Of a stretch of 64,000 nt of DNA, positions 1 to 64,000 are shown piece by piece. The notes under the pieces are model-generated. The model worked only from the letters and a program-made list of their open reading frames with translations, was not told where the DNA came from and searched no databases. A program made the position numbers and the translations under genes. The stretch comes from Methylophaga thalassica (GTDB taxonomy: Bacteria; Pseudomonadota; Gammaproteobacteria; Nitrosococcales; Methylophagaceae): assembly GCA_011052985.1 (NCBI GenBank), contig DRHY01000178.1, forward strand, positions 1 through 64,000. Reading direction: 5' to 3'. How positions within the stretch are numbered: position 1 is the first letter of the stretch; the number at the start of each line of letters is the position of its first letter.

Positions 1-32
1 ATCCACCTGATAATTACACTTATCAGATGGAT
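1..32. repeat. Imperfect hairpin at window edge
   Basis: Arms ATCCACCTGATAA and TTATCAGATGGAT pair over 13 positions with one G-T wobble around a 6-nt loop. It may be the terminator of a gene lying left of the window, but the T-run that follows is weak. The left arm may continue outside the window. Confidence 0.45.
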
Positions 33-102
33 AATTTTAAAAATCCCCGTATAATCAAAATTAATAGTGATTTTTGTGGCCAAGAAAAACACTGATGTTC
101 GA

Positions 103-153
103 AATTTAAAATCTGACCGGTTATCCCTCACACAACTACTCAGATTTTAAATT
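103..153. repeat. Perfect 14-bp inverted repeat upstream of integrase
   Basis: The arms AATTTAAAATCTGA and TCAGATTTTAAATT are exact reverse complements separated by 23 bp, ending 50 bp before the recombinase start. The position fits either an operator that autoregulates the recombinase or recombinase-binding arms of an attachment site. The 23-bp spacer is longer than a normal tyrosine-recombinase crossover region, so an operator or accessory site is as likely as att. Confidence 0.5.
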
Positions 154-202
154 CTGAAACAAGGTCTAGAAATTAAATAACAGCAGCCAGGTATTACAAC
201 TG

Positions 203-1357
203 ATGAAAGAAGAGATGCCCAACTCCCCTATTCCAGTTTTCGATGTCAATCATCCACCAATTGAATTTAGAGAACTTATAGAAGATGTTATGGAAAATTT
301 CGAACAAGGTGTGCCGGCAAACAGTAAACGGGCTCGTGATGCAGACTTGGCCGTCTATACTGCATGGGGTAAAAATGTCTACGGAACATATTTCAAAGCT
401 ATTCCATCTTCGCCAGAGCATATCGAGAAATTCTTAAATGATATGTCTGCTGAGGTAACAGAGACTAGTTCTACTAAAAACATAAATGGTGAAATGGTTG
501 ATACAACTACAAAACATCGACTTAAAGCACTAAGTACAATAGAAAGATATCTCGCTTCGCTTTCATATAAAAATAAATTGTACCTGGATGCGATCATGGA
601 CATTACAAAAAACTATCAACTTAGTTCAGGTTTCGTGAACCCTACATCTGTCAGAAGAGTTAAGGCTACACTTAAAAAAATCAGAGCCCTATACCGTGAT
701 AATTCACAAAAACAAGCACAACCATTTAGTTTGGATCTTATTGAAGATGTTATTTCACTGCATGATGGTTCTCTGAGAGATAAGTTAGAAATCACCCTAC
801 TCTCATTTGCTTTTGACACTATGATGCGATGTTCAGAATTAGTAAGAGTCAATGTTGAAGATTTATCTTTTGATCCAACATTTCGTGACGGCATTGTTGA
901 GCTTCATTGGTCTAAAACAGACCAGGACGGTAAAGGGCAAACTAGGTATCTGAGTTCTCAAACAGTCAAATTATTAAAGGATTATCTGCAAGCAACAAAT
1001 ATCAACTCTGGACTGTTATTTCGTTCTATTGGAAAAAACAACAAGCAACTTGAAGCCATGCATAAAGACAGAGTAGGAATTATTTTCAAACGGCTTGGTA
1101 GAAGATTGTCCAAATTCTATTCAGATAATTCAGTAAACAATATATTATCTAAGTCAAAGATTGTACCAACAGAAATATCAGCTCACTCTACACGTGTAGC
1201 TGCAGCCCAGGCTCTGGCACTGAACGGTGCATCCACTGTTCAGTTAATGAATGAAGGTGGATGGAAATCTGCAGTAATGCCGGCTCGATATTCAAGACAT
1301 GCTGACACTAAAAAAGGTGCAATGGCTCAACTACATAAAAGAGCCAGGGCAACATAA
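203..1357 (+). CDS. Tyrosine recombinase/integrase
   Basis: A 384-residue site-specific recombinase that would cut and join DNA through a tyrosine nucleophile. The C-terminal catalytic half shows the family residues: Arg at about 209 (MMRCSELVR), the HSTR box with His328 and Arg331, Trp354 in GGWKS in place of the second His, and nucleophile Tyr363 (ARYSRH). The N-terminal 160 residues look like a helical core-binding domain. The Shine-Dalgarno is weak, and a second ATG four codons in is possible. It sits behind a perfect inverted repeat and ahead of an unknown 92-residue gene. It could integrate the element or resolve multimers; the sequence does not say which. It is one of three tyrosine recombinases in the window. 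Confidence 0.85.
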   Translation: MKEEMPNSPIPVFDVNHPPIEFRELIEDVMENFEQGVPANSKRARDADLAVYTAWGKNVYGTYFKAIPSSPEHIEKFLNDMSAEVTETSSTKNINGEMVDTTTKHRLKALSTIERYLASLSYKNKLYLDAIMDITKNYQLSSGFVNPTSVRRVKATLKKIRALYRDNSQKQAQPFSLDLIEDVISLHDGSLRDKLEITLLSFAFDTMMRCSELVRVNVEDLSFDPTFRDGIVELHWSKTDQDGKGQTRYLSSQTVKLLKDYLQATNINSGLLFRSIGKNNKQLEAMHKDRVGIIFKRLGRRLSKFYSDNSVNNILSKSKIVPTEISAHSTRVAAAQALALNGASTVQLMNEGGWKSAVMPARYSRHADTKKGAMAQLHKRARAT

Positions 1358-1390
1358 ATCTCCTTACATTAATTGTTGAACTTATATTAA

Positions 1391-1669
1391 ATGATCGAAA
1401 TATTATTAGATGTCGTTGGAAAAAAAACCAATGGTGATACCTGCCATCCATATAAGTACCAAAGAGGTCCTATGACTGGCATGTATGTATACACACTAAA
1501 TGGCAACGATAACTTTGAAGCTACTGATGAGGAAGGTCTTCGAAATATGATCGAATCTGGACAATTTAATCATACTGGCAGAATTCGAATGATACCTCAC
1601 AATGCCACTTCTACTGCAGCAGCTTCAGCATTAAATGTTGTTTCATATAAACGAATATCACTGACCTGA
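1391..1669 (+). CDS. Hypothetical protein, 92 aa
   Basis: I do not recognise this family. It is a small soluble protein without a signal peptide or membrane segment, starting 33 bp after the recombinase stop on the same strand, so the two may be cotranscribed. The Shine-Dalgarno is not clear. Its codon usage and AT-richness match its neighbours. Confidence 0.5.
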   Translation: MIEILLDVVGKKTNGDTCHPYKYQRGPMTGMYVYTLNGNDNFEATDEEGLRNMIESGQFNHTGRIRMIPHNATSTAAASALNVVSYKRISLT

Positions 1670-1745
1670 ACAAAACAACTAATCATACTTGCGCTAATAC
1701 TACTTCATGATTTAATGGCTTATAGAACTTTTAAGAGGCTAGATC

Positions 1746-2393
1746 ATGGAATTTCTAATTATCTTTATTGCTGGATTAGCTGCTGGTGTTCACTTCACTA
1801 AGAAGTATCAATTCAATAAATATGCTGTACATATTGGTGAGCAGATTGTTACTGATGTATTGAAGCTTTCATTATCTGAAGATAACTATGCCCTACTCTC
1901 CAATGTCACACTGCCAATTACTGATGATAACAACCAAAAAGGAACAAGCCAGGTAGACCATATTTTGATATCTACTCGTGGTGTTTTTGTCATTGAGACT
2001 AAACATTACCGTGGTTCAATCGTTGGCACTTATAATTCTAAAGAATGGTACCAATACACTCAGTTCGATAAACATTCATTTCAGAATCCGTTACTTCAGA
2101 ATTTTAGTCACTTAATGGCTATTGAATCTATTACCGGTTTCTCACACCATGATATGCATAATGTTGTATCTTTTAGCGGTAATGCAGAGTTCAAATCAGA
2201 AAGGCCAAAGGGTGTTTTGAAAAGCTCAGAACTAAAAGCATTTATCGAATCATTTCCGAACAACTCACTTTCAGCTGATGAGATCTATTATCTTGTGGGG
2301 AAACTACAAGTACATCGATTGCCTGAAAATTCTGAGACAGACCTAAAACACGTAGAGTATCTAACTACAAAACATAAAAAAAAGACTGTTTAG
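1746..2393 (+). CDS. NERD-domain protein (nuclease-related)
   Basis: This 215-residue protein begins with a single hydrophobic helix (about residues 3-17). It then carries a NERD domain, a family related to PD-(D/E)XK nucleases: a Glu in HIGEQ, QVDHILIS with the expected Asp, and ETKHYRG with the E-x-K motif. These are the residues that bind metal in that fold. NERD proteins are common on plasmids; their substrates are mostly unproven. The N-terminal anchor suggests a membrane-tethered enzyme facing the cytoplasm. A good start is indicated by AGAGGC before the ATG. It faces the partition operon and shares a terminator region with it. Confidence 0.75.
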   Translation: MEFLIIFIAGLAAGVHFTKKYQFNKYAVHIGEQIVTDVLKLSLSEDNYALLSNVTLPITDDNNQKGTSQVDHILISTRGVFVIETKHYRGSIVGTYNSKEWYQYTQFDKHSFQNPLLQNFSHLMAIESITGFSHHDMHNVVSFSGNAEFKSERPKGVLKSSELKAFIESFPNNSLSADEIYYLVGKLQVHRLPENSETDLKHVEYLTTKHKKKTV

Positions 2394-2405
2394 ATTTACA
2401 GTCTT
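2375..2405 (-). terminator. Rho-independent terminator for the partition operon
   Basis: Read on the minus strand, AAGACTGT and ACAGTCTT form an 8-bp stem followed by a run of about eight T. It overlaps the 3' end of the NERD gene and lies downstream of the leftward parA/RHH transcript. Confidence 0.7.
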
Positions 2406-2428
2406 ATTAAATACAACATATCTTCATC

Positions 2429-2491
2429 GGGCTAAAATAATTGTCATATTGTGTGTAAGTACTTACATACTATTGATAATTAATTTAGCCC
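2429..2491. repeat. 63-bp near-perfect palindrome
   Basis: GGGCTAAA at the left matches TTTAGCCC at the right, and the arms continue almost perfectly to a central 12-bp palindrome GTAAGTACTTAC. Only a few mismatches and one bulge occur over the whole length. It sits between two convergent genes, has no T-run of its own, and lies between the RHH stop codon and the terminator hairpin. Confidence 0.6.
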
Positions 2492-2496
2492 CTAAA

Positions 2497-2856
2497 TTAA
2501 GATGTTATTTCTTTATACCTATTCAATTGATCCTTCATCTTCTTTTTTGTAAGCAAAGCTTCTATTGCTAACTCTATTAGCTCAGAGTCTTTCACACCGA
2601 TCTCATCTGCAATCTCGACAATTAGTTCAGGCATCTCTGGACGCATCTTGAAATTCTTTTGTTGTGTGTATGGTGTTCGGCCCCCTCTTCTTTTTCTTTT
2701 GTTTGGCTGTCGACTTACAAAGCCTGCCTCTTCAGACACTTTGCTCAACTCTTTCTTATCAACCTTCGGTTTACTTTTCTTTGTCCCAGCAAATTCTGCA
2801 ATGTCTAGTTCATCATCAAAATCATCTAAATCTAATCCAGCTCTCTCAGCCATCAC
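2497..2856 (-). CDS. Ribbon-helix-helix partition protein (ParB/ParG-like)
   Basis: A 119-residue DNA-binding protein with an acidic N-terminus, a basic linker (KRKRRGGR) and a C-terminal region (about 70-110) with the beta-strand plus two helices expected of a ribbon-helix-helix fold. Its ATG overlaps the last codons of the ParA gene, so the two are translationally coupled. Small RHH proteins next to a ParA without an N-terminal HTH form type Ib partition systems: the RHH protein binds the centromere and activates the ATPase. The repeated palindromes upstream of parA are the expected binding sites. The assignment rests on context and fold pattern more than on sequence motif. Confidence 0.65.
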   Translation of the reverse strand: MMAERAGLDLDDFDDELDIAEFAGTKKSKPKVDKKELSKVSEEAGFVSRQPNKRKRRGGRTPYTQQKNFKMRPEMPELIVEIADEIGVKDSELIELAIEALLTKKKMKDQLNRYKEITS

Positions 2857-3541
2857 TATCTCCTGACATTATCTCTTTCAGCTTCCTCTTAACCTCTTCT
2901 GCATAAGCTTTTGCGTTTGAGGCTGTCACTTCAATACCGGAAACTTCTTTAGGATCTAAATTATTTACTATTCCTCCATAAGAGCGAACTGCCTTATATG
3001 CATCTTTCTCTATAAGTGACACGTTAAAAACATCAACCCCGGCATCTTTGAATTGGCTCACAATGAACTTGAGCGTTCTAGGAACAATTGCCGCACTTGT
3101 TCGTGTAAACAACACTGAATAAGCAATCTTTCTTCTAAATGCCTTACTTTGCTGACGCAATAACTTTATTGTCTTCACTGCTTCATCAGCATCGTCTTGT
3201 GATCCCTGACATGGAATAATTACTAAGTCTGCCCTACTTACTGCATTTGCAACTGCAATACTTGCGGTGCCCTCCAAGTCAACTATAACAAACGCATTCT
3301 CATCTTCTGCTTTCTCGATGTCATCGATAATTGTTTCTTCGTCAGACTCATACACATTCAGATTACCTGGACAGCCTGATTTTTTTGCCCATTTTGCACC
3401 ATGTTTATTTGGGTCAGCATCTATTAAGGCTACTTTTACATCTTTTTCTTCGCCCTGTCTTGATAATTCAGAGGCTAAGGTTATTGCTGCTGTAGTCTTA
3501 CCTGCCCCACCTTTTGAACTAGCCATAACGACCGTTGGCAT
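2846..3541 (-). CDS. parA: ParA-family partition ATPase (type Ib)
   Basis: A deviant Walker ATPase that would position DNA copies before cell division. The motif KGGAGKTT at residues 10-17 is the ParA/MinD signature, with LIDADP and VIVDLEG as further nucleotide-site motifs. At about 231 residues with no N-terminal helix-turn-helix it is the short type Ib form. I chose the ATG preceded by GAGGA nine bases upstream; an in-frame ATG five codons earlier lacks a ribosome site. It is first in a two-gene leftward operon with the RHH protein. The promoter must lie within or next to the palindrome array, which suits autoregulation by the partition complex. Confidence 0.85.
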   Translation of the reverse strand: MPTVVMASSKGGAGKTTAAITLASELSRQGEEKDVKVALIDADPNKHGAKWAKKSGCPGNLNVYESDEETIIDDIEKAEDENAFVIVDLEGTASIAVANAVSRADLVIIPCQGSQDDADEAVKTIKLLRQQSKAFRRKIAYSVLFTRTSAAIVPRTLKFIVSQFKDAGVDVFNVSLIEKDAYKAVRSYGGIVNNLDPKEVSGIEVTASNAKAYAEEVKRKLKEIMSGDSDG

Positions 3542-3572
3542 ATACTTAATCCTCATCTGATTTTTATACTTA

Positions 3573-4014
3573 GATAGCTATCAGATATCCATAAGCTATC
3601 TCTTCCATGAATATTAGTATATTTATAACATTTTTTCCACATATATATAGATAGCTATCAGATATCTATGAGATATCAGTATTCATCTTAGAAAGATAGC
3701 TATCCGGATAACTAATAGATATCTACAAGTTATCTTATAAGCTCATTAATGAATTTTTTAATATTTCGATTAAATGTTAGCCAGAAAAATTAACAATATT
3801 TATAGATAGCTATCTAATAGCTTTATAGATACCTACATAGATATCCAGACAGATATCTATGTAGCTATCTTACAGCTTTTAAAGTGATATCTATTAGCTA
3901 TCTGGATAGCTATCTTACAGCTTTTAAAGTGATATCTATTAGCTATCCGGATAGCTATCTTTCTAAGATAGAATAAATGTAGCTGAGATATCTTTCAGAT
4001 ATCTGATAGCTATC
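3573..4014. repeat. Candidate partition centromere (iterated palindromes)
   Basis: The 10-bp palindrome GATAGCTATC occurs seven times, at 3573, 3650, 3695, 3805, 3905, 3950 and 4005, interleaved with about ten copies of GATATC. Part of the array is a 45-bp tandem repeat, with units starting at 3862, 3907 and a partial third at 3952. The DNA is very AT-rich. Its place just upstream of parA is where type Ib systems keep the site bound by their RHH protein. The exact recognition unit is an inference. Confidence 0.75.
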
Positions 4015-4348
4015 TTATGAACATATAGAAACGAGCCACTGTATGTGTATGAATGATTCATATGTATGAGAGGGAATGTGTCATAGTTGATTATCATCAG
4101 ATGCGCAAATGAATTAATTTGTATTGTTTTCAGCGTAGCAAATGAGAAATGAGAGGAGAGAGAACACATCATTATAAAGCGATTAAGAAGTTATAAACCT
4201 AGATGAGAACTTTGTCACAAAAGCGAAACATGTGAAAAATTTGTGATTGAAAAAAGCTCTTTTTATTCGTTAAATATAAGCGTGAAAAATTAGTTATGTC
4301 TAAGGACATAACGATGTGTTTTTAAGAGTAAATTTGAGGAGTAGGGCA
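4015..4348. other. Non-coding stretch before the DUF2857-like gene
   Basis: No ORF of any promise was found here. It must hold the promoter of the rightward regulator gene. A short palindromic piece, TTATGTCTAAGGACATAA, lies just before that gene's possible first start codon and could be an operator. Confidence 0.4.
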
Positions 4349-5173
4349 GTGCAAAGCCTGTATACGGATATGACGTATAGCTTTTTAGTGAAGCTAATGG
4401 ATGCGTCTTTGATAAGTGATAAAGAACGAATAACTGAATTAGGATTCACACCAGTTCAGGTAAATGTCATATCCAACCTCCCTCATAGTGATTTGTATAA
4501 ACTGTCACGGATTTATAAATTACTCGATATTTCAATTAATGAAATATATTTAACAAAAGCAATCAATCAGGCTAAAGAAAATGTTCGTTGTCGTAGTGAC
4601 ATCGAAAATATGGATATTACACACAAATTACTGAGAAATTTATCCACATTGTCCGCTCACGAAACAGAGAGTAAATCACTCTCAGAACTATTTAATCTAT
4701 CAAACAAAATAATTTCACAACTAGCTTCGATGACAATTCAAGATACGTTAGCGATAGCAAGAACTGGAATTGTATTTTATGAAATCTCAGCTAATGAATT
4801 TAAATTAGCGATGGCTTTAGAATACATACAAGAATCTCGTCGTGAAGAGGAAGCTATTAATCACCTAATCGTTAAAGATGCATCCTGGCCGATGGTGCAT
4901 GCTCTTACTGGAATGAGCAGAGCACTTTTCCAAGAAATGAGAAAATCATTGAATGCTCCAAAAACACTGGGCGGTCCGCCCAGAAGATTAACGGAAGAAG
5001 AGGAGATAATAGCCTGGAATTCGTGGGTTAAGACTGCAAACAAAACTCCTCTAGAACGGTGCATTACAGTAAGCCAAACGTTGAACGATATTGCATTACG
5101 TCATTTATGGCCAACATTATCTGAATGGCTGAAGAACGAATCAGAGTCAGTAAAATCATCGGTAGTTATATAA
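4349..5173 (+). CDS. DUF2857-like element regulator
   Basis: A 274-residue protein that resembles DUF2857 proteins, a family found on PFGI-1-type elements. The pattern (LGF, short helices, a helix-turn-helix-like core, then GGPP and acidic residues) appears once near residues 15-110 and seems to be echoed near 170-265, so the gene may hold two related domains. Some element regulators have FlhC-like folds (SetC in SXT, for instance); a similar role here is inference. The start is the GTG seven bases after GAGGAG; an earlier GTG 11 codons upstream lacks a ribosome site. It sits immediately before the first copy of the repeated transfer-operon element, whose sequence starts at this gene's stop codon. 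Confidence 0.6.
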   Translation: MQSLYTDMTYSFLVKLMDASLISDKERITELGFTPVQVNVISNLPHSDLYKLSRIYKLLDISINEIYLTKAINQAKENVRCRSDIENMDITHKLLRNLSTLSAHETESKSLSELFNLSNKIISQLASMTIQDTLAIARTGIVFYEISANEFKLAMALEYIQESRREEEAINHLIVKDASWPMVHALTGMSRALFQEMRKSLNAPKTLGGPPRRLTEEEEIIAWNSWVKTANKTPLERCITVSQTLNDIALRHLWPTLSEWLKNESESVKSSVVI

Positions 5174-5199
5174 CCAGCATAGAGCAATATCCGGTTATT
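5171..5199 (+). promoter_or_regulatory. Transfer operator copy 1
   Basis: One of three copies of a 29-bp element: TAACC(A/G)GC, a variable centre, then CAATATCCGGTTATT. TAACCGG and CCGGTTA are inverted repeats; this copy has TAACCAG in the left arm. It ends 57 bp before the PilL-like start codon. A TTTAT sequence about ten bases further on could be the -10 box. Confidence 0.7.
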
Positions 5200-5256
5200 G
5201 ATTGCCTTTATTAGCACCTGAAACGAATATGTACGCAAAATTGATGGAGATGCATC

Positions 5257-5766
5257 TTGCGTACAAAACTACTCATTGCAGCACTGCCTGTCATCATGAC
5301 TGGCTGTATAACGCTTCCTACTTTTGAGCAGGAAGCAAAACCAATTACGACAACTGGTTCCCCTGAAGTTATACCTGATATTTTTATTGAGCGTTATGAC
5401 TATGAACCTCCCAAAGAAACACAAGTAAGAGTTGGCCGGTACTCAAGTGCAGCTGCTGTAAACACTAGGCAGCAAGAGAACTTACTGGAAGTTGTTGTTG
5501 ATACAGAAATACCATCTCAAGAACAAACCGTTGGCCAAGCAATAGACTTCTTACTTCTCAGAAGTGGATACACATTAGCTGCACCCGATATCCAGGGAAA
5601 ACATGTAAAACAACTCCTCAATAAGACTTTACCTGAAATACACCGAAAAATAGGGCCTGTAATGCTAAAAGATGCCTTGATGATGTTAGTCGGAAAAGCG
5701 TACTGGATGAAAGTCGATCCTGTACATAGGTTAATAGCATTTGACACAGTTGATGAGTTTAAATAA
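5257..5766 (+). CDS. PilL-like transfer lipoprotein (TIGR03748-like)
   Basis: A 169-residue exported lipoprotein and the first gene of the transfer operon. A short signal peptide ends in the lipobox IMTGC. The mature part contains RVGRYSS and a conserved IDFLLLRSGYTL segment, as in the N-terminal domain of PilL-like proteins of PFGI-1-class elements (TIGR03748). It starts with TTG, placed seven bases after GGAG. Its stop overlaps the next start by one base. The role in the mating apparatus is not established; an outer-membrane or periplasmic position is likely. Confidence 0.7.
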   Translation: MRTKLLIAALPVIMTGCITLPTFEQEAKPITTTGSPEVIPDIFIERYDYEPPKETQVRVGRYSSAAAVNTRQQENLLEVVVDTEIPSQEQTVGQAIDFLLLRSGYTLAAPDIQGKHVKQLLNKTLPEIHRKIGPVMLKDALMMLVGKAYWMKVDPVHRLIAFDTVDEFK

Positions 5767-6632
5767 TGACAGATAAAAGCAAATCTCACGATGTTTTCGA
5801 TGGTGAAATACCGAAAGATATTGGCAAAAAGAAAAGTCCTCCAGTATGGATAAAAATAATATTGCTACTGATATTAGTCAGTGTACTTGGTACAGCGGTG
5901 TACATACTTGAATCAGATAACGAATACGACATTGAGCCAGGAGTAGACTTAAATGAAACAGTTATTTCCGAACTGACAGCTGAAAATCCCATTATTAATG
6001 AAGTAAACACAACTAACAATAATGAGGCAGAGAAAGAGAGTATTCAGGAATCGAACTTAGATATCTTAGAGCTTGAAAATACTCAGAACGAGATTCAAGT
6101 AATCCCATCTAATACCGCCCAACCAAGTTCTAATACAGCAGGCTTTTATGATGAGAAAAGTGAGCTTGATGTGGAGTTAGCTGATTTATCAACTAGACTC
6201 GACACTATAGAGGATAAGGAATCGGATCGAATAGCATTAGTTAAGAGTGGAATGGAGTTACATGCAGAAAGTATTAATAAATTAAATGCATTAGTTGGCT
6301 CACTCAAAGAATTAAAGAGTGAACTTAAAGCATTGAAAAGAGAATCAACAAAGACTAATGGCGTAGCTCAGCCTTCCCATCTCGAAGCTCAAAAAAAACT
6401 ACCTAAAACAGATATACCAAATAAACCAAACGCTATTAGCAAAACTGATCAGCTCAAGCTGTTGGGTATCGATTCATGGGGTGGCGAAGATTATGCTCAA
6501 ATTGAATACAAGAACGAAATCCATCTCCTAAGCACAACCGAGAAGATAGGAAAATGGAAAGTAATGAGTATTGACGACAATAGCGTAATGATAAAAAACG
6601 AAGAAGGAGTGAGCTTTGAACTTAAGATTTAA
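5766..6632 (+). CDS. Membrane-anchored coiled-coil transfer protein
   Basis: A 288-residue protein with one membrane helix near residues 28-48, a long acidic low-complexity and coiled-coil region (about 55-200), and a small C-terminal beta domain (last 60 residues) that recalls PilP-like or periplasmic assembly domains. The topology is N-in with a large periplasmic part. It overlaps both neighbours, so it belongs to the transfer operon. I cannot name the family with confidence. Confidence 0.55.
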   Translation: MTDKSKSHDVFDGEIPKDIGKKKSPPVWIKIILLLILVSVLGTAVYILESDNEYDIEPGVDLNETVISELTAENPIINEVNTTNNNEAEKESIQESNLDILELENTQNEIQVIPSNTAQPSSNTAGFYDEKSELDVELADLSTRLDTIEDKESDRIALVKSGMELHAESINKLNALVGSLKELKSELKALKRESTKTNGVAQPSHLEAQKKLPKTDIPNKPNAISKTDQLKLLGIDSWGGEDYAQIEYKNEIHLLSTTEKIGKWKVMSIDDNSVMIKNEEGVSFELKI

Positions 6633-7392
6633 GAATCATGTACTTTTAGTGCTGATACTAGCAGCAAATACATCGTTAGCTGCGGATAAAATCACATCAA
6701 AAGAAACACAATCCAAAGCCATTGACAGTTCGGAGTACCAAACTGAGCAAAAGCATCTTATGTGGGGTTTATCGGCAGCTGAATACTCACGATACGAAGA
6801 ACTTATGAAGGGGATTAGAGGAAGCATAAGTCCTGAAACAATATCTCCAATAGAAGTACTGGGCATACATGCTCAAAACGATGCTGAACGAAGAAAATAC
6901 GCACGGCTTTGGGCTGACATGATGGAAAAAGATGCTGAACGCGTACTTGCGTTCCAACGTGCTTATGACCAGGCATGGAGAGACAAAGGTGATAAACCGC
7001 TAATTGACATTACACAGCTAAAGACTCAATCACCTTCGGTTATACCGACAACAACAACACAATCATCAGGATTGCCTGCAAATAATTTGATTATAGCTAC
7101 TAAATTAGATGGGTGTGCTGCCTGCGATAAGAAGATACAGCAACTTTTAACATCGATGCTAGTAGATAAAACGCTACATCTTGATGTTTATTTTAGTGAC
7201 TCAAGTGATAAACCTAACAGCGTTATACGCCAATGGGCAATAAGCAATCGTGTAGATGCAGAGATGCTTAAAAGCAGACGTTTAACATTAAATCATGGGC
7301 AATCACTCATAAATCAATATCAGCTTGATGAAAAACAACTACCTGCAACATTCAAAGTCGATAACAATGGAGGGGTAAAAAGGGTAGAATAA
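6616..7392 (+). CDS. Element protein, TIGR03759 (PFL_4693) family
   Basis: An exported 258-residue protein with a signal peptide ending near SLAADK. The block WGLSAAEYSRYEELMKG followed by SPIEVLGIHA, AERRKYA and AFQRAYDQAW is the hallmark of the TIGR03759 family of integrative elements. The C-terminal half holds a CAAC pair in a thioredoxin-like setting, so it may act on disulfides in the periplasm. The start is TTG, seven bases after GGAG, overlapping the previous gene by 17 bp. Confidence 0.75.
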   Translation: MNLRFKNHVLLVLILAANTSLAADKITSKETQSKAIDSSEYQTEQKHLMWGLSAAEYSRYEELMKGIRGSISPETISPIEVLGIHAQNDAERRKYARLWADMMEKDAERVLAFQRAYDQAWRDKGDKPLIDITQLKTQSPSVIPTTTTQSSGLPANNLIIATKLDGCAACDKKIQQLLTSMLVDKTLHLDVYFSDSSDKPNSVIRQWAISNRVDAEMLKSRRLTLNHGQSLINQYQLDEKQLPATFKVDNNGGVKRVE

Positions 7393-7395
7393 TAT

Positions 7396-7890
7396 TTGAC
7401 TAATATTAAATTACCCAATATGACTTCCAATACGACGCCTATTGACTTGAATGCTTATAAGAGATTTCTTGATGGAGAAGTCGAGAAACATGCCAGTGAC
7501 ACCAAAATCAATAATGGCACAAGTATTGTTAATGCTGTCAACGTCGGAAGTTACAGCTTTAGTTGGGGAAAAATAGTCGAGCAACTTTCTGGAGAGTTCT
7601 TTATCTGGAAGTTTCAAATATCTACCCTTGCCAAAAAAACCCATGGCGAGAGAATCTATTTCCAAGAGCAAATATTTAACTATTTGCAGTCAAAACATCC
7701 AGAACATTCATCTGAGCACGCTATCTTGGTGGCTGGTTTGCATGACAAATGTATATTCTTGGGTATTAAGGAAGATGCATTCATCATCGCATCACCAATG
7801 CAACATGAGTATAAAAACCGCATATGGGTTCACATGCATATACTCAACAAAGATATTCCTGAAATTCTTAGCAATATCAATAATACTTAG
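7396..7890 (+). CDS. Hypothetical protein within transfer operon
   Basis: A 164-residue soluble protein with no signal peptide, not one I recognise from PFGI-1-type clusters. It sits between the TIGR03759 gene and the transglycosylase, and overlaps the latter by 86 bp. The TTG start is uncertain; an ATG eight codons later is possible. The lack of an export signal sets it apart from its exported neighbours. Confidence 0.5.
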   Translation: MTNIKLPNMTSNTTPIDLNAYKRFLDGEVEKHASDTKINNGTSIVNAVNVGSYSFSWGKIVEQLSGEFFIWKFQISTLAKKTHGERIYFQEQIFNYLQSKHPEHSSEHAILVAGLHDKCIFLGIKEDAFIIASPMQHEYKNRIWVHMHILNKDIPEILSNINNT

Positions 7891-8395
7891 CTGTAACCTA
7901 TATTCACCAGCATACGCTAATACGTATTCAAAAAAGACTATCCCAGCCCTCTATGTAAAAGTAGCTAAGCAGGAAGGTGTTCCAGCAAATCTACTTTATG
8001 CAATCTCACGAGCAGAAAGCACTAATCCAAAAATAAAAAAGGTATGGCCATGGACTATCAATGTACGTGGTAAAGGATATTACTTTCCAACACGAAAGAA
8101 AGCTTACGCAGCAATTATGCTGTTATTAGCCAATGACATCACTTTAGTTGATATAGGTCTAATGCAAACCAATTGGTATTGGCACAAAGACAAACTGAAA
8201 GATCCATGGAAGGCATTATCACCTGAATACAATATTCAAACTGGAGCAAAAATCTTACGTGAGTGCTACGAACGTAAACAAGACTGGTTTTATTGTGCTG
8301 GTGAGTATCATACAAAGAGTAATACACCAGAAAGAGCAGCACGTGCAAAACGTTACCAGGAGAATGTGCTTAGCTATATAAGGGCAACAAAATGA
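7805..8395 (+). CDS. Lytic transglycosylase (SLT domain) of the transfer system
   Basis: About 196 residues: a signal peptide (IFLKFLAIS to SPAYA) and then an SLT-type fold with the catalytic Glu in AISRAESTNP and the DIGLMQTNWYW motif in place of the usual GLMQI. Such enzymes open peptidoglycan to let the conjugation channel pass. A fold unit of this type follows TIGR03759 in related elements. The start is the nearest ATG before the signal peptide, which lies inside the preceding gene in another frame. Confidence 0.75.
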   Translation: MSIKTAYGFTCIYSTKIFLKFLAISIILSCNLYSPAYANTYSKKTIPALYVKVAKQEGVPANLLYAISRAESTNPKIKKVWPWTINVRGKGYYFPTRKKAYAAIMLLLANDITLVDIGLMQTNWYWHKDKLKDPWKALSPEYNIQTGAKILRECYERKQDWFYCAGEYHTKSNTPERAARAKRYQENVLSYIRATK

Positions 8396-8874
8396 GTAGG
8401 ATAATCTCTTTCTCTGTCCTGCTAATCCTAAGCACATTAGTCCACGCAGAGCCTAAAGTGATATTTGATTCAGGCAGGACTACAAATGCAGACAGATATT
8501 TATCTCCAGAACAAAAACCTTCTTTCCCAAAACGGAAACCAAACATCACGAGCCTAATCACCCCAAGAACACCGGAAATGTCAGTTGGTAAAGTGGAAAG
8601 GCGTAATGTTGAACTCCCTTATCTGCCAAGCCCATTGTTTCTTGTTGGAACAGACAAGATATCCATTAACTGGTTATCTCAACACAGACAAGCACTCATT
8701 AAGGCCGGAGCTGTGGGGCTGATTGTCAATTCGAAGTCTGCTTCAGATATTCAACATGTAATTCACACAGCAAAAGGACTTCAGATAAGCCCCGCCTCCG
8801 GGAGTGATCTTGCAAAGCAGCTTAACCTTCATCACTACCCAATTTTAATCACACGAACGCAGATTGCCCAATGA
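8392..8874 (+). CDS. Element protein, PFL_4695 (TIGR03765) family
   Basis: A 160-residue exported protein (signal peptide to HAEP). It shows the family blocks PLFLVGTDKIS, AGAVGLIV and ISPASGSDLAKQL, then HHYPILIT near the C-terminus. TIGR03765 proteins sit directly before traD in PFGI-1 and SXT-type elements, as here, with a 4-bp overlap. It is thought to help the coupling protein or channel; its biochemistry is unknown. Confidence 0.8.
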   Translation: MSRIISFSVLLILSTLVHAEPKVIFDSGRTTNADRYLSPEQKPSFPKRKPNITSLITPRTPEMSVGKVERRNVELPYLPSPLFLVGTDKISINWLSQHRQALIKAGAVGLIVNSKSASDIQHVIHTAKGLQISPASGSDLAKQLNLHHYPILITRTQIAQ

Positions 8875-10928
8875 AACAGAAACACACCTTGGAAGTACTT
8901 CTTAGACCAAAGGTTGAAATTTGGTCTGCAGGTATATCTGCTACGGGTGCCGTACTTTCATATGTCGCACCTTGGTCTATTATGATGACCCCATCCATTG
9001 CTTATGGGGTGGGGGGTATCCTCACATATAATGCATTTCGTAATTTCAGAGACTTTGTTCGACTCTATAAGTATCAAAAAGGGCTTCGCCGGCAAACTCT
9101 ATTTAAGATGGCACCCAATGACATCCCAGTTAGTAAAAAATATTTGTTTTATGGACTTGGCTTTAGGTGGGGACAAAAACATGCTCAGCGATTAAAAGAC
9201 ACAAGAGAGCCAGCTGCAAGCAAATATATCAACCCTGGGCCACTTTACAGACTCGCTAGAAGAAAAGAGCGTGAATGGGAATCACAACCCTACCTATCTA
9301 AAATCGCAGAACTTCTTAACAGTGAATCAAAATTTAATCCTGTTCGGCCATTACCTCCAATAGGTGGCGAACCACAGATTCATGGTGTCGGGGGGGAGGA
9401 AGAGCCAGTAGTTTCACTTCTCTCGGAAAGAAATGGTCATACACTAGTTCTTGGTACCACTCGTGTAGGTAAAACACGTGCAGCTGAAGTACTGATTACG
9501 CAAGATATAAGACGTGGTGACATCACAATTGTCTTCGATCCAAAGGGTGATGCAGAGTTGATGCGAAGAGTTATTGCTGAATGCAAAGCGTCTGGTCGAG
9601 AAGATGATTTAGTTGTGTTTCATCTTGGCTTTCCAGACATCTCAGCTAGATACAACGGCATAGGACACTTTAGCCGAGTAACTGAGGTTGCTACCAGAAC
9701 AGCAAACCAACTTGACAGTGGTGGTAACTCGAACGTTTTCCGTGAATTTTTCTGGCGATTCACCAATATTATTGCTCAAGCATTGGTAGCTCTAGGACGA
9801 CGGCCAGATTATGCACAACTAGCACAGCACATTCAAAGCATCGATGACCTACTAATAGATTATTACGAGGTTTGGTTAAACAATGAGGCTGATCCTGACT
9901 GGCCAAGACACGTAGATGAAATAGCATCAAATTTGAACGATAAGATGCTTCCTATGAGTCTGCGTGGGAAAAACAAAAGAGCAAACGCCATGATCAAATA
10001 TGCTCAAGATAGAAAAATGTTTGATGCCGTAGCTATGGGACTACGTTCTACATTTGAATATGACAAAACATATTTTGACAAGATTGTAGCAAGTGGTCTG
10101 CCATTACTTGAGAAACTTATATCAGGACGTATTGCTGAGCTTATATCTCCTGCATATAACGACGCAGAGGATAATCGACCAGTATTTAGTTGGGGGCAGG
10201 TTATACGGCAAAAGAAAGTCGTGTATATCGGACTGGATGCATTACAAGATATGGCTATTGCTGGCACCGTTGGTAACACAATGTTTGCTGACTTAGTTTC
10301 TACTGCTGGTGAGATATATAAACATGGAACTGAACTTGGTTACCACAACCAGGACACATCATCAGGAAGTAAAACCCCCATAAACATTCATGCTGATGAA
10401 GTTAATGAATTAATGGGAGATGAGTTTCTTCCTATGCTTAACAAAGGTGGTGGTGCCGGTCTACAAATCACCGCATACACGCAAACCATGTCAGACGTTA
10501 TTGTGAAGCTTGGTGATCAAGCTAAAGCAGGTCAAGCACTTGGTAATTTTGGCACGGTAATCATATTCCGAGTGAAAGAGTTAGCTACAGCTGAGCTATT
10601 CACAGAACAGCTCCCTATGGTGGAGGTTGCAGCAGCAACAGAAGTGACAGGATCTGCAGATTCTGTAGATATAGATAGCGAGGTCGACTTTACATCAAGC
10701 GCTCAAGATCGAATAACGTTCACTGAAGCACCACTACTATCTCCGGCCACCATAATGGCTCTTCCAAAAGGTCAGGCATTCATTCTTACCGCAGGCGGCC
10801 AACTATGGAAAATCCGAGTGCCATTAGCTGACTCTAAAGATGATCTCTATATGACATCAAATTTTAATGAAATGGCTGATGATATGGCTACATCATATCG
10901 TACTGGCGAGACATGGTGGATCGAGTAA
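8871..10928 (+). CDS. traD: Type IV coupling protein TraD (SXT/TOL class)
   Basis: A 685-residue VirD4-type ATPase that would deliver the relaxase-DNA complex to the secretion channel at the inner membrane. Two hydrophobic stretches near residues 20-55 anchor it. Walker A GTTRVGKTR is near residue 196 and Walker B IHADEVNEL near 506, with VFDPKGDAEL after Walker A as is usual. Its length is close to that of TraD of the SXT/TOL subfamily (TIGR03743). It overlaps the genes on both sides, so it is part of the same transcript. Confidence 0.9.
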   Translation: MKQKHTLEVLLRPKVEIWSAGISATGAVLSYVAPWSIMMTPSIAYGVGGILTYNAFRNFRDFVRLYKYQKGLRRQTLFKMAPNDIPVSKKYLFYGLGFRWGQKHAQRLKDTREPAASKYINPGPLYRLARRKEREWESQPYLSKIAELLNSESKFNPVRPLPPIGGEPQIHGVGGEEEPVVSLLSERNGHTLVLGTTRVGKTRAAEVLITQDIRRGDITIVFDPKGDAELMRRVIAECKASGREDDLVVFHLGFPDISARYNGIGHFSRVTEVATRTANQLDSGGNSNVFREFFWRFTNIIAQALVALGRRPDYAQLAQHIQSIDDLLIDYYEVWLNNEADPDWPRHVDEIASNLNDKMLPMSLRGKNKRANAMIKYAQDRKMFDAVAMGLRSTFEYDKTYFDKIVASGLPLLEKLISGRIAELISPAYNDAEDNRPVFSWGQVIRQKKVVYIGLDALQDMAIAGTVGNTMFADLVSTAGEIYKHGTELGYHNQDTSSGSKTPINIHADEVNELMGDEFLPMLNKGGGAGLQITAYTQTMSDVIVKLGDQAKAGQALGNFGTVIIFRVKELATAELFTEQLPMVEVAAATEVTGSADSVDIDSEVDFTSSAQDRITFTEAPLLSPATIMALPKGQAFILTAGGQLWKIRVPLADSKDDLYMTSNFNEMADDMATSYRTGETWWIE

Positions 10929-11623
10929 TGGCACAAGAAAATAGCCCCCGAGCACAAAAAAGCCTGATGGGTAGATGGCTATCACGAATTATAACCATGG
11001 CTATATGGCTCTTACTCGCTTTACTTATGTCTATTATCACCGAATGGATTGGAATGAACACTAAATGGAGTGATGAAGGTGTTGAGCATAGTCGGATGAT
11101 GGTTAAAACGGAACTGGGCTATTTAAACGAAGACTTTCAGAAAAGTTTGATTGTACAGAGACCAGTCCAATATGCTGAAAATGTTGCATCAGCAATGCAC
11201 CACTTTATGTATGAGAAGACAGGAATTATGGCTCTCTTATCAAATGTATTTAGAGATAGTAAAACAGAAAGCATAGCGCGTTTGATTGCCGAGCATGTTT
11301 TAGCTGCTGTTTACGTGACCCAAGTATTCGCCATTAGGCTTGCTATTCTGACACTTGCTTTACCAGCATTTTTAATATTTGCCATTGTTGCTGCTACGGA
11401 AGGATTGGTTCAACGAGACATCAGAAAATGGTCAGTTGGGCGGGAACATGCTGGCTTATACCACCACGCAAAACGTTGGATACCTGTCACATTCATCGCA
11501 CCATGGGTTGTCTACTTAGCCTTTCCAGTATCTATACACCCAAATGCTGTAATCCTACCATTTGCCTCATTATTCGGCCTTGGTATCTTTATGGTTACCT
11601 ATCTATTTAAGAAACATATCTGA
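10928..11623 (+). CDS. Integral membrane transfer protein (TIGR03747, PFL_4697 family)
   Basis: A membrane protein of about 231 residues with four predicted transmembrane helices, two of them in the C-terminal third. It follows traD directly, as TIGR03747 proteins do in related elements. I favour the ATG overlapping the traD stop codon; an ATG five codons earlier is also open. It is the last gene before the second operator copy, so it probably closes the first transfer transcript. Confidence 0.75.
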   Translation: MAQENSPRAQKSLMGRWLSRIITMAIWLLLALLMSIITEWIGMNTKWSDEGVEHSRMMVKTELGYLNEDFQKSLIVQRPVQYAENVASAMHHFMYEKTGIMALLSNVFRDSKTESIARLIAEHVLAAVYVTQVFAIRLAILTLALPAFLIFAIVAATEGLVQRDIRKWSVGREHAGLYHHAKRWIPVTFIAPWVVYLAFPVSIHPNAVILPFASLFGLGIFMVTYLFKKHI

Positions 11624-11652
11624 TAACCGGCTCAGGCCAATATCCGGTTATT
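11624..11652 (+). promoter_or_regulatory. Transfer operator copy 2
   Basis: The second copy of the 29-bp element, with perfect TAACCGG / CCGGTTA arms. It starts at the base after the stop codon of the membrane protein gene and ends 60 bp before the RAQPRD gene. CATTTAAG about ten bases downstream could serve as the -10 region. Confidence 0.75.
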
Positions 11653-11712
11653 CATTGTCTCATTTAAGGGGCTTGGGCAGACTTCACTCACACAAAGTTA
11701 ATGTAGTGAGAA

Positions 11713-12012
11713 ATGAACATAATGCTCAAGCCCCTTTTACTTATTTTCACGATTTCATTATCAACAATAGCTAGTGCTAGCAACTTTGCAGAACGTGAAA
11801 GTCTAGCCAAGCTTATTCATGAGATCGATGGACTAAGCTCACTTGTTGATGAAGCCCAGGGACGAGCTAATCCCGATAGCCGTATTCGCTTCCAATACAA
11901 CCTACTTCGTAAAGATTTATTGATGATGAAGCTTGGTATTCAGGAGCATCTCGATGGACCAGCTATGGAGCCCAGAAACTATGCGCCACTATCAGGCGAC
12001 TATCGACGTTAA
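11713..12012 (+). CDS. RAQPRD-family element protein
   Basis: A 99-residue exported protein (signal peptide ending at IASAS). The motif here reads EAQGRANPDSRIRF, the position of the RAQPRD signature that names the family (TIGR01690), followed by FQYNLLRKDL. Proteins of this family are small periplasmic parts of the mating apparatus. It is the first gene after the second operator copy and heads the main pilus and core-complex operon. Confidence 0.8.
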   Translation: MNIMLKPLLLIFTISLSTIASASNFAERESLAKLIHEIDGLSSLVDEAQGRANPDSRIRFQYNLLRKDLLMMKLGIQEHLDGPAMEPRNYAPLSGDYRR

Positions 12013-12015
12013 GCC

Positions 12016-12258
12016 ATGAATGTTGATTCTAAACAATCACAAAGCTTCTTAAACGCTACAGGTGTATCCATGGATAACATGGCATTAGTTATAGCTAGTC
12101 TTATTGTAGTTGCATATTTTCTGTGGAGCGCTTGGGTAACACTATCCTATTACGAACAGTGGGCATCGAAAAAAAATAATATCAGTTTGTATGACGTTCT
12201 TTCGAGTGCAGTTCGCTCAGTCACTTTACTTTCAATCATCTTATATATCGTTTCATAA
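12016..12258 (+). CDS. Small membrane transfer protein (TIGR03758 family)
   Basis: An 80-residue protein with two membrane helices (about 22-42 and 64-80), just after the RAQPRD gene. Size, topology and place match TIGR03758 proteins (PFL_4701 family). It may be a pilin-like or pilin-associated component. Confidence 0.7.
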   Translation: MNVDSKQSQSFLNATGVSMDNMALVIASLIVVAYFLWSAWVTLSYYEQWASKKNNISLYDVLSSAVRSVTLLSIILYIVS

Positions 12259-12270
12259 AAAGGACTACTA

Positions 12271-12606
12271 ATGAAAAAGGTACTCACCTCCGCATCAGCT
12301 CTATACCTTTCGTTTTGCCAAAATGCATACGCAGCACTCCCAACAGCTGTTCCACCATCTAATGGGGCAGCAAATGGAAACTGGCTAGAACTTCTAAAAG
12401 GATACATAAAAGATGCTTCTATATTACTAGGGCTAACACTCTCTGTGGTCGGTTTTATTTGGCTTGGATGGATTGCTTTAGCTGATATTAACCAAGCTCG
12501 TGCAGGTAGAAAAGAGTGGGGTGAGGTAGGTGTCACAGTCATCGCTGGTGCTGGCGTATTTCTATTCGTTTCTTATCTACTTGCTCAAGCGGCAGGTGTC
12601 TTCTAA
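12271..12606 (+). CDS. Pilin-like membrane protein (TIGR03745 family)
   Basis: A 111-residue protein with a cleavable signal peptide (to NAYAALP) and two hydrophobic helices (about 45-68 and 88-110). That is the layout of VirB2/TraA-type pilins. It fits TIGR03745 (PFL_4702) by size and position. A Shine-Dalgarno AAAAGGA precedes the ATG. It could be the main conjugative pilin; this is inference from topology. Confidence 0.75.
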   Translation: MKKVLTSASALYLSFCQNAYAALPTAVPPSNGAANGNWLELLKGYIKDASILLGLTLSVVGFIWLGWIALADINQARAGRKEWGEVGVTVIAGAGVFLFVSYLLAQAAGVF

Positions 12607-12977
12607 TGAGTGATTCAGCAGAAATCCTTGCTGACCGGCTTAACAATGAGCCACCAATATTCCGTGGGCTATCAAATTCTGAACTAGGCATGGTACTAAA
12701 GTTTGGTGCAGTTTTCTGGGTTCCGGTGTGCCTTTTCATTGCCACCCTTTTTGGTAAAACAATGATGGGGATGGGAGCTGCAATGTTAATGCTGTTACTT
12801 ACAATCCTCGTTAGTGGGTCTTTGTTTCAAAGAATAAAACGTGGAAGACCAGATTACTACTATCAACACTACTTAATGCTTCGAGATGTTTTTCTTCGAG
12901 TAAAAATAAACACTAAGAATGACCGTGTGATTCGATATTCAGGTACATGGGGAGTTGGACGTAAAGATGGCGAGTAA
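12606..12977 (+). CDS. TraL/VirB3-like inner-membrane protein (TIGR03750 family)
   Basis: A 123-residue protein with two adjacent membrane helices (about 35-75) and the motif RLNNEPPIFRGLSNSE near the start, typical of TIGR03750. Its place after the pilin matches TraL/VirB3-like components that link pilin to the core. Its start codon overlaps the pilin stop. Confidence 0.8.
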   Translation: MSDSAEILADRLNNEPPIFRGLSNSELGMVLKFGAVFWVPVCLFIATLFGKTMMGMGAAMLMLLLTILVSGSLFQRIKRGRPDYYYQHYLMLRDVFLRVKINTKNDRVIRYSGTWGVGRKDGE

Positions 12978-13599
12978 GTACAGGGGAGAAGTGGACAATC
13001 TAAAGTCACACATCATCACACTTCGAGTTCTTATTGTTGTACTAATTCTGTTTTGCATTTTGTTCTGGATGTCAGCAAATAAAGCTCGTGAAGTTCAAAG
13101 GCTCTATATACCTCCAGATCTTCGAGCTGGCGCGACAGTTACACTCAATGAGATTCCTGTCACAACAGCATATAGCTTTGCAGTCAGTATCTTTCAATAT
13201 CTCAATACATGGCTAGATGATGGAGCCAAAGACTACCCTGCACGAGTAGCAGAACTGGCCCCATACCTTTCACCAAGCTACCAACAGTGGCTAAAGGAAG
13301 ACATTTTACGTCGTAGTAATCGTGGTGAATTAGACCGGCGCACAAGAACTGTCACATTAATTAACGAAATGGCTTATGACGACCAGAGAGTAAACATTAT
13401 CAATGAAAATAATTTCGTAGTATGGCTCGACCTCAGAATTACAGAAACCCATCGTGGTGTACCAATCAAGTCTGTAGATATTCGTTATCCAATTAAAGTC
13501 GTCCGCAGTAACGTTAGTCCGGAATTTAACCCTTGGGGGTTAATGTTAGATGGCTTTCAAGAAAACCCAACTCGAATTACTTCAACGGTAAAAGAATAA
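12967..13599 (+). CDS. TraE/VirB5-8-like transfer protein (TIGR03746 family)
   Basis: About 210 residues with one N-terminal membrane helix (around 20-38) and a periplasmic domain. It resembles TIGR03746 (PFL_4703), the TraE-like subunit of the channel, in length and in the LYIPPDLRAGA and DIRYPIKVVR blocks. I prefer the ATG at MASKYRG; a TTG four codons earlier is open but badly spaced. It overlaps the upstream gene by 11 bp. Confidence 0.78.
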   Translation: MASKYRGEVDNLKSHIITLRVLIVVLILFCILFWMSANKAREVQRLYIPPDLRAGATVTLNEIPVTTAYSFAVSIFQYLNTWLDDGAKDYPARVAELAPYLSPSYQQWLKEDILRRSNRGELDRRTRTVTLINEMAYDDQRVNIINENNFVVWLDLRITETHRGVPIKSVDIRYPIKVVRSNVSPEFNPWGLMLDGFQENPTRITSTVKE

Positions 13600-14369
13600 T
13601 GAAGCTATATATCACAATAGTATCAGCTCTTTTTATACTTGCCTGGCTACCTTCAAAAGCTCTTGCAGATGAGAAAGTGATTTGGGACAAGACACCAATC
13701 AGGGTTGTCTTGAAACCTAATCAGGAGAGAATGCTCGTTTTCCCGTCAAATAGAGTCAGAGTAAAGATACCAGCTGCAATAGCTAACTCACTAAGTACAT
13801 TATCTAATAATGGTGTTATTTACTGGGAAAGTAACGAAGAATTTACGGATAAAAGAATCCTTGTACAAGACACCATAAGCCAAAAGACTGTAGTAATCCA
13901 TCTATCTTCCAATCAATCTCTTGGTAGTGATGAGCAGATGACCATTTTATATCCAGAGTCTGAAACAGATATTACTTCTTCAAATTCTGAGAATAAAGCT
14001 CCAAAACACTATGGGTATGAAACCTTGACAAGGGTGGCTGCTCATCATTTATACGCTCCCGAAAGACTTATCAACATCCCTGAAGGTATACATCGAGTTA
14101 ATGTTGCTCAGCAAACAGACACACACCTCATCCGGGGGCTAATAATAAATATGACTCCTGTTATCTCATTTTCCAGTAATGGCCTATACATCACAGCAGT
14201 AAAACTTGTTAACAAACAGAAAGAACGAGTAATTCTAGATCCCCGTCAAATCCGTGGGAAATGGCTTGCAGCTACATTCCAACATGCCTCACTTGGACCA
14301 AATGGTGAGATAACGGATACCACGGCTCTTTATCTAATTTCTGATCGACCTTTTTGGGAGTCGTTCTAA
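13599..14369 (+). CDS. TraK/VirB9-like transfer protein (TIGR03749 family)
   Basis: A 256-residue exported protein (signal peptide to KALADEK). It has the WDKTPIRVVLKPNQERMLVF block and the HLYAPERLI block of TIGR03749 (PFL_4704). In position and size it corresponds to TraK/VirB9, an outer-membrane core subunit. The ATG overlaps the preceding TAA. Confidence 0.8.
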   Translation: MKLYITIVSALFILAWLPSKALADEKVIWDKTPIRVVLKPNQERMLVFPSNRVRVKIPAAIANSLSTLSNNGVIYWESNEEFTDKRILVQDTISQKTVVIHLSSNQSLGSDEQMTILYPESETDITSSNSENKAPKHYGYETLTRVAAHHLYAPERLINIPEGIHRVNVAQQTDTHLIRGLIINMTPVISFSSNGLYITAVKLVNKQKERVILDPRQIRGKWLAATFQHASLGPNGEITDTTALYLISDRPFWESF

Positions 14370-15697
14370 TGGCTGAAAAAAGGACCAATAAACTCATCCC
14401 ATTAATAGCATTAGGGTTGCTTGTTATATTGATCGCAGTTGTTGCCCGTACTTCAGATAAAGAAGCTACTAAACAAGTTCAACAACTGGGAGAGCAATAT
14501 GTTCCCGATGGAGATACTACTGATGACACACTACGTACTCTAACGGCGCTTGTACAAGAAATGCGTGAGGAAAATGACAGACTAATAGCTGAACAAAAAC
14601 AAATAAAAGAGCAGTTAGCAAATCGTCCAAAAGAAAATAAAGACACAAAATATTCAATAGATTACTTAATGGATCGTGTTGATGAATTAACTAATCGTCA
14701 AAATGAAAATCCACCAGAACTAAATGACTTCGATATGGGTATCGATATACCAGACATACAGCCCCAGGGCGATGTTTGGGTTGAACCAATTGATACAGCT
14801 ACAACATTAGATGAAAACGGGCTGACTCCAACATCATTCAGTCCATCTAACACGCTAGATAAAGCATCTGACATTCTTGGTGATACAAGTCCTATCAACA
14901 ATAGCATTGGTCAAAGCATCACCGGTAGCTCTAATCAAGAAAGCATAATTGAACCTGTTTACACAGTTCCTAAAAACTCTACCTTGATTGGATCAACAGC
15001 GATGACTGCACTAATAGGTCGTGTGCCTATTAATGGCAGTGTTGAAGATCCTTACCCTATAAAAGTCATTGTTGGTAATGAAAACCTAACGGCTAACGGT
15101 TTTGAATTGCCAGAAGTAAACCACATGATCTTTTCAGGGACTGCAACTGGTGACTGGACTCTTTCTTGCGTAAGAGCGGATCTGACATCGGTTACATATG
15201 TCTTTGATGATGGAACAATACAAACGCTAAGCGTAGGTGATCCAGAACTTCAAAATGACAACAGATCAGGAAATGTTAACCGACTTGCATGGATTTCAGA
15301 TAACAGAGGTATCCCATGTGTTTCCGGTAAAAGAATATCTAATGCAGCTACCTTCCTGGCAGGCTCTATATTTGCAAAAGGAGTAGAAGCTGGAGCTAAA
15401 GCTGTTGCTGATGCTGAAACCACACGCATTGTTTCATCACAAGGTGATACCACTTCATCAGTGACTGGCGATGCATTAAAAAATTCAGCATTTGAATCAT
15501 TGTCTGGTGGTACTTCAGCAATTAGTGAGTGGCTCCAAAAAAGACAACAACAGTCATTCGATGTGATCTATGTAGATACAGGCTCAAACGTCGCGGTCCA
15601 CATTGATGCTGAACTACCAATTAATTACAAACCTAATGGCAGGAAATTAAGACATGCGCGCTACAGCAGCAAAGATATCAATAATCGCCTTGATTAG
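14369..15697 (+). CDS. TraB/VirB10-like core protein (TIGR03752 family)
   Basis: A 442-residue protein with an N-terminal membrane helix (about 12-30), a coiled-coil and proline/acidic stalk (about 45-150), and a C-terminal TrbI-like beta-barrel domain. VPKNSTLIGSTAMTALIGRVP is the conserved entry to that domain. It spans the envelope and gates the channel by analogy with VirB10. The ATG overlaps the upstream TAA; an earlier ATG five codons up lies inside the previous gene. Confidence 0.85.
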   Translation: MAEKRTNKLIPLIALGLLVILIAVVARTSDKEATKQVQQLGEQYVPDGDTTDDTLRTLTALVQEMREENDRLIAEQKQIKEQLANRPKENKDTKYSIDYLMDRVDELTNRQNENPPELNDFDMGIDIPDIQPQGDVWVEPIDTATTLDENGLTPTSFSPSNTLDKASDILGDTSPINNSIGQSITGSSNQESIIEPVYTVPKNSTLIGSTAMTALIGRVPINGSVEDPYPIKVIVGNENLTANGFELPEVNHMIFSGTATGDWTLSCVRADLTSVTYVFDDGTIQTLSVGDPELQNDNRSGNVNRLAWISDNRGIPCVSGKRISNAATFLAGSIFAKGVEAGAKAVADAETTRIVSSQGDTTSSVTGDALKNSAFESLSGGTSAISEWLQKRQQQSFDVIYVDTGSNVAVHIDAELPINYKPNGRKLRHARYSSKDINNRLD

Positions 15698-16055
15698 TCT
15701 GTTATCAGCTTGTTCATATCAAACAAAAGATGAATTGCTCCCTCAAACAGGACCAACTATGGAAGAGGTGTATCGAAATCATCAAAATAGTTTGGTATCT
15801 GGTACTCAACGAAAACCATTATCAATTTCAGGCATACGAGAAAGACCTACTGGTTATGAAGATATTGACCTAGCTGGTTATACGAGAGATGCAAACACTG
15901 AAATCGAGCAACAGTTTCCGCGTCTTCCCAACTCGACGTTAGTTATGTACGTATATCCGCACTTATCTACGGATTCACGTCTACCTGTGCCGGGATATTC
16001 AACAGCCTTCCCGTTCTATGTACGTCCAGAATATGCAATGCCAGGTGAAATGTAA
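15654..16055 (+). CDS. Transfer lipoprotein (TIGR03751 family)
   Basis: A 133-residue lipoprotein: signal peptide with lipobox LLSAC, then a short mature domain. The pattern GPTMEEVYRNH and PNSTLVMYVYPHL fits TIGR03751, the TraV/VirB7-like lipoprotein of PFGI-1-type systems. It overlaps the VirB10-like gene by 44 bp, and its stop overlaps the traC start. Confidence 0.8.
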   Translation: MRATAAKISIIALISLLSACSYQTKDELLPQTGPTMEEVYRNHQNSLVSGTQRKPLSISGIRERPTGYEDIDLAGYTRDANTEIEQQFPRLPNSTLVMYVYPHLSTDSRLPVPGYSTAFPFYVRPEYAMPGEM

Positions 16056-18778
16056 TGCTCAGCAAACTACTAACAAAAAGCTCATCTTACTCACACTCTC
16101 TTTTAAAAAAAGAAGATGTAAGAAAGGATTATAGAGAACTACCATCATTCACAAACTTGCTCCCTTGGAGGGAATATGACAGCGAAAACCAGGTATTTCT
16201 CTTAGAAGACGGTAAAGGAGTCGGAGCACTTTTTGAGATTGAACCAGTTGGTGTAGAAGCTAAGACTGAAGATTATATAGTTGAGATTCAGGAAAAACTT
16301 CAAGCAACAATCACAGAAACAATACCCGAAGAAAATGTAGCACCATGGACATTGCAATTCTTTGTTCAAGATGAGCTAAGTGTTAGGACGTTGACCGACC
16401 AAATCCGAGAATATGCTCATCCAAGAGCTGTAAATACCCAATATACAAAACACTTTTTAAATGTCATGGATGAACATTTACGTCAGGTTGGACAACCCAA
16501 TGGACTTTTTTTTGATGATGTTGTAACTGGTGGGAGATGGCAAGGAAAAAGACGTAAGGTGCGCATGTGTCTTTATCGTTACTTCCCAGAAAATTACAAG
16601 TCAGACTACGATAGAGATATTCGTGAGTTAGGGCGAATCCGGAAAAGACTAGTCACTCAGTTTACTGGCATTGGCATGAAAGCAACTGTCGCAGGAGGTA
16701 AAGAACTGTATGAATGGATGCTACGTTGGTTAAACCCAAAGCCAGTTATAACGAAAGGTGACAGTGAAGAATTACTAAAAGTCGCACCATATCCAGGTGA
16801 TGACGATTTGGCATATGGCTATGATTTAGCCGAACAATTATCTCTTTCCAGACCAAGCTCAGATGCTGAAAAAGGCATCTGGTACTTTGACGGGATGCCA
16901 CACACAGCAGTTAGTGTACAAGCACTCCGTCGTGTACCTGAAAATGGATTATTCACGGCCGAGAGAAACTCTGGAGAACATACATTTGCTATGTTCGACA
17001 GAATGCCTGAAGGCACTGTTATGTCAATGAGTATCGAAATCAAACCAAGAGACCAAGTTAATAACCATCTCGGTCGAATTATGCGATCAGCAGTAGGTGA
17101 CAATGCTGAAGCAGAGATAGCTCATATAGAAGCAAAAACAGCTCAACATGAGGTAGCAAAAAATAACACCCTTTATCCTGTCTATATCAGCTTCCTGACA
17201 CGCGCCGAGGATCTCGAAAAACTCGATGACGCTGTATCAGTTATTGAAGCTTTAATACTGAGTAACGGATTACTACCAATTACTGAAAATCAGGACTTGT
17301 TAAAGCAGGATATGTACATCCGAAGCCTGCCTATGAAGTTCGATAGTTTAATGATGCAGAAAAAGCAACGTCGCTCCAGACTAGTGTTCTCGCGTCAAAT
17401 TGCTTCTATGCTCCCTATCTATGGACGCTCTAAGGGAACGAATCACCCAGGACTCATGTATTTCAATCGCGGTGGTGAGCCACTTCTAGTTGATCCATTC
17501 AACAACCAAGACCGAAAAAAGAATGCTCATGCTTTGATTATAGGTCCTACTGGTGCTGGTAAGTCAGCGTCTCTTGTTGATGCAGTGATGAAGATCACTG
17601 CAGTTCATCGACCAAGAATCTTTATAGTTGAAGCCGGCGATTCATTTGGGCTGCTCGGTGAGTATATGGCCAAACAAGGGCTAACAGTAAATCAAATGTC
17701 TGTTACTCCCAGTGCTGATATATCGCTCCCTCCGTTTGCCAACGCCATGAAACTTCTAGAGCTGTCAGAAGATGAAGTCGTCACTGAAGATGATGATGAA
17801 TCTGAACTTGATGACGAAGATGAAGACCGTGATTACCTAGGTGAAATGGAGTTAGCAGCTCGTGTGATGATTACTGGTGGAGAAAAAAAAGAAGATGACA
17901 TGCTTCATCGAGCTGACAGGCTAGTTATTAGGAAAGCAATCTATCGAGCAGCACAAAATGCAAAAAACAATGGTCGTAGCCAAGTTTTGACTGAGGATGT
18001 CGTCAAGGCTATGCGACACACAGAGGACTTAGATCACAATAGAACTGCACGAGCTATTGAGATGGCTGATGCAATGGAGCTTTATTGCACCGGTGTTGAA
18101 GGAAAACTATTCAATCGTCCCGGTACAGAGTGGCCTGATGTAGACATCACGATCTTTGATATGGGCATTCTAGCCAGAGAAGGATACGAGGATAAATTAA
18201 CTGTTGCATATATGAGCTTGATGAATCACGTCCACGCACTTGTTGAGCGTGAACAGCATGAAGGTAGACCAACTCTCATGCTAACAGACGAAGGCCATAT
18301 CATCACTAAAAACGCCACTCTTGCACCGTACATAATCAAGATTGTAAAAATGTGGAGAAAACTAGGCGCTTGGTTTTGGATAGCTACACAAAACTTAGAA
18401 GATTTCCCAGATGATAGCCGTCGAATGTTAGCTATGCTGGAATGGTGGATTTGCCTTGTAATGCCTCGTGATGAGGTAAATCAAATTACACGATTTAAAG
18501 ACCTCACGAAAGAACAAGAATCAAAACTTTTAGCGGCAAGGAAGTCTCCGGCTCAATATACAGAAGGCGTGATTCTTACAGATAACCTCGATCCACTCTT
18601 TAGAGCAATACCTCCAGCAATATCATTAGCACTTGCCATGACTGAACAACATGAAAAAGCAGAGCGTCGTGAAATTATGGAACAAATGGGATGTGATCGT
18701 GTTGGTGCTGCAGAAATAGTTGCTGAAAGAATTAAACAAGCACGTCGTAATCACAGCCTGGAGGCCGGTAATGCATAA
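16055..18778 (+). CDS. traC: Conjugative transfer ATPase TraC/VirB4-like (PFL_4706 family)
   Basis: A 907-residue VirB4/TraC-class ATPase that powers pilus and channel assembly. Walker A IIGPTGAGKS lies near residue 495 and Walker B PTLMLTDEGH near 740. The acidic insertion rich in Asp/Glu at about 565-590 is unusual and could be a flexible loop. Its length is in the range of TIGR03744 proteins (PFL_4706). It is encoded in overlap with both neighbours. Confidence 0.9.
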   Translation: MLSKLLTKSSSYSHSLLKKEDVRKDYRELPSFTNLLPWREYDSENQVFLLEDGKGVGALFEIEPVGVEAKTEDYIVEIQEKLQATITETIPEENVAPWTLQFFVQDELSVRTLTDQIREYAHPRAVNTQYTKHFLNVMDEHLRQVGQPNGLFFDDVVTGGRWQGKRRKVRMCLYRYFPENYKSDYDRDIRELGRIRKRLVTQFTGIGMKATVAGGKELYEWMLRWLNPKPVITKGDSEELLKVAPYPGDDDLAYGYDLAEQLSLSRPSSDAEKGIWYFDGMPHTAVSVQALRRVPENGLFTAERNSGEHTFAMFDRMPEGTVMSMSIEIKPRDQVNNHLGRIMRSAVGDNAEAEIAHIEAKTAQHEVAKNNTLYPVYISFLTRAEDLEKLDDAVSVIEALILSNGLLPITENQDLLKQDMYIRSLPMKFDSLMMQKKQRRSRLVFSRQIASMLPIYGRSKGTNHPGLMYFNRGGEPLLVDPFNNQDRKKNAHALIIGPTGAGKSASLVDAVMKITAVHRPRIFIVEAGDSFGLLGEYMAKQGLTVNQMSVTPSADISLPPFANAMKLLELSEDEVVTEDDDESELDDEDEDRDYLGEMELAARVMITGGEKKEDDMLHRADRLVIRKAIYRAAQNAKNNGRSQVLTEDVVKAMRHTEDLDHNRTARAIEMADAMELYCTGVEGKLFNRPGTEWPDVDITIFDMGILAREGYEDKLTVAYMSLMNHVHALVEREQHEGRPTLMLTDEGHIITKNATLAPYIIKIVKMWRKLGAWFWIATQNLEDFPDDSRRMLAMLEWWICLVMPRDEVNQITRFKDLTKEQESKLLAARKSPAQYTEGVILTDNLDPLFRAIPPAISLALAMTEQHEKAERREIMEQMGCDRVGAAEIVAERIKQARRNHSLEAGNA

Positions 18779-19190
18779 GTTCACATTCATTTTATTATTA
18801 CTAACTTCCAGTTTTTCATATGCTGATCAACTTATTGTAGAAGCCTTTTACGATAAAGATACTCGACTAATTAATGTTCATCTAGCTGAAACAGTATCTT
18901 TGGTTACAACGTATGACCTGAGTGCGCCTGATAGATTCAAAGAAAAGCTCAGTGAAGGACTTTCTTCAGAACCGACTATTGCTCAGAAGCAGGCAAAAAA
19001 ACGAATTCTGGCACTCGGAAATGAAATTCAATCCCAATTGATTTCAGCCTATGAGGGTTCTCTAAAAGCCATGCAGTATGAAATAACTAAATTACCTGCT
19101 GTCGTATTTAACAATGGCCAACAGGTGATCTATGGTGAAAATGATGTTAACAAGGCAATAAAAATCTACTACGAAAAGGTAGGTAAATAA
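18771..19190 (+). CDS. Periplasmic transfer protein (TIGR03757, PFL_4709 family)
   Basis: A 139-residue exported protein (signal peptide to FSYADQ). The C-terminal block LPAVVFNNGQQVIYGENDV is the TIGR03757 signature. The fold appears TrbC/thioredoxin-like. I chose the ATG preceded by GGAGG, which lies inside the last codons of traC; longer in-frame starts would bury the signal peptide. Confidence 0.8.
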   Translation: MHKFTFILLLLTSSFSYADQLIVEAFYDKDTRLINVHLAETVSLVTTYDLSAPDRFKEKLSEGLSSEPTIAQKQAKKRILALGNEIQSQLISAYEGSLKAMQYEITKLPAVVFNNGQQVIYGENDVNKAIKIYYEKVGK

Positions 19191-20176
19191 TGAATAGGGC
19201 CTTAGTAATTACTTTATCTGCTTTACTTCCATTTACAGTAAACGCTGACTCAGAGACCATCAATACCGCTGACATTATAGCTTCTGCAGCGAGCGCTTCA
19301 TGCATAGACTACAAATTGGTTGGCGTATGTTTCTGGCTTAGATGCACTGGGAATAGCTGTGATGTTGAAACATCACCAAAAATTGCCCATCACAACCCAG
19401 ATATTGTTGTTAGTGCTCATAATGGAATTGGAAGTAATCCATGGACTGAGGCAAATAGTATAGTTGGCAGTGTGTCTCAATCTGCCGTGGGCTCACTAAT
19501 TAATAAAGCCGCTTCTATAGATGCTGGAAGTAATCAAACAAGCAAAGGAACAGATCTAAACACGCTGAAATTCAAGTCTAGTGATGCTATTGGACACCCA
19601 GTTTCCTCAATCTCATTTAGCTATAGCTGTCCTTCACAAGCCACTGCGTTCAATCCTTATTTTGTATCTGGAACAGATTCTATTGCCTGGCGTCTTGGCA
19701 TCCCTGAGACGGCTTATCCAGATGCTCTAATTCCAGGTAGAAGGGAGATTGGTAACTTTCCCACCAACACGTGGGGCTCAGTCTATCCTCGAAGCGGTTT
19801 TATCAGTCAATCATCTGATACAAAAGCGGCAGCTGTAATAGCTCAACGTGTTGGCGACATTGTTACAAGGAATGGACAACCACACGTATATCAGTCTTTA
19901 TCAGGCACACCAAGCTATAACGGACGTATATGGCCTCCTGGAGCTTTAAAAGAAAACTCTAATAAAAATGGAAAGTGGCAAATGCTCGCTCCAAAAATAT
20001 CAAATAGCTGCACTGTATTTGGTGACAACGACACGACATCTCTAGCTGGTTGGGATGGTAATGGTAATAACGCATCAACCGGCAATTATGCATGGACGTT
20101 ATGGCGTCCTTATCAATGCTGTGAAAGAAAAGGTCAACTTTTTCTATACAGCGTCAATTTCATGTCTTATCCATAA
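19190..20176 (+). CDS. TraU-like transfer protein (TIGR03756, PFL_4710 family)
   Basis: A 328-residue exported protein (signal peptide to VNADSE). The cysteine-rich start of the mature part (SASCIDYKLVGVCFWLRC) and the later CCERKGQ segment are typical of TraU-like proteins, in which disulfides are important. It fits TIGR03756. TraU family members are needed for DNA transfer rather than pilus assembly in F-like systems. Its ATG overlaps the stop of the upstream gene. Confidence 0.8.
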   Translation: MNRALVITLSALLPFTVNADSETINTADIIASAASASCIDYKLVGVCFWLRCTGNSCDVETSPKIAHHNPDIVVSAHNGIGSNPWTEANSIVGSVSQSAVGSLINKAASIDAGSNQTSKGTDLNTLKFKSSDAIGHPVSSISFSYSCPSQATAFNPYFVSGTDSIAWRLGIPETAYPDALIPGRREIGNFPTNTWGSVYPRSGFISQSSDTKAAAVIAQRVGDIVTRNGQPHVYQSLSGTPSYNGRIWPPGALKENSNKNGKWQMLAPKISNSCTVFGDNDTTSLAGWDGNGNNASTGNYAWTLWRPYQCCERKGQLFLYSVNFMSYP

Positions 20177-20186
20177 GGACCGCATT

Positions 20187-21542
20187 GTGTTATTTAAACG
20201 TTTAGCATTAGTTACTTCGCTTGTAATCTCTTCAAATGCAACTGCTACAGGTTTACAAGTTCCTGATTCAAATGCGGGCTGGTACTACGGTGTAGGCGGT
20301 CAACGCCCAATCTCTCAGCCTGCATCCCCTATAACAAACAGTATAGTTCTGGGCGGGTCTCTCGACTGGGGTAGTGGCTTCAATTGCAGCGCTTTCGATC
20401 CAACTCTTGGCGTTGCAAACACTTTAAACAAAGTGAAAAGCGGTGTCGATGCGATTCAACAGCAGGTTACTGAAGCCGCTACAGGTGCGATAGCTTCACT
20501 CCCACTACTTATGCTCCAGAGAGCTAATCCTGGCTTATATGAGCTTCTAATGAATAGTATGGCTAGGGCACAACAAGGTGTCAGAGTTTCAACACAAAGC
20601 TGCGAACAAATGCAGCAGACAATATCTCAAGGTGGCAATCCAATAGAGGGTTGGATTGATATTTCTCGTACACATGACTGGAGTGATCAAATGGGTGGAG
20701 GAGGATACAGAAATGCGCCTGTTGACGTCGTAGAAGCACAGCAGACAGTTGACAAAAATAACGGTGAAAATGGGGTGACGTGGCTGGGGGGTACAAAAGC
20801 TGGTGGCCGTGGTCAACGCCCTATAAATATACCTTCAGACATTGTAAAAGCTGGTTATAACCAATCATTGAACCGGAGTGCTGATTCAAATCTTGCCGCA
20901 CCACAAAACGGCAGTAGAATCTCCGAGCTTTGGGAAACGCCTGAAGACCTAATTCGCTTTAGTAGCTCATTATTAGGTGAAGAAAAAGTTCGTACATATT
21001 CAGACCGACCTACGGAAACTATTCCGGCAAGGGGAATGGCATTTGAGATCAACAAAGAAGTCGAGAAATTAACTCCAAAATATAACAACCTTATTAGTGG
21101 TAGTTCAGACTTAAGTAACAGAAACCTAATGGATATCTCAACTCCAAATGTCGTTATAACATCGAACACAATACAGGCTCTCAGAAAGCTAAACCCATCT
21201 GAACAAAATATTCTGAAAGACCGTTTGATACTAGAAGTAGCAACAGCACGAGTCATTGAAAAATCACTAATGTTGCTAAGACTTCTTTCCTCTGGTTCTC
21301 AAGAACCTAACGTCTCTCAAAATGGACCAGCTCAGGAAGCGGTACAAAAATACACTGCTCGTCTACAACAATCGGTTGACGACACATTATTCGAGCATGA
21401 AATGAGTAAACGTCTCGCTTCTTCAACAGCCCAAACAATCAGAGAAGTAGAGATTGTAAAACGTCGAGTTGGAAACTCTACACTAACTTCTGGACAAAAA
21501 TTTAACTCTCCAGATAAATCAATCAGTAGTGAGGATGATTGA
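20187..21542 (+). CDS. TraH-like transfer protein (TIGR03755, PFL_4711 family)
   Basis: A 451-residue exported protein. The start is the GTG preceded by AAGGA, which gives a good signal peptide (to TATGLQ); the longer open frame upstream is shadow sequence of the TraU-like gene. Blocks LGGSLDWGSGFNCSAFDP and CEQMQQTISQGGNP match TIGR03755. The second half is predicted mostly helical. In F-like terms it would correspond to TraH, acting in pilus assembly at the outer membrane; this equivalence is inference. Confidence 0.78.
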   Translation: MLFKRLALVTSLVISSNATATGLQVPDSNAGWYYGVGGQRPISQPASPITNSIVLGGSLDWGSGFNCSAFDPTLGVANTLNKVKSGVDAIQQQVTEAATGAIASLPLLMLQRANPGLYELLMNSMARAQQGVRVSTQSCEQMQQTISQGGNPIEGWIDISRTHDWSDQMGGGGYRNAPVDVVEAQQTVDKNNGENGVTWLGGTKAGGRGQRPINIPSDIVKAGYNQSLNRSADSNLAAPQNGSRISELWETPEDLIRFSSSLLGEEKVRTYSDRPTETIPARGMAFEINKEVEKLTPKYNNLISGSSDLSNRNLMDISTPNVVITSNTIQALRKLNPSEQNILKDRLILEVATARVIEKSLMLLRLLSSGSQEPNVSQNGPAQEAVQKYTARLQQSVDDTLFEHEMSKRLASSTAQTIREVEIVKRRVGNSTLTSGQKFNSPDKSISSEDD

Positions 21543-21904
21543 TGGGAAAGCAAGCAAAAACCACTATCTACCTAAAAAAAGCACTATTTAGTCTAGGCGT
21601 AATTTCAATTGGAATTATTGTTTTACTGGTTATTCTTTATGCAGCAGTTAAAAGTGACCATATCGTTACACAAATACTAAATTACGTTAATGACATTTCA
21701 TCGATTGCTCGTTATCTGAGGTGGCTTGTAGTTGGAGCTATCATAATTTTTTGGGATGAAATAGTTGACTATGTATCAATTGCCAAAGGACTTGAAGAAG
21801 AACAAAAACAAAGAGCCAAATCAATGAGGTGGCATGTTTTATTTGCTGTACTTGCTTTCGAAATACTAGTTGTCGAAGCCCTTCCAGCCAAATTTATGAG
21901 TTAA
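21542..21904 (+). CDS. Small multi-pass membrane protein in transfer operon
   Basis: A 120-residue protein with three predicted helices (about 15-38, 58-75, 96-112). It lies between the TraH-like and TraG-like genes, where related elements often carry a small membrane protein. I chose the ATG overlapping the upstream TGA over the TTG one codon before. No family name is certain. Confidence 0.6.
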   Translation: MGKQAKTTIYLKKALFSLGVISIGIIVLLVILYAAVKSDHIVTQILNYVNDISSIARYLRWLVVGAIIIFWDEIVDYVSIAKGLEEEQKQRAKSMRWHVLFAVLAFEILVVEALPAKFMS

Positions 21905-21910
21905 CAACTT

Positions 21911-23452
21911 ATGTCAACCGGCAGTTTTATTGAAATGTTCATGACCACCTTTGGGTGGCATTTGTATGAAATTATATGGGGAGTAATATCTAGCACTGGG
22001 CTAGCCTACCTGCCTTTCTTTGCAGTAATAATCGATAACGTAATTAAACCTATCGAAAGTCAGGAGGCAAAAGCTGCTGCAGCAACTTCGTTAAGAAGAC
22101 TTGAAATCGACATAGTACGACTAATAATTATGATGATGCTCGCTGTATCACCTTATATCACCATTCAGTATGGTTCCATAGCCTACACTAAGGCATGTCA
22201 AGCTGATACTGGCACTGCTGGTGATACATATAAAGCTGGCAATAGCGGTACTAGGTTTGACGAAATATTTAAACCTAACCTACTCAACAATCAGGAAGCA
22301 AAAGTTCCCCCCTGGTTTTATATAGTAATGTCAGTCACAGGCGGAATTAATGATGCAGTAATTTCTCGACTTCCTTGTGAAATGAATATGCGTCAAGCGG
22401 AATATGAATTGTCGACAATTGAAATATCAGATCCCCACCTGAAAAGGCAAACACAACGCTTTGTGACAGAATGTTATCAACCAGCAGTAGCTGATTTCTA
22501 TAACAACCATAGACAGCTACCTGACGAGATGGATGTAACAGATATTCTCTGGCCAGGGTCAAGATATTTTAATTCTAATTTTTATCAAAATGAATTCGCA
22601 AAAAGTCCTGTACCTGGATTCTCATTTGATGCAAGTCGTCAAAGTGATATGGCATATGCTTCATCTGATCCAAATATTGCTATTCCACAGAATGGATATC
22701 CAAGCTGTAATGAATGGTGGAATGACTCTTCGACAGGCATAAGAACGGGTTTAGTTAAAGAGTTCCCCCCATCCTTCTTTGATACATACTTTTCATCAGC
22801 ATTTAGCTCCTCTGAGGAAGTTGAAAACCTTGCTATACGTGAAGTACTTAAGAATGAAGGTAAGTCTATATATGACGGACTGAATATTGCAGGCGAAACC
22901 GATATCGAATGGGGGTTAAGTAGAGAGACTGCTGGAGACCTTTTAGGTGCTATTGCTGGTACTGGCGGAGCTTTTATTGCTGAAATGTTGGCTAAGCCAG
23001 CGCTATTCATGGTTAAGCAAATGGCACCTTATATTCAAGCAACGCTCCTAATGGCTACCTACTTCTTATTGCCTTGGGTATTATTAGTAGGTAACTACTC
23101 ATGGAGTACAATCAAAACAGCAACGGTTACTATTTTTGCTGTCAAATTCTGGACTACCATATGGGCTGTGACTGACCTACTAGATGCCAATCTACAAAAA
23201 GTTATTACAGGAGCTAAAGATTCAAACTGGTTGATGGAAAGACTAAGTCATGAGAACTGGATGCTTGAATGCATTATTGTTTTAATAATCCTATCACTAT
23301 ATATGGCTCTTCCGTACTACTTTCTAACTATTCTTGGCTGGAGTGGAGAACGTGGAGCAAGTGCACCAACTGGTGCTGCTACTTCTGCAAATAGTGAAGG
23401 TAAAGCTGCAGGTAATCAAGGTGCAGATATGGCTAAGAATGCTGTTAATTAA
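21911..23452 (+). CDS. TraG N-terminal-like mating-pair stabilisation protein
   Basis: A 513-residue polytopic membrane protein. Hydrophobic segments lie near residues 15-40, 75-95, 370-410 and 450-480, flanking a large soluble loop (about 95-350) that holds several Cys. The arrangement matches TraG_N proteins, which span the inner membrane and help mating-pair stabilisation and entry exclusion. It is the last rightward gene of the mating-pair operon. The short Ala/Gly-rich tail shows that it lacks the long C-terminal domain of F TraG. Confidence 0.8.
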   Translation: MSTGSFIEMFMTTFGWHLYEIIWGVISSTGLAYLPFFAVIIDNVIKPIESQEAKAAAATSLRRLEIDIVRLIIMMMLAVSPYITIQYGSIAYTKACQADTGTAGDTYKAGNSGTRFDEIFKPNLLNNQEAKVPPWFYIVMSVTGGINDAVISRLPCEMNMRQAEYELSTIEISDPHLKRQTQRFVTECYQPAVADFYNNHRQLPDEMDVTDILWPGSRYFNSNFYQNEFAKSPVPGFSFDASRQSDMAYASSDPNIAIPQNGYPSCNEWWNDSSTGIRTGLVKEFPPSFFDTYFSSAFSSSEEVENLAIREVLKNEGKSIYDGLNIAGETDIEWGLSRETAGDLLGAIAGTGGAFIAEMLAKPALFMVKQMAPYIQATLLMATYFLLPWVLLVGNYSWSTIKTATVTIFAVKFWTTIWAVTDLLDANLQKVITGAKDSNWLMERLSHENWMLECIIVLIILSLYMALPYYFLTILGWSGERGASAPTGAATSANSEGKAAGNQGADMAKNAVN

Positions 23453-23465
23453 GTAAATATGAAAA

Positions 23466-23503
23466 ATGGTGGCGGCGGCGTTATCTAGTGCGCCGACCAC
23501 CAT
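23466..23503. terminator. GC-rich hairpin after the transfer operon
   Basis: ATGGTGG..GGCG pairs with CGCC..CCACCAT to make a strong stem in otherwise AT-rich DNA, at the end of two convergent genes. There is no good T-run on the plus strand. It overlaps the last codons of the leftward gene, so it may act as a bidirectional pause or RNA-stability element rather than a classical terminator. Confidence 0.5.
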
Positions 23504-24011
23504 GAGTTCTTCTATGTTTTTCTTCGTATGATTCATAACCATGATAACCATAAGGCTCAGCAGGAATATCACGAGATGACTTAGTGCTTGCAGCTAATCT
23601 AACAAACCATACAAAAGCATTCGCTAAGTAAGGTGTTACAATTACTATAGTTGATATCAATACAGCAACAACACGACCTTCAAATGTTTTTTTAGCATTC
23701 TCTCTACAGTGCACACTAAACAGGGTCATAAACACTAGCATTAGTTGAAATATTAGTAATCCTGCTGATAAAAAAGCCATCAACTTCAATACGTCACGGC
23801 TAATGTCTGTACCAATAAGGAATGACCAGACGAAAGTTAAGATAATCCCTATTATGGGCATTGATTTAGCTAATCGCCGAGCTTTGTATGGGACTGTGTT
23901 TTCATCAGCCTCTAAAGTAACCCTAAAATAAAGATTCCACATCCAGTAAGAAATAATAGCGAACGATGTAGTGTAGATTATTGCAGCGGTAAACATCAGT
24001 GTGATTTCCAT
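23481..24011 (-). CDS. Four-helix membrane protein, antiparallel to transfer operon
   Basis: A 176-residue protein with four clear transmembrane helices and an Arg/Gly/Tyr-rich C-terminal tail. The start I chose has AAAGGATC at the right distance; longer in-frame ATGs lack one. It runs against the transfer operon and lies between it and the relaxase region. Position and topology suggest entry exclusion or another surface role, but this is a guess and the family is unknown to me. Confidence 0.6.
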   Translation of the reverse strand: MEITLMFTAAIIYTTSFAIISYWMWNLYFRVTLEADENTVPYKARRLAKSMPIIGIILTFVWSFLIGTDISRDVLKLMAFLSAGLLIFQLMLVFMTLFSVHCRENAKKTFEGRVVAVLISTIVIVTPYLANAFVWFVRLAASTKSSRDIPAEPYGYHGYESYEEKHRRTHGGRRTR

Positions 24012-24268
24012 TTCAGATCCTTTTTTATTGTTCTCAACTCTGCATAGACAAGAAAAAATGGATGAATACCAATCATACGCACCCCGTAAGCAGAACAATC
24101 AATTACTATTAATTTCATTCTATTATGCTTTTATATTAGCGCAAGTGCTCTGAGTACAATAAAGAAGCCAAGAATTAAGAAGTGTCTACTAGTTCATATT
24201 GTATGTAACTCAAATAACGGCATTAGCTTGAATGCCAATAACTAAAGCGATATGATTCAATCTTCTTT
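24012..24268. other. Intergenic region left of leader 1
   Basis: No gene seen. A small hairpin GGCATT..AATGCC is present near 24220. The promoters of the leftward membrane protein and of the rightward structured leader should lie here. Confidence 0.35.
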
Positions 24269-24472
24269 GTAACTATAGAATTTAGTTACAGGAAGTGCCA
24301 CAACCACTTCATGTTGTGCTCATATGTAACTGCTTATAGACTGGTTACGATGTTAATACCCATACTTCTACGGATGTATGGAAGCATCAACCCATAAGGG
24401 GATTTATCTCTCCTTATGGGGGATAGATCTATCTCCATGGGTTGTTTTAATCAACTTTGAGGAGAAAGAAAG
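24269..24472 (+). ncRNA. Structured 5' leader 1 (long form)
   Basis: Five pairings follow each other. (a) GTAACTA/TAGTTAC hairpin at 24269-24289. (b) GAAGTG at 24292 pairs with CACTTC in the loop of the CACAAC/GTTGTG hairpin at 24299-24318, an H-type pseudoknot. (c) GTAAC/GTTAC at 24326-24348. (d) CCATAC/GTATGG at 24360-24381. (e) CCCATAAGG/CCTTATGGG at 24391-24420. CAACCCAT of the last stem can instead pair with ATGGGTTG at 24437, and TCTCC can hide the ribosome site GGAGA. The same order occurs before four other small genes, and the stems change in a compensating way. Confidence 0.7.
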
Positions 24473-24898
24473 ATGCAAGATATCATTCCCACATTAGCCA
24501 CTACTGCTTTTCTTGTTTTTTGTTACGACCAAAAAGTCATTGCTTCACTGCAGCGCCAAGGAAAATACGATCCTGATACACATCAAACGGTACTATCAAG
24601 GTTGTTTTTATCACCAGTAAAATTGTTGTTATCACTTCTTTTACTACGCTTAAATCCAAATAGTGAGGAGAGCACAACTTGGAAGCCAGAAGGTGATTTG
24701 AGTTTGTTTCAATATGACACAACAGTATGCCTGGACAGTAAAGGAATGAAGACGCGTTTATCCTATTTTTTTGATGATAACCAGCACGCTTGGTACATGA
24801 TAGAAAATATTAACAATAAAGGCGTTACGGTTAAGGCACCCCGGTTTGAACCTGCTACAGTATCGTTCGATGCTAAAAAGCTTCAGTACGTGTTGTAG
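24473..24898 (+). CDS. Hypothetical protein under structured leader 1
   Basis: A 141-residue protein with an amphipathic or membrane-associated helix near residues 42-60 and a beta-rich C-terminal half. The family is unknown to me. It has a strong ribosome site (GAGGAGA) that the leader can mask. A terminator follows directly, so it is a single-gene unit controlled by its leader. Confidence 0.6.
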   Translation: MQDIIPTLATTAFLVFCYDQKVIASLQRQGKYDPDTHQTVLSRLFLSPVKLLLSLLLLRLNPNSEESTTWKPEGDLSLFQYDTTVCLDSKGMKTRLSYFFDDNQHAWYMIENINNKGVTVKAPRFEPATVSFDAKKLQYVL

Positions 24899-24906
24899 AC
24901 ATGCCA

Positions 24907-24934
24907 GCCCCATTCAGAAATGAGTGGGGCTTTT
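24907..24934 (+). terminator. Rho-independent terminator
   Basis: GCCCCATTCA pairs with TGAGTGGGGC around a GAAA-type loop and is followed by TTTT. It ends the single-gene unit at 24473 and separates it from the relaxase promoter region. Confidence 0.75.
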
Positions 24935-24970
24935 CCTTTGATGATACCTTTATCCCTTATTCAAGCTATC

Positions 24971-24999
24971 TAACCGGCATTGACCAATATCCGGTTATT
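24971..24999 (+). promoter_or_regulatory. Transfer operator copy 3
   Basis: The third copy of the 29-bp element, with perfect TAACCGG / CCGGTTA arms and the shared CAATATCCGGTTATT half. It ends 58 bp before the relaxase-like start. ATTTATTG about ten bases downstream could be the -10 box. Its presence ties the relaxase gene to the same control as the mating-pair operons. Confidence 0.75.
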
Positions 25000-25057
25000 C
25001 CTACACATTTATTGCTTAAACATCTAAATTTGCCGGACTTACACCCCGGAGACAAAG

Positions 25058-26278
25058 ATGTTTGGTCGACGAAAAAAAAACCCACCTGCATCATCCGCAA
25101 TTCCATCTGACGGAATACCATTTCTCACTGCAAGCGATCTGCTCAGTCCTCATGATCGACTCATTAAAAAAATAAGAAATGACGCCGGTTGTACGCGAGA
25201 ATACTTTGATAATTATTACTTACCAGCTATAGAGCGCCTTGCTGAGATGTTGCAATTGAGACCGTTTGGGCATGAAGGAGAGTATGCAAAGAAAGGCGGT
25301 GCCATTGAAGTTGCGATTAAGCGTGTAGCACTCACGCTAAAACTCAGACTAGGAACATTGCTTCCCCTTAAATGTAAACCAGAGGAAATATCGCATAGGG
25401 GAGAATGTTGGACCTATGGACTATTCATTACCGCTCTACTGAGAGATTTTGGCGGTCAAATGCTTGGAGTAAAGATAATAGGATTTACTAAAGCAGATAA
25501 GGCCGCTGGTGAATGGATTTGTTGGAGACATCCTATCGGTGAATATCATCATTACAGAATGAAGAAAGAAGAGGGAATAACTAGGTCACTCTCCTATACA
25601 ACTACTGCTCTACATATTCGAGATATTGTACCGATTCACGGTATTGAGTGGATTTACAGTGATTTAGAGCTTATGGACTGTATGCTAGATATACTCACCG
25701 GCGCACGAAAGATTCAAGATAACCCTCTATATTCCATTATTGTAAGGGCAACATCGACACTTAGAGATGAAATCACATTTGAAGCAGCAATGAATACTCT
25801 TGAAGAAGGAACACAGAATAACGAACCTCAAAGTTCTACTGATGAGCTCATTGATAAGGAAACTGGTGAAATATCGATAGCAAGTGCAAAAATAGATATG
25901 CGGCATACTGGTATTGATACACCTACAACTATTACCCCCTCAAGTGGCCAGGTAGAACCATTACCTTCAAATGATATCCCACCTGAAATGGATGACCCAC
26001 CTCAAAGCATTGAAGACTACCCACCTGAACCAGAAGATGAGGTAACTCCTCAGAACTTTGTTGCAAGACTCAAAATTGATATGCAAAAAAAACGTATTAC
26101 TCCTGAATACGCAAAATCTGAAGGTAATAATATTAAAGTTAAATATCCGAGTACATTCCGGAGTTATACCGATAGTCCATCTGAGCTACTTAATGATCTG
26201 AGACTCCTTGGACAGGTTATTGAGGAAGGTGCTGTGAAAGGAATAACCTCTGACCGCATAATTATACTTAAAGGTTAA
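25058..26278 (+). CDS. MOBH-type relaxase homologue (TraI_2), degenerate
   Basis: A 406-residue protein of the TraI_2/PFGI-1-class relaxase family (TIGR03760-like): LTASDLLSPHDRLIKKIR, then CTREYFDNYYLPAIERLAEM and WTYGLFITALL are clear matches to my memory of that family. The last 75 residues look like the TraI_2_C domain, joined by a Pro/Asp-rich linker (about 280-325). Family members carry a His-rich HHxGxGGLxxH motif and an HD pair followed by GK. Here those places read EYAKKGGAIEVAI and LLRDFGGQ, so the metal ligands are gone. It is also shorter than usual. Either catalysis moved, or this is a non-catalytic accessory protein and the true relaxase is elsewhere. Confidence 0.7.
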   Translation: MFGRRKKNPPASSAIPSDGIPFLTASDLLSPHDRLIKKIRNDAGCTREYFDNYYLPAIERLAEMLQLRPFGHEGEYAKKGGAIEVAIKRVALTLKLRLGTLLPLKCKPEEISHRGECWTYGLFITALLRDFGGQMLGVKIIGFTKADKAAGEWICWRHPIGEYHHYRMKKEEGITRSLSYTTTALHIRDIVPIHGIEWIYSDLELMDCMLDILTGARKIQDNPLYSIIVRATSTLRDEITFEAAMNTLEEGTQNNEPQSSTDELIDKETGEISIASAKIDMRHTGIDTPTTITPSSGQVEPLPSNDIPPEMDDPPQSIEDYPPEPEDEVTPQNFVARLKIDMQKKRITPEYAKSEGNNIKVKYPSTFRSYTDSPSELLNDLRLLGQVIEEGAVKGITSDRIIILKG

Positions 26279-26326
26279 ATTGCCAGGATAAATAAACAAA
26301 GGTAAGGTTATTTTTATAAGTTCTGC

Positions 26327-26503
26327 GTACTTGATTTTTCAAGTACCTGAAGTCTCACAGCTACTTTATGCTGTGCTATAAAATACTGACTAAGGTTAGT
26401 ATTTAGAATATGTCGCTGCCTCTGATGAAGCAGTAAACCTCAACCCTGAAGGGAGAATGTCTTCCTTCGGGGGTGTTCTCCCTTTTTTTCATGGAGAATA
26501 TAT
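26327..26503 (+). ncRNA. Structured 5' leader 2 (long form, attenuator-like)
   Basis: Same order as leader 1. (a) GTACTTGA/TCAAGTAC. (b) GAAGT at 26349 pairs with ACTTT in the loop of CACAGC/GCTGTG (26356-26375). (c) AATACT/AGTATT (26382-26403). (d) CTGC/GCAG (26416-26433). Then CCCTGAAGG (26444) can pair with CCTTCGGGG (26464), or the overlapping GGGAGAA (26451) can pair with TTCTCCC (26476), which is followed by seven T. These two pairings exclude each other, as in an antiterminator and terminator. TTCTCC can also pair with the ribosome site GGAGAA. Confidence 0.75.
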
Positions 26504-26689
26504 ATGAGGCTAAACTACAAAGATATGAAGGAAGATGTAAGGAAAATGGCAATCGCTCTCATGATTGCTGGACTTGCAGGATATATCCTTGAAAGTGTTG
26601 GTCTAATTAATACGTCTATAATAGTAGCTATTGGACTAACCCTTTGGATCTTTGGGTTAGTTGAACGTGATGCTATGGAGGAAGAGTGA
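26504..26689 (+). CDS. Small membrane protein, 61 aa
   Basis: Two adjacent hydrophobic helices (about 15-50) flanked by charged ends; the family is unknown to me. The ribosome site is part of the structured leader. The stop codon overlaps the start of a second tiny membrane protein, so the two are probably made together. Confidence 0.6.
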   Translation: MRLNYKDMKEDVRKMAIALMIAGLAGYILESVGLINTSIIVAIGLTLWIFGLVERDAMEEE

Positions 26690-26796
26690 TGGAAATTGCA
26701 GCATTAATAGGTGTATTAGTACTTGGTGTTTATGCGGTAGCAAGCTACCAAGAACATCATTATTCCAAAAAACATAAAAAACACAAAAAGAACTAA
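26689..26796 (+). CDS. Tiny membrane-anchored protein with basic tail, 35 aa
   Basis: One hydrophobic helix (residues 3-18) followed by a His/Lys-rich tail (HHYSKKHKKHKKN). It begins at a TGATG overlap with the upstream gene, which points to coupled translation. The basic tail would face the cytoplasm and could touch DNA or RNA; no function is known to me. Confidence 0.55.
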   Translation: MEIAALIGVLVLGVYAVASYQEHHYSKKHKKHKKN

Positions 26797-26825
26797 CACA
26801 AGAGATTACTTCCACGGAAATAATC

Positions 26826-26863
26826 AAAAGCCCCTGTCATTCAACATGTCAGGGGCTTTTTTT
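26826..26863. terminator. Bidirectional terminator
   Basis: AAAAGCCCCTG and CAGGGGCTTTT form a strong stem with T-runs on both strands. It separates the rightward small-gene unit from the leftward ParM-like operon. Confidence 0.85.
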
Positions 26864-26895
26864 ATGAAATAAAAAAATCAGAAAGCTAGCCCGGA

Positions 26896-27159
26896 TTAAA
26901 ACAAAGCATCGACTCCAGCTTCTGATATTAATTCGAATTCATTATCAACGTCAGTTTGTCGTGGCTGATGAATTTCATCCTGTTTAGTGTTTCCAGTCAG
27001 GGCCTGGCCATTTAATTTACCTAGCTGTACAAGACCTAAAAGCATTAACTTTCTTGCCTGATAAGCGCGACCACGATCACTAAACATAGATAGATATTCG
27101 TATAGTTCAGGATCTTCTTTACGAGGTATTTTTTGGTTCATTCTAATCTGTTCAACCAT
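26896..27159 (-). CDS. StbB/ParR-like small partner of ParM-like protein
   Basis: An 87-residue protein whose ATG overlaps the stop of the ParM-like gene. The segment FSDRGRAYQARKLMLLGL resembles the DNA-binding helices of small StbB-like adaptors. Such adaptors bind a centromere and link it to the actin filament. The C-terminal part is acidic. The assignment depends mainly on the operon context. Confidence 0.55.
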   Translation of the reverse strand: MVEQIRMNQKIPRKEDPELYEYLSMFSDRGRAYQARKLMLLGLVQLGKLNGQALTGNTKQDEIHQPRQTDVDNEFELISEAGVDALF

Positions 27160-28157
27160 CAGGCTACCTCACGATTTAGCTTTGCAAACCAGGCTTCACC
27201 AATCTTTTGGAAACCAAGTACATTTGCCACGACAGAATTCTCATCACAGTGAATGTTATGTTTTGGAAGTAGTTTCTTGATTGGGTCCAGAAAGATATTT
27301 GCTCCACCACCCACAAGGATGATCTGATCTATGCTTCTACCATCACCCACTTTATTGGATATAGCATCGACTGCCGGCATAATCTCACTGACTGCAGTTT
27401 GGTGGTATTTTGTTAAATCTACATTCTGGCCATACAATCTAAACTGACCTTTTCTGATACCTTCATCAATATGAGAGATATTGTCGTAATTAATCTTTAA
27501 ATCCTCACTTATTCCCTTTGCTACAGCTTTAAGGTAAGCACTCATACCTGTTGGATGACTACCACTTTTACCACTAATCTCTCTCAATCCCGTTGAGACA
27601 AGAAAGTCCACGGTGAAAAAGCCAGGATCAATAAGTAGGTTACGAGTGCTGCTCAACTCTTCTAGCAATTTAGCTTGTGATGCGTAGTGAAGGAAACCTC
27701 CCAAGGGTTGAGAAATTGCGTTGACTTTGCGAACTTGAACATCTCGATTACCAACGCGATGTGTACCTGTAAGGATCTTCTCCAAAATAGCCCGCTTGCT
27801 ACCCATCAAATCGACTGGTAAACCCACAACGAGAAGGTCTATTACATCAACATTCATTTGTGAGATGGCACCGTATAATAGAGCCATATAGTCCTCAGTC
27901 TCGATATAATTATCGTGCATTATGCGAACACCACCCTCTAGAGCAGCATCAACGCCAGGACCTACTTCATAGTTATTGCCATTAACAACAACTTGGTAAA
28001 TATCTTCACTCTCTTGAAAGCTGTTTTTATTAACGCTTGGCCGGTTCACAATAGAAGGGAAATGATCAGCCACAGCTATACCATCAATAACATTTCGTAT
28101 GTATTTAGTATTGCCATAGCCTACGTCTACAGCACGGATAACAGGTGTTTTATTCAC
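27159..28157 (-). CDS. ParM/StbA-like actin, PRTRC system protein D type
   Basis: A 332-residue actin-fold ATPase. Phosphate-1 motif AVDVGYGNTKY is near the start, LLIDPGFFTVDFL is phosphate 2, and IILVGGGANIF is the adenosine motif. The stretch IDLLVVGLPV and the spacing of motifs are what I recall for PRTRC protein D rather than for R1 ParM. The start is GTG seven bases after GGAGG; a longer frame upstream lacks a ribosome site. It would form filaments that segregate DNA. The other PRTRC genes of this window are more than 20 kb away. Confidence 0.8.
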   Translation of the reverse strand: MNKTPVIRAVDVGYGNTKYIRNVIDGIAVADHFPSIVNRPSVNKNSFQESEDIYQVVVNGNNYEVGPGVDAALEGGVRIMHDNYIETEDYMALLYGAISQMNVDVIDLLVVGLPVDLMGSKRAILEKILTGTHRVGNRDVQVRKVNAISQPLGGFLHYASQAKLLEELSSTRNLLIDPGFFTVDFLVSTGLREISGKSGSHPTGMSAYLKAVAKGISEDLKINYDNISHIDEGIRKGQFRLYGQNVDLTKYHQTAVSEIMPAVDAISNKVGDGRSIDQIILVGGGANIFLDPIKKLLPKHNIHCDENSVVANVLGFQKIGEAWFAKLNREVA

Positions 28158-28290
28158 GAACGTTCCTCCACGGAAATTAGAAACGCGCACAGAGATGGCG
28201 TAGATAGCTAGAATAAGTGCGCAGAATTAGATATGAAATGTGGCCTAGAGATGGCCGTTTTGATGCACACTTCCGTGGAAGTTATGCGCA
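28158..28290. promoter_or_regulatory. Control region of the ParM-like operon
   Basis: Near-identical 14-bp sites ACTTCCACGGAA(A/G)T occur at 28269-28282 and, partly, at 28166-28177 over the ribosome site of the ParM-like gene; a third copy lies beyond the operon at 26808-26821. GCGCAC/GTGCGC arms flank 28182-28225, and AGAGATGGC is repeated at 28189 and 28245. These are likely binding sites for the small adaptor and would serve as operator and centromere. Confidence 0.5.
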
Positions 28291-28339
28291 GGAGCGTCAG
28301 TAATGACGTTGATAAATAGGTTACATCGAGCCACCCTAT

Positions 28340-28470
28340 AAAATCAAGCCCCTAAGAGTCCCACAGGACTCCTGTAGAACACGTCCAAGATATTCTCATC
28401 AACAATCCCCTCTAAAAATTGAATAAACAATCCATCTCAAGTCCTGCAGGACATCAGCAGGACACCCTAA
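28340..28470. repeat. Cluster of CAGGAC/GTCCTG repeats
   Basis: Several CAGGAC or GTCCTG words appear in about 120 bp, including the 12-bp palindrome GTCCTGCAGGAC and a hairpin AGTCC-CAC-AGGACT. No gene is present. The cluster may be part of the partition site of the ParM-like system or an origin of transfer; neither is shown. Confidence 0.4.
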
Positions 28471-28540
28471 GTACAAAAAACTCACATATTTATCAGTTTT
28501 CTCAAAAAAGCACTTAAATTGGATTGAAAAAAAACATGCT

Positions 28541-29400
28541 GGAGACTGAGGGGACGAACCAGAATAGAAACCACAGTAAAAACAAGATGATGTAGGAATA
28601 ATGAGACCTTTATTCCGGACTTAGAGAAAAAATCACTCCGTCAAAATACTTGACAGACTAGGGGGGTATGATCTGAAAATGTACCCAATCTTCAAAAGGG
28701 CCCGTTGGGTCTGAAGAGAGCAGCAAGCCAACTGCACATCAAATGGCTCTCTCTAGGCGTTGTTTATCAAACGATGCCCACTCAAAACAAAGACAAAAGA
28801 ACTGAAATATGCTGAAAAATGCATGTTGTCAGATATCTATGTCTGAAATTCATCATGGACACGGTAACAATCGGATTGCTATGGCGATCAAAGTCCAACA
28901 AGTAGGCTGTCTCTATGGAGACACGCATCAATCTAAGTACAGCGAGCTACGGCTTGCCTGTAATCCATACGAAACCACAAAAAGAATGGCCAAAAACCTG
29001 ATGTAAACAAAGTCTGCGATCGGAGTAGCGTTTTACTAGGGCGGACATAACGTGATCGAGCATCCTGCTGGCGGGGATTATTGGGAACAAATTCAATCAC
29101 GATCGTATTTTTGTGTGTATCAAAACCAACCGAACACTTTGTCTATCTGTGACAGGGAGAAACAAAGTAGCTGACTATCGTAAAAATGTCTGTGAAGGGG
29201 TAGGTCGAACATCTACCAAAGCTTTGCAGTGATAGAAGCATCATGTCGGGTCTGAACCAAGCCTTCCATGAAAGATATAACTCACGTTTAAGATGATGCC
29301 GCAGTTAAGAGCTGCACCTGATGAGAGTTCCCTATCGTATGGTGATTGATTGATAACTACTGATGAAAATTAACGAGTGAATAGAGAGGAAAAGCTGCTT
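28541..29400 (+). ncRNA. Candidate large structured RNA (ORF-free)
   Basis: About 860 bp contain no convincing ORF but many local helices. GGAATAA/TTATTCC is at 28595. An interleaved pair, ACCCAA/TTGGGT with CTTCA/TGAAG, at 28683-28716 forms a pseudoknot. GAGAGC/GCTCTC with inner GCCA/TGGC is at 28716-28753. A 10-bp hairpin with two G-T wobbles is at 28756-28778. TGTCTC/GAGACA is at 28908. GCGAGC-TACG-GCTTGC at 28942 has a UNCG-type loop. ACTTTGT/ACAAAGT spans 29136-29168. GCATCAT/ATGATGC encloses 29238-29299. G-T wobbles and a UNCG loop favour RNA over a DNA site. G+C appears higher than in the flanks. The transcribed strand is assumed from the helices. Confidence 0.5.
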
Positions 29401-29430
29401 ATGTAAATAGATAAAAACTGGAGATAAAAA

Positions 29431-30498
29431 ATGAATAATTCATTACACGAACCATACAAACCTCAGCTGACAATTACTGATGGTGTGTATGTATTTGCTG
29501 CACCAGAAATGCGGGGGAGACTAAATAGAAATGGTAAACCTTGGACGGTCAGAACCATATTTGTTTATAACGTTCAGCAAGTGCTCTATCGGAATAATTC
29601 TAAACATGCAAAACGTCAGAAACCTGTTTCTGAAAAAACAAAAGCAAATAGATTTAATGAAATACGCTCTATGGCACATACACTCCATGACCTGGGGTAC
29701 CGGATTACATTGCCTACACATATTCGTCAAAAGCACGTTAAAGCTTTGACACATTTCTGGGAAGCTAGAGAAGACCTCCAGACTGCCTCTGTAGTGCAAA
29801 AAGTATCTATTCTAAGAACCTTTTTGCGGTGGATGGGTAAAGAGGGTGTCATTACTGGACTTAGTGATAAAGAGCTATTTTCCAAACCAGAATTAATGAA
29901 GAGAGAATATGTTGCGAAAGAAGATAAAAGCTGGGATGACAAGTTCGACATAGACGATCTCATTCAAAAAGTAAGTGATGACTGTAAGTACTGTGGTCGT
30001 CAATTGAAGCTCTCACACTTATTTGGCCTGAGAGCTAAAGAATCAATGTTATTTAGACCCAACCTGGATTACGACAGAGAAGGGCAATTCATTCATGTTC
30101 GTCGTGGCACTAAAGGTGGCCGTCCTAGAACAGTGCCTATTGAATCAGTTGAGCAACGCCAGTACCTAGAAGAGCTCTTGACGTATAGCTATGACATCAA
30201 TGAGTCCATGATTCCACGTCGATATACTCCTAGCAGCTGGATTAAACGTTATTACCGGATAACAAATAGAAATGGAATCTCACGGAAAACAGGCATAACA
30301 CCACACGGCCTGAGACATGGTTACGCACAAAGACTGTATACACGCACTACAGGGCATCCTGCAGCAGTAAAAGATGTACCTAAAATTGCACGAGATATAG
30401 ACATGATCGAGGAAAGGATAGCCAGGCTTATGGTTTCAGAAAACCTTGGCCATAGTAGGGAGTCAATCACGAGCGCTTACATAGGGAGTAATGATTAA
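29431..30498 (+). CDS. Tyrosine recombinase (Integrase_1-like family)
   Basis: A 355-residue recombinase of the family with PF12834/PF12835-like domains common on conjugative elements. The catalytic half shows FGLRAKESMLFRP (first Arg), RRGTKGGRPRTVPI (Lys strand), HGLRHGYAQ (HxxR), ENLGHSRESITSAYIG (His and nucleophile Tyr). Residues about 20-150 form the SAM-like arm. A ribosome site GGAGA precedes the ATG. It heads a rightward four-gene unit and comes directly after the large ORF-free structured region. Confidence 0.8.
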   Translation: MNNSLHEPYKPQLTITDGVYVFAAPEMRGRLNRNGKPWTVRTIFVYNVQQVLYRNNSKHAKRQKPVSEKTKANRFNEIRSMAHTLHDLGYRITLPTHIRQKHVKALTHFWEAREDLQTASVVQKVSILRTFLRWMGKEGVITGLSDKELFSKPELMKREYVAKEDKSWDDKFDIDDLIQKVSDDCKYCGRQLKLSHLFGLRAKESMLFRPNLDYDREGQFIHVRRGTKGGRPRTVPIESVEQRQYLEELLTYSYDINESMIPRRYTPSSWIKRYYRITNRNGISRKTGITPHGLRHGYAQRLYTRTTGHPAAVKDVPKIARDIDMIEERIARLMVSENLGHSRESITSAYIGSND

Positions 30499-30869
30499 TG
30501 TGCTATTCCCATTCAGCTATGTCATCAACATGTACCTATTCTCTAATGTCCAAGAATTACTATTTCAGTGATAACCATTGGGATCGGTTATTAGATATTG
30601 TTATTTCAACTGGCCAAGTAGATGATCTGAGCACCACAGCTCTTGATGTTCTAAATAGAATTAGTGATAACGGGGACCCAACCACATATGTATCACTTGT
30701 TCAGTTGCACGAGTTAAAACAGAAAACTGGCAAAAAATACTCGAGTGTTTTTAGAGCTATTACAGAGTTAGTTCAAGCAGAAATTATCATTCATCGCTAT
30801 GACATTGATGCTTCCGTTTACATGCTTCATCCACGTTTAATTCGTACAGTAACAAGGATGGTGTCGTGA
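30498..30869 (+). CDS. Winged-helix protein (RepL/MarR-like)
   Basis: A 123-residue protein with a winged helix near residues 35-115: LHELKQKTGKKYSSVFRAITELVQAE is a recognition-helix pattern and SVYMLHPRLI resembles the YxINP segment of RepL-like plasmid replication proteins. It could be a regulator of the recombinase or a replication factor. Its start overlaps the recombinase stop, so it is cotranscribed. Confidence 0.5.
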   Translation: MCYSHSAMSSTCTYSLMSKNYYFSDNHWDRLLDIVISTGQVDDLSTTALDVLNRISDNGDPTTYVSLVQLHELKQKTGKKYSSVFRAITELVQAEIIIHRYDIDASVYMLHPRLIRTVTRMVS

Positions 30870-31225
30870 TTAGAGTCAAAAAAGAACTGCAAACAGCATT
30901 CATACCACCAAGACCTTTAAAACTGCATGATGAAGATTCTGGTGATGAAAGAATTACTGCCTATTTTGAAGAGACCTACCAGGGTGCTGTTGTAATCATT
31001 TCAGGTTCAGTTCACTTGGCAACATTACCAAGTGTAAAAGAAGCATTAAAACTAGCCAGCTATACCATTCTCGGAATACAACATTGCAATAAGCTAGAGT
31101 TGATACCTGAATTGGAATTGGAATCGGACCACATCACACATCAGAGCTTTGAGGAGTGGCTTTCTCGTAACCAAGATGGTTACACCTCTGAGTCAATGTC
31201 TAACCTCCACATATCTAAAAACTGA
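30866..31225 (+). CDS. Hypothetical protein, 119 aa
   Basis: A soluble protein with no motif I recognise. It overlaps the winged-helix gene by 4 bp and is part of the recombinase unit. The C-terminal third is acidic and Ser-rich. Confidence 0.5.
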   Translation: MIRVKKELQTAFIPPRPLKLHDEDSGDERITAYFEETYQGAVVIISGSVHLATLPSVKEALKLASYTILGIQHCNKLELIPELELESDHITHQSFEEWLSRNQDGYTSESMSNLHISKN

Positions 31226-31231
31226 AACATA

Positions 31232-31498
31232 ATGATTATCAAAATAATCGACTCTACAGACATAACTATTGAAAGTATTTTGATGGACTCTTTGGGTGAG
31301 AAGGTAGAATTTACCAATGGATGCTCGCTAATACTGGTGGATGATGACGGTCTCTTTTGGGGAACGTCACCTTATGGATTAGATTGGGCTTGCAACTCCC
31401 ATGAAGGTTGGGTTGAATCAGTTTTTAAATGGCTTAGTTACTGGAATGATGACAGGGATGAATCGGGAGTATTAATAAGCGATGAAGGTACATTCTAG
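31232..31498 (+). CDS. Hypothetical acidic protein, 88 aa
   Basis: A small, strongly acidic, Trp-rich protein. It follows the preceding gene by 6 bp and ends the unit. Small acidic proteins of this size are often immunity or anti-defence proteins, but nothing specific identifies it as one. Confidence 0.45.
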   Translation: MIIKIIDSTDITIESILMDSLGEKVEFTNGCSLILVDDDGLFWGTSPYGLDWACNSHEGWVESVFKWLSYWNDDRDESGVLISDEGTF

Positions 31499-31592
31499 GC
31501 TGCTAAAGAATCTATATAAAGTCGAGGTTGCATAATAGCTGAGTCCTTTTAAGACAGTGAAAAGTTACCGACTGCTAAGCAAGTGCACTAGG

Positions 31593-32267
31593 TTAGCCTA
31601 GAGAATCACCGGCGGACTTAGTACTTCCATATCTATCGACTTCTTTTTCCAGCCCGTCGAAAAACACTAGTAATGTAGCAATGAAATCATCTATTAAATC
31701 TGACTCTACTGATAAATAGCCTGCCTCAGCTTTCTTCAGCTTTGGGTATTTTCTGATTACACCATGTAATTTGTCGCTAGTATTTGACGGTATTTTTCCT
31801 CCATTATGCACAATACAGTTCCTAACCTTATTAATGTCCTGTATGTGACTCCATTCCATCTCTACCTTGTTGAAATCTATACCTACCATTTTTGTTAGAT
31901 AAAGCTTTGCTCTCTCTACTCCCTTTCCATTTAGGTCTCTTAATTCAATTTTGCTATCAATAGAAACAGCTAACTTCTCGCACAGGGTATTCATCTGATG
32001 CTCAAGAAAATTGTAGAGACTGATCAGCAGAGATTCTCTGTGAAATTCTGGAGTTACAGTTTGGTATTGTTCCCAGGCATAATCATGGGATATTTCATCA
32101 TGAGACTCTTCTAGTGAGTCTTGGATCTTGCTCTGATAATCTTTATGGAGTTCTTCTTTTTGCTGTCTCCAAAAAGATTCTGTTTGAGAGTGAAACGAGC
32201 GGAATCGCATGAGCTCAACTTTGGCAATATGACAATGAAAAAAAGTACCATTTCCAAATAAATCCAT
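31593..32267 (-). CDS. HEPN-like protein, possible RNase
   Basis: A 224-residue, mostly helical protein. KVRNCIVHNGG at about residues 146-156 has the R-x4-H pattern that marks HEPN domains, many of which are RNases in defence and toxin-antitoxin systems. An earlier helical part (10-70) is rich in Glu and Gln. It is a lone leftward gene in the cargo region, and no nucleotidyltransferase partner is next to it. A ribosome site GGAGGAAT precedes the ATG. HEPN membership is inferred from one motif and helical content. Confidence 0.5.
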   Translation of the reverse strand: MDLFGNGTFFHCHIAKVELMRFRSFHSQTESFWRQQKEELHKDYQSKIQDSLEESHDEISHDYAWEQYQTVTPEFHRESLLISLYNFLEHQMNTLCEKLAVSIDSKIELRDLNGKGVERAKLYLTKMVGIDFNKVEMEWSHIQDINKVRNCIVHNGGKIPSNTSDKLHGVIRKYPKLKKAEAGYLSVESDLIDDFIATLLVFFDGLEKEVDRYGSTKSAGDSLG

Positions 32268-32525
32268 CTTAATTCCTCCTTACATATCAATATTTCATTT
32301 ACGCGAAACAGTTATTCCAATTGAACTTGCCAGATCCAGATCGTGATGTATGGTATTTGGATATATCGAACAAAGGTAGCACAAGTGTTGATTAAACAAT
32401 CTGTATACGTGGCTCCCTTCGATAATGTGTCTACACATGAGTTAATTAAAGCTTTGAAAGCAGCCTAAATAACTCAAGCGAAATTCTTTGAAACTGAAAT
32501 AAAGGCTATTTCATTGCAACAAAAA
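32268..32525. other. Intergenic region with possible decayed coding sequence
   Basis: No intact gene. Two short open stretches in different frames (around 32320-32395 and 32385-32468) give protein-like text (DPDRDVWYLDISNKG, then VAPFDNVSTHELIKALKAA). They may be the frameshifted tail of a lost gene, but the evidence is weak. Confidence 0.3.
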
Positions 32526-32528
32526 CAA

Positions 32529-32564
32529 CTAAAGGTTACATTTAGACACCTTTAGTATTATAAT
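32529..32564 (+). promoter_or_regulatory. Promoter and operator of toxin-antitoxin operon
   Basis: CTAAAGG and CCTTTAG are 7-bp inverted repeats. They flank TTACAT, a possible -35 box, which is 17 bp from TATAAT at 32559. The palindrome overlapping the promoter fits autorepression by the antitoxin. Confidence 0.6.
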
Positions 32565-32597
32565 GAAACCTTATTAGTTCAATAAAGAGGTTTAGCC

Positions 32598-32816
32598 ATG
32601 GCTAAAGCAATAAAATTATCAGATGAGCTGGTTAATGATGCGACTATAAATGGTAAAGCTCAAGAAAGAAGTGCACCTAAACAAATTGAGTACTGGGCAA
32701 AAATTGGCAAGATTGCTATTGAAAATCCTGATCTACCGTTCAGCTTCATACAAGGGGTTTTGCTTGGTATTGAAGAAATGAACGCCGGCGAGGTCAGCGA
32801 GTACACATTCGGATGA
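32598..32816 (+). CDS. ParD-like antitoxin
   Basis: A 72-residue protein. MAKAIKLSDELVNDA and APKQIEYWAKIGKIA are the pattern of ParD_like antitoxins, which have a ribbon-helix-helix DNA-binding start and a toxin-binding tail. Its stop overlaps the next start codon. It should neutralise the downstream toxin and repress the operon. A ribosome site AAAGAGG precedes the ATG. Confidence 0.75.
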   Translation: MAKAIKLSDELVNDATINGKAQERSAPKQIEYWAKIGKIAIENPDLPFSFIQGVLLGIEEMNAGEVSEYTFG

Positions 32817-33106
32817 TTGTTCGACAAACCAAAGCTTTCAAAAGAAAGATAAAAAAACTTCATAAACAAGAAAAGTTAGAGCTCGATAAAGCCGTCAAAG
32901 AAGTAATGGCGAATCCTTCTATCGGTGATAAAAAGAAGGGCGATCTGAAAGATATTCAAGTCTATAAGTATAAGTACAAAACACAGCAGTATTTATTGGC
33001 GTATCACTTTCAGGATGATGAACTCATTTTGACTTTTATTGAGTATGGCCAGCATGAAAACTTTTATCGTGATCTTAAAAATAGCAATTTAGAAGTTATC
33101 AGATAA
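32813..33106 (+). CDS. RelE/ParE-type toxin
   Basis: A 97-residue basic protein with the RelE/ParE fold pattern: KAFKRKIKKLHKQEK, a central GDKKKGDLKDIQVYKYK, YLLAYHFQDDELILTFIEYGQHENFY. ParE toxins poison gyrase and RelE toxins cleave mRNA on the ribosome; which applies cannot be told here. It follows the antitoxin with a 4-bp overlap. Such pairs promote retention of mobile DNA. Confidence 0.8.
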   Translation: MIVRQTKAFKRKIKKLHKQEKLELDKAVKEVMANPSIGDKKKGDLKDIQVYKYKYKTQQYLLAYHFQDDELILTFIEYGQHENFYRDLKNSNLEVIR

Positions 33107-33130
33107 TGCAACAAGATAACGGAGTGTGAA

Positions 33131-33388
33131 ATGACAGATTTTAACATTGATGTACTTGATGGTTCTTTTCAGGCTCAAGCTGAACGTCTGACTAGGATGG
33201 TAGAAAGTAAGCGAATAACACCTGAGCTGGCATCACTTCTGCTTTCATATTACGCATTGGGAAGAGCTGAAGCTACAGGTGAAGTTTGTGATGTCGTTTC
33301 TTCAGCAAAAGTTTTTAATCCTGATCATGATGTGACCATGCAGCTTTTTAGAAAATCAAGGTCCGCACATCTTGTCTTTACTAAATAG
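33131..33388 (+). CDS. Hypothetical protein, 85 aa
   Basis: A small soluble protein, mostly helical. It comes 25 bp after the toxin, with ribosome site GGAG, so it could belong to the same transcript. No family recognised. Confidence 0.5.
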   Translation: MTDFNIDVLDGSFQAQAERLTRMVESKRITPELASLLLSYYALGRAEATGEVCDVVSSAKVFNPDHDVTMQLFRKSRSAHLVFTK

Positions 33389-33415
33389 AACCGCAACAAA
33401 ACCAGGGAATCAGTA

Positions 33416-33553
33416 ATGAATTGTGAAGAAAGACTTAATTGTTGTTCATGTGGGGATAACAACTGTGGATGCCGTTACTGTTGGGACTGTAACGCTTGCG
33501 AAAATTGTAAAAATGATATCGAGCCATGTGAAAACATGAGCATGGATGATTAA
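33416..33553 (+). CDS. Cysteine-rich micro-protein, 45 aa
   Basis: Eleven of 45 residues are Cys, arranged in C-x2-C and C-x-C pairs (CCSCGDNNCGC, CWDCNACENC), as in zinc-binding or metallothionein-like proteins. A ribosome site AGGGAA lies upstream of the ATG. The frame stays open after the stop for 58 more codons that also look coding, so the stop may be a nonsense mutation or a readthrough site. Confidence 0.5.
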   Translation: MNCEERLNCCSCGDNNCGCRYCWDCNACENCKNDIEPCENMSMDD

Positions 33554-33727
33554 CTGCTTCACACATGTGTTTTTAATGGCTGCATTATACTCAGGGGCAG
33601 TGATAACAAGTTCTATAGCCCGTTTACACTTGATATTCCCTTCGGTGATGATTGGCGAATCCATGACTATGAAGGATTTGGAGTATTCACAAATACTGAC
33701 AAGATAGCGAATGATATATTTCGATAA
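33554..33727 (+). other. In-frame continuation after the stop of the Cys-rich ORF
   Basis: 57 codons in the same frame with no start of their own read as a globular protein (SDNKFYSPFTLDIPFGDDW, then HDYEGFGVFTNTDKI) and end at TAA. Only a CTG or internal non-ATG start is available. This suggests that the two parts were once a single protein of about 104 residues, or are joined by stop-codon readthrough. Confidence 0.4.
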
Positions 33728-33753
33728 TAGATATTCATAAGGAAGGTCGATAA

Positions 33754-33954
33754 ATGCAATCATCAACGATTTCTTTTACTGCTCAGTTGAGCGGTGATTA
33801 TTCAACTGAAGATGTCGAAAAGGCTCTATCATCATTATCAAGTGCTTTAATTACAATCACTGAAAATCAATCAGAATATAAGTTCAGACCATTAACTGCT
33901 TTTTCACTCTCTTCCGAGGGTGAGTTAATGATGAATGTTCGATTCGTAGAATAA
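33754..33954 (+). CDS. Hypothetical protein, 66 aa
   Basis: A small soluble protein with ribosome site GAAGG. The text suggests an alpha/beta fold, but no family is recognised. It is followed by two small membrane proteins on the same strand. Confidence 0.5.
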   Translation: MQSSTISFTAQLSGDYSTEDVEKALSSLSSALITITENQSEYKFRPLTAFSLSSEGELMMNVRFVE

Positions 33955-33971
33955 AAATAGAAGGATAATCA

Positions 33972-34169
33972 ATGCTTGCCAGTGTTTTTTTAATACTTCT
34001 TTTTTGTGGTGCTGTACTTTTATTTGATCATGTTCAAAATGTTGGTTTTGTAGTTGCCACCGATCAGCTTGGAATCATTAGTTTAGCTCTATTTATCTCT
34101 GTCTTCGTAGTACCAATGATTGTGAAACTTATCGCTTTCTACACGAATAATTCAAAACAGGATAAGTAA
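33972..34169 (+). CDS. Small two-helix membrane protein
   Basis: 65 residues with helices at about 2-20 and 35-58. It has ribosome site AGAAGGA and is 17 bp from the previous gene. It ends one base before the next membrane protein, suggesting a pair. Confidence 0.5.
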   Translation: MLASVFLILLFCGAVLLFDHVQNVGFVVATDQLGIISLALFISVFVVPMIVKLIAFYTNNSKQDK

Positions 34170-34170
34170 G

Positions 34171-34449
34171 ATGGAGCCAAACGATATATTTTACTTTCTC
34201 CTCTTACTGCTAGGCTTATCAGTCTCAGTCCCAATCATTCAAGCTGCTACGATTAAAAATAAGGTCAGTCACTCCAATACTTTTATTCTAGTGTCGTTGA
34301 ACGTAGCATCCTGGATAGGATTGATTTCGAGTCAATTGAAACCTGATCCGCTCATGGCTTTATTTTGCTCAATTGTGGCTTTTGAGATTGCCATGTATTT
34401 AAAAAGAAGACTCATTGCTCGTTGGCAAAAGCTCGGCTATCTACTCTGA
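34171..34449 (+). CDS. Small multi-helix membrane protein
   Basis: 92 residues with three likely helices (8-26, 37-53, 60-76) and a basic C-terminal tail. It is adjacent to the previous membrane protein. The role is unknown. Confidence 0.5.
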   Translation: MEPNDIFYFLLLLLGLSVSVPIIQAATIKNKVSHSNTFILVSLNVASWIGLISSQLKPDPLMALFCSIVAFEIAMYLKRRLIARWQKLGYLL

Positions 34450-34517
34450 TACTGATGGCCTCTTTTAAGTGATTAGTTTGCTTAATCAACGCCTCAAGTG
34501 TTATCCCATTTTTAAAC

Positions 34518-36272
34518 TCAAGCAGCTTCAAACATATCAAGTTGCATTGGAATTACATTGATTATCTCTGCAGTTTTACTGTCTATTTTTTCTGGATAAA
34601 ATGAACGTGACAACAACTCTTCGACGTCTATACCTGGACCTACCAGTCCGAGACCTTCTTTAACTACAGTTCGCCTCAGAATAGCATCGTGAAGTGATAG
34701 CTGCTGAGGACTAAGACTAACAACTCCCATACTCACCCACCATTTATATCCTCGTGTGTAGCCGCGAGATAGAGTTGTGTCACTTCGTATATCCATCATT
34801 CTGTCATACTCAAAATCGATAGCTAGTACAGCTCCCTCAAAATCAACATCAAAGCTGGACTCGGTTTCGACATCCATTACAACCTTACCATTCTTAAGCG
34901 TCCGTACTCCCATACAATGGCTAGGGTCGAAGAATTCCATTTCAATCATTCGTAGTCCGTCAAAGACACCTTGCGAATAGGCATCACCCTCGACTTTAAA
35001 ATACTTAGTTTTGGGCATAGGAGTTCGTTTTACATAGTCAATGTCGGGGACAGGGTAGCGAACACCATTCTCGAAGATATCCTTATACTCAACAATAGCC
35101 TGAAATGGCCTGTGCATCCCTTGTAATGACCATAAAGCATCAATAGCAATCAGTCCTTCAAACGAGATTAATTGAAATCGTGGAAGAGATAAGCCGGCAG
35201 CGTATGCTGCTTCCTGTTCCTCGGCGTCAATAGTCAATGCATAACGAAGTAAGTCCAGGCACATCTCTGGTGAATAAGTGTCAGGACGTATTTTCAAACA
35301 ACCATCATCTGTAAGTGTACGGCCAACCCAATTACGTCGAGAGTAGTCCCACTGAGTTTTAAACATGAAATTTCTAAGACGATTAGCATTGACCATGTAG
35401 CCATATTTTTCTCGATCCGATTGAATCATATTTTCCAGAGACTTATCAGTTTTCCCCACTCTAAGACAAGTAATACAACCGCTTCGCGCCGTACAACTAT
35501 TACCTCTCTGAGATTTTAAGCTTTCCGTGATTGAATCCGAAATTACAGCACACCCAGAAGCTCCAGAGTCTGCGTATATACGAGTCAAATCTTCAAAGTC
35601 AGAGTAAGACTCAATCAAACCAGAACGTACATAACCAATCCATTCCCACACGTCATCTGTTTCAAAGTCAGCAATAGCAGCAAACACCAAATCTCCGTCT
35701 TTGTTTCTCATGGGTGAAAGGTGTGTTTCCTTACGCTTTTCCATTTTCTTTCCTCTGGCCACAGATTCAGAATAACGAGTGCCAACCAAAGTGACGACTT
35801 CTTTTCCTGATTTCCCAGCGACATCATTCAGCATTTTCTTACGCAGCCGCTTCATAGGCTTTATTTTGAGGTCAGTAGTGCAATCGGAATTGGTAGTAGG
35901 GAAAGAAGGCAAGCAACGACCACTAAAGATGCCTACTGCCCATTCATCATTCAGGTTTGGTCGAGCTATCTGAAAATCTAGATCCAGGCCATGCTTATCA
36001 GCAAACTTGAGTAATCTCTGAGAGTCCTTCAGTACGTGCATAGATATTTCGGGGTTTTCAACACCGGTATCACTATTGGTAGCCAGAATACGAGGGAATA
36101 TACCTTTTGATTTTGCTCGAAGGGCAGCATGGAGAGTAATGTCCATCAAAACACTACTATCTTTACCTGAACTGGTACTGACAGCTATAGGTATACCATC
36201 CATAAATAACTCTTCAATTCTTGTTATAGCAGCTTCAAATTTAGGATTATTCATGGTGCTCATTTTGTTCAC
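34518..36272 (-). CDS. PAPS-reductase/DndC-like sulfurtransferase
   Basis: A 584-residue ATP-pyrophosphatase-fold enzyme. The PP-loop STSSGKDSSVL lies near residue 33, and NSDTGVENPE follows. A Cys cluster (SCTARSGCITCLRVGKTDKSL, about 255-275) closely matches the iron-sulfur site of DndC-type proteins, which activate sulfur for DNA phosphorothioation. The C-terminal 250 residues are an extension of unknown role. No dndB, dndD, dndE or ssp genes are nearby, so it would have to work alone, with host partners, or in another pathway. The first start is GTG, but two in-frame ATGs follow closely and none has a strong ribosome site. Family certain; role open. Confidence 0.75.
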   Translation of the reverse strand: MNKMSTMNNPKFEAAITRIEELFMDGIPIAVSTSSGKDSSVLMDITLHAALRAKSKGIFPRILATNSDTGVENPEISMHVLKDSQRLLKFADKHGLDLDFQIARPNLNDEWAVGIFSGRCLPSFPTTNSDCTTDLKIKPMKRLRKKMLNDVAGKSGKEVVTLVGTRYSESVARGKKMEKRKETHLSPMRNKDGDLVFAAIADFETDDVWEWIGYVRSGLIESYSDFEDLTRIYADSGASGCAVISDSITESLKSQRGNSCTARSGCITCLRVGKTDKSLENMIQSDREKYGYMVNANRLRNFMFKTQWDYSRRNWVGRTLTDDGCLKIRPDTYSPEMCLDLLRYALTIDAEEQEAAYAAGLSLPRFQLISFEGLIAIDALWSLQGMHRPFQAIVEYKDIFENGVRYPVPDIDYVKRTPMPKTKYFKVEGDAYSQGVFDGLRMIEMEFFDPSHCMGVRTLKNGKVVMDVETESSFDVDFEGAVLAIDFEYDRMMDIRSDTTLSRGYTRGYKWWVSMGVVSLSPQQLSLHDAILRRTVVKEGLGLVGPGIDVEELLSRSFYPEKIDSKTAEIINVIPMQLDMFEAA

Positions 36273-36298
36273 GTCCGGTTAATTGCAAATACAAAAAC

Positions 36299-36330
36299 CA
36301 TTTGATCACGTAAATCAGAAGGGGCAACCC
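36299..36330 (-). promoter_or_regulatory. Possible shared upstream motif (TTGC..CGTGATCAAAT)
   Basis: Upstream of the DndC-like gene, on its strand, TTGC and CGTGATCAAATGG are 12 bp apart. The same words at the same spacing precede the PRTRC ParB gene, and a partial form precedes the DUF4942 gene. It may bind a common regulator. Confidence 0.35.
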
Positions 36331-36495
36331 TTAGAACTAATAATGCAGTTAGCCACCACAAGAATAATATTAAGAGCGCTAAGCAATAGAGTCTGCCTAG
36401 CCTTCAGAAATGGGGTAATGTAATGAGAAATATTCCGTCTCAGAGCAATAGAATAATAAGGAATTATATTTGGCCTGCTATAAAACGGTTAGACA

Positions 36496-36535
36496 TAAAA
36501 AAAGCCCCATGTCCTATCGGTACAAGGGGCTTTTT
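36496..36535. terminator. Bidirectional terminator
   Basis: AAAAAGCCCC and GGGGCTTTTT form the stem, with A/T-runs on both sides. It ends the leftward lipoprotein transcript and would also stop rightward reading. Confidence 0.8.
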
Positions 36536-36549
36536 GTGCTTGATTAGTA

Positions 36550-37194
36550 TTAACGCACCAACTTACCATGCTTCCATTTATCACTCATTTGAATTAATGG
36601 AGCAGAGCCTTCTTTGATGGTTTCAGGATGCTCAGTAGCTTGAGCAATAGAAGAAAACTTCTCATTTAAATAAGGTGAGTCCTTAGCCCAGTCAGCAATA
36701 TTAGCTAGTTTATAGGTATAACTCACTTGTGACATGACGTAGCCAAATCTTTCAGCTGGCTCGGTAAAGTCAGTAACTTCCACCACTTCATTATTTGCAT
36801 AACAAAAACGGACCCTTTCACGTGAGTTTATATTCGCATTGTTTTCACCTTCAGCGGTCAGACTGTATTTACTACCAGGTACAAGCTTTGGTGCTTCATC
36901 ATCAAACATTGCAGCAAATGCAGGGTTTTTGATTTGTACATCTTCGACTTTCAAAAAACCAATATCCACAAACTCATCAAAAACCGTGTGTTTTTTTGCT
37001 AACTCTCTCGTATAGGGCAGCACCCCAATATCTAAGCACTCCGGTTTCTGCTCATAATAATCATTTATCGCAGCCTTAAAATTCTCTTTATTTGCATCAG
37101 TTGGGCTAGAACAACCGATTACTGATGTTAATACAATTGCCGTGAGGCTTAGAGTTCCTAATCTATTTATCACTAATAAATCCTTATTTTGCAT
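36550..37194 (-). CDS. Hypothetical lipoprotein, 214 aa
   Basis: A secreted lipoprotein: signal peptide with lipobox SVIGC at about residue 28, then a soluble domain with two further Cys (PECLD, RFCYAN) that may pair. Family unknown to me. Its start overlaps the stop of the upstream small gene, so they form an operon. Confidence 0.6.
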   Translation of the reverse strand: MQNKDLLVINRLGTLSLTAIVLTSVIGCSSPTDANKENFKAAINDYYEQKPECLDIGVLPYTRELAKKHTVFDEFVDIGFLKVEDVQIKNPAFAAMFDDEAPKLVPGSKYSLTAEGENNANINSRERVRFCYANNEVVEVTDFTEPAERFGYVMSQVSYTYKLANIADWAKDSPYLNEKFSSIAQATEHPETIKEGSAPLIQMSDKWKHGKLVR

Positions 37195-37489
37195 GGTGTG
37201 GAAATTCTTTTTCTAAGTGTTTTAACACAGTGTCCAACGCTTCATCAGATGAGCAGCCAGCAACACTCATTAACCCGGTTACAGCAAGACTGGAAACACT
37301 ATCTAATGTCTCTATGTCATCAAGGGTAGGGTTCAGCTCAAACTCTGAGTTAGTCACCAAAAGAGATTGAGCCTGAAACTGTTTAGCTAAAATAACTGCC
37401 AGCTTTTTAACTTGTTCAATATCCATTGATGTTTGTGAGGACAGTGTGGCCATAAGCAATTTTGCTTCTTCGTTTATGTTATTTGTCAT
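37184..37489 (-). CDS. Hypothetical helical protein, 101 aa
   Basis: An acidic, mostly helical soluble protein, cotranscribed with the lipoprotein by an 11-bp overlap. No family recognised. Confidence 0.5.
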   Translation of the reverse strand: MTNNINEEAKLLMATLSSQTSMDIEQVKKLAVILAKQFQAQSLLVTNSEFELNPTLDDIETLDSVSSLAVTGLMSVAGCSSDEALDTVLKHLEKEFPHHAK

Positions 37490-37616
37490 GAGAGTTCCAA
37501 TAATAATATTAAGCTGCAGCTGCTCACTTGATGGTTAGGTTATCTTACGACCCCATAAACACAAGTAAACATGTCACAGTTTGTTTTTTCTATACATCAC
37601 CAATAATAGTGGCGAC

Positions 37617-37787
37617 TTATTTACGAGCATGTGAAAGTAGAGTGCATGTAATATAGATGATTACTCCAATTGCTAGATATGTGCTTAGCCCTATAACCTC
37701 TTGACCTCTCAAATCACCATATACAGAGATCGAAAAATAGATGATGGCAACAACTTTAATTAGGTTACCTTTAAATAAATGTTCCAT
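37617..37787 (-). CDS. Small two-helix membrane protein, 56 aa
   Basis: Translation begins MEHLFKGNLIK and contains two hydrophobic helices split by a short polar loop (GDLRGQ). A good ribosome site, GAGGTAG, lies seven bases before the ATG. Family unknown; it lies between the lipoprotein unit and the methyltransferase on the same strand. Confidence 0.55.
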   Translation of the reverse strand: MEHLFKGNLIKVVAIIYFSISVYGDLRGQEVIGLSTYLAIGVIIYITCTLLSHARK

Positions 37788-37891
37788 AGGTTTACTACCT
37801 CATTAATTCCAATACGCTTGTCGATTGACAATTCATTAGCAAAAGGGCAAAGAAACAAGTCTGTTTATTTGCCCTAAGCCACTGCCACTAA

Positions 37892-39589
37892 TTAAGCTGC
37901 TTCTTTGAACCCTAATTGCAAGAAAGAGGTATTGGTTAATTTTAGATTTTGATTAAAGCTTTCTGCTGCTTCATCAATAGTAATATCAAGTTCATCTGCA
38001 GCTTCCTGGGCTGACTTTAGCCATCCCTCTAATCGTCCAAACTCGACATTCAGTTTCCGCATGAAAGCTTGGTTAAACTTCACATGGCAGTTACCATTTT
38101 TGAAGGCCTTAACCGTCATCAAAAGTGATGTTTTACCAGTGACATGATCCCAGAAATGAAATTCTTTACCTTTGTTACTTTCCCATTGATAGTCCATTGG
38201 CCGTTCATAGTTTGTTGTGTCAAACCCAAGGTTAGTCGCTACCGTTAGGATGTCCATGATGAGGTCATGTGCTCTCTCTGTTAGCCCGTTGTATCGGTTT
38301 AAATCAAAGCTCCATTCACTTACAACTAATCCCCCAGCTCGTTCTAAAACCAGTCGCGTTTCTAATGAATATCGGCTTAATCCTTCTGGTGTTCGACAGT
38401 AACGCCATTTCTCCTCGCCATAGGTCTTAGTATTCGATTTATATAAAACAATGTTGGCTTTTTCGACCATTCTTTTAACAAGCGAGACTAGTTGTTCATC
38501 AAAGTAATGGTTGGCATTCTTTATGACCCAAATTACAACTGCATAGATATTTTCTGAATTGAAATCAACATCGGTTCTGGTTGTCAGGTTAGATAGCAAT
38601 CTCTCGCGTGATGATTTAGTTAATTTGTCGGTGATTTTTTTCAGGTTATTAAACAATTCCTGCCAATAAATATTTTTGAGACCTTTTACTTTTAGTCTCA
38701 AACCTTCTCTGACATCTTTGAAGCTAACCCCTAGTTCATCAAGTAAGTCTGCATCAAGTGTTTCAAATGCTCTGTAGTTTTCCATAAGTTTAGAGAGATC
38801 ACGTTCATACAATTGAATAAGTACTTGAATTAGATCCTTACCTGTCACTAACTCATTTTGTATGCGCTCCTGACTTAAGCTAGCAGATACATCATTCAAA
38901 TCACGACCAGATGTTTTCTCAATCTTGAAATTATCGTTAAACCAAATAGTAAATGGATCAGTGTCGGCTCGACTTGAGCTTGAACGATGTCTGCTTTTTG
39001 TCACCAGAGAGACTTTAATAATGTCGACTTTTGCTCTGGAAACACGGTCGGCTGATAAGAAATCTTTTTGTTTAAGCGTTTCTGCTTTAGCACCTCTAAT
39101 TTCGATTGCATCTTGAATATTTTTACTCGACTTCCACCGACTGGGGATAACGAGATAAATATAAGCTGAATTGGACTCTCTAATGATCTTACTGGACCAG
39201 TCTTCAAATTCTGAATAGGGAGGATTCGCAATCGTTAGTGTCGTGTTTTTATCCATTAAAGTCTGCTGGTGGAACTCTGCACCAATAACAAATATTGATT
39301 TATCCATAGCTTGGATAAGCGGCTTAGACTTCTCTATGGCGTATCGCTGCCCTTCAGTGAGATATTTAAGAGAACGCCCATCTCCAGCCCCACAGTCAAG
39401 AATAGAAGGGTTAGGATTAATATCATAGTCATCAACCATTTTATCGATGTCGTCTTTTATGACTTTGAGCATCTCTTCAGTAGTGGGATACCATTCAAAG
39501 TCCTGACCTTCACTTTTTATCCTTGATACTAAGGCCATCGTTGATTTTTTGTTATCAGGGTTGAAACTATTTTGTTGTGACAAATTCAT
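37892..39589 (-). CDS. SAM-dependent methyltransferase with DUF4942 domain
   Basis: A 565-residue protein. The N-terminal half is a class I methyltransferase: SILDCGAGDGRSL (SAM loop, about 62-74) and TIANPPYSEF (NPPY catalytic motif, about 130-139), which marks N6-adenine-type DNA enzymes. The C-terminal half (about 390-530) has the WRYCRTPEG, LSRYSLETRLVL and KEFHFWDHV blocks of DUF4942. Such proteins occur on phages and plasmids without a restriction partner, where methylation may protect incoming DNA. GGAGG precedes the ATG at ideal distance. No restriction endonuclease is adjacent. Confidence 0.75.
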   Translation of the reverse strand: MNLSQQNSFNPDNKKSTMALVSRIKSEGQDFEWYPTTEEMLKVIKDDIDKMVDDYDINPNPSILDCGAGDGRSLKYLTEGQRYAIEKSKPLIQAMDKSIFVIGAEFHQQTLMDKNTTLTIANPPYSEFEDWSSKIIRESNSAYIYLVIPSRWKSSKNIQDAIEIRGAKAETLKQKDFLSADRVSRAKVDIIKVSLVTKSRHRSSSSRADTDPFTIWFNDNFKIEKTSGRDLNDVSASLSQERIQNELVTGKDLIQVLIQLYERDLSKLMENYRAFETLDADLLDELGVSFKDVREGLRLKVKGLKNIYWQELFNNLKKITDKLTKSSRERLLSNLTTRTDVDFNSENIYAVVIWVIKNANHYFDEQLVSLVKRMVEKANIVLYKSNTKTYGEEKWRYCRTPEGLSRYSLETRLVLERAGGLVVSEWSFDLNRYNGLTERAHDLIMDILTVATNLGFDTTNYERPMDYQWESNKGKEFHFWDHVTGKTSLLMTVKAFKNGNCHVKFNQAFMRKLNVEFGRLEGWLKSAQEAADELDITIDEAAESFNQNLKLTNTSFLQLGFKEAA

Positions 39590-39599
39590 TTATTCCTCC

Positions 39600-39880
39600 A
39601 GAGTGATTGAATTAATTTGCTGTAGGGTGATTTCCTAAAGCTCAAATCCAATCTCTCATGGAAGTCTGATCGCGCAAGTGCCCTCCAGAATGGTAACGAT
39701 CACGTGATGATTTTGTATCGAATTTAAAAACTGGGGGAGTAGATAGTGATGTAATAAATGTGTTTATTTCTATCTTGGAAGTACAACTAAGACTAGTTGA
39801 GTTATAGTCTTTGACGGATCTCGTGATCCGTCAAAACTTATGCTTTTGTTAGTCTGAAAAGTAAATTAAGGAATATCGTT
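39600..39880. other. Intergenic region upstream of methyltransferase
   Basis: It holds a perfect 10-bp inverted repeat, TTGACGGATC/GATCCGTCAA, at 39811-39834, the palindrome ATCACGTGAT near 39700, and TTGCGCGAT at 39668-39676 on the minus strand, part of a motif seen also before the PRTRC ParB gene. No gene. Confidence 0.4.
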
Positions 39881-39883
39881 AAT

Positions 39884-40780
39884 TTAATTTTTAGTAAGGG
39901 ATAGTGCTTTGGCTATAGCACTATCTAAATCATTAGAAACACCATGGTTTGTACTTCGGTCCCAAGCACCACCATCAAGAACACGCACTAGGTATTGGGT
40001 TTCGTCATTTTCACCGATTGTTCTAATAAACGGCCTATTCCACCAGTGCTGAATTTCAAGTTTTGTACGTAATGAGTTATCTTTATTCTCAAAATTTTGT
40101 GGTAGATTTGGATCGATACAAATACCTGACACAATATTGGTTTGATTTTCTGGCCAATGCTCAGGAAGATAGCTCTCATCATCTTCGAACCATTCGTTAT
40201 CGAAGATATAGTCATTCTCTAAAAACTTACCTTTGACAATATAGAGTGCGGGTAATTTAAATGTGGCTTTATCGAGAAGGGTATTCAACGAATAACAGGC
40301 ACCTTCGTCACTCAGTCCCGGAATCATGAAGTTAATGCGATAAAATTTCTTGCTTGATATTTCATTATCAAAAATTTCTTTAAGTTCTTCTTCACTATAG
40401 ATGTCTTTCAGTTGCCGGTTATCTTCATCATCTTCTTCAATGAGATGGATGAAGTACTGATAATAAGCATCGTGAATCACAACCTCGGCTAGTTCATCTT
40501 CTGTGAGGTAGAACTTGGTATCAAAAATCTCCATTGCATCTTCAAGGTTAAATACGGCAAAGATTCCTTCATTGAAATATCGTTCTGTTTCGTGAAAGAC
40601 TTTATTTCCATCTATGACTTGGTGCCAATTATCGAAACCAAATTTCTTGGCCACTTTTTCAAGTGCTTCAGTGTGAGTGATATTTTCAGCACGCTTAAGC
40701 TTTTTAGCCTGGGCCTTGAGTTTACTAACAGAAGAAGAGTCTATGTGGGCATTATTGCCACGTATGATTTTGGTAATCAT
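39884..40780 (-). CDS. Hypothetical protein with glyoxalase-superfamily N-terminal motif
   Basis: A 298-residue protein. SVSKLKAQAKKLKRAENITHTEALEKVAKKFGFDNWHQV at about residues 17-55 is the helical module seen at the start of many 'glyoxalase-related' and other plasmid-borne proteins, characterised by HxEALE and a GFxxW end. The rest is strongly acidic and unassigned. A role is not known. Confidence 0.55.
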   Translation of the reverse strand: MITKIIRGNNAHIDSSSVSKLKAQAKKLKRAENITHTEALEKVAKKFGFDNWHQVIDGNKVFHETERYFNEGIFAVFNLEDAMEIFDTKFYLTEDELAEVVIHDAYYQYFIHLIEEDDEDNRQLKDIYSEEELKEIFDNEISSKKFYRINFMIPGLSDEGACYSLNTLLDKATFKLPALYIVKGKFLENDYIFDNEWFEDDESYLPEHWPENQTNIVSGICIDPNLPQNFENKDNSLRTKLEIQHWWNRPFIRTIGENDETQYLVRVLDGGAWDRSTNHGVSNDLDSAIAKALSLTKN

Positions 40781-41001
40781 CTTTGTACTCCTATGATGTC
40801 ATTACGAGTACCCACTGCCCGTACATCACGGAAAAAGATTTCACCATATAGTTGTTTTGCATCGTCTCGTTTGAGTTTGCATAGTGGGTAGCCGGCGTCG
40901 ATAAGCCAGATTTAAGATTAGCAAACTGGAGAATTAGATGCCAGAGAAAATTTACAGCGGTGAATCTTTAACTATTTTGTTATAGGGAACTGGGCTTTCT
41001 A

Positions 41002-41082
41002 ATGAGAAGCATAGTTTTTGAAGATATTTCTGGAATGATGCAATATAAGTCTCCACAGTTTGAGAGACTTATAGCAGTATGA
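41002..41082 (+). CDS. Possible 26-aa leader ORF
   Basis: MRSIVFEDISG to QFERLIAV is open from a good ATG and overlaps the next start in an ATGA context. This arrangement is typical of translational coupling. It may be a leader peptide or the frameshifted start of the following gene. The ribosome site is weak. Confidence 0.35.
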   Translation: MRSIVFEDISGMMQYKSPQFERLIAV

Positions 41083-41726
41083 AATGTTATGCCAAATGGG
41101 AAGAAGACGACAATGCTAAGATTTTCTTTCGAGATCAAACAATCTTACAGTTTGGTAATAGTTGGGATTTAATTGCTAACTTAATTCTGCTCAATCCTGG
41201 CAGTGCATCACCCGTAAATAACGAATCGAAGACTGACTACTTACGCTCCCAAGAACTGCCATTCTTCATAGAACCTAAACAACACGAGATGTATGTTGAA
41301 TTCAAACTCGACCCTTTAATGCGTAACATTCTAAATCTGTTCTCATCTCATTATCATGGCGGAACAATCAAGATATATAACTTGTTTAACCTTAAAAATC
41401 AGGACTCGACAAAAGCCATAGAAGACTTTCAACAGAATTTAATGCATCCCAAGATGTTTACAGCCGATTCAGACATTCTTTATTGTGCATCGCCGGTCAT
41501 TGTTGCTTCGGGTACAAAAGCAAAATCTCAAGAGCTGCTTATTCAGCTAATCAGACATATCAGGTTGGCATCAAGTGAAAAGCTATTTGCCCTGGAACAA
41601 AAAAACGAGAAATTATTTCACATAAAAAAAGCCGAAGTGAATGCATCAGGATATGTAGATAGCTACCATCCATCATTCACGTTCAAATATGGAAATAAAA
41701 CTGAATTAGGTGAACTACCTATCTAA
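41079..41726 (+). CDS. DUF1643-like protein
   Basis: A 215-residue protein. LIANLILLNPGSA and KIYNLFNLKNQDS followed by a Val/Ala-rich strand recall DUF1643 proteins, which have the pattern LxNPSxA and NLFxLR. DUF1643 genes often accompany phage and plasmid cargo; no activity is known. It is a single-gene unit before leader 3. Confidence 0.5.
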   Translation: MKCYAKWEEDDNAKIFFRDQTILQFGNSWDLIANLILLNPGSASPVNNESKTDYLRSQELPFFIEPKQHEMYVEFKLDPLMRNILNLFSSHYHGGTIKIYNLFNLKNQDSTKAIEDFQQNLMHPKMFTADSDILYCASPVIVASGTKAKSQELLIQLIRHIRLASSEKLFALEQKNEKLFHIKKAEVNASGYVDSYHPSFTFKYGNKTELGELPI

Positions 41727-41781
41727 ACTAATGTGCGACGTTTGACACTTACTACCGCATAAGATAAATTCAAACTATCTT

Positions 41782-41922
41782 TGCAACTCAGTTGCATTGA
41801 AAGTTCTGCCACACTTTTAAGCTGGCACTCATTATCAAAGCTGTAAAATGCTTTGCCTACGAACCCAAGGGGTATGCTACCCCTTCGGGGACGGCTGCCC
41901 CTTTTTCTTATGGAGAATTTCC
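41782..41922 (+). ncRNA. Structured 5' leader 3 (long form)
   Basis: (a) TGCAACT/AGTTGCA hairpin at 41782-41796. (b) GAAAGT at 41799 pairs with ACTTT in the loop of TGCCA/TGGCA (41807-41827), followed by CTCAT as in leader 1. (d) AAAGC/GCTTT at 41837-41854. Then AAGGGGTA/TACCCCTT, with CCC before it able to pair GGG after it. A GGGG..CCCC hairpin followed by TTTTT resembles a terminator just before the ribosome site TGGAGAA. Confidence 0.65.
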
Positions 41923-42387
41923 ATGATTAAAGAAGAAGTGGTGAACAGCCAAGATTCATTGAACCTTAAAGATGTACTCAATTTTTATGCTGATATTGGT
42001 AGATATCAATTTTTGGCAAAAGTTGAATGTGTTTCATGTGATTTCGAAGAAGCAGTTTCTTACTACGAATTAGCCGTGGGTCGCGTGTATAACTTTACTT
42101 ATGATGCGATAAGATCTGGCTCTTCCTGGTGTGAATCTGTTTTCCTTCAGCAATTTCCAGAGTTCAAAGACGCAGTATCTGATGCAACTCTAGCAGCAGA
42201 AATGCATTTACTTCATGATCCACAAGCTAAAGGTATCGTTACCGTTTACTGTCCTCGTGGCTGTAATCAGACCACAGTGTCAGCATCTGATCCATGGGAT
42301 GAGTGTGCAGCATGTGGTCAAGTAATGCATCCTGACTCTGAAGATGAGTACATGTCTTCTCTAGTCCGTGCTGGACAAGTTCAATAG
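41923..42387 (+). CDS. Hypothetical protein with C-terminal zinc-finger pattern
   Basis: A 154-residue protein. CPRGC and CAAC (about 110-135) could form a zinc site; the rest is helical. The start is the ATG after TGGAGAA; the longer open frame runs through the structured leader and is not likely translated. Family unknown to me. Confidence 0.6.
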   Translation: MIKEEVVNSQDSLNLKDVLNFYADIGRYQFLAKVECVSCDFEEAVSYYELAVGRVYNFTYDAIRSGSSWCESVFLQQFPEFKDAVSDATLAAEMHLLHDPQAKGIVTVYCPRGCNQTTVSASDPWDECAACGQVMHPDSEDEYMSSLVRAGQVQ

Positions 42388-42398
42388 AAAAACAGTTC

Positions 42399-42491
42399 TC
42401 CCAATACGTTGGGACGACAAAGCATCAACACCCTACAGGGGATTACTCCCTCTGTATGGGAGTGGTCTCCTAAAAACTGGAGACAATCACG
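42399..42491 (+). ncRNA. Structured 5' leader 4 (short form)
   Basis: TCCCAA-TACG-TTGGGA at 42399-42414 (UNCG-type loop), then ACTCCC/GGGAGT at 42445-42463, then GTCTCC/GGAGAC at 42465-42484, in which the second arm is the ribosome site. CCCTACAGGGG and the following arm can also pair as in the other leaders. No pseudoknot module. Confidence 0.6.
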
Positions 42492-42701
42492 ATGAAAAAA
42501 TATCCATCAAGAAAAATTCACCAAAGAGACTTTCGCCCAGGAGGTAAGTTACACAATCTTCAAGACTGGTTCTGTACAGGCTGTCAGGTAAATCACTCGG
42601 GTTATAGAGAAAGTGTTAAAAGACCAGATGGACTGTACTGCCATGTATCTTTCTATGAGAAATATAAGTCAGAACAGCTAAGAGCAAATCAACAAGGTTG
42701 A
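42492..42701 (+). CDS. Small basic Cys/His protein, 69 aa
   Basis: CTGC plus a later YCHV and His residues give a possible zinc finger. Strong positive charge suggests nucleic-acid binding. It lies under leader 4. Confidence 0.5.
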   Translation: MKKYPSRKIHQRDFRPGGKLHNLQDWFCTGCQVNHSGYRESVKRPDGLYCHVSFYEKYKSEQLRANQQG

Positions 42702-42735
42702 TATGCAATTGAATACCTTCTCCACAGAGAGGGTA

Positions 42736-42925
42736 TTCCAAAGTAATTTGAAGAGATTATTTTGGAATAACGATTCTTGGTGACTTTGTTGCCATGAAAA
42801 GTAATCCGGACTTATCAAAACCGGACTCAATGTTCATTCAGTACGCTGAATGATGATGAAAACCCAAGGGGTGTTACCTATTCCCTTGGGGGTAGCTGGC
42901 ATCCCTTTTTTTATGGAGAAAGGAA
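42736..42925 (+). ncRNA. Structured 5' leader 5 (long form)
   Basis: (a) TTCCAAA/TTTGGAA with inner TAAT/ATTA (42736-42767). (b) AAGT of GAAAAGT (42796) pairs with ACTT in the loop of TCCGG/CCGGA (42805-42825), followed by CTCA. (d) CATTCAG-TACG-CTGAATG (42835-42852). Then CCCAAGGG/CCCTTGGG, with AAGGGGTG able to pair instead with CATCCCTT, which is followed by a T-run, an antiterminator/terminator choice. Ribosome site ATGGAGAAAGG follows. Confidence 0.7.
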
Positions 42926-43126
42926 ATGCAAAAACAGTTACTCAAAGACTTGATTGATTGGATAGAAAAATCCAGCCTTGAAGACTTAGCCCTAAGAAGG
43001 CTAAAGCTAGAAGAATTAATTGGCAACACAATGGGTACCGAAGTGCAATCTGACTTAAAACTGGCTATTCGCCTGATTGATGAGGAAGTCGTGACTCGGG
43101 CCTGTTTACTACCGAAGTCAGCTTAG
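42926..43126 (+). CDS. Hypothetical helical protein, 66 aa
   Basis: A small helical protein with an amphipathic helix-turn-helix-like layout. Not recognised. It lies under leader 5. Confidence 0.5.
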   Translation: MQKQLLKDLIDWIEKSSLEDLALRRLKLEELIGNTMGTEVQSDLKLAIRLIDEEVVTRACLLPKSA

Positions 43127-43262
43127 CTCGACTATTAATTCTTTTAACAATTTCGGCAGCCTTTTCATCATCGTTTTCAAGCACGATGGCACGAATTAAG
43201 GCCTCTGAAAGTGGTTGTTCAGTATTTTGATGAACAAGCTTTAGTTCTGTGTGTTTTTTCAT
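43065..43262 (-). CDS. Possible small protein, 65 aa
   Basis: A leftward frame starting MKKHTELKLVHQ that overlaps the end of the previous rightward gene by 62 bp. The central part (LIRAIVLENDDEKAAEIVKR) looks coding, but no ribosome site is visible. It could be a shadow. Confidence 0.3.
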   Translation of the reverse strand: MKKHTELKLVHQNTEQPLSEALIRAIVLENDDEKAAEIVKRINSRAKLTSVVNRPESRLPHQSGE

Positions 43263-43302
43263 GTGAATGAGGATAGCACACAATTTATTTAGGAGAAGTA
43301 CC

Positions 43303-43740
43303 ATGGGAGTTGGAAATTTCACACTAGCAAATGCTGAAACTGTGTATATCGAGGACCTACATGTTCACGGTTATTACAGCGGAGGTGAGCTAGATCATGA
43401 TCAAACCAATCTGGATTATGAGAATTTAGAAGAAACATTAGTAAGCCTTTTACCAGATAGCTTTTGTAAGGTTGAAAACGAAAGCTATGGAGGCGGTAGC
43501 ATAATTGCTGAGAACAACTTTTATAGCATTGTACTTACTCACTGGGTAGGTTACTACGCATTAAGTGTTGTGATTAGAGATAACGATGTCCGGTATGACT
43601 GGGGCATTAACCCTCTCGCTGCACATCATCATGCAAGAGTTGCTTTACGATTCTTCGACAAAATTCATGATATCTATCCGCTGCGAGTCCCAACTAGTGC
43701 ATGGACGAGCGATGTGTACCAGAAAACACTGGCAGCGTAA
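43303..43740 (+). CDS. Hypothetical protein, 145 aa
   Basis: A soluble protein with conserved-looking aromatic residues and HHHAR near the C-terminus; family unknown to me. The start is the ATG after TTAGGAGA. Unlike most neighbours it has no structured leader. Confidence 0.55.
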   Translation: MGVGNFTLANAETVYIEDLHVHGYYSGGELDHDQTNLDYENLEETLVSLLPDSFCKVENESYGGGSIIAENNFYSIVLTHWVGYYALSVVIRDNDVRYDWGINPLAAHHHARVALRFFDKIHDIYPLRVPTSAWTSDVYQKTLAA

Positions 43741-43762
43741 GGACAGGTAATTAATCACAAAT

Positions 43763-43857
43763 ATATCTGGACTATTGACCAGATATTTACTCACCCCCTG
43801 GGAGGTATTTCACTCCCGCATAGGGGGTGGAGTACTTCTCGCATCAGGAGAATGATG
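43763..43857 (+). ncRNA. Structured 5' leader 6 (short form)
   Basis: ATATCTGG/CCAGATAT at 43763-43786, then CACCCCC..GGGAG pairing CTCCC..GGGGGTG (43792-43829), then TTCTC/GAGAA at 43836-43852, which covers the ribosome site AGGAG. Confidence 0.6.
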
Positions 43858-44322
43858 ATGAGAAAGAAATTTCTAGTTGCATATGGATTAAGTGGATGCT
43901 GGCCTGGCTACAAAAATGCCTGCATTATTGAGTCATGTGACGAAGCAATAGAACAAGATGCTTTTAATATTGCTACCGAGCTTTGGCACAATCAGAAGCC
44001 AGGTTCCTCTCTAAGTTATATCTGGGAGGAAATAACAACAATAGTGAATGATTGTGTCTTATATCAATCTCGACTGACCCTTAAAGCGAAAGCCAAAGTT
44101 AATCAACTGCCTTATGCGGTTCATAGCATGGGTAAAACATTTTTGGCCAAGCAAATCTATGGACTTAGAAGTGCCAATGATTTTCTGAAATCCAACAAGG
44201 ATTATGGAGTTATCCATGCCAATTATGCAGAGGATGTTTATTTGGTTGCAGAAAATGAGTCACCAGGCATCAATGAGGTAGAACTTTCTTCCACGCTGAT
44301 TGCAGGCCACGTTACGTTATAG
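43858..44322 (+). CDS. Hypothetical protein, 154 aa
   Basis: A soluble protein not recognised. Three ATGs follow each other; I chose the third, since only it is seven bases from AGGAG. It lies under leader 6 and is followed by another small gene after 11 bp. Confidence 0.55.
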   Translation: MRKKFLVAYGLSGCWPGYKNACIIESCDEAIEQDAFNIATELWHNQKPGSSLSYIWEEITTIVNDCVLYQSRLTLKAKAKVNQLPYAVHSMGKTFLAKQIYGLRSANDFLKSNKDYGVIHANYAEDVYLVAENESPGINEVELSSTLIAGHVTL

Positions 44323-44333
44323 GAGGTTGTCAG

Positions 44334-44489
44334 ATGTTTATTTATGCATTACTTCAGACGACTTCCATGGATAACACGGTCACTGAGCAAATATTCGTAG
44401 AAGAGAAAGACTTTGATGACGCATATTGGTCAGCAATGAAAGATTCAAACATAAAATTAGTCACAGTCAATCCGCAAGCGAGCGACTGA
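44334..44489 (+). CDS. Small acidic protein, 51 aa
   Basis: Begins MFIYALLQTTS and is acidic. A strong ribosome site AGGAGG lies just before the ATG. Probably cotranscribed with the gene before it. Confidence 0.55.
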   Translation: MFIYALLQTTSMDNTVTEQIFVEEKDFDDAYWSAMKDSNIKLVTVNPQASD

Positions 44490-44497
44490 TAAATCTA

Positions 44498-44561
44498 TCC
44501 CAAGGGGAGCTGGCCTCCCCAAAAGGGAGACCAGTTTCTCTACTAAATTGGAGAAACAAAG
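44498..44561 (+). ncRNA. Structured 5' leader 7 (short form)
   Basis: GGGGAG/CTCCCC (44504-44520) or, alternatively, CTGG-CTCCC pairing with GGGAG-CCAG (44510-44534), then a perfect GTTTCTC/GAGAAAC (44534-44557) in which the second arm holds the ribosome site GGAGAA. It lies only 8 bp after a gene and so acts inside a transcript. Confidence 0.6.
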
Positions 44562-44840
44562 ATGGAAACATACAGCGTTCTAGCATTAAGTACTGGCCAT
44601 ATTGAAGAATCTGATAATGTTGCATTAAAAGCAGCTGCGTATCAGACAAATATGGTAATGGTTCGAGATTCTGGCTATTTCATTAAGCTTTACCAAGATG
44701 ATAAAACTAGAAATATCAGACCAGGCTACAGTTCTTCACTACAAAAACTTATTGAGTTTGCTCTCGATAAAGGATTTGGGATGATCGAACTGGACAGTGC
44801 TGCAGATACGTTAGAAGAGTTTATTCTGCACGACTGGTAA
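44562..44840 (+). CDS. DUF5983-like protein, 92 aa
   Basis: ALSTGHI near the start and GMIELDSAADTLEEFILHDW at the end recall DUF5983 proteins that occur on integrative elements and plasmids. No role is known. It lies under leader 7. Confidence 0.5.
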   Translation: METYSVLALSTGHIEESDNVALKAAAYQTNMVMVRDSGYFIKLYQDDKTRNIRPGYSSSLQKLIEFALDKGFGMIELDSAADTLEEFILHDW

Positions 44841-44980
44841 ACATTGATCCCCCCATTACGGGGGGTATCTCAAAGCAGTTTGTTCACAGATTTTTTTGAG
44901 ATGTCTATTTCGCTCCAATAAAAAATGTGCTTAATTTTATTAAAATAATTGAAATAATAGATATACAGCGCCCTAATGAC

Positions 44981-46093
44981 CTAGCCTAAAGTCCTCCATT
45001 CAGATGCTGTTTTTAAGATCTTTAAACTGTTGATCATACAAGGAACAGTGTCACTAATCTTACCCTCAATACAATCTAAAATTAATAATTGGAATGCTGC
45101 CACTGCTGCTTGAAAGTTTGCTGTAGCTAAGCCTACAAACGTAGCTTTTATGACTGCATCCTCGAAGCATGAAAGAGCAACTTTCTCCATAGTGGTATTT
45201 ATAGGATTAAACCCTGTAAAAGCCCATAAAGCACGATTACAATCACGTACGCATAACTGATAAACAGTAATTGTTATGGTAAAACAGCCACTTCTAACTC
45301 TTTCTCGTTTCGAAACCATTTTAAATTCTGGATACGTAAACAAGTCAGCAACTTTTCTCTGGTCTTTATTTATAAGTAAGCAGTCATTGTCACGAGCAAT
45401 ATCTTCAAGTTCACGCTCTAGAACATCTCCAGGATTCTCTGGATCTGATACGACCACTGAATCATCATCTACTTCAGGGAGACCAGCTTGCCACTCATCT
45501 CGCATACTTATAATTTTATAATCACTTTCCAAATAAGCTTGTTCTAGACTTTGCCAAGCTATCAAATGTTCATTGATATGCTGCTGACGGTACAATGTAA
45601 TGTAAAGCTCAACCTTATAATGACTACTAGGAACGCCTAAGCTAGGGCCAATATCATTTGGATCAATGCCGGAGTCAAGGTCAAAATTATAAAACTGCTC
45701 TGAAATTTGCGTTTTCTCTTCACCTGATAGATCATTTTTAATCCATAGACGAGCATAAATATCACAAGTGCATGTAAAAGTGACTGGAATAATACAAATA
45801 CCTTGAGTCATCAAATGAGAGGTATTTCTATCGAATAAACCATAGTGTCTAACTTTTGTTGCATATAAAACTGGATCTTTTGGAGGCGTAGAGTTACCGT
45901 TTTCATCTACACGGGGTAATTGTAGGTTTTCTATTACTTTTCTACCAACCCCATCAAGACCATATCCTTCTTTAGAATATGTATCACCAAGCACTTCTTT
46001 TGCTTCATCGAAAGTCTTACGAGAGGTATTAATTAACCACTCATTAATTTCCGGTGTAGAAAAACTTCTCTGTATATTTTGTTCGATAGACAT
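44981..46093 (-). CDS. Hypothetical protein, 370 aa
   Basis: A mid-size protein with several Cys (CTCDIYAR, YQLCVRDCN) and a hydrophobic Ala-rich C-terminal region (about 310-350) that may be one or two membrane helices or a buried helix. The start is the ATG after AAGGA; an earlier ATG is seven codons up. Family unknown. It stands alone on the minus strand in the small-gene region. Confidence 0.55.
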   Translation of the reverse strand: MSIEQNIQRSFSTPEINEWLINTSRKTFDEAKEVLGDTYSKEGYGLDGVGRKVIENLQLPRVDENGNSTPPKDPVLYATKVRHYGLFDRNTSHLMTQGICIIPVTFTCTCDIYARLWIKNDLSGEEKTQISEQFYNFDLDSGIDPNDIGPSLGVPSSHYKVELYITLYRQQHINEHLIAWQSLEQAYLESDYKIISMRDEWQAGLPEVDDDSVVVSDPENPGDVLERELEDIARDNDCLLINKDQRKVADLFTYPEFKMVSKRERVRSGCFTITITVYQLCVRDCNRALWAFTGFNPINTTMEKVALSCFEDAVIKATFVGLATANFQAAVAAFQLLILDCIEGKISDTVPCMINSLKILKTASEWRTLG

Positions 46094-46218
46094 AACCATT
46101 CCTTGTAAAAACAAATAAAAATACTATTTTTCAATCACCTACAACTTTCACAGTCTCATAATACTGGGCATAATACAAATTCAAATAAATTAAACATAAG
46201 GTTATCTAAAGGACTAGT

Positions 46219-46473
46219 ATGAAGCTAGAGGTCGAGCACCTAGACGATAAAACGAAGAACTCATTTATTCGTTACATCTTCACCGATATTGAGAAAGCTA
46301 GCCCTAAAGGGACTAGCAAAAAGATAATAGAAGCATGGAAAAGCCAGCCTAAAACTATCAGTCTTCATCATATTAAAAATAATTTAGAAGCCCTAAAGCA
46401 ATACAACCAGCATGTAGTCTACCAAGCACATAAAAGCGTCCTATCTGCTTCAAAAGTATGCTATGGCTTATAA
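46219..46473 (+). CDS. Hypothetical cassette protein, 84 aa
   Basis: A small basic protein. Its stop codon TAA falls inside the first core box of an attC site, the normal end of an integron gene cassette. No family recognised. Confidence 0.55.
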   Translation: MKLEVEHLDDKTKNSFIRYIFTDIEKASPKGTSKKIIEAWKSQPKTISLHHIKNNLEALKQYNQHVVYQAHKSVLSASKVCYGL

Positions 46474-46528
46474 CAATCGCATTCAATCCGACGCCCACCA
46501 CTCCGGTTGCTTTATACGGGCGTTATAG
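46469..46528 (+). repeat. Integron attC recombination site
   Basis: A 60-bp site starting TATAACAA and ending GGGCGTTATA. These are the inverted core boxes found in Vibrio-type attC (VCR) sites. The inner part CATTCAATCCGACGCC closely matches the conserved left arm of attC; CGGTTG is the partial right arm. No integrase gene intI is in the window, so this is an isolated attC left by cassette capture. Confidence 0.75.
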
Positions 46529-46538
46529 GGGGAACACT

Positions 46539-46640
46539 ATGAATGAAAAAGAAAAACTTCCAATCATAAGGTTTGAAGTGGAGATTCCAAAAGAACTAAA
46601 TACTCCAATCAATACAATATCATTCGCTAGCTCGTTATAA
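46539..46640 (+). CDS. Possible 33-aa cassette ORF
   Basis: Starts MNEKEKLPIIRFEVE eleven bases after attC, with GGGGGA as ribosome site. It may be a real short gene or a translated leader for the following AbiGi-like gene. Confidence 0.35.
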   Translation: MNEKEKLPIIRFEVEIPKELNTPINTISFASSL

Positions 46641-46687
46641 CTGTCCCTTGTAATTATGTTCACAAAAAAGAATAAGATTGAAAACAC

Positions 46688-47410
46688 ATGAAATCAAAAG
46701 CCGCAAACTTATTTCATTTCACCAAATCATTAGATATTCTAAAATCTATCTTGGAAAACGGAATACAACCAAAATATTGTTTAGAAGACTTTAAATGGCA
46801 AAATTGGGATACACACAAATATCTTGCATTTCCAATAAGTTGTTTCTGCGACATTCCTTTGTCACGAATTAATGAACACACCGATTTTTATGGGAGTTAC
46901 GGCATCGGACTGAGTAAAGAGTGGGGTTACAGAAACCACCTTGAGCCTGTTATCTATACTCATGAGAATAGTGATATCAAAAAACTAGTTACATTTATGC
47001 TTGGTATGAACTATAACTCACTCACTGAAAAGGGTGAGGCAGAATATGAAAGATTAATATTTAAATTCTTATCATTGATAAAACCTATTAAAGGAAGGAT
47101 GGTTATTTCAAATAAGGAGTATGAAAAAGAATTCTATCATGAGAATGAGTGGAGATATGTGGCCAACCACCGGTTCATGATGTATCAAGAACACTTTAAT
47201 GAGTCGCGGCATATTGCTAATGAGTTATTGATAGAGCACACACTAAAGTTCACTACTAAAGATATAAAGTATTTGTTTGTCAAAGATGATTCCGACATAC
47301 CAAATTTAATCGAATTTATTAATGACTCTCTAAGTCAAAACTGTAACGATGATTTAAAAATACTTTCTTCCAGAATATTGTCTCTTGACACACTTAAATA
47401 TGATTTATGA
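46688..47410 (+). CDS. AbiGi-like abortive-infection protein
   Basis: A 240-residue protein. LFHFTKSLDILKSILENG, ISCFCDIPLSRI and YGIGLSKEWG are the conserved blocks of the AbiGi family (the antitoxin-side component of AbiG abortive phage resistance). EFYHENEWRYV is a further shared segment. No AbiGii-like toxin is next to it. It lies downstream of an attC site, as captured defence genes often do. No second attC was found after it. How it protects alone is unknown. Confidence 0.7.
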   Translation: MKSKAANLFHFTKSLDILKSILENGIQPKYCLEDFKWQNWDTHKYLAFPISCFCDIPLSRINEHTDFYGSYGIGLSKEWGYRNHLEPVIYTHENSDIKKLVTFMLGMNYNSLTEKGEAEYERLIFKFLSLIKPIKGRMVISNKEYEKEFYHENEWRYVANHRFMMYQEHFNESRHIANELLIEHTLKFTTKDIKYLFVKDDSDIPNLIEFINDSLSQNCNDDLKILSSRILSLDTLKYDL

Positions 47411-47470
47411 ACTCCATCACAATAGTTCGTTTGACAGGAAAAGTGGTGAATAGTAATTTATATCCATCGC

Positions 47471-47608
47471 TGTAACTCTGTTACACAACAGGTCTTGTCG
47501 CACCACAAAACGACACTCTATATTTAATCAGTAAGCTGATTTAGTTCACCCAAGGGGTATATCTATCCTCCTTGGGATAAATGTATCCCGTAACTTTAGG
47601 AGAGTATT
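47471..47608 (+). ncRNA. Structured 5' leader 8 (long form)
   Basis: (a) TGTAAC/GTTACA at 47471-47485. (b) GGT at 47491 can pair with ACC in the loop of TGTCG/CGACA (47496-47515), followed by CTC; both strands of the pseudoknot differ from the AAGT/ACTT of the other leaders but remain paired. (d) AATCAG-TAAG-CTGATT (47526-47541). Then CCCAAGG/CCTTGGG and GGGATA/TATCCC before the ribosome site AGGAGAG. Confidence 0.65.
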
Positions 47609-48007
47609 ATGGGACACATAATCATTGACCATTTCCCTGAATATCATTTCATTGAGAAAGATTTTGGTTTTAATAGGCCAGCACTTCTTAATGCTCAAAG
47701 CGATACACCAAAACGATTAGCACTAAATCCAAAAGCTGTTGCTGGCTATGAAACAGTGATGATTGAAACTAATCGACCAGGGCCACCGAACACCAAAAGC
47801 GACAAGATTAAAGGTGTGAGGATTAGAAGCTCGTGGGGGCAGCACTTCATCATCTTTGATGATCTCTCTCGGAGCTTTGAGAAGGTTCTTGAAGAAGCAT
47901 GCCAAAGTGAAGTTAATAAATATTTTACAACCGATGACTCGAAGTACTTTAAAAAGATCGGAATACATCCTTCATCAGCTAAGAATCAATTAGCTGCAAA
48001 CTCATAA
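47609..48007 (+). CDS. Hypothetical protein, 132 aa
   Basis: A soluble protein, not recognised. It lies under leader 8 and is followed by its own terminator, so it is again a single-gene unit. Confidence 0.55.
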   Translation: MGHIIIDHFPEYHFIEKDFGFNRPALLNAQSDTPKRLALNPKAVAGYETVMIETNRPGPPNTKSDKIKGVRIRSSWGQHFIIFDDLSRSFEKVLEEACQSEVNKYFTTDDSKYFKKIGIHPSSAKNQLAANS

Positions 48008-48043
48008 TAAAAAAGGCACTACCTTCCGGTGGTGCCTTTTTAG
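48008..48043. terminator. Rho-independent terminator
   Basis: GGCACTACC/GGTGGTGCC is a perfect 9-bp stem followed by TTTTT, with an A-run before it, so it may work in both directions. Confidence 0.85.
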
Positions 48044-48070
48044 TTTAGAGCTATTACTTAAATATGAATT

Positions 48071-48481
48071 CTATCTAAGTTTAACCGCAGCCATAGTGCA
48101 TCCAAATTCATCGTATGCATTGCTGACAATCTTATAACCTGTTCTATGCCCCAATAAATCTCTCTCGACAAATGACATATCATGCAAGGGAACAGCTCCG
48201 AAAAGCTTTACAACATCGCCTTGTTCTTCAATCCAGTATGACTTCAAATAGGTTCTTTTAAGTATCTTCAAAATAGTCTTTATAAAAAACATATTCATCA
48301 TGCCAACACCGGCTAAAGCGAATACTGCCATAAAATACTTGTCAATCAGGTTGCCTTCTTTGCCCAAACTCCAGCCGTAAGGCACTGATATGACCAACAA
48401 GGCTATTGCAATCGAGTAGATCACAATAGCACTTCCCAAATCTCGTCTCTTTAGTCGTTTTTCGAATGTATCTTTGTCCAA
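48071..48481 (-). CDS. Hypothetical two-helix membrane protein
   Basis: 136 residues: a basic start, two hydrophobic helices (about 16-36 and 48-68), then a soluble C-terminal half. It is downstream of the PRTRC genes on the same strand, 81 bp from the previous gene. Role unknown. Confidence 0.55.
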   Translation of the reverse strand: MDKDTFEKRLKRRDLGSAIVIYSIAIALLVISVPYGWSLGKEGNLIDKYFMAVFALAGVGMMNMFFIKTILKILKRTYLKSYWIEEQGDVVKLFGAVPLHDMSFVERDLLGHRTGYKIVSNAYDEFGCTMAAVKLR

Positions 48482-48562
48482 CTTGAATCTTCTACAATCT
48501 ATATCTTTATCTATCAGTTTCGATATTCAAACCCGTACATCATTCAAACTGATACTAGCCAC

Positions 48563-48910
48563 TTAAGCGACACCAGATAGTGAGTTGGCTGTACTTGTTA
48601 CTGCCAATTGCACTGCTGTCTCTTGGCTCAGAACAGGAACCTTTAAACCTGATACTATTGGCTCAATCCTGATAAACGTCCCAGTTGGACTCATCAACAT
48701 TCTATCCCAATGTCCTTGTGTATCTCGGTAGATTATTAGCTCAGGTAATTGTCCAATTTCATTGGCTATATCTTTCAAAACATACTCAGCTGTATTAGTC
48801 ACAGTGATACTCGGCCTACTATTATCAAAATCATCAGTAATGCATAAAACGTGATGACCAGCATAGTGTTGTAATGTATATGAGAATACGGGCGGGGTAG
48901 GGGTTTTCAT
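48563..48910 (-). CDS. Hypothetical mobile-element protein, 115 aa
   Basis: The pattern VLCITDDFDNSRPSITVTN and IIYRDTQGHWDRM resembles a small protein that I recall from integrative elements, where it has no named function. It lies just after PRTRC gene B. I considered PRTRC protein A, but this is too short and lacks its expected features. Confidence 0.5.
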   Translation of the reverse strand: MKTPTPPVFSYTLQHYAGHHVLCITDDFDNSRPSITVTNTAEYVLKDIANEIGQLPELIIYRDTQGHWDRMLMSPTGTFIRIEPIVSGLKVPVLSQETAVQLAVTSTANSLSGVA

Positions 48911-49013
48911 GGCTAATAAGCACCTCTTTTTATTGCTTGAATATCTATAAAGCCAAATAATTAAAAGCGAATTTAATCACATTCATTTTTATCTGGCTGT
49001 GAACTACTTCTTT

Positions 49014-49757
49014 TTATGCTGCCCAATTTTCCAGAGTCATTCTGAGTGGCGTCATATCTGAAACATTAAACGCTGCCCCTGACTTGGCTTTCTTTTTAAT
49101 GAAAGCCAAATACGAGCGTTGTTTACCTGCTTTATTATTTGAAAGGACATTGTTGTGATTAGAGTGAGTGAAGACGGTATCAAAGACAGCCTCTTCCCAA
49201 ATCACCATAGATTCCACTGAGATTACGTCAGTGGTCAATGCTGTACCGCTGCATAGGCGTGTATTAGCATAGATATTCCATAACGGAGCATGATATAGCG
49301 GCTGAGTTAGCTTTGGACGACCAGAGCCAGCATAAGCAGCAACCTTTAGACTACCACTGCTATCTGCTTGGAAAACAAGGGAAGGAAATTTCAGTTTTAT
49401 ATGCAAGATTTCATCACCAGCTTTTATGTGCATGGTGCGAATCTTAGACGGAACATACCAGACCATTTTCTGACTATTAATCAACAATAAGTTAGGCGGC
49501 AACCATTGGCTTTTAATACCATCTTCACCGTTCAGATAATCTCGTAACTCTTGCTTATCAACTTCACTTATTAGTCTTCCTGCCCCTATTACTGAGCCTG
49601 TAGGGGATTGTTTTACGTCATGGATTGTTAGGGATAGCGATTGCTGCTTTGAGTGGTGAGGAGAATAGATATCCTCATGGTACATTCCTTCCAGTTCCTG
49701 CTTATCTATAGTGTGAAATAATAAAGCCTTGTGTGTTGTTATTGCTTGCTGTGTCAT
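49014..49757 (-). CDS. PRTRC system protein B
   Basis: A 247-residue protein with the blocks LPPNLLLINSQKMVWYVPS, LAxxx-type AAYAGSGRP and LYHAPLWNIYA expected for PRTRC protein B (TIGR03737). PRTRC is a plasmid-borne gene set named after its ParB- and ThiF-related members; its function is unknown. It is in tandem with gene F. Confidence 0.85.
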   Translation of the reverse strand: MTQQAITTHKALLFHTIDKQELEGMYHEDIYSPHHSKQQSLSLTIHDVKQSPTGSVIGAGRLISEVDKQELRDYLNGEDGIKSQWLPPNLLLINSQKMVWYVPSKIRTMHIKAGDEILHIKLKFPSLVFQADSSGSLKVAAYAGSGRPKLTQPLYHAPLWNIYANTRLCSGTALTTDVISVESMVIWEEAVFDTVFTHSNHNNVLSNNKAGKQRSYLAFIKKKAKSGAAFNVSDMTPLRMTLENWAA

Positions 49758-49769
49758 TTTATGTCCTCC

Positions 49770-50915
49770 TTAACTTTCATTATCCACACATTTCGAATCA
49801 GGCAAGTTTTGCTCAAAACTCTCTGTCATTAGTGCCATATCAGTGAACAACGCTGCACCACGATAGATTCTTTCAGCAGTTAATATAGAGGCACCTGAAT
49901 GCTCACCGTAAACCCAACCATAAAAAGTTGGTGTCTCTCCGGCTTCCATCATGTTGTTGAAGACATCAGATTGAATGTCCCACCAGAAGCCATTATCTAC
50001 CCATGCAAGCATGTACCCCATATCTACTGGTGGATCATCAGTTTCAACACCTGTATTTAGGACATACGATAAAGATAAATAATCAGACCATGACTTAATA
50101 TCAGGGAAATTTTTGAGATACTCAGATATAGAATTAATTGTCTTATTGAGAAACTCAACAACCTCTTTGTGATGTGATTTACCTCTCAAGCGTTTTAGTC
50201 TGGATAAGGCTTTAAACGGATCGTCTTTCCCTATTCCTTTGTCCAATTCAGCCACCCATTTTGGGAATGGCTTCTTAAACTCGCAGTAACCCTCTACTAC
50301 TTCTTCCATTTCATCTAATGAATAAAACTCTAATTTATCTTGGTTCTCTTCCAAGTATTGTTCTATTGCATCAGTTCCCGCAGTCTTAATCTTCTTAGGT
50401 AGAAAATCATCAAGATATTCATAAATCTCTACTCGATAACCAGCAAAATCTATCAAGTCGGTGACATTGGGGTTATAGAGAAAAATTGAACGTATTTCGG
50501 CTATACAACGCACGACTACATTCCGGTCTATTTGAGACAAGAGTGAAAGAGGTTTGATGTCATAAGCATATGGGGTTGTTGATATACTCAACAGAAGTTT
50601 TTCGCGATCGTTATCATTAGAGTCTGATGCCAACCCCAGAGATGGAGATAAATAATTGAACCTCTCATCAGTGGAGTGACTTAATCGTCTATCCCATTGA
50701 CTGATACCTTCCCGAAAAACTTCATTAATTCCTCCTCGACTAAGCGTTTGCACACTATTGGATAGTTTTTTTGCATCGAGAAGATTAAGTGAGTTCAAAA
50801 ATAAACCGATTTCTCCCGTTAATCGTTTTTCTTTCTCATTAAAAGCCAGCACATCATCGAACTGCTGATATGTTTTATCTAACGCTGTTGGTTCAAAGGT
50901 AGGTAAAGCAATCAT
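49770..50915 (-). CDS. PRTRC system protein F
   Basis: A 381-residue protein between B and C of the PRTRC set, where F normally is. Length, the NVVVRCIAEIRSIFLYNP segment, and Trp-rich NGFWWDIQS fit what I recall of protein F (TIGR03742). Sequence recognition is weaker than for B, C and ParB. Gene start 9 bp after the preceding small gene. Confidence 0.65.
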   Translation of the reverse strand: MIALPTFEPTALDKTYQQFDDVLAFNEKEKRLTGEIGLFLNSLNLLDAKKLSNSVQTLSRGGINEVFREGISQWDRRLSHSTDERFNYLSPSLGLASDSNDNDREKLLLSISTTPYAYDIKPLSLLSQIDRNVVVRCIAEIRSIFLYNPNVTDLIDFAGYRVEIYEYLDDFLPKKIKTAGTDAIEQYLEENQDKLEFYSLDEMEEVVEGYCEFKKPFPKWVAELDKGIGKDDPFKALSRLKRLRGKSHHKEVVEFLNKTINSISEYLKNFPDIKSWSDYLSLSYVLNTGVETDDPPVDMGYMLAWVDNGFWWDIQSDVFNNMMEAGETPTFYGWVYGEHSGASILTAERIYRGAALFTDMALMTESFEQNLPDSKCVDNES

Positions 50916-50924
50916 TGTCTAAGC

Positions 50925-51110
50925 TCACACTGGCAGTAAAGTACTAGCAGGTAATTTTTGTGCTTTACCTCGTTTAGCAGTTGTTATTTGATAAATCTTG
51001 GAAACATCATTAGACAGTTTTAACTCATGGCTATTTTGTGAGTCTTCACGAGTGTTTAATTGTGACCATTTAATTAATGTGTCAATGATTTCGTGATGTT
51101 GTTGAGTCAT
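50925..51110 (-). CDS. Small hypothetical protein in PRTRC operon, 61 aa
   Basis: A basic, Gln/His-rich peptide starting MTQQHHEIID. The ATG I chose follows GGAG at 9 bp; an ATG five codons earlier is less well placed. It directly precedes gene F. Confidence 0.5.
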   Translation of the reverse strand: MTQQHHEIIDTLIKWSQLNTREDSQNSHELKLSNDVSKIYQITTAKRGKAQKLPASTLLPV

Positions 51111-51191
51111 GCAAATCTTCTCCATAGTCGTGGCTTAAAGGCTTACTTTTAGTGTCACACGACTTTAAATTCACGCAACTTAATAAAAACA

Positions 51192-51213
51192 AAGACCGGC
51201 TATTGCCGGTCTT
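51192..51213 (-). terminator. Internal terminator of the PRTRC cluster
   Basis: AAGACCGGC/GCCGGTCTT is a perfect 9-bp stem with a 4-nt loop. On the minus strand it is followed by TTTGTTTTTATT. It divides the ParB-E-C block from the F-B block, so the second block needs its own promoter or readthrough. Confidence 0.7.
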
Positions 51214-51239
51214 AATCTCAGGTTTGAACTGGATATGAA

Positions 51240-51407
51240 TTAGGATTTAGAATCCTGCTTATTGTGCTGCTCTTTTTTGTATAGAAACTGTTTTGCCAAA
51301 ATATCTATACTGATGTGGGATAGTGGTCGATTTTTATTAACTTGATGATTGCAGACAGCCATGAGATTCTCTGCAAAATCTTTAAGCTCATCTAATGTAG
51401 TATTCAT
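51240..51407 (-). CDS. Small hypothetical protein in PRTRC operon, 55 aa
   Basis: Starts MNTTLDELKDFAENLMAVC and is soluble and charged. An AAGGA ribosome site lies before the ATG, and the gene is only 10 bp after the stop of gene C. The terminator follows, so this is the last gene of the first block. Confidence 0.55.
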   Translation of the reverse strand: MNTTLDELKDFAENLMAVCNHQVNKNRPLSHISIDILAKQFLYKKEQHNKQDSKS

Positions 51408-51417
51408 CTCTCTATCC

Positions 51418-51627
51418 TTATCCCTTGGTCTTCACAGGGGCGGGTACAAACTCATATACCATATAATCGCCCTGCGTGCTCGGCCCTTCGACAACAGCAT
51501 TTGTAAGGTGCTGATAGTTTGCACTATATAGCTCTCTGACTTGCTCAGGTTTCATGGTTGGGTCTGGATCAGGCATTTGTACTGAACCACTTCGAAAGAT
51601 GCGAGTTAACGTTTTTATTTTGGACAT
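51418..51627 (-). CDS. PRTRC system protein C
   Basis: A 69-residue protein. The pattern MPDPDPTMKPEQVRELYSA then VVEGPSTQGDYMVYEF is characteristic of PRTRC protein C (TIGR03738). Function unknown. It follows gene E at 15 bp. Confidence 0.85.
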   Translation of the reverse strand: MSKIKTLTRIFRSGSVQMPDPDPTMKPEQVRELYSANYQHLTNAVVEGPSTQGDYMVYEFVPAPVKTKG

Positions 51628-51642
51628 ATTTGGCTCCCCCTC

Positions 51643-52203
51643 TTAGAAAGAAAATTTAAAAGCTTCATTGGCACTTGTAGGCAGCTCGTGGCCATCTGCT
51701 GCATTAGAGACTTCGTTTTCTGTATCTGTCTCAGAAACAGCTTCTGGCTGTACTGAATCCGCAGACAAAGCCTCGCTGGATGGTTGAGTTTGCTTTTCTT
51801 CATCATCCTGCACAGCAGGGGAGTCATTCTTAGCTTTTGGCTTAGTTTTAGCCTCGGCTTTTGATTTTGAGTTTTTGGCATTAGCCGTGGCATCTTTTAA
51901 TGACATTAACAACTCTTGATACGCATCATTTGCTTGCTGGCGAACCTGACCATATCCAGAAAGCCTTTCTCCAAATTCAGTACTTAGCTCATCAAGTGAC
52001 ATATTTCTCATAGCCAGAGGCATTGAGAGGGCGCTACGGACTTGTTTTGCTTCTTCTGGCACTTTGGTTTCATCATCACTGAGTAATGGCAATACGATGA
52101 TGTCTAAAGAGTCACCCGAACGTGTAATATCCAAACGAAGATTTTCATTCTCAGCCAACGCCCCATGTATGCTAGTTAGAAAGTTTAAAATGCTGTTTTC
52201 CAT
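51643..52203 (-). CDS. PRTRC system protein E
   Basis: A 186-residue protein: a folded N-terminal part (about 1-100) and a long low-complexity tail rich in Lys, Ala, Glu and Ser, usual for PRTRC protein E (TIGR03741). The start ATG has AAAGGATC upstream; the longer frame is inside the ParB gap. It lies 68 bp after ParB. Confidence 0.75.
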   Translation of the reverse strand: MENSILNFLTSIHGALAENENLRLDITRSGDSLDIIVLPLLSDDETKVPEEAKQVRSALSMPLAMRNMSLDELSTEFGERLSGYGQVRQQANDAYQELLMSLKDATANAKNSKSKAEAKTKPKAKNDSPAVQDDEEKQTQPSSEALSADSVQPEAVSETDTENEVSNAADGHELPTSANEAFKFSF

Positions 52204-52271
52204 TGTTTGATCCTTTTGTGAGATAAGTGGGGCAGTAGGTCTGCCCCATGCATTAGTTGTAACGCAGATTA

Positions 52272-54062
52272 TTAATCGCGCAACTGAGCCTCTATTGGTA
52301 AATAGCCTTTCCAATCGAATCCAGCCTTGAATATGGCTTTTATCTGATCGTCACGCTTACCTTTGAGTATTTCTTTCTCACAGTGACCAGCTTGTTTCCC
52401 TTCCTTTGCTTCATACCATTCTAAGAATCCTGACTCCATTACCAGCGCTTTTAAGCCACTAACTGTTAAGGTTTGCAGATACTCTTCATCAACAAGAAAA
52501 TGATTACGCATATCTACATTTTCAGCTTTTAGAATGGCATGTGCTGTTTTCAACCCGTCTGATTCTTCGTATTGAATACGTTCTGGGGCAATGCCGCCTG
52601 CCAGCGTTGCAGCAAATGCACTAATAGTCATATCCAGAGTTGATTCATCTAAGCTATGCAGCAATGACACCTTCTCTGCACGTGAAGTCATAGTGAGCAA
52701 TTTTTCTGCTCCGTATGTTTTTAGCCCTCTTTCAAGCTTGTCAGTCACTCGTAGATGCTTGATAGCTTCTGTTAAGGCAATAAGTGACATGACCTTAGTT
52801 AATTTAATATTCGACCAAACTGTCGCTGCTGCAGCTTTGTACTTTCTTGCCTGAACAAATTCTTTGACACGTTTTGGTGTATCAGCCGCTTTCTTTCTTT
52901 CCTTTGGCTTTTCCGGCTTGATAATAGAGGGAGTTTCAGTGTTGCTATTAGGCTGAACTGATGACAATTGTTCACTTACCAGCTCATTTTGATGTGATTT
53001 AATCATTTTGCTGTTACACGTCACATCAAAGCATAAGCCCGTTTCTACCTGCCCCTCGTTGCCTTTAGAGGTACTCATTAATGCACCAAAATTGCCACAG
53101 CCTTGGCAGGCAGAATACTGCTCACGACCAACCCCGTTTTCACCTTCACGCATTAAATGACATCGAGTGTCAGCAGGGCGCTCAACATCGAGCCAAATGA
53201 CAGGATATTCTTTGGACAACTCAGTCTTTTTTTCTTCAAGATGCTGTCTGGTTTTCTGTTCATAACAATCTCGATTCAGACAGTGACCATCAGATAGGCT
53301 TTCATCAAACAGGTCGGCTGTAATACTTGAGTTATGAGGACAGCCATTACAGCCAGTCAGATTAAATACTGCATCTGATAGTTTGAATGCAAATTTGCCC
53401 AACTGGTCACGCAACACGGAAACCGTTACTCGTTTTTCAATCACGCTTACAAGAATTGAGTCCTGTAGTTCTGCTGTCAGTCCAGCAAATAACTCAGCAT
53501 GACCAATTGCTATCTTTCTCTGTTCAAGAGCATCCAATACGCTATCTGTACAATGTAAAAGAGTCAGTCGAGTTTCTAGTTTCTTTTCAGTCCAACCTAA
53601 TGCCAGTGCAGCCTCTGTTCTGTCACCTTTACATAGGGTCAGCATTCTTTGACAAGCTTTTGCTTCCTCGGCAGCACTAACGTCCTGACGCTCACTATTT
53701 TCAGCAACCGCCATTGCTAGGGCTTCTTCATCACTGACAAGACGGATAATGACAGGGACTTTTTCAACGCCTGCAATAGTTGCAGCCCGATATCGTCTTT
53801 CACCAGCAATTAAATAAAATGTTGTTCTATCATGACTTGGTTTAACAACGATAGGTTGAAGAATGCCTTGTGTCTTAATGCTTGCAACCATTTCATTTAG
53901 TTTGTCCTCAGAGAAATATCTGCGAGGGTTAAAACCTTCACGAACACTAATCATGTCTTTAGGCAGATGAAGCATTTGTTTGTCGTAAACATTTTCCATT
54001 ACGTCTGCTATTTCAAAAGATACTGGTTTTTCACTAAGCGTTTTTGTGAGAGGTGCGTTCAT
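52272..54062 (-). CDS. PRTRC ParB-family protein
   Basis: A 596-residue ParB/Spo0J-type protein. IRLVS preceded by LIAGERRYRAATIAGV is the CTP-binding ParB core (about 75-110), followed by ENSERQDVSAAEEA and an HTH-like region (to about 165). It then carries two Cys clusters (CNGCPH, CQGCGNFG) that may bind zinc, then a helical C-terminal domain. This layout is that of PRTRC ParB (TIGR03734). No matching parS was identified. GGAGACA precedes the ATG. An upstream motif with CGTGATCAAAT is shared with other leftward genes. Confidence 0.85.
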   Translation of the reverse strand: MNAPLTKTLSEKPVSFEIADVMENVYDKQMLHLPKDMISVREGFNPRRYFSEDKLNEMVASIKTQGILQPIVVKPSHDRTTFYLIAGERRYRAATIAGVEKVPVIIRLVSDEEALAMAVAENSERQDVSAAEEAKACQRMLTLCKGDRTEAALALGWTEKKLETRLTLLHCTDSVLDALEQRKIAIGHAELFAGLTAELQDSILVSVIEKRVTVSVLRDQLGKFAFKLSDAVFNLTGCNGCPHNSSITADLFDESLSDGHCLNRDCYEQKTRQHLEEKKTELSKEYPVIWLDVERPADTRCHLMREGENGVGREQYSACQGCGNFGALMSTSKGNEGQVETGLCFDVTCNSKMIKSHQNELVSEQLSSVQPNSNTETPSIIKPEKPKERKKAADTPKRVKEFVQARKYKAAAATVWSNIKLTKVMSLIALTEAIKHLRVTDKLERGLKTYGAEKLLTMTSRAEKVSLLHSLDESTLDMTISAFAATLAGGIAPERIQYEESDGLKTAHAILKAENVDMRNHFLVDEEYLQTLTVSGLKALVMESGFLEWYEAKEGKQAGHCEKEILKGKRDDQIKAIFKAGFDWKGYLPIEAQLRD

Positions 54063-54099
54063 ATTTGTCTCCTTAATATTTACTTGTTGCCCGATTGGG

Positions 54100-54137
54100 T
54101 TACTTCTATTTGATCACGAAGTTTCAATCGCGCAACC
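54100..54137 (-). promoter_or_regulatory. Shared upstream motif before PRTRC ParB
   Basis: On the minus strand GGTTGCGCGAT, then AACTTCGTGATCAAATAG. TTGC and CGTGATCAAAT have the same spacing before the DndC-like gene, and TTGCGCGAT..ACTTC.TGA recurs before the DUF4942 methyltransferase. Confidence 0.35.
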
Positions 54138-54156
54138 ACTAGTAAATACGATGCTT

Positions 54157-54795
54157 TCAGGCTGCTTTTTCGTTTTGTTTATAGCCGTAGAAAGCCCATG
54201 CTTGTTCATCAATTAGCATTGGAGCTGATTTGAGCGTTTGAACATCAACTGTCATCCCGTGATGGTCTAGTTCGCCTTTTGTTAGCAACTGCCAGATGAT
54301 ATTCATGGAATAAGTAGCAAGGGTTCCGTTGATAAATAAATCTTGCCCATTTTTACCTGTGAGTGCCTCTGCGAGAGAGCAGCGTGGAGCGTCATCATTG
54401 TCATGTTGAGGATTCGCGAGGTCAGGATAAAGATCAAATACAGTTGGAAGCCTAAAGGTGTCATTGTGAGACGTCACAATATGACCAAGGACACATTGAC
54501 CAGAATGTTGACCGTTACCCATATCTAGCCAGAGAACAGGGGAGTGTGATGTATGATTCTTTTGTGCTAATTGTCCAAGTTCTACTCGGAAAGATGCTTT
54601 ATCTACACACCCTATAATTAAATCAAATGATTCAACATTGTTCATTGTAGGTTCAAAAAAATTAGGCTCTGCATCCCAATCTGTTCCATAGAACATATTA
54701 ATACGATGGGTAAGTGCAATGGATTTATAGTGACCTACATCTGATTCAGAGAAACGCTGTCTACCTAAATTATATGTACCATAAATTCGTATTCT
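54157..54795 (-). pseudogene. 5'-truncated PRTRC ThiF-family gene
   Basis: The frame continues upstream of any ATG with RQRFSESDVGHYKS and then RINMFYGTDWD, which belong to the middle of PRTRC ThiF proteins (TIGR03736). The normal N-terminal portion with the nucleotide-binding glycine loop is missing: an in-frame stop lies at 54796 and no proper start is found. About the C-terminal two-thirds remain. ThiF-type enzymes adenylate C-terminal Gly of small proteins; this one should be dead. The break marks a rearrangement boundary near 54.8 kb. Confidence 0.7.
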
Positions 54796-55149
54796 TCAGA
54801 TAATATTAAATTAATTATCATTATTACTCAATAGCATACGAAAATATAGGGGGCTAATTTAGCATTCATTTTATGGAATTCAGTAATTTCAAAACTTAAC
54901 TTCTTACTGAACTACTAGAAAAGCAGATATTTCGGATACGTTTTTCGACATGAGAACGTTGCCCAAGTAATCACTTGCTCACGAATCAATCAGTGATATC
55001 TGGCTGCAAAGTACGTTTACTTTTAACGAGGGTTGTGGTGGTAGCACCTTTGAGTTAGGTCAAATAGAATCGCACTTTCAAATTTAACTCATTAACTCTG
55101 ATATTATATTAATAATTCTTCTTTCACCAACCGATAGGTCTTAATTATC
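54796..55149. other. Junction region between PRTRC remnant and rarA
   Basis: No ORF is evident. A possible promoter box TATTATATTA lies just before rarA. The left edge is where the ThiF gene is cut, so a past insertion, deletion or recombination joint lies in this stretch; no IS ends or repeats were recognised. Confidence 0.4.
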
Positions 55150-56415
55150 TTGCAAAAATCATTTTTTGGAAATGAGGATAATGTAACTGCATCGTCTCCA
55201 CTCGCATACAAGCTTAGGCCACAGAATAAATTTGAATTCGTTGGGTTAGAGAGTCTAGAAGACAGATACCCCTTTCTCCAATCAACCAAGCCTACAAGTA
55301 TGGTGTTATATGGCCCTCCAGGTTCAGGGAAAACATCATTAGCACATGCCTTGTGTGCTTCTGAGGATATTGAGCTTCTCTCTTTCTCTGCTGTTCTATC
55401 GGGATTACCAGAACTTAAGAAACTTTTCCAAGTGGCGCAAGATACAAACAATCTTGGAAAACGCACGCCTGTTATCTTCATCGACGAAATACACCGGTTT
55501 AATCGTGCTCAACAGGATGCCCTGCTTCCGTACGTTGAAAGTGGACGCTTTGTCTTAATAGGAGCAACCACAGAAAACCCGAGAAGTAGCATTAACAAAG
55601 CACTATTATCGCGACTGCACATCGTCGAACTGCAAGCAATGAACTATGCAGACACCTTGCAGATATTGCATTCTGCAGCACGCAAACTTGAAACGGAGCT
55701 TAGTGCTGATGAGGCGGAGTTAATTGCTGAATATTCTGGTGGTGATGCCAGAAAGGCTATTGGCAATCTAGAATTAGCATTAAAACTCAAAGACAGTAAT
55801 CAATTCTCCATTCCCACGTTCAAGAAAATTATTCTTGAAAATTCTCGAGCTTATGACCGAAACAAAGATCGCCACTACGATGTGATTTCTGCCTTCATTA
55901 AAAGTCTCAGAGGCTCCGATCCTGACGGAGCACTTCTATGGCTTGCAGTAATGCTTGATGGAGGTGAAGATCCTGTCTTTATTGCTAGGCGCTTAGTTAT
56001 TTTTGCTTCGGAAGATGTAGGAAATGCTGATATCAACGGACTCACAATGGCGAACAATACATTGAATGTCGTAAGTAATATTGGCATGCCAGAAGCACGC
56101 ATTACACTTGCTCAAGCAACCACATATCTGGCTAGCACAGTAAAAAGTAATGCTGTGTACAAAGCAATGGATGGTGCTCTGGCCTATATTCAGGAGAATT
56201 CCACAATTGATGTCCCTGAACATCTGAAAAACTTCCCTGCAAAAAATCATCCAATTAAGTATCAATATCCACACAACTTCCCAGAAAGCTGGGTTAACCA
56301 ACAGTACTCACCAGACGAAACACCACAGTTTTACACTCCCAAAGATATTGGCATCGAAAAAAACATTCGGAATAGGCTAATGACCCTTTGGGGACAAGAC
56401 AAAAAATACGATTAA
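55150..56415 (+). CDS. rarA: Replication-associated recombination protein A (RarA/MgsA)
   Basis: A 421-residue AAA+ ATPase acting at stalled forks. Walker A YGPPGSGKTS is near residue 54, Walker B VIFIDEIHRFN near 108, sensor I GATTENP near 138, and SGGDARKAIGNLE is the sensor II-type Arg region. The C-terminal half carries the RarA tetramerisation and SSB-related part (RHYDVISAFIKSLRGSDPDGAL). It starts with TTG; no ATG is suitably placed. The frame is intact. It is unusual as cargo next to a broken PRTRC cassette and could be a diverged second copy of the host gene. Confidence 0.85.
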   Translation: MQKSFFGNEDNVTASSPLAYKLRPQNKFEFVGLESLEDRYPFLQSTKPTSMVLYGPPGSGKTSLAHALCASEDIELLSFSAVLSGLPELKKLFQVAQDTNNLGKRTPVIFIDEIHRFNRAQQDALLPYVESGRFVLIGATTENPRSSINKALLSRLHIVELQAMNYADTLQILHSAARKLETELSADEAELIAEYSGGDARKAIGNLELALKLKDSNQFSIPTFKKIILENSRAYDRNKDRHYDVISAFIKSLRGSDPDGALLWLAVMLDGGEDPVFIARRLVIFASEDVGNADINGLTMANNTLNVVSNIGMPEARITLAQATTYLASTVKSNAVYKAMDGALAYIQENSTIDVPEHLKNFPAKNHPIKYQYPHNFPESWVNQQYSPDETPQFYTPKDIGIEKNIRNRLMTLWGQDKKYD

Positions 56416-56477
56416 CACGGTACTTGGTTAGTTTATTTGAGGGAGTAAGATCTCTATAAGGTCTTGCTTGAAATATC

Positions 56478-56527
56478 ACTTAACTTGTCATGCCCCATAC
56501 AAATGGCTGCTATTGCACGTTAGCGTG
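56478..56527 (+). repeat. attC-like site (weak)
   Basis: ACTTAAC at the left matches the RYYYAAC core, and GCACGTTAGCG is at the right; TAACTTG and CACGTTA are near-inverse. Inner arms GCC..CAT/ATGGC form a small hairpin. GCACGTTAGCG recurs at 58057. The right core departs from the GTTRRRY rule. Confidence 0.3.
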
Positions 56528-56674
56528 GATTTATTCAAAAGTCTCTTGTCGACCTGTAATCCCCCCGAAAAATAATCGAAGTCAAAAGTAGAATTTTCTC
56601 GTATGCTTAACGGCAGGAGATTATTCATGTGTATTAAAGCAATAAGGTTAGAGTGAAAAAATAGCTAGGGGAGA

Positions 56675-57013
56675 ATGGTGATGTATAAAGAACTACCAGC
56701 AGGACATGTCAGATTACTTGATTGGAACATAATTGTACTTGATCTTCCAAATGAAAATTTAACTGAAATATTTGTGGGATATAGCCAAACTGACCTAATT
56801 GGCCGCGTAAGTACACCTATACAGGAATTTGATATTAAAACAGGTCAAGGTAAAACTAAGTCTGGATCTATTTATGAGGTTATTGGTGAGCCGGGAAAGC
56901 CTCATGATGATGCTATTTATGTGCTCGAACGGATAATTGGACTAGATTTAGTCCAAAAAGAATTGTTTGTCGACCCTTATAAGGGCAAAATTAGATTTAA
57001 ATATCCTATTTAA
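56675..57013 (+). CDS. Hypothetical protein, 112 aa
   Basis: A soluble alpha/beta protein, not recognised. It lies between rarA and two antitoxin-like genes. I checked it for RES or other toxin features and found none. Ribosome site GGGGAGA. Confidence 0.5.
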   Translation: MVMYKELPAGHVRLLDWNIIVLDLPNENLTEIFVGYSQTDLIGRVSTPIQEFDIKTGQGKTKSGSIYEVIGEPGKPHDDAIYVLERIIGLDLVQKELFVDPYKGKIRFKYPI

Positions 57014-57278
57014 TGTAGTTCTAACTTGTTGTGCCACTAGGATTGGTTTTTAACATGCAACTAGCTAACATTTGAATACCATTGGAGCAGTGCAAATCAG
57101 AATGGATTAATAAGGGTCGTCATGGAGTTTAATACAGTATTTTGAGGAATATAATATTGGCTGGCAGTATAACTAATTAGCAATATTAAATTCAAAACAT
57201 CCCGTTATCTGTATAGGTTGAGGAAACGCTCTAATTAGATTATTTCAAGTGCCTAAATATTGAAAAGGGTGTACGCGA

Positions 57279-57620
57279 ATGAACTATCTAAAATACAAAA
57301 TAGTGGAACGATTAAGAATTGATTTAAATCTTCCATTATCTAATATTGCGAATATTCTTAATATTTCAGAACGCACACTCGCTCGAAGAAAAAAAGAAGG
57401 CCAGTTTCACGAAAAGGAGTCGAGGCGGTTATCTCAATTTTTAGAATTAATAAAAATAGCCGAAGATGTCATGGGTGATCGTGAAACGGCAATAATATGG
57501 CTTAAATCATCTAAACGTCTATTTAAAGGAGTTTCACCTATTGAATATGCATATACTGAATCGGGACTGAATGAAGTTGTAGATTTTCTGGGGCGTATTG
57601 ATCATGGTGTTTTTTCATAA
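57279..57620 (+). CDS. Xre/MbcA/ParS-type antitoxin-like protein
   Basis: A 113-residue protein. An N-terminal helix-turn-helix (LPLSNIANILNISERTLARRKKEG, about 16-40) followed by a DUF2384-type domain with AEDVMGDRETAIIWLKSS and the tail GLNEVVDFLGRIDHGVFS matches MbcA/ParS antitoxins, which pair with RES toxins that consume NAD. Here no RES toxin gene follows. Confidence 0.7.
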   Translation: MNYLKYKIVERLRIDLNLPLSNIANILNISERTLARRKKEGQFHEKESRRLSQFLELIKIAEDVMGDRETAIIWLKSSKRLFKGVSPIEYAYTESGLNEVVDFLGRIDHGVFS

Positions 57621-57668
57621 TGAATTATTACTCTATATTTTTAAATAAGCAGAGGCTTCAAGGCTTCG

Positions 57669-58013
57669 ATGGATAATAGTAATAAGTTAAATAGTGATGT
57701 GCTTAAAAAGTCTTTATTAAAGCTAGGTGATATTTTGGGATTATCACTATCTGACTTAGCCGTAATTATCGGTGCAGATCAAACCATTTTCAGTGATGGA
57801 ATAAAACTGGGAAATAAAGAAGCTGATAATGCTTTAATTTTACTAAATTGTTACAAAAATGTTTATCAACTCGTTGGGGGTGATGCGGATTGGTTGAAGC
57901 ATTGGTTTTCAACATACAACAATCAGACTTCTGGAGTACCATTAGAACAAATACAAACCCATGAAGGATTAATGAAGATTTCTGGTTGTTTGGAATTGTT
58001 CATCGAAAAATAA
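57669..58013 (+). CDS. Second MbcA/ParS-like antitoxin
   Basis: A 114-residue paralogue-like protein. It has a helix-turn-helix-like LSLSDLAVIIGAD segment and a DUF2384-type tail (LVGGDADWLKHWFST, then EGLMKISGCLELF). It diverges strongly from its neighbour. No toxin lies downstream; the next gene is a leftward recombinase. Its stop codon overlaps an attC-like core. Confidence 0.55.
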   Translation: MDNSNKLNSDVLKKSLLKLGDILGLSLSDLAVIIGADQTIFSDGIKLGNKEADNALILLNCYKNVYQLVGGDADWLKHWFSTYNNQTSGVPLEQIQTHEGLMKISGCLELFIEK

Positions 58014-58067
58014 CATGTGGTTGTCCAGGTTTCTCCTTGACACCAGATGTCACCTGGCACGTTAGCG
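58009..58067 (+). repeat. attC-like site (weak) after antitoxin-like gene
   Basis: TAACATG and CACGTTA flank CCAGGT/ACCTGG arms. The first box overlaps the stop codon of the preceding gene, as in integron cassettes. GCACGTTAGCG is shared with 56515. Core boxes do not fully match attC consensus, so this is tentative. Confidence 0.3.
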
Positions 58068-58101
58068 ACCACCGTTAAGTGATCGCTAATTTGCTGCTGA
58101 C

Positions 58102-58728
58102 TTAGACCTCTGTTTGTTCTGCCATTTCTAAAGCATCATCAACCTCAATACCGAGATAACGCACAGTGCTTTCAAGCTTTGTGTGACCGAGCAACAGTTG
58201 TATGGCTCGTAGATTCTTAGTTCGGTGATAAATTAGTGTTACTTTAGTTCTTCTCATTGTGTGAGTTCCATAAAGTGCGGTATCAAGTCCAATCATGTCT
58301 ATCCACTTATGTACGATCCTAGCGTATTGGCGAGTTGAGATATGATCCGAGTCATGTATACGACTTGAAAATAAATAGTCACTTGATGCAAGACCTTGTA
58401 ATGCAATCCACTTTGATAAAGAGTCACGAGTCTGTTCTGTGATCTCAAATTGAACAGGCTTTTTTGTCTTTTGTTGTAGAATCATAGCTCGGTGCAATAT
58501 TGTGTTGCCATTAGTTACATCTCTAACTTTTAGCTTCACTAAATCACAGCTTCTTAGTTTACTGTCGATAGCTAGGTTGAATAATGCCACTTCTTTGATT
58601 CTATGTTCCAATTGAAGTTGAATACGAATCGCCCATATTTCACGTAACTTAAGTGGTGGCTTTTGACCTATGAGCTTACCTTTATTCCAAGGTTCCTGCG
58701 GTTTTCTCAATATTGGTAAATAAAGCAT
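58102..58728 (-). CDS. Short tyrosine recombinase, plasmid type
   Basis: A 208-residue recombinase consisting mostly of the catalytic domain. SKLRSCDLVKLK (first Arg), the Lys strand QQKTKKPVQFEIT, GTHTMRRTK (HxxR), LLGHTKLESTVRYLG (His and Tyr) are all present. The short, arm-less form occurs widely on plasmids and may act in multimer resolution or element shuffling. It faces the antitoxin pair. Complete catalytic set, so probably active. Confidence 0.85.
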   Translation of the reverse strand: MLYLPILRKPQEPWNKGKLIGQKPPLKLREIWAIRIQLQLEHRIKEVALFNLAIDSKLRSCDLVKLKVRDVTNGNTILHRAMILQQKTKKPVQFEITEQTRDSLSKWIALQGLASSDYLFSSRIHDSDHISTRQYARIVHKWIDMIGLDTALYGTHTMRRTKVTLIYHRTKNLRAIQLLLGHTKLESTVRYLGIEVDDALEMAEQTEV

Positions 58729-58860
58729 GGTGTAGCCCTCCTTTTGGGATAGGCTTTAAGTATGAGCGCTAGTAATGTTGGTCGCTATCGACCCAAAGGA
58801 GACAGTTGAGTTATTAAACCTTCTAAGATCTGAATTTTCAAGTACTTTGGGTATGTAAAC

Positions 58861-58897
58861 ATGAAAAAGCCCAACACTCCAGTGCTGGGCTTTTTCA
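58861..58897. terminator. Bidirectional terminator
   Basis: AAAAAGCCCA/TGGGCTTTTT is a long stem with A/T runs. It would end the leftward sorbosone dehydrogenase transcript. Confidence 0.85.
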
Positions 58898-58982
58898 TAT
58901 AAGATGGTTTTTTTACGTGAATCGACCTTTATTTGTTATTAGTCATAGCTATTAACAAAACCGAAAACCCGTTAGTAAGTTA

Positions 58983-60947
58983 TCATTTAATACTTAAAGG
59001 TATTAACTGACCTGCCTTCATATCTGGCATAAGAATATACTTTCCATCAACAGAGAGTGCTATATCTGCAGCAGACTGGTGTCCTTCTGATATTAATTGC
59101 GGCGTTGCTTTAGGCTCACTTAGTTGCCAAACTTTGCCGTTGGCCCAATCACTGATATATAAAACACCGTCTGTATCTCTGACCAATCCATCCGCGCCAC
59201 CAAATCCACTGTTAAGTAATGATACTTTTGACTTTGGTTTAGATGACATCCCATTAAAAGTAACTTGAAATAGCTTACCTGTACCAAAATCAGCAACTAG
59301 CAACTTATTTGGACCATCCATTAATAAGCCGTTAGGTCGTTTTATACCTGACTTATCATTTACAATCTGGATAACCTTACCTGCTGGTGTTATTTTATAA
59401 ATAGCACCATGCTTACCATTGTCATCCCCACTATCTGAAACAAAGACATTACCAAGCCCATCAATCTCAATATCATTTAAAAAGATAGGCTTATCTTGAA
59501 AGTCAGATGGTTTTGCAATAATTGTTTTCTTACCATCAAAATCAACTCGTACTATATGATCAACATCAGCGATATAAAGCTGATTATTAAACATATCAAT
59601 CCCTTTAGGGTCGTTTAAGTCATCAGCTAGTGTTTTAGTTGAGCCATCTTTGTTTAAAATGGTCACTTTGCCATCACCATTTTTACCAAACTCACCAATT
59701 TCGGTGATAAATACACGACCGTCATAATGAGAAATTGAAGACTCAGGCATCTGCAAATTGTTCAGTACTTTACCTGATTCTTTAGACAATACAGCTGAAG
59801 CAGTCGCTTGTTCACCATAACTGACTCGGTATATCACGCCATTGTAATCATCAGAAATCAATAAAGAACCATCTGGCATCTGCAAGACGTCAGTTGGACG
59901 CCCCCAAACTTCACCATTATTAAGCCAGCCATCAATAAATACTTCACTGCTTTCAACATTATGCTGAGCGTCGTACTTAACACGCATTAACTGATAACCA
60001 ACAGGGGTGTCCCTATTCCATGATCCGTGTTGGGCAACAATAGCATCGCCTTGATACTCAGAAGGGAATTGTTGACCTGTGTAAAATTTAAACCCTAGAT
60101 TTGCACTATGAGCTTGAAACTCTGCCACAGGGTATGCAACATCTTTAGGGGCAACTTTACTTGCCCAATCTTGTTGTCTTGCATCACCACCTGCGTAGAA
60201 AGGGAATCCAAAATGCATCCCCTTTTTAGGCGCCGCATTAAATTCATCATGAGGAATGTCATTCCCCATCATATCTACACCGTTATCAGTAAAGTGAAGT
60301 GTATTAGTGCCTGGTTGAAAATCCATACCTACAGAGTTTCTAACGCCTTTTGCATAGGTTTCTACATCACTACCATCAGCGTTCATGCGAATAATGCTGG
60401 CTTCGATACCTTCAGGATTACAAATATTACACGGTGCACCGATAGTGACATACAGCTTTTCGTCAGGTCCAAACGCAATATAACGCCATCCATGATGAAA
60501 CTTATCGGGTAGTTTGTCGTAAATAACTTCTCGCATTTGTTTAAAAGGGAGATTTAAGTCAAAGTCGGGAGCGGCATAACGTGTAATACGATGTTGTTCT
60601 GCAACATATAAATTTCCTCTATACATAGCAACACCATTGCCGACATTAAGATCATCTAATATGGTCACAACTTGATCAGCTTTATGGTCTTTATCTTTAT
60701 CGACTACGGCATAGACATTTTTACCACGCGTGCCTACATATACATTGCCGTTTGTGCCAAGCGTCATTTGACGTGCGCCTGGCACATCAGCATAAACTTC
60801 TACTTTAAAGCCTGCTGGCATCTTGAGTTTACTCAAGTTTTCCTCAACCTCTGCAGAGCCAGCAAAACTAGTTACTGCTTGTGTACTTAATATTGCAAAG
60901 GTTAAAGCCTTGATTGCTGTGTATTTTCTCTTCTTAGATAGCTTCAT
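58983..60947 (-). CDS. Exported sorbosone dehydrogenase/NHL-repeat protein
   Basis: A 654-residue exported protein (signal peptide to TSFAGSAE). Residues about 35-370 form a six-bladed propeller of the glucose/sorbosone dehydrogenase type (VGTRGKNVYAV, FHHGWRYIAFGPDEKLYVT, then GSWNRDTPVGYQLMRV), a group of which some members use PQQ. A second propeller, built of NHL-like repeats, fills about 400-650 (DPKGIDMFNNQLYIADVDHI). CNICNPEG is a Cys pair in the first propeller. Substrate not predicted. Together with the next gene it may be a small oxidation module of chromosomal type. Confidence 0.75.
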   Translation of the reverse strand: MKLSKKRKYTAIKALTFAILSTQAVTSFAGSAEVEENLSKLKMPAGFKVEVYADVPGARQMTLGTNGNVYVGTRGKNVYAVVDKDKDHKADQVVTILDDLNVGNGVAMYRGNLYVAEQHRITRYAAPDFDLNLPFKQMREVIYDKLPDKFHHGWRYIAFGPDEKLYVTIGAPCNICNPEGIEASIIRMNADGSDVETYAKGVRNSVGMDFQPGTNTLHFTDNGVDMMGNDIPHDEFNAAPKKGMHFGFPFYAGGDARQQDWASKVAPKDVAYPVAEFQAHSANLGFKFYTGQQFPSEYQGDAIVAQHGSWNRDTPVGYQLMRVKYDAQHNVESSEVFIDGWLNNGEVWGRPTDVLQMPDGSLLISDDYNGVIYRVSYGEQATASAVLSKESGKVLNNLQMPESSISHYDGRVFITEIGEFGKNGDGKVTILNKDGSTKTLADDLNDPKGIDMFNNQLYIADVDHIVRVDFDGKKTIIAKPSDFQDKPIFLNDIEIDGLGNVFVSDSGDDNGKHGAIYKITPAGKVIQIVNDKSGIKRPNGLLMDGPNKLLVADFGTGKLFQVTFNGMSSKPKSKVSLLNSGFGGADGLVRDTDGVLYISDWANGKVWQLSEPKATPQLISEGHQSAADIALSVDGKYILMPDMKAGQLIPLSIK

Positions 60948-61019
60948 GAAATAACCTCTTGATTATAATTTATTTTTTCACTGTGAATTTGTAACTTAAT
61001 CATTCTAGATCCCTTATGA

Positions 61020-62030
61020 TTAAAATTCAAGGCATATTTTTCCAAAATGACGATTGCTTTCCTGATACTCAAATGCATCCACCATATCCTCAAGTGAAAA
61101 CACCTTGTCTATTACTGGTTTTATTTGATTAACCTCAATAGCTTTAATCATTTCTTCTTGCTGAGATCGGCTTCCTACAAGAACTCCTTGAAGTCTAACT
61201 TGTTGTATAAATGCTTTAACAATATTAATTTCACATGTTTGGCCTGATAAAATTCCAATTAATGAAATTTGCCCTCCCACTCTTACAGCTGCTAATGATT
61301 GCTCTAATGTTTCTCCACCACCAATTTCAACTACATGATCGACACCAACACCACCATTTAATTCTATTGCACGTTTTCCCCAGTTGGGTTCGGTTTTATA
61401 ATTGATAACATGATCGGCGCCCATTTCTATTAACCGTTCCAATTTTTGTTCACTTGAAGAGGTTGCAATGACTTTCGCACCCACCATTTTTGCAAACTGC
61501 AAGGCAAAGATGGAAACACCACCAGTACCTTGTAATAAAACGGTTTCGCCGGATTTGATAGTGTTGAAGCACATCAATGCACGCCAAGCTGTTAGCGCAG
61601 CCGTAGTCAATGTTGAAGCTTCTACATGTGACCAGCCTTTAGGCGCTTTTGTGAATGAATTTGACGAAGATGTAACATATTCACGGGCGTAACCATCAAT
61701 ACCATCTCCAGGTACAGTGGAAAACCCATCAACGATAGGTTCGCCATTTTCCCATGTCGGGAAAAATGTACTAACGACACTATCACCGACCTTAAATTCA
61801 GTCACGTTTTCACCAACCTCAATCACTTCCCCTGCACCATCAGCCATAGGGATCCTCCGTTCTGAGGGTGCCCAGAGACCTTTCACTACAGCATAGTCAT
61901 GATAATTCAACGAATTAGCATGAAGCCTGACTGTTATTTCATCTGTAGCTGGATTTTTTACTGTCACCTGCTCAGTTGTGACCGTGTTGAAGCCGCCGCC
62001 CGCATTTACAAAAATTGCTTTGCTTTCCAT
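61020..62030 (-). CDS. NAD(P)-dependent MDR alcohol dehydrogenase/quinone oxidoreductase
   Basis: A 336-residue medium-chain dehydrogenase. GTGGVSIFALQFAKMVGAKVI is the Rossmann nucleotide loop (about 170-190), and NYHDYAVVKGLW and PMADGAGEVIEVG are the catalytic-domain blocks. The structural-zinc Cys cluster is absent, which points to the quinone-oxidoreductase-like branch. It diverges from the HxlR regulator gene, its probable controller, across an 89-bp gap. Confidence 0.8.
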   Translation of the reverse strand: MESKAIFVNAGGGFNTVTTEQVTVKNPATDEITVRLHANSLNYHDYAVVKGLWAPSERRIPMADGAGEVIEVGENVTEFKVGDSVVSTFFPTWENGEPIVDGFSTVPGDGIDGYAREYVTSSSNSFTKAPKGWSHVEASTLTTAALTAWRALMCFNTIKSGETVLLQGTGGVSIFALQFAKMVGAKVIATSSSEQKLERLIEMGADHVINYKTEPNWGKRAIELNGGVGVDHVVEIGGGETLEQSLAAVRVGGQISLIGILSGQTCEINIVKAFIQQVRLQGVLVGSRSQQEEMIKAIEVNQIKPVIDKVFSLEDMVDAFEYQESNRHFGKICLEF

Positions 62031-62087
62031 TAGTGTTTTCTCATAAGATTAAAATGTTGTGAGAACTATAACATTAAGGTTACAATA

Positions 62088-62112
62088 GTCAACTAGTTAA
62101 CTTTTTGTAACC
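62088..62112. promoter_or_regulatory. HxlR-type operator
   Basis: GGTTACAA and TTGTAACC are exact 8-bp inverted repeats in the gap between two divergent genes, with the inner pseudo-palindrome GTCAACTAGTTAAC. This is where an HxlR dimer would be expected to bind and control both genes. Confidence 0.65.
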
Positions 62113-62119
62113 TGTAATT

Positions 62120-62434
62120 ATGAATAAAGAATGTTATGAACCTTGCCCAGTGGAGAGAGGCATGCGTATTATTGGACACAAATGGACAGGATCTATTTTA
62201 TGGCACTTAAAAGACCAACCTATGCGGTTTAATGAAATTGCGAGACAGCTTGCCGGAGCCAGTAAAAAAGTTATTGCTGAGCGGTTAAAAGCGATGGAAG
62301 CAAATAAACTCATCACTAGGAAAGTAATTTCAACTAAACCTATTGCGGTAAGGTACCAGATAGCAAAAAGAGGAGTAAGTGCACTATCGATTCTTGAAGA
62401 ACTAAAAGAATGGACGATTGAAAATAATCTGTAA
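62120..62434 (+). CDS. HxlR-family transcriptional regulator
   Basis: A 104-residue winged-helix protein. CPVERGMRIIGHKWTGSILWHL is the opening signature of HxlR/DUF24 proteins, with the Cys (residue 9) that acts as a redox or electrophile sensor in several members. LAGASKKVIAERLK is the recognition region. It likely senses aldehydes or quinones and regulates the divergent dehydrogenase. Confidence 0.85.
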   Translation: MNKECYEPCPVERGMRIIGHKWTGSILWHLKDQPMRFNEIARQLAGASKKVIAERLKAMEANKLITRKVISTKPIAVRYQIAKRGVSALSILEELKEWTIENNL

Positions 62435-62776
62435 TAGTACTAACAGAGTATCTTGTGTCTATAGCAAAAAGTGATATGTACTCACCAACCAAAAAGTAAG
62501 ACTGGAGTGATAATCGAGAGACCGCTATTGGCACAAAACGGACGGTTAAACGGCATCAAAACCTTACTTTAAGCGTGTCGGTTCAAGTTTGATAAATACA
62601 CTTAAATGAAAAGCATAGCTGAACGTTTATAGTGCTACTTATTGGCAGTCAGTTCAGTAGGGTTGGCAGTGAGGTCTGAATTCGTTATCAGTTTGGTGTG
62701 GAATGCGCATAATGACGGGCAATGGTTTGATAGCTAAAAAGGGTCAATTTTAGGGTGCTATTGACAGTTATCAGCG
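62435..62776. other. Intergenic region before a gene remnant
   Basis: No coding sequence is convincing on either strand. No clear terminator was found for either neighbour. Confidence 0.35.
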
Positions 62777-63002
62777 TTATCTTAGTTCACTTAAACCTAA
62801 GGCAATGGATTCTTGTTGAAAACGCCCAAATATATTGACCACTTTCTCATAAGAGCTTGTTAAAAAGTGTTCGTCAGTTATTTCACTAATCTTATCAGGG
62901 GAAACATTAACATTAAAGTGATCCAATAAATCTAATTCAAGCTCTTTTGAGGATGGTTTGTTTCTTGAGTTGTCGAAGGTGTTAGTGTCGAAAACGCCAT
63001 CG
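62777..63002 (-). pseudogene. 3' end of a gene interrupted by an IS element
   Basis: 75 codons are open on the minus strand, ending LSELR at TAA, with text typical of a real protein (DHFNVNVSPDKI, then SSYEKVVNIFGRFQQES). The frame has no start and runs into the IS inverted repeat at 63003. The original function cannot be told from this piece. Confidence 0.55.
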
Positions 63003-63052
63003 TGAATCGCACCGGGTTTGTCGGAGGCTAATAATCTTGAGAGAATTAGCCA

Positions 63053-63376
63053 ATGAACAAGAAAGTAACGTATTCCCCAGAAGTCCGCGAACGCGCCGTT
63101 CGCATGGTATTGACCTCAGAGCATGAACATCCTTCAAGGTGGGCGACTTTGGTGTCTATTTCATCTAAAATCGGTTGTACGCCTGAGACATTAAGAACAT
63201 GGGTAAGCAAAATGAAAGTGGATTCAGGTAAGAAACCGGGTGTCCCTTCTGATGCTGCAGCTAAAATAAAAGATCTTGAGCGAGAGAATCGAGAGCTTAA
63301 ACAAGCCAATGAGATCCTGAAAAAAGCAGCCGCATTTTTTGCTCAGGCGGAGCTCGACCGCAAACCTCGAAAATAA
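63053..63376 (+). CDS. IS3-family transposase OrfA
   Basis: A 107-residue OrfA: helix-turn-helix start (YSPEVRERAVRMVL, then GCTPETLRTWVSKM) and a leucine-zipper-like tail (DLERENRELKQANEILKKA). A slippery AAAAAAG at 63320 can shift ribosomes by -1 to make the OrfAB transposase. Confidence 0.85.
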   Translation: MNKKVTYSPEVRERAVRMVLTSEHEHPSRWATLVSISSKIGCTPETLRTWVSKMKVDSGKKPGVPSDAAAKIKDLERENRELKQANEILKKAAAFFAQAELDRKPRK

Positions 63377-64000
63377 TCCAATTCATTGATGTGTATAGAG
63401 CGTTGCATGGTGTCGAGCCGATCTGTCGTGTGTTACAGATCGCACCCTCAACGTATTACCGTTGCAAAGTGCTGGAGGCTGAGCCTGAACGTCGCTGCCA
63501 GCGTTACCATCAGGATGAAGCAATAAAACCACAAATCCAGCGTGTCTGGCAGGAGAATCGTCGATGTTATGGTGTCAGGAAGGTATGGAAGCAGTTACAA
63601 CGCGAGGGCTTTCATGTGGCTCGTTGTACTGTTGCTCGACTTATGGCCGTATTGGAACTGCAAGGTGTACGCCGAGGCCGGCGTTGCATTACGACGATTC
63701 CTGATGAGAGTGCCGCCAAACCTCTGGACTTGGTCAATCGTGAGTTCACAGCTCAGCGCCCCAATCAATTGTGGGTTGCCGATATTACTTATGTGGCTAC
63801 TTGGTCAGGTTTTGTCTATGTAGCCTTTGTGACCGATGTATTTTCACGCAAGATCGTCGGTTGGCGAGTCATGAAGTCCATGCGGACACAACTCATTCTT
63901 GATGCACTGGAACAAGCTTTATGGGCACGAGGTAAACCTAAAGGCGTTATTCATCATAGTGATCGTGGCAGTCAGTATGTGTCCATTCGCTATTCCGAGC
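63325..64000 (+). CDS. IS3-family transposase OrfB (partial)
   Basis: The integrase-like half in the -1 frame after the slippery site. It shows the IS3 N-terminal block (CYGVRKVWKQL), then the first catalytic Asp in WVADITYV and the second in FVTDVFSRKIVGW, and HHSDRGSQYVS. The last catalytic Glu lies beyond the window. Confidence 0.8.

Follow-up and report, generated by a model that had tools for sequence, protein, structure and literature searches.

A 29-bp operator joined to a predicted core promoter heads the transfer units of Methylophaga plasmids and is probably the target of a plasmid-encoded activator

A 29-bp site precedes the transfer units of a putative conjugative plasmid

In a stretch of 64,000 nucleotides from Methylophaga thalassica (hereafter, the window), we analyzed a 29-bp sequence located in front of three units of conjugation genes. 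Our analysis suggests that this sequence is probably the binding site of a plasmid-encoded activator and that it forms a rigid unit with the core promoter that follows it, the most likely activator being a DUF2857 protein. In this family of plasmids from marine Methylophaga, the entire programme of conjugation would thereby probably be switched on by one regulator.

As originally predicted, three copies of the site are present: the pattern TAACCRGC-N6-CAATATCCGGTTATT has exactly 3 matches in the window, all on the + strand, and the number expected from dinucleotide-preserving shuffles of the window is 0. The site is bipartite, with a left half TAACC(G/A)GC, a variable stretch of 6 bp, and a right half, CAATATCCGGTTATT, that forms a near-palindrome. 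The first copy (TAACCAGCATAGAGCAATATCCGGTTATT; positions 5171 to 5199, + strand) overlaps the stop codon of the DUF2857 gene and precedes an operon (5257 to 11623, + strand) encoding a lipoprotein-like protein, TIGR03759, an SLT transglycosylase, DUF2859, TraD, and TIGR03747. The second copy (TAACCGGCTCAGGCCAATATCCGGTTATT; 11624 to 11652, + strand) precedes the T4SS operon (11713 to 23452, + strand), which runs from RAQPRD to the TraG-N type IV secretion genes and includes a VirB4-like TraC (16055 to 18778), and the third copy (TAACCGGCATTGACCAATATCCGGTTATT; 24971 to 24999, + strand) precedes a relaxase gene of the MobH/TraI PFGI-1 class (25058 to 26278, + strand). The central 6 bp differ among the sites, as had been noted, but the left arm previously given as TAACCGG reads TAACCAG in the first copy, and the gap between the arms, reported as 13–15 bp, is 14 bp in all three.

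The transfer genes correspond to a PFGI-1 type conjugation set, including RAQPRD, TraC_PFL_4706, TraD, and the MobH relaxase (NCBIfam; the relaxase falls short of the curated cut-off). Homologues of the DUF2857 protein and of the relaxase are found with high coverage on the circular plasmids NZ_CP143310 of M. thalassica (320 kb) and NZ_CP095734 of M. pinxianii (221 kb), and a contig of M. aminisulfidivorans (169,875 bp) closes on itself, with the RAQPRD operon spanning its end and its start. Since these homologues lie on complete circular plasmids and on a self-closing contig, the window most likely belongs to a conjugative plasmid and not to a chromosomal ICE, an assignment that comes from the relatives, even though the transfer genes it carries are of an ICE type (PFGI-1). 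MOB-suite types both complete plasmid records as non-mobilizable, apparently a miss.

The site is restricted almost entirely to related plasmids

The 15-mer CAATATCCGGTTATT occurs 8 times exactly, and never with one mismatch, in the genome from which the window derives (2.86 Mb). Four of these copies lie on the window contig (the fourth at 72667, past the window) and two on each of the contigs C196 and C300, whose genes have homologues on the plasmids of M. thalassica and M. pinxianii. All 8 copies are thus on plasmid-like contigs, and each is in front of a gene and points at it. Altogether, we identified 39 distinct sites on six related plasmids (roughly 6–9 per plasmid) and in two chromosomal places, including 7 sites in M. 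thalassica and, in M. pinxianii, 8 exact sites plus a relaxase site with two mismatches at its tail. Sites carry 0–2 mismatches, and since the two complete plasmids contain no match with 3–5, they are cleanly separated from the background. When 84,980 named genomes were scanned for exact matches, the pattern was found only in Methylophaga, and a scan of viral contigs found no copy of it.

The sites head each transfer unit and, apart from the two chromosomal places, are confined to plasmids rather than occurring in many copies next to genes unrelated to transfer, which agrees with the proposal that they define the regulon of the transfer system. The set of three units originally described is nonetheless incomplete, because sites also head a DUF1173 unit, a type IV pilus-type operon that begins with a CFI-box-CTERM gene and includes GspE/PulE and prepilin-like genes among its members, and small genes, among them one for a MarR-like protein of 123 aa and one for an uncharacterized 227-aa protein. 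One site on the M. pinxianii plasmid has no ORF of at least 60 aa within 130 bp. In genome G022, a remnant of the promoter of the 227-aa gene adjoins a transposase. A look-alike sequence in front of RAQPRD in genome G384 (GAATATCCGGTAATA) was discarded as a relative of the site, because no other exact copy of it exists and the background matches it many times.

The site and a predicted sigma-70 core promoter form a rigid unit

The original prediction placed the sites 57–60 bp before a start codon and took this constancy to fix the promoter geometry. The distances stand for the three window genes (57 bp to the TTG at 5257, 60 bp to the ATG at 11713, and 58 bp to the ATG at 25058), but across the regulon they range from 38 to 73 bp. 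What is constant is a -35/-10 pair at a set distance from the site; the near-constant distance to the start codon is a coincidence of three genes, and the core promoter is the real constant. An alignment of the 39 distinct sites revealed two invariant bases beyond the 29-mer, a T at +3 and a T at +31 after the end of the site, which correspond to the first base of the -35 hexamer and the last base of the -10 hexamer of a promoter with a 17-bp spacer. When 11 non-orthologous promoters are scored for sigma-70 elements, the fit peaks at offset 3 with this spacer (mean score 5.5); in shuffled sets the best offset anywhere scores -0.07, and 0 of 2000 reach the observed score. A TTTATT stretch 8–12 bp after the site was initially a candidate -10 element and was dropped, given that the alignment puts the invariant T at +31.

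The first predicted core promoter (5202 to 5230, + strand) consists of -35 TTGCCT (5202 to 5207) and -10 GAATAT (5225 to 5230), the second (11655 to 11683, + strand) of -35 TTGTCT (11655 to 11660) and -10 CAGACT (11678 to 11683), and the third (25002 to 25030, + strand) of -35 TACACA (25002 to 25007) and -10 TAAATT (25025 to 25030), each with 17 bp between the hexamers. With the transcription start set by convention 7 bp after the -10 element, the site would extend from about -66 to -38, its right near-palindrome being centred at about -43 and its left half at about -62. All copies retain the single asymmetric base pair of the right half (AATATCC/GGTTATT), as would suit a site with a direction.

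Conjugation genes are often under repression, and the halves of the site are palindrome-like, both of which would suit a repressor operator that silences the transfer genes. A repressor site, on the other hand, more usually overlaps the core promoter. The 29-bp site lies entirely upstream of the -35 element, at a constant distance and in front of weak core promoters, which is the usual place of a class II activator (PMC4344509), making a repressor operator very unlikely. It could also be argued that the sites are iterons, partition sites, or oriT-type DNA sites, given that the plasmid already has repeated DNA sites in a separate region of GATAGCTATC palindromes adjoining parA. The 29-bp sites, in contrast, are dispersed, single, and directed at genes, with a conserved -35/-10 pair at a set distance, and we consider it very improbable that they are DNA sites of these kinds and not promoter elements.

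A further explanation is that the likeness of the sites only reflects recent shared ancestry of duplicated promoter regions, as the paralogous genes MAED and MAEE do have more of their promoters in common. Non-orthologous promoters, however, share only the letters of the site and of the -35/-10 elements, and differ in their flanks and in the 6-bp middle. Between the window and M. pinxianii, the most diverged relative, identity is 0.92 in the left half of the site, 0.44 in the middle, and 0.98 in the right half, followed by 0.92 in the -35 element, 0.65 in the spacer, and 0.92 in the -10 element, with flanks at 0.54 and 0.68; the site is unchanged between plasmids with 54% identical flanks. This conservation footprint refutes the duplication explanation, to which we give next to no credence. 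Taken as an activator site, the operator adjoins the -35 element of the predicted sigma-70 promoters of the transfer operons, as in the SetCD/AcaCD class.

The DUF2857 protein is a plausible binder of the site

The DUF2857 (BisC-family) protein that we propose as the activator is encoded at 4349 to 5173 (+ strand) and consists of tandem FlhD-like halves and a C-terminal part. Its GTG start at 4349 was assigned from a conserved Shine-Dalgarno sequence and from the start annotated in M. thalassica, and the protein passes the Pfam PF11198 model (82.2 bits against a cut-off of 36.8; E 4.5e-23). The gene is flanked by parA and an iteron-like region. In searches against the PDB, the DUF2857 profile matches FlhD (E 1.4e-4), and the FlhD-like half is present twice, at residues 13–96 (E 9e-10) and 97–190 (E 8e-9), in comparisons with canonical DUF2857 N-halves; an hhalign comparison of the two internal halves using the Methylophaga sequences alone is not significant (E 0.17). 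The predicted structure is confident (pLDDT 83 for the whole chain and 89 for the second half). With the second FlhD-like half as the Foldseek query, the best nine matches are all FlhD chains (query TM-score 0.43–0.55), with the weak E-values (about 1–3) of a small domain, and the whole chain gave no Foldseek matches. The C-terminal part has no match to FlhC and contains many invariant residues (GGPPRRL).

Several sites per genome are found only where a DUF2857 gene of the window type is present, and this gene abuts site 1 in all of these genomes; one other Methylophaga, with a different DUF2857 gene, has no site. This co-occurrence is linkage and no proof of binding, as everything is linked on one plasmid. 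Considering its gene position, the precedent of its family, and its homology to FlhD, it is plausible that the DUF2857 protein binds the 29-bp site.

Alternatively, the site could be the activator site of a different plasmid or host regulator, with the DUF2857 protein acting only upstream or elsewhere. The linkage is indeed unspecific, since the plasmid carries other small core genes, such as that of the MarR-like protein; the identity of the DUF2857 protein drops to 47% in M. pinxianii, where the site is letter-identical; and the protein is publicly named "pathogenicity island replication protein." The BisC precedent, the FlhD homology, the position of the gene next to site 1 in all plasmids, and the invariant C-terminal residues argue for the DUF2857 protein, and the gene of the MarR-like protein is in its turn a target, though not in all of its copies. 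We therefore regard a different regulator as unlikely, and retain the DUF2857 protein as the candidate activator.

The DUF2857 gene itself has no 29-bp site upstream, and because of this its direct autoactivation through such a site is unlikely. Instead, a CRP-like sequence, TGAGA-N6-TCACA (4204 to 4219, + strand), lies about 70 bp before a putative start and is kept in 6 of 6 plasmids, suggesting a host CRP-type protein as a possible trigger of the gene.

A chromosomal island may respond to the plasmid

The Methylophaga genome G006, which has no such plasmid, contains one exact 29-bp site in its chromosome, with correctly placed -35 (TTCTCT) and -10 (TAGCCT) elements. The site is located 134 bp before a gene encoding a 1759-aa protein with a tyrosine-recombinase domain, whose neighbours are JetD-like, ThiF, and type I restriction (RM) genes, that is, a defence island. 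By chance, the 15-mer alone could turn up once across so many genomes (about 0.3 by arithmetic), but the 15-mer together with the left half could not. A tentative interpretation is that the island has wired its own recombinase to the plasmid transfer switch: once the plasmid has entered such a cell and produced its activator, excision of the island would follow, and the island could travel with the plasmid. With one example only, this case is a lead.

Proposed mechanism and significance

In our model, the activator, most likely the DUF2857 protein whose gene ends at site 1, would bind the 29-bp site directly upstream of a weak sigma-70 -35 element and bring in RNA polymerase as a class II activator, as SetCD, AcaCD, and FlhDC do. 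The coupling protein/TIGR03759 operon, the T4SS operon, the relaxase gene, the DUF1173 unit, the pilus-type operon, and the small genes would then be switched on jointly. That the site mediates activation, which protein binds it, and that this protein acts without a ParB-type partner like BisD are all inferences; for the last, either the duplicated FlhD-like half would replace BisD, or another protein would take part.

If so, the site and its promoter provide a letter-perfect, testable map for a DUF2857-controlled transfer system, with a strict geometry that makes the class II mechanism checkable. They also point to a possibly simpler version of the regulator on plasmids, with one gene, a duplicated FlhD-like half, and no ParB partner, and with the site one could predict the hypothetical genes that take part in transfer, as well as the chromosomal islands that respond to the plasmid.

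Comparison with known systems

The closest parallel is BisDC of ICEclc, in which a DUF2857 regulator and a related T4SS gene set are likewise accompanied by a common motif before the T4SS and traI promoters. A 27-bp motif is shared by 8 of 9 bimodal co-regulated promoters of ICEclc, including those of the T4SS region and traI, and only a MEME motif is reported for it, the authors stating that BisDC binding sites are still to be confirmed (PMC9286271). The Methylophaga system differs in being on a plasmid and in the extra FlhD-like half of its regulator. Furthermore, BisC needs BisD, a protein with a ParB domain encoded beside bisC, whereas the complete plasmids NZ_CP143310 and NZ_CP095734 encode no ParB_N domain (PF02195); on the M. 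aminisulfidivorans plasmid a single ParB is encoded, at 42500, a long way from the DUF2857 gene. BisC was likened to FlhC (PMC7423338), while the likeness found here is to FlhD, with none for the C-terminal part. In ICEclc, with its bistable expression and BisDC autoregulatory loop, the promoter PalpA is directly autoactivated, unlike the DUF2857 gene of Methylophaga, for which there is no direct loop through the 29-bp site. In ICEclc-like elements, the letters shared by the RAQPRD promoters are different (AAACC..TGAATTGATTTTCCGT), as judged from a position-weight scan of these promoters; a de novo search for shared 24-mers in ICEclc-like genomes yielded mostly noise, and the scan performed better.

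The arrangement also resembles that of the FlhDC-like master activators SetCD (PMC4344509) and AcaCD (PMC4207636), which act from one box near or just upstream of the -35 element of transfer operons: SetCD boxes of SXT/R391 ICEs sit immediately upstream of the -35 element, and AcaCD promoters of IncC plasmids have a class 2 activator profile. In these systems boxes are also present in islands that hijack the element, and SGI1 and MGIs ride with AcaCD and SetCD, respectively, whereas the G006 island would use a single-protein FlhD-FlhD-C regulator. The regulator here is a DUF2857 protein and not a SetC/SetD or AcaC/AcaD pair, and in place of the 19-bp SetCD box there is a 29-bp bipartite site whose -35 element keeps some consensus. 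With the flagellar master activator FlhDC, the DUF2857 N-half shares its profile and fold likeness to FlhD, but the C-terminal part has no FlhC counterpart, and operator and targets differ. The kind of system is thus known; what is new, as far as we could find, is the site, its strict coupling to a promoter, its occurrence on a plasmid, and the altered form of the regulator.

Distribution of the operator and plasmid organization

Analysis of related plasmids showed that the M. aminisulfidivorans contig NZ_AFIG01000002.1 (169,875 bp; L064-L072) is a circular plasmid, since the RAQPRD operon continues across the contig ends. In the M. pinxianii plasmid, an inserted molybdopterin/moaA cargo separates the 141-aa gene from the relaxase gene (L074:13504-21900; plasmid positions 184632-193020). 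This relaxase gene has its own, slightly altered site with the tail TTAAA, and a second, intact site still adjoins the 141-aa gene. In the site-headed CFI-box-CTERM operon (L004:5549-5700), the conserved ATG stands 38 bp beyond the site, at the very point where transcription is predicted to begin, suggesting that the mRNA is leaderless.

An exact operator with its core promoter was also identified on the chromosome of G006, a Methylophaga genome without the plasmid, before a 1759-aa tyrosine recombinase located in an island of defence genes (734281-739723; L196:1281-6723). Outside Methylophaga, genome G218 provides a second example of a DUF2857 protein that apparently has FlhD-like halves in tandem (L084:1312-2307). 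In G384, from a distant genus, GAATATCCGGTAATA lies upstream of RAQPRD (L050) and is similar to the right half of the 29-bp site; no second exact copy was found.

Region upstream of the DUF2857 gene

An AT-rich region (3557-4020), flanked by the DUF2857 gene on one side and the divergent parA/119-aa gene on the other, holds seven GATAGCTATC palindromes and 45-bp repeats and is probably a plasmid partition or replication site. Also upstream of the DUF2857 gene, TGAGA-N6-TCACA (4204-4219), kept in all six plasmids, resembles in sequence a CRP site, and Crp-type proteins are present in the host.

Follow-up and report, generated by a model that had tools for sequence, protein, structure and literature searches.

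The window, i.e. the whole stretch of 64,000 nt of Methylophaga DNA analysed here, represents contig C178 of a 2.86-Mb draft genome. Its nearest relatives are Methylophaga plasmids, and genes of an integrating conjugative element are present on one side. The element under study sits between a divergent ParM-like gene and the gene of a tyrosine recombinase, in an interval poor in open reading frames that extends from the start of the former (about 28157, minus strand) to that of the latter (29431, plus strand). The features of the locus are listed below; identities refer to the copies on a second contig of the same genome (C196) and on a plasmid of M. pinxianii.

27159–28157, minus strand: gene of a ParM-like segregation ATPase (PRTRC system protein D; TIGR03739, 9.5e-84), start according to the annotation of the M. 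thalassica plasmid L003
28240–28310, plus strand: conserved 5′ block found in six copies, consisting of a GGCC hairpin and a T run (terminator-like, 28242–28261), followed by ACUUC-CGUG-GAAGU and CGUCA-loop-UGACG
28257–28270, plus strand: GTTTTGATGCACAC, complementary to GTGTGTATCAAAAC at 29113–29126 (93% of 14 positions)
28331–28490, no strand assigned: poorly conserved spacer (62% and 51% identity to C196 and M. pinxianii, respectively) with AGTCCTGCAGGAC / GCAGGAC repeats at 28365–28470
28491–28540, plus strand: conserved stretch abutting the core on its 5′ side (76–82% identity)
28541–29400, plus strand: core of the putative large structured RNA (identity above that of the integrase coding sequence, consensus fold z −7.3, RNAalifold model)
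28683–28716, plus strand: stem-loop region of a previously proposed pseudoknot (see below)
28875–28888, plus strand: hairpin with the loop UAUG, UACG, or CACG at 28880–28883 and a 5-pair stem in at least 80% of six copies
28909–28922, plus strand: hairpin with the loop UAUG or UACG at 28914–28917 and a 5-pair stem in at least 80% of six copies
28942–28957, plus strand: hairpin GCGAGC-UACG-GCUUGC, outermost pair lost in three of six copies, loop UACG in five and CACG in one
29001–29130, plus strand: best-conserved stretch of the RNA (99% and 88.5% identity to C196 and M. pinxianii)
29431–30498, plus strand: gene of a tyrosine recombinase of 355 aa with the domains Phage_int_SAM_2 and Integrase_1 (PF12835, 8.9e-10; PF00589, 5.6e-8; PF12834, 2.6e-6)

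A five-way alignment of the recombinase, hereafter called integrase, has the invariant columns R201, H292, R295, H341, and Y350, which correspond to the catalytic R, H-x-x-R, H, and Y of a tyrosine recombinase. The region 28158–28330 has 71% identity between copies, and the 5′ block within it may be either the 5′ part of the RNA or a control region of the ParM-like gene. Both GTTTTGATGCACAC and GTGTGTATCAAAAC are kept in all six Methylophaga copies, and their complementarity may reflect pairing or paired protein sites. From their position, the repeats of the spacer are likely to be the centromere of the ParM-like system, and the conserved stretch at 28491–28540 is a possible promoter region. 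Two kilobases 3′ of the integrase gene lies a ParD-like/ParE-like toxin-antitoxin pair (PF11903, PF15781; 32598–33106, plus strand), and a protein of 584 aa encoded at 34518–36272 (minus strand) has a borderline PAPS reductase domain (PF01507, 22.4 bits versus a cut-off of 22.5). A cmscan search of the whole window at the gathering score gave a single match, the ALIL pseudoknot (RF01497, 94.5 bits) at 63331–63447, far away from the element. ALIL is a frameshift signal of IS3-type insertion sequences.

An initial annotation of this DNA had described the core as devoid of a convincing open reading frame and as a large structured RNA. The lone core frame of at least 60 aa, at 28809–29006 (65 aa), is indeed poorly kept. 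It is annotated as “hypothetical protein” in the closest relative (M. thalassica), its start is lost in the copies of C196, G041, and M. pinxianii, the indels across the six copies are all of one or two bases, and it has no match in Pfam or NCBIfam. The frame is most likely a false gene call. A coding reading was rejected on the grounds of the unkept start, the short indels, and the lack of a family match; conserved coding potential is absent, and the match to coding sequence that the annotation had named as counter-evidence did not turn up. It had also stated that the base composition differs from that of the flanks, which is true for the AT skew (up to 0.25–0.28) but not for the G+C content (0.41–0.43 versus 0.37–0.43 around it).

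Full-length similar DNA is present on plasmids of M. thalassica (98.6% identity) and M. pinxianii (82%), on contig C196 (87%), and in the genomes G041 (86%), G053 (99%), and G035 (99%, split over two contig ends). Conserved non-coding homologues, named by the annotation as a check of its proposal, do exist, and those found are all from Methylophaga. In addition, a contig end of G041 (G041:C15; L011, L167) carries the 5′ end of a more diverged copy (78% over 74 bases), so that G041 may have two copies of the RNA. With gaps counted, the identity of the core is 86% to C196 and 79% to M. pinxianii. The respective values are 77% and 72% for the integrase coding sequence and, for aligned bases, 77% and 76% for the ParM-like coding sequence. 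The order of conservation is RNA, integrase, spacer, and the slower change of the non-coding core compared with both neighbouring genes indicates a strong constraint. Conserved DNA continues beyond the core up to 29430, directly before the integrase start, and the RNA may extend beyond the bounds given for the core. The RNA is found in 4 of the 63 genomes of the order, all of one genus. Matches of 35 bases in G005 and G007 fall into chromosomal coding genes and are due to chance, lowering the family count from 6 to 4 of 57 genomes. No similar sequence was found in phage records, and viral contigs had no match to one exact 24-base pattern.

The single-sequence fold of the core has a z value of −2.57 (20 shuffles). 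The consensus of the six copies has an energy of −369, compared with −302 ± 9 for column shuffles that preserve gap counts and conservation classes (z −7.3, better than all 60 shuffles). The consensus fold comprises 232–259 pairs, and the reverse strand folds less well in Methylophaga (−324). The number of double-changed pairs is 14, versus 7.1 ± 2.3 and at most 13 in the 60 shuffles. Both the folding beyond chance and the compensatory changes that the annotation had anticipated were therefore found, and the structure is conserved. The integrase coding sequence, used as a control, gave a z value of −2.7 and 29 double-changed pairs versus 18 ± 4.1 (maximum 30), this higher number of pairs being due to its higher divergence.

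The named helices fared differently. The proposed UNCG-type hairpin at 28942–28957 gained support: one pair is double-changed (G-C to A-U) and two are kept by one-sided changes. The proposed pseudoknot is half supported, its helix CTTCA/TGAAG being invariant and hence neutral, whereas ACCCAA/TTGGGT loses one or two of six pairs in four of the six sequences. The proposed closing helix GCATCAT/ATGATGC (29238–29244 and 29293–29299) has to be abandoned, with three or four of its seven pairs broken in three diverged copies. The model contains other long-range helices, which pair about 28718–28724 with about 29394–29400 and nest inwards; they are mostly invariant and thus predicted rather than proven. 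An inverted repeat (28243–28260 and 28741–28758) that pairs in the window was discarded, as by inspection it does not pair in C196.

The main point, which the initial annotation had missed, is the tie of the RNA to the neighbouring recombinase family (PF12834/PF12835). The RNA occurs in 4 of 24 Methylophaga genomes, and exactly these four contain the integrase at 84–100% identity. In the six aligned copies, the gene order is ParM-like gene, RNA, integrase. The RNA is thus inherited together with the tyrosine recombinase encoded just downstream. In a fifth genome, G033, the integrase is a distant one (32%), and the non-coding stretch that precedes it, about 0.8 kb long, belongs to a different type.

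In a search with the family profile (E at most 1e-30), 28 of 369 genomes of the class were found to encode the integrase. Relatives of it are encoded in 147 stretches in genome contigs, 80 of which were retained. A ParM-like gene is recognisable at 53 of 113 loci (L014–L126), a set that includes the Methylophaga loci and loci with short flanks, at which the gene could escape view. At 52 of the 53 loci, the ParM-like gene lies upstream of the integrase gene in divergent orientation, with 1064–1693 nt between the two protein matches, and at one (L101) it lies downstream.

For annotated plasmid records, we determined the gap upstream of the integrase gene. Values of 616–2109 nt were found in all 28 records, 13 of which (L003, L004, L137–L141, and L143–L148) were picked by DNA similarity and are therefore not independent, while 12 (L014–L016, L127–L131, and L133–L136) represent protein matches hand-picked for spread and three (L149–L151) were chosen as a test of small plasmids. 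Hypothetical genes within the gap (L003, L015, and L127; 65, 72, and 150 aa, respectively) and small genes abutting or overlapping the integrase start (L016, L129, L131, and L151) were set aside. L132 was counted through L150, and L142 was omitted because the integrase is missing from its table. The gap is at least 1000 nt in 25 of the 28 records, the three shorter ones being L140, L150, and L151, and the gap-bearing plasmids span three proteobacterial classes. Rhizobiaceae plasmids retain the gap although no ParM-like gene is annotated beside it, indicating that the gap accompanies the integrase. Small plasmids of Acinetobacter, Shewanella, and Gallibacterium likewise have gaps, which may hold replication origins. 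A mechanical count of gaps between open reading frames at the fetched loci (120 aa) gave medians of 306 nt upstream (75 loci) and 140 nt downstream (105 loci), but it is too noisy in G+C-rich DNA, so that the annotated gaps were used.

Eight sequence groups besides Methylophaga have upstream stretches that fold as well, with z values of −7 to −17. A global alignment of 30 betaproteobacterial loci was poor, and smaller groups were therefore used; the pair counts rest on MAFFT alignments of diverged DNA. The 15 Cupriavidus loci have 165 pairs, 40 of them double-changed versus 11.5 ± 3.0 (maximum 20), and a z value of −9.9, compared with +0.3 for the Cupriavidus integrase coding sequence. The nine Burkholderia/Paraburkholderia loci have 48 double-changed pairs versus 22.5 (maximum 32; z −11.4), and the seven Rhizobiaceae loci have 19 versus 15.6 (maximum 24; z −10.1). 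For six groups analysed with 24 shuffles (columns 331–1000), the z values were −12.9 (P13), −16.7 (M8), −7.4 (R5), −15.2 (G5), −7.3 (Y4), and −5.4 (X4). X4 was given no weight, as it consists of four nearly identical sequences and has the better fold on the reverse strand. The double-changed pairs remain within the shuffle maximum for Rhizobiaceae, R5, G5, and X4, and narrowly exceed it for Y4 (30 versus 28). The plus strand gives the better fold in Methylophaga, Cupriavidus, Burkholderia, and M8; in Rhizobiaceae, P13, R5, G5, Y4, and X4 the reverse strand is about equal or slightly better.

The ends of the Cupriavidus element are joined by GCGATACCAAGCCGAT / ATCGGTTTGGCATCGC, and the counterpart strands of Burkholderia, GCGATATCCATACGAT / ATCGGATGGAATCGC, again pair with each other. 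Profile HMMs connect Cupriavidus with Burkholderia along some 500 positions (E values as low as 1e-47), and several of the Massilia/Piscinibacter groups with one another; they link the Methylophaga RNA to none of the other groups. With a covariance model of 28845–28968, run against the window and 82 of 154 loci, no match above E 0.76 came from outside Methylophaga, and the 25 loci scanned from these groups and from two Methylophaga copies had no match in Rfam. At L164:1324–1339 and in the G5 consensus, the non-coding stretch contains, well upstream of the integrase start, AAAGGAGGTGA, the complement of the 3′ end of 16S rRNA. An ATG with an immediate stop comes next in the G5 consensus.

The element in the window is best read as a large structured non-coding RNA, as suggested by its fold and its loops. 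This reading is supported by the homologues, the compensatory changes, the non-coding pattern of change, and the absence of a match among 4227 Rfam families. We propose, with middling confidence, that a plus-strand RNA of at least about 0.86 kb works with the downstream recombinase as one module of plasmid maintenance. The RNA would be transcribed towards the recombinase gene, and probably jointly with it, as judged from the lack of a plus-strand terminator in between. It would control the synthesis of the recombinase, or bind the recombinase or its DNA complex, and would thereby time or direct recombination, e.g. multimer resolution, relative to the ParM-like segregation. The function of such a module, in which ParM-like segregation and centromere repeats would join the RNA and the recombinase, is suggested by the neighbourhood, with Rcd as a precedent. 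Rcd of ColE1 cer is a small RNA inside a plasmid recombination site, which ties dimer resolution to cell division and shows by example that a recombination module may include an RNA; as described in PMC5357621, it has 70 nt and belongs to a XerCD site, whereas the Methylophaga element is more than ten times longer and lies beside a plasmid-encoded recombinase. STAXI, also a structured RNA motif, often occurs in the vicinity of integrases and other genes of DNA handling, and differs in consisting, according to the description in PMC2864571, of two or three repeats of a short pseudoknot in Enterobacteriales (RF01728), while the Methylophaga RNA matches no Rfam family. In our ranking, control of the recombinase by the RNA or a partnership between the two comes first, followed by a pure leader and then by a folded DNA.

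The RNA could also be a very long cis-acting 5′ leader, i.e. the front of the integrase mRNA, whose folding would set expression, perhaps by attenuation or by hiding of the ribosome site. This is possible, though we would not expect it. The element, with its strand as indicated by the fold, lies directly upstream of the integrase gene on the same strand, no plus-strand terminator was found between them, and in both Methylophaga and the Rhizobiaceae group the conservation extends as far as the start codon. Terminator-like hairpins are present 5′ of the element in Methylophaga (28242–28261) and directly before the structured element of Cupriavidus (L014, 3162–3179). The latter lies behind the one promoter-like site found in L014 and resembles an attenuator. 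On the other hand, 860 nt is far above the usual length of leaders, the element of Cupriavidus and Burkholderia stops about 140–400 nt short of the start codon, with poorly conserved DNA in between, and the gap in Gallibacterium, Shewanella, and Acinetobacter may instead hold a replication origin. A promoter scan of 28150–30600 revealed no sigma-70-like site. At L014:3025–3179 and in the aligned Cupriavidus and Burkholderia sequences, the promoter-like site is followed by a leader with the conserved GCGTCnCCGACGCATCGA and by the terminator-like hairpin with a T run; this stretch is possibly an attenuator or a separate small RNA. A transcriptome paper on C. metallidurans CH34 reports 578 intergenic start sites.

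It is unlikely that the element acts as folded single-stranded DNA, in the manner of an attC recombination site, or as a set of protein-binding palindromes, with the RNA fold signal as a by-product. Integron attC sites are folded palindromic elements of tyrosine recombinases, short single hairpins that act as DNA. The element adjoins such a recombinase, yet, at about 860 nt, it is branched and has loops of the RNA type, and its more than 200 pairs and many hairpins are far beyond attC-like sites. Among the conserved four-base hairpin loops of nine groups pooled, GNRA and UNCG loops represent 25 of 108 on the plus strand and 3 of 91 on the minus strand, counts that are not a probability because the rows within a group are related. 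This enrichment on one strand and the better folding of the plus strand in Methylophaga, Cupriavidus, Burkholderia, and M8 argue against DNA. In favour of it, the single changes that give G-T versus A-C, counted without the two coding controls, are nearly balanced: 23:17 on the plus fold and 23:23 on the minus fold in Methylophaga, and about even in the other groups (single-sequence folds). A clade of integrases of about 300 aa has an upstream hairpin with the invariant inner arms GTCACT...AGTGAC (L164:930–965, L108:430, L109:924, L133:2451, L131:2373, L151:942, L150:55, and others), present in 18 of 20 tree rows of the clade and in 0 of 47 others. Its outer arms differ wholly between loci and are nevertheless complementary over up to 15 bp. 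Given this hairpin with variable arms, a folded-DNA reading may apply to the clade of shorter integrases; the inner motif is absent from the Methylophaga RNA.

Even less probable is an ornate RNA that acts in trans in the manner of GOLLD or ROOL, as a homo-oligomer and perhaps a cage, for which the adjacency of the integrase would reflect plasmid upkeep and not function. The Methylophaga RNA is alike in its size, its many hairpins, its long-range helices, and its setting on mobile DNA. GOLLD, ROOL, and OLE are described in PMC12286853 as RNAs of several hundred bases with many helices, partly on mobile DNA, and with a poorly understood function. GOLLD and ROOL, of similar size and unknown function, are placed there in phages and prophages near tRNAs, while the Methylophaga RNA is found on plasmids beside a recombinase, and the 64 kb of the window contain no tRNA. 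The initial annotation had been unable to assign the RNA to GOLLD, ROOL, or another known family, and this holds: no covariance model of GOLLD, ROOL, or OLE matches it, and a search of Rfam with E values up to 10 on 28200–29500 gave two chance snoRNA matches only. Its absence from phage records and, for the one exact pattern, from viral contigs also speaks against this alternative, and its association with a single recombinase family in three classes favours a functional link. An unrecognised or decayed protein gene can be dismissed as highly improbable, as the annotated frame of 65 aa is contradicted by its lost starts, the indels of one or two bases, and the lack of a family match, and the DNA is better conserved than the real genes alongside.

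We regard the Methylophaga element as a new member of the large structured RNAs, broadly comparable to GOLLD and ROOL but with another and more informative gene beside it; our searches of open-licence papers retrieved no description of it. A wider reading, which we offer very tentatively, is that the proteobacterial plasmid recombinase family as a whole is linked to RNAs, each clade having a large folded RNA of its own upstream of the gene, and that the RNA is a structural partner, implying a ribonucleoprotein recombination or a licensing by RNA. The types of this scheme would be those of Methylophaga, of Cupriavidus/Burkholderia, of Massilia/Piscinibacter, and of the alpha- and gammaproteobacteria with the GTCACT hairpin.

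Large structured bacterial RNAs are few, and those on mobile DNA are without a clear function. The RNA described here lies beside an enzyme of known chemistry, which offers tractable genetics and a definite partner to test, both hitherto lacking. Related enzymes adjoin similar stretches in three classes of Proteobacteria, including the well-studied plasmids pMOL28 and pHG1. On pMOL28 of C. metallidurans CH34, the stretch is at 130048–131175 of NC_007972.2, minus strand. Should the RNA and the recombinase indeed act together, an RNA component would be added to site-specific recombination by tyrosine recombinases; to our knowledge, the only precedent, a distant one, is Rcd of ColE1.
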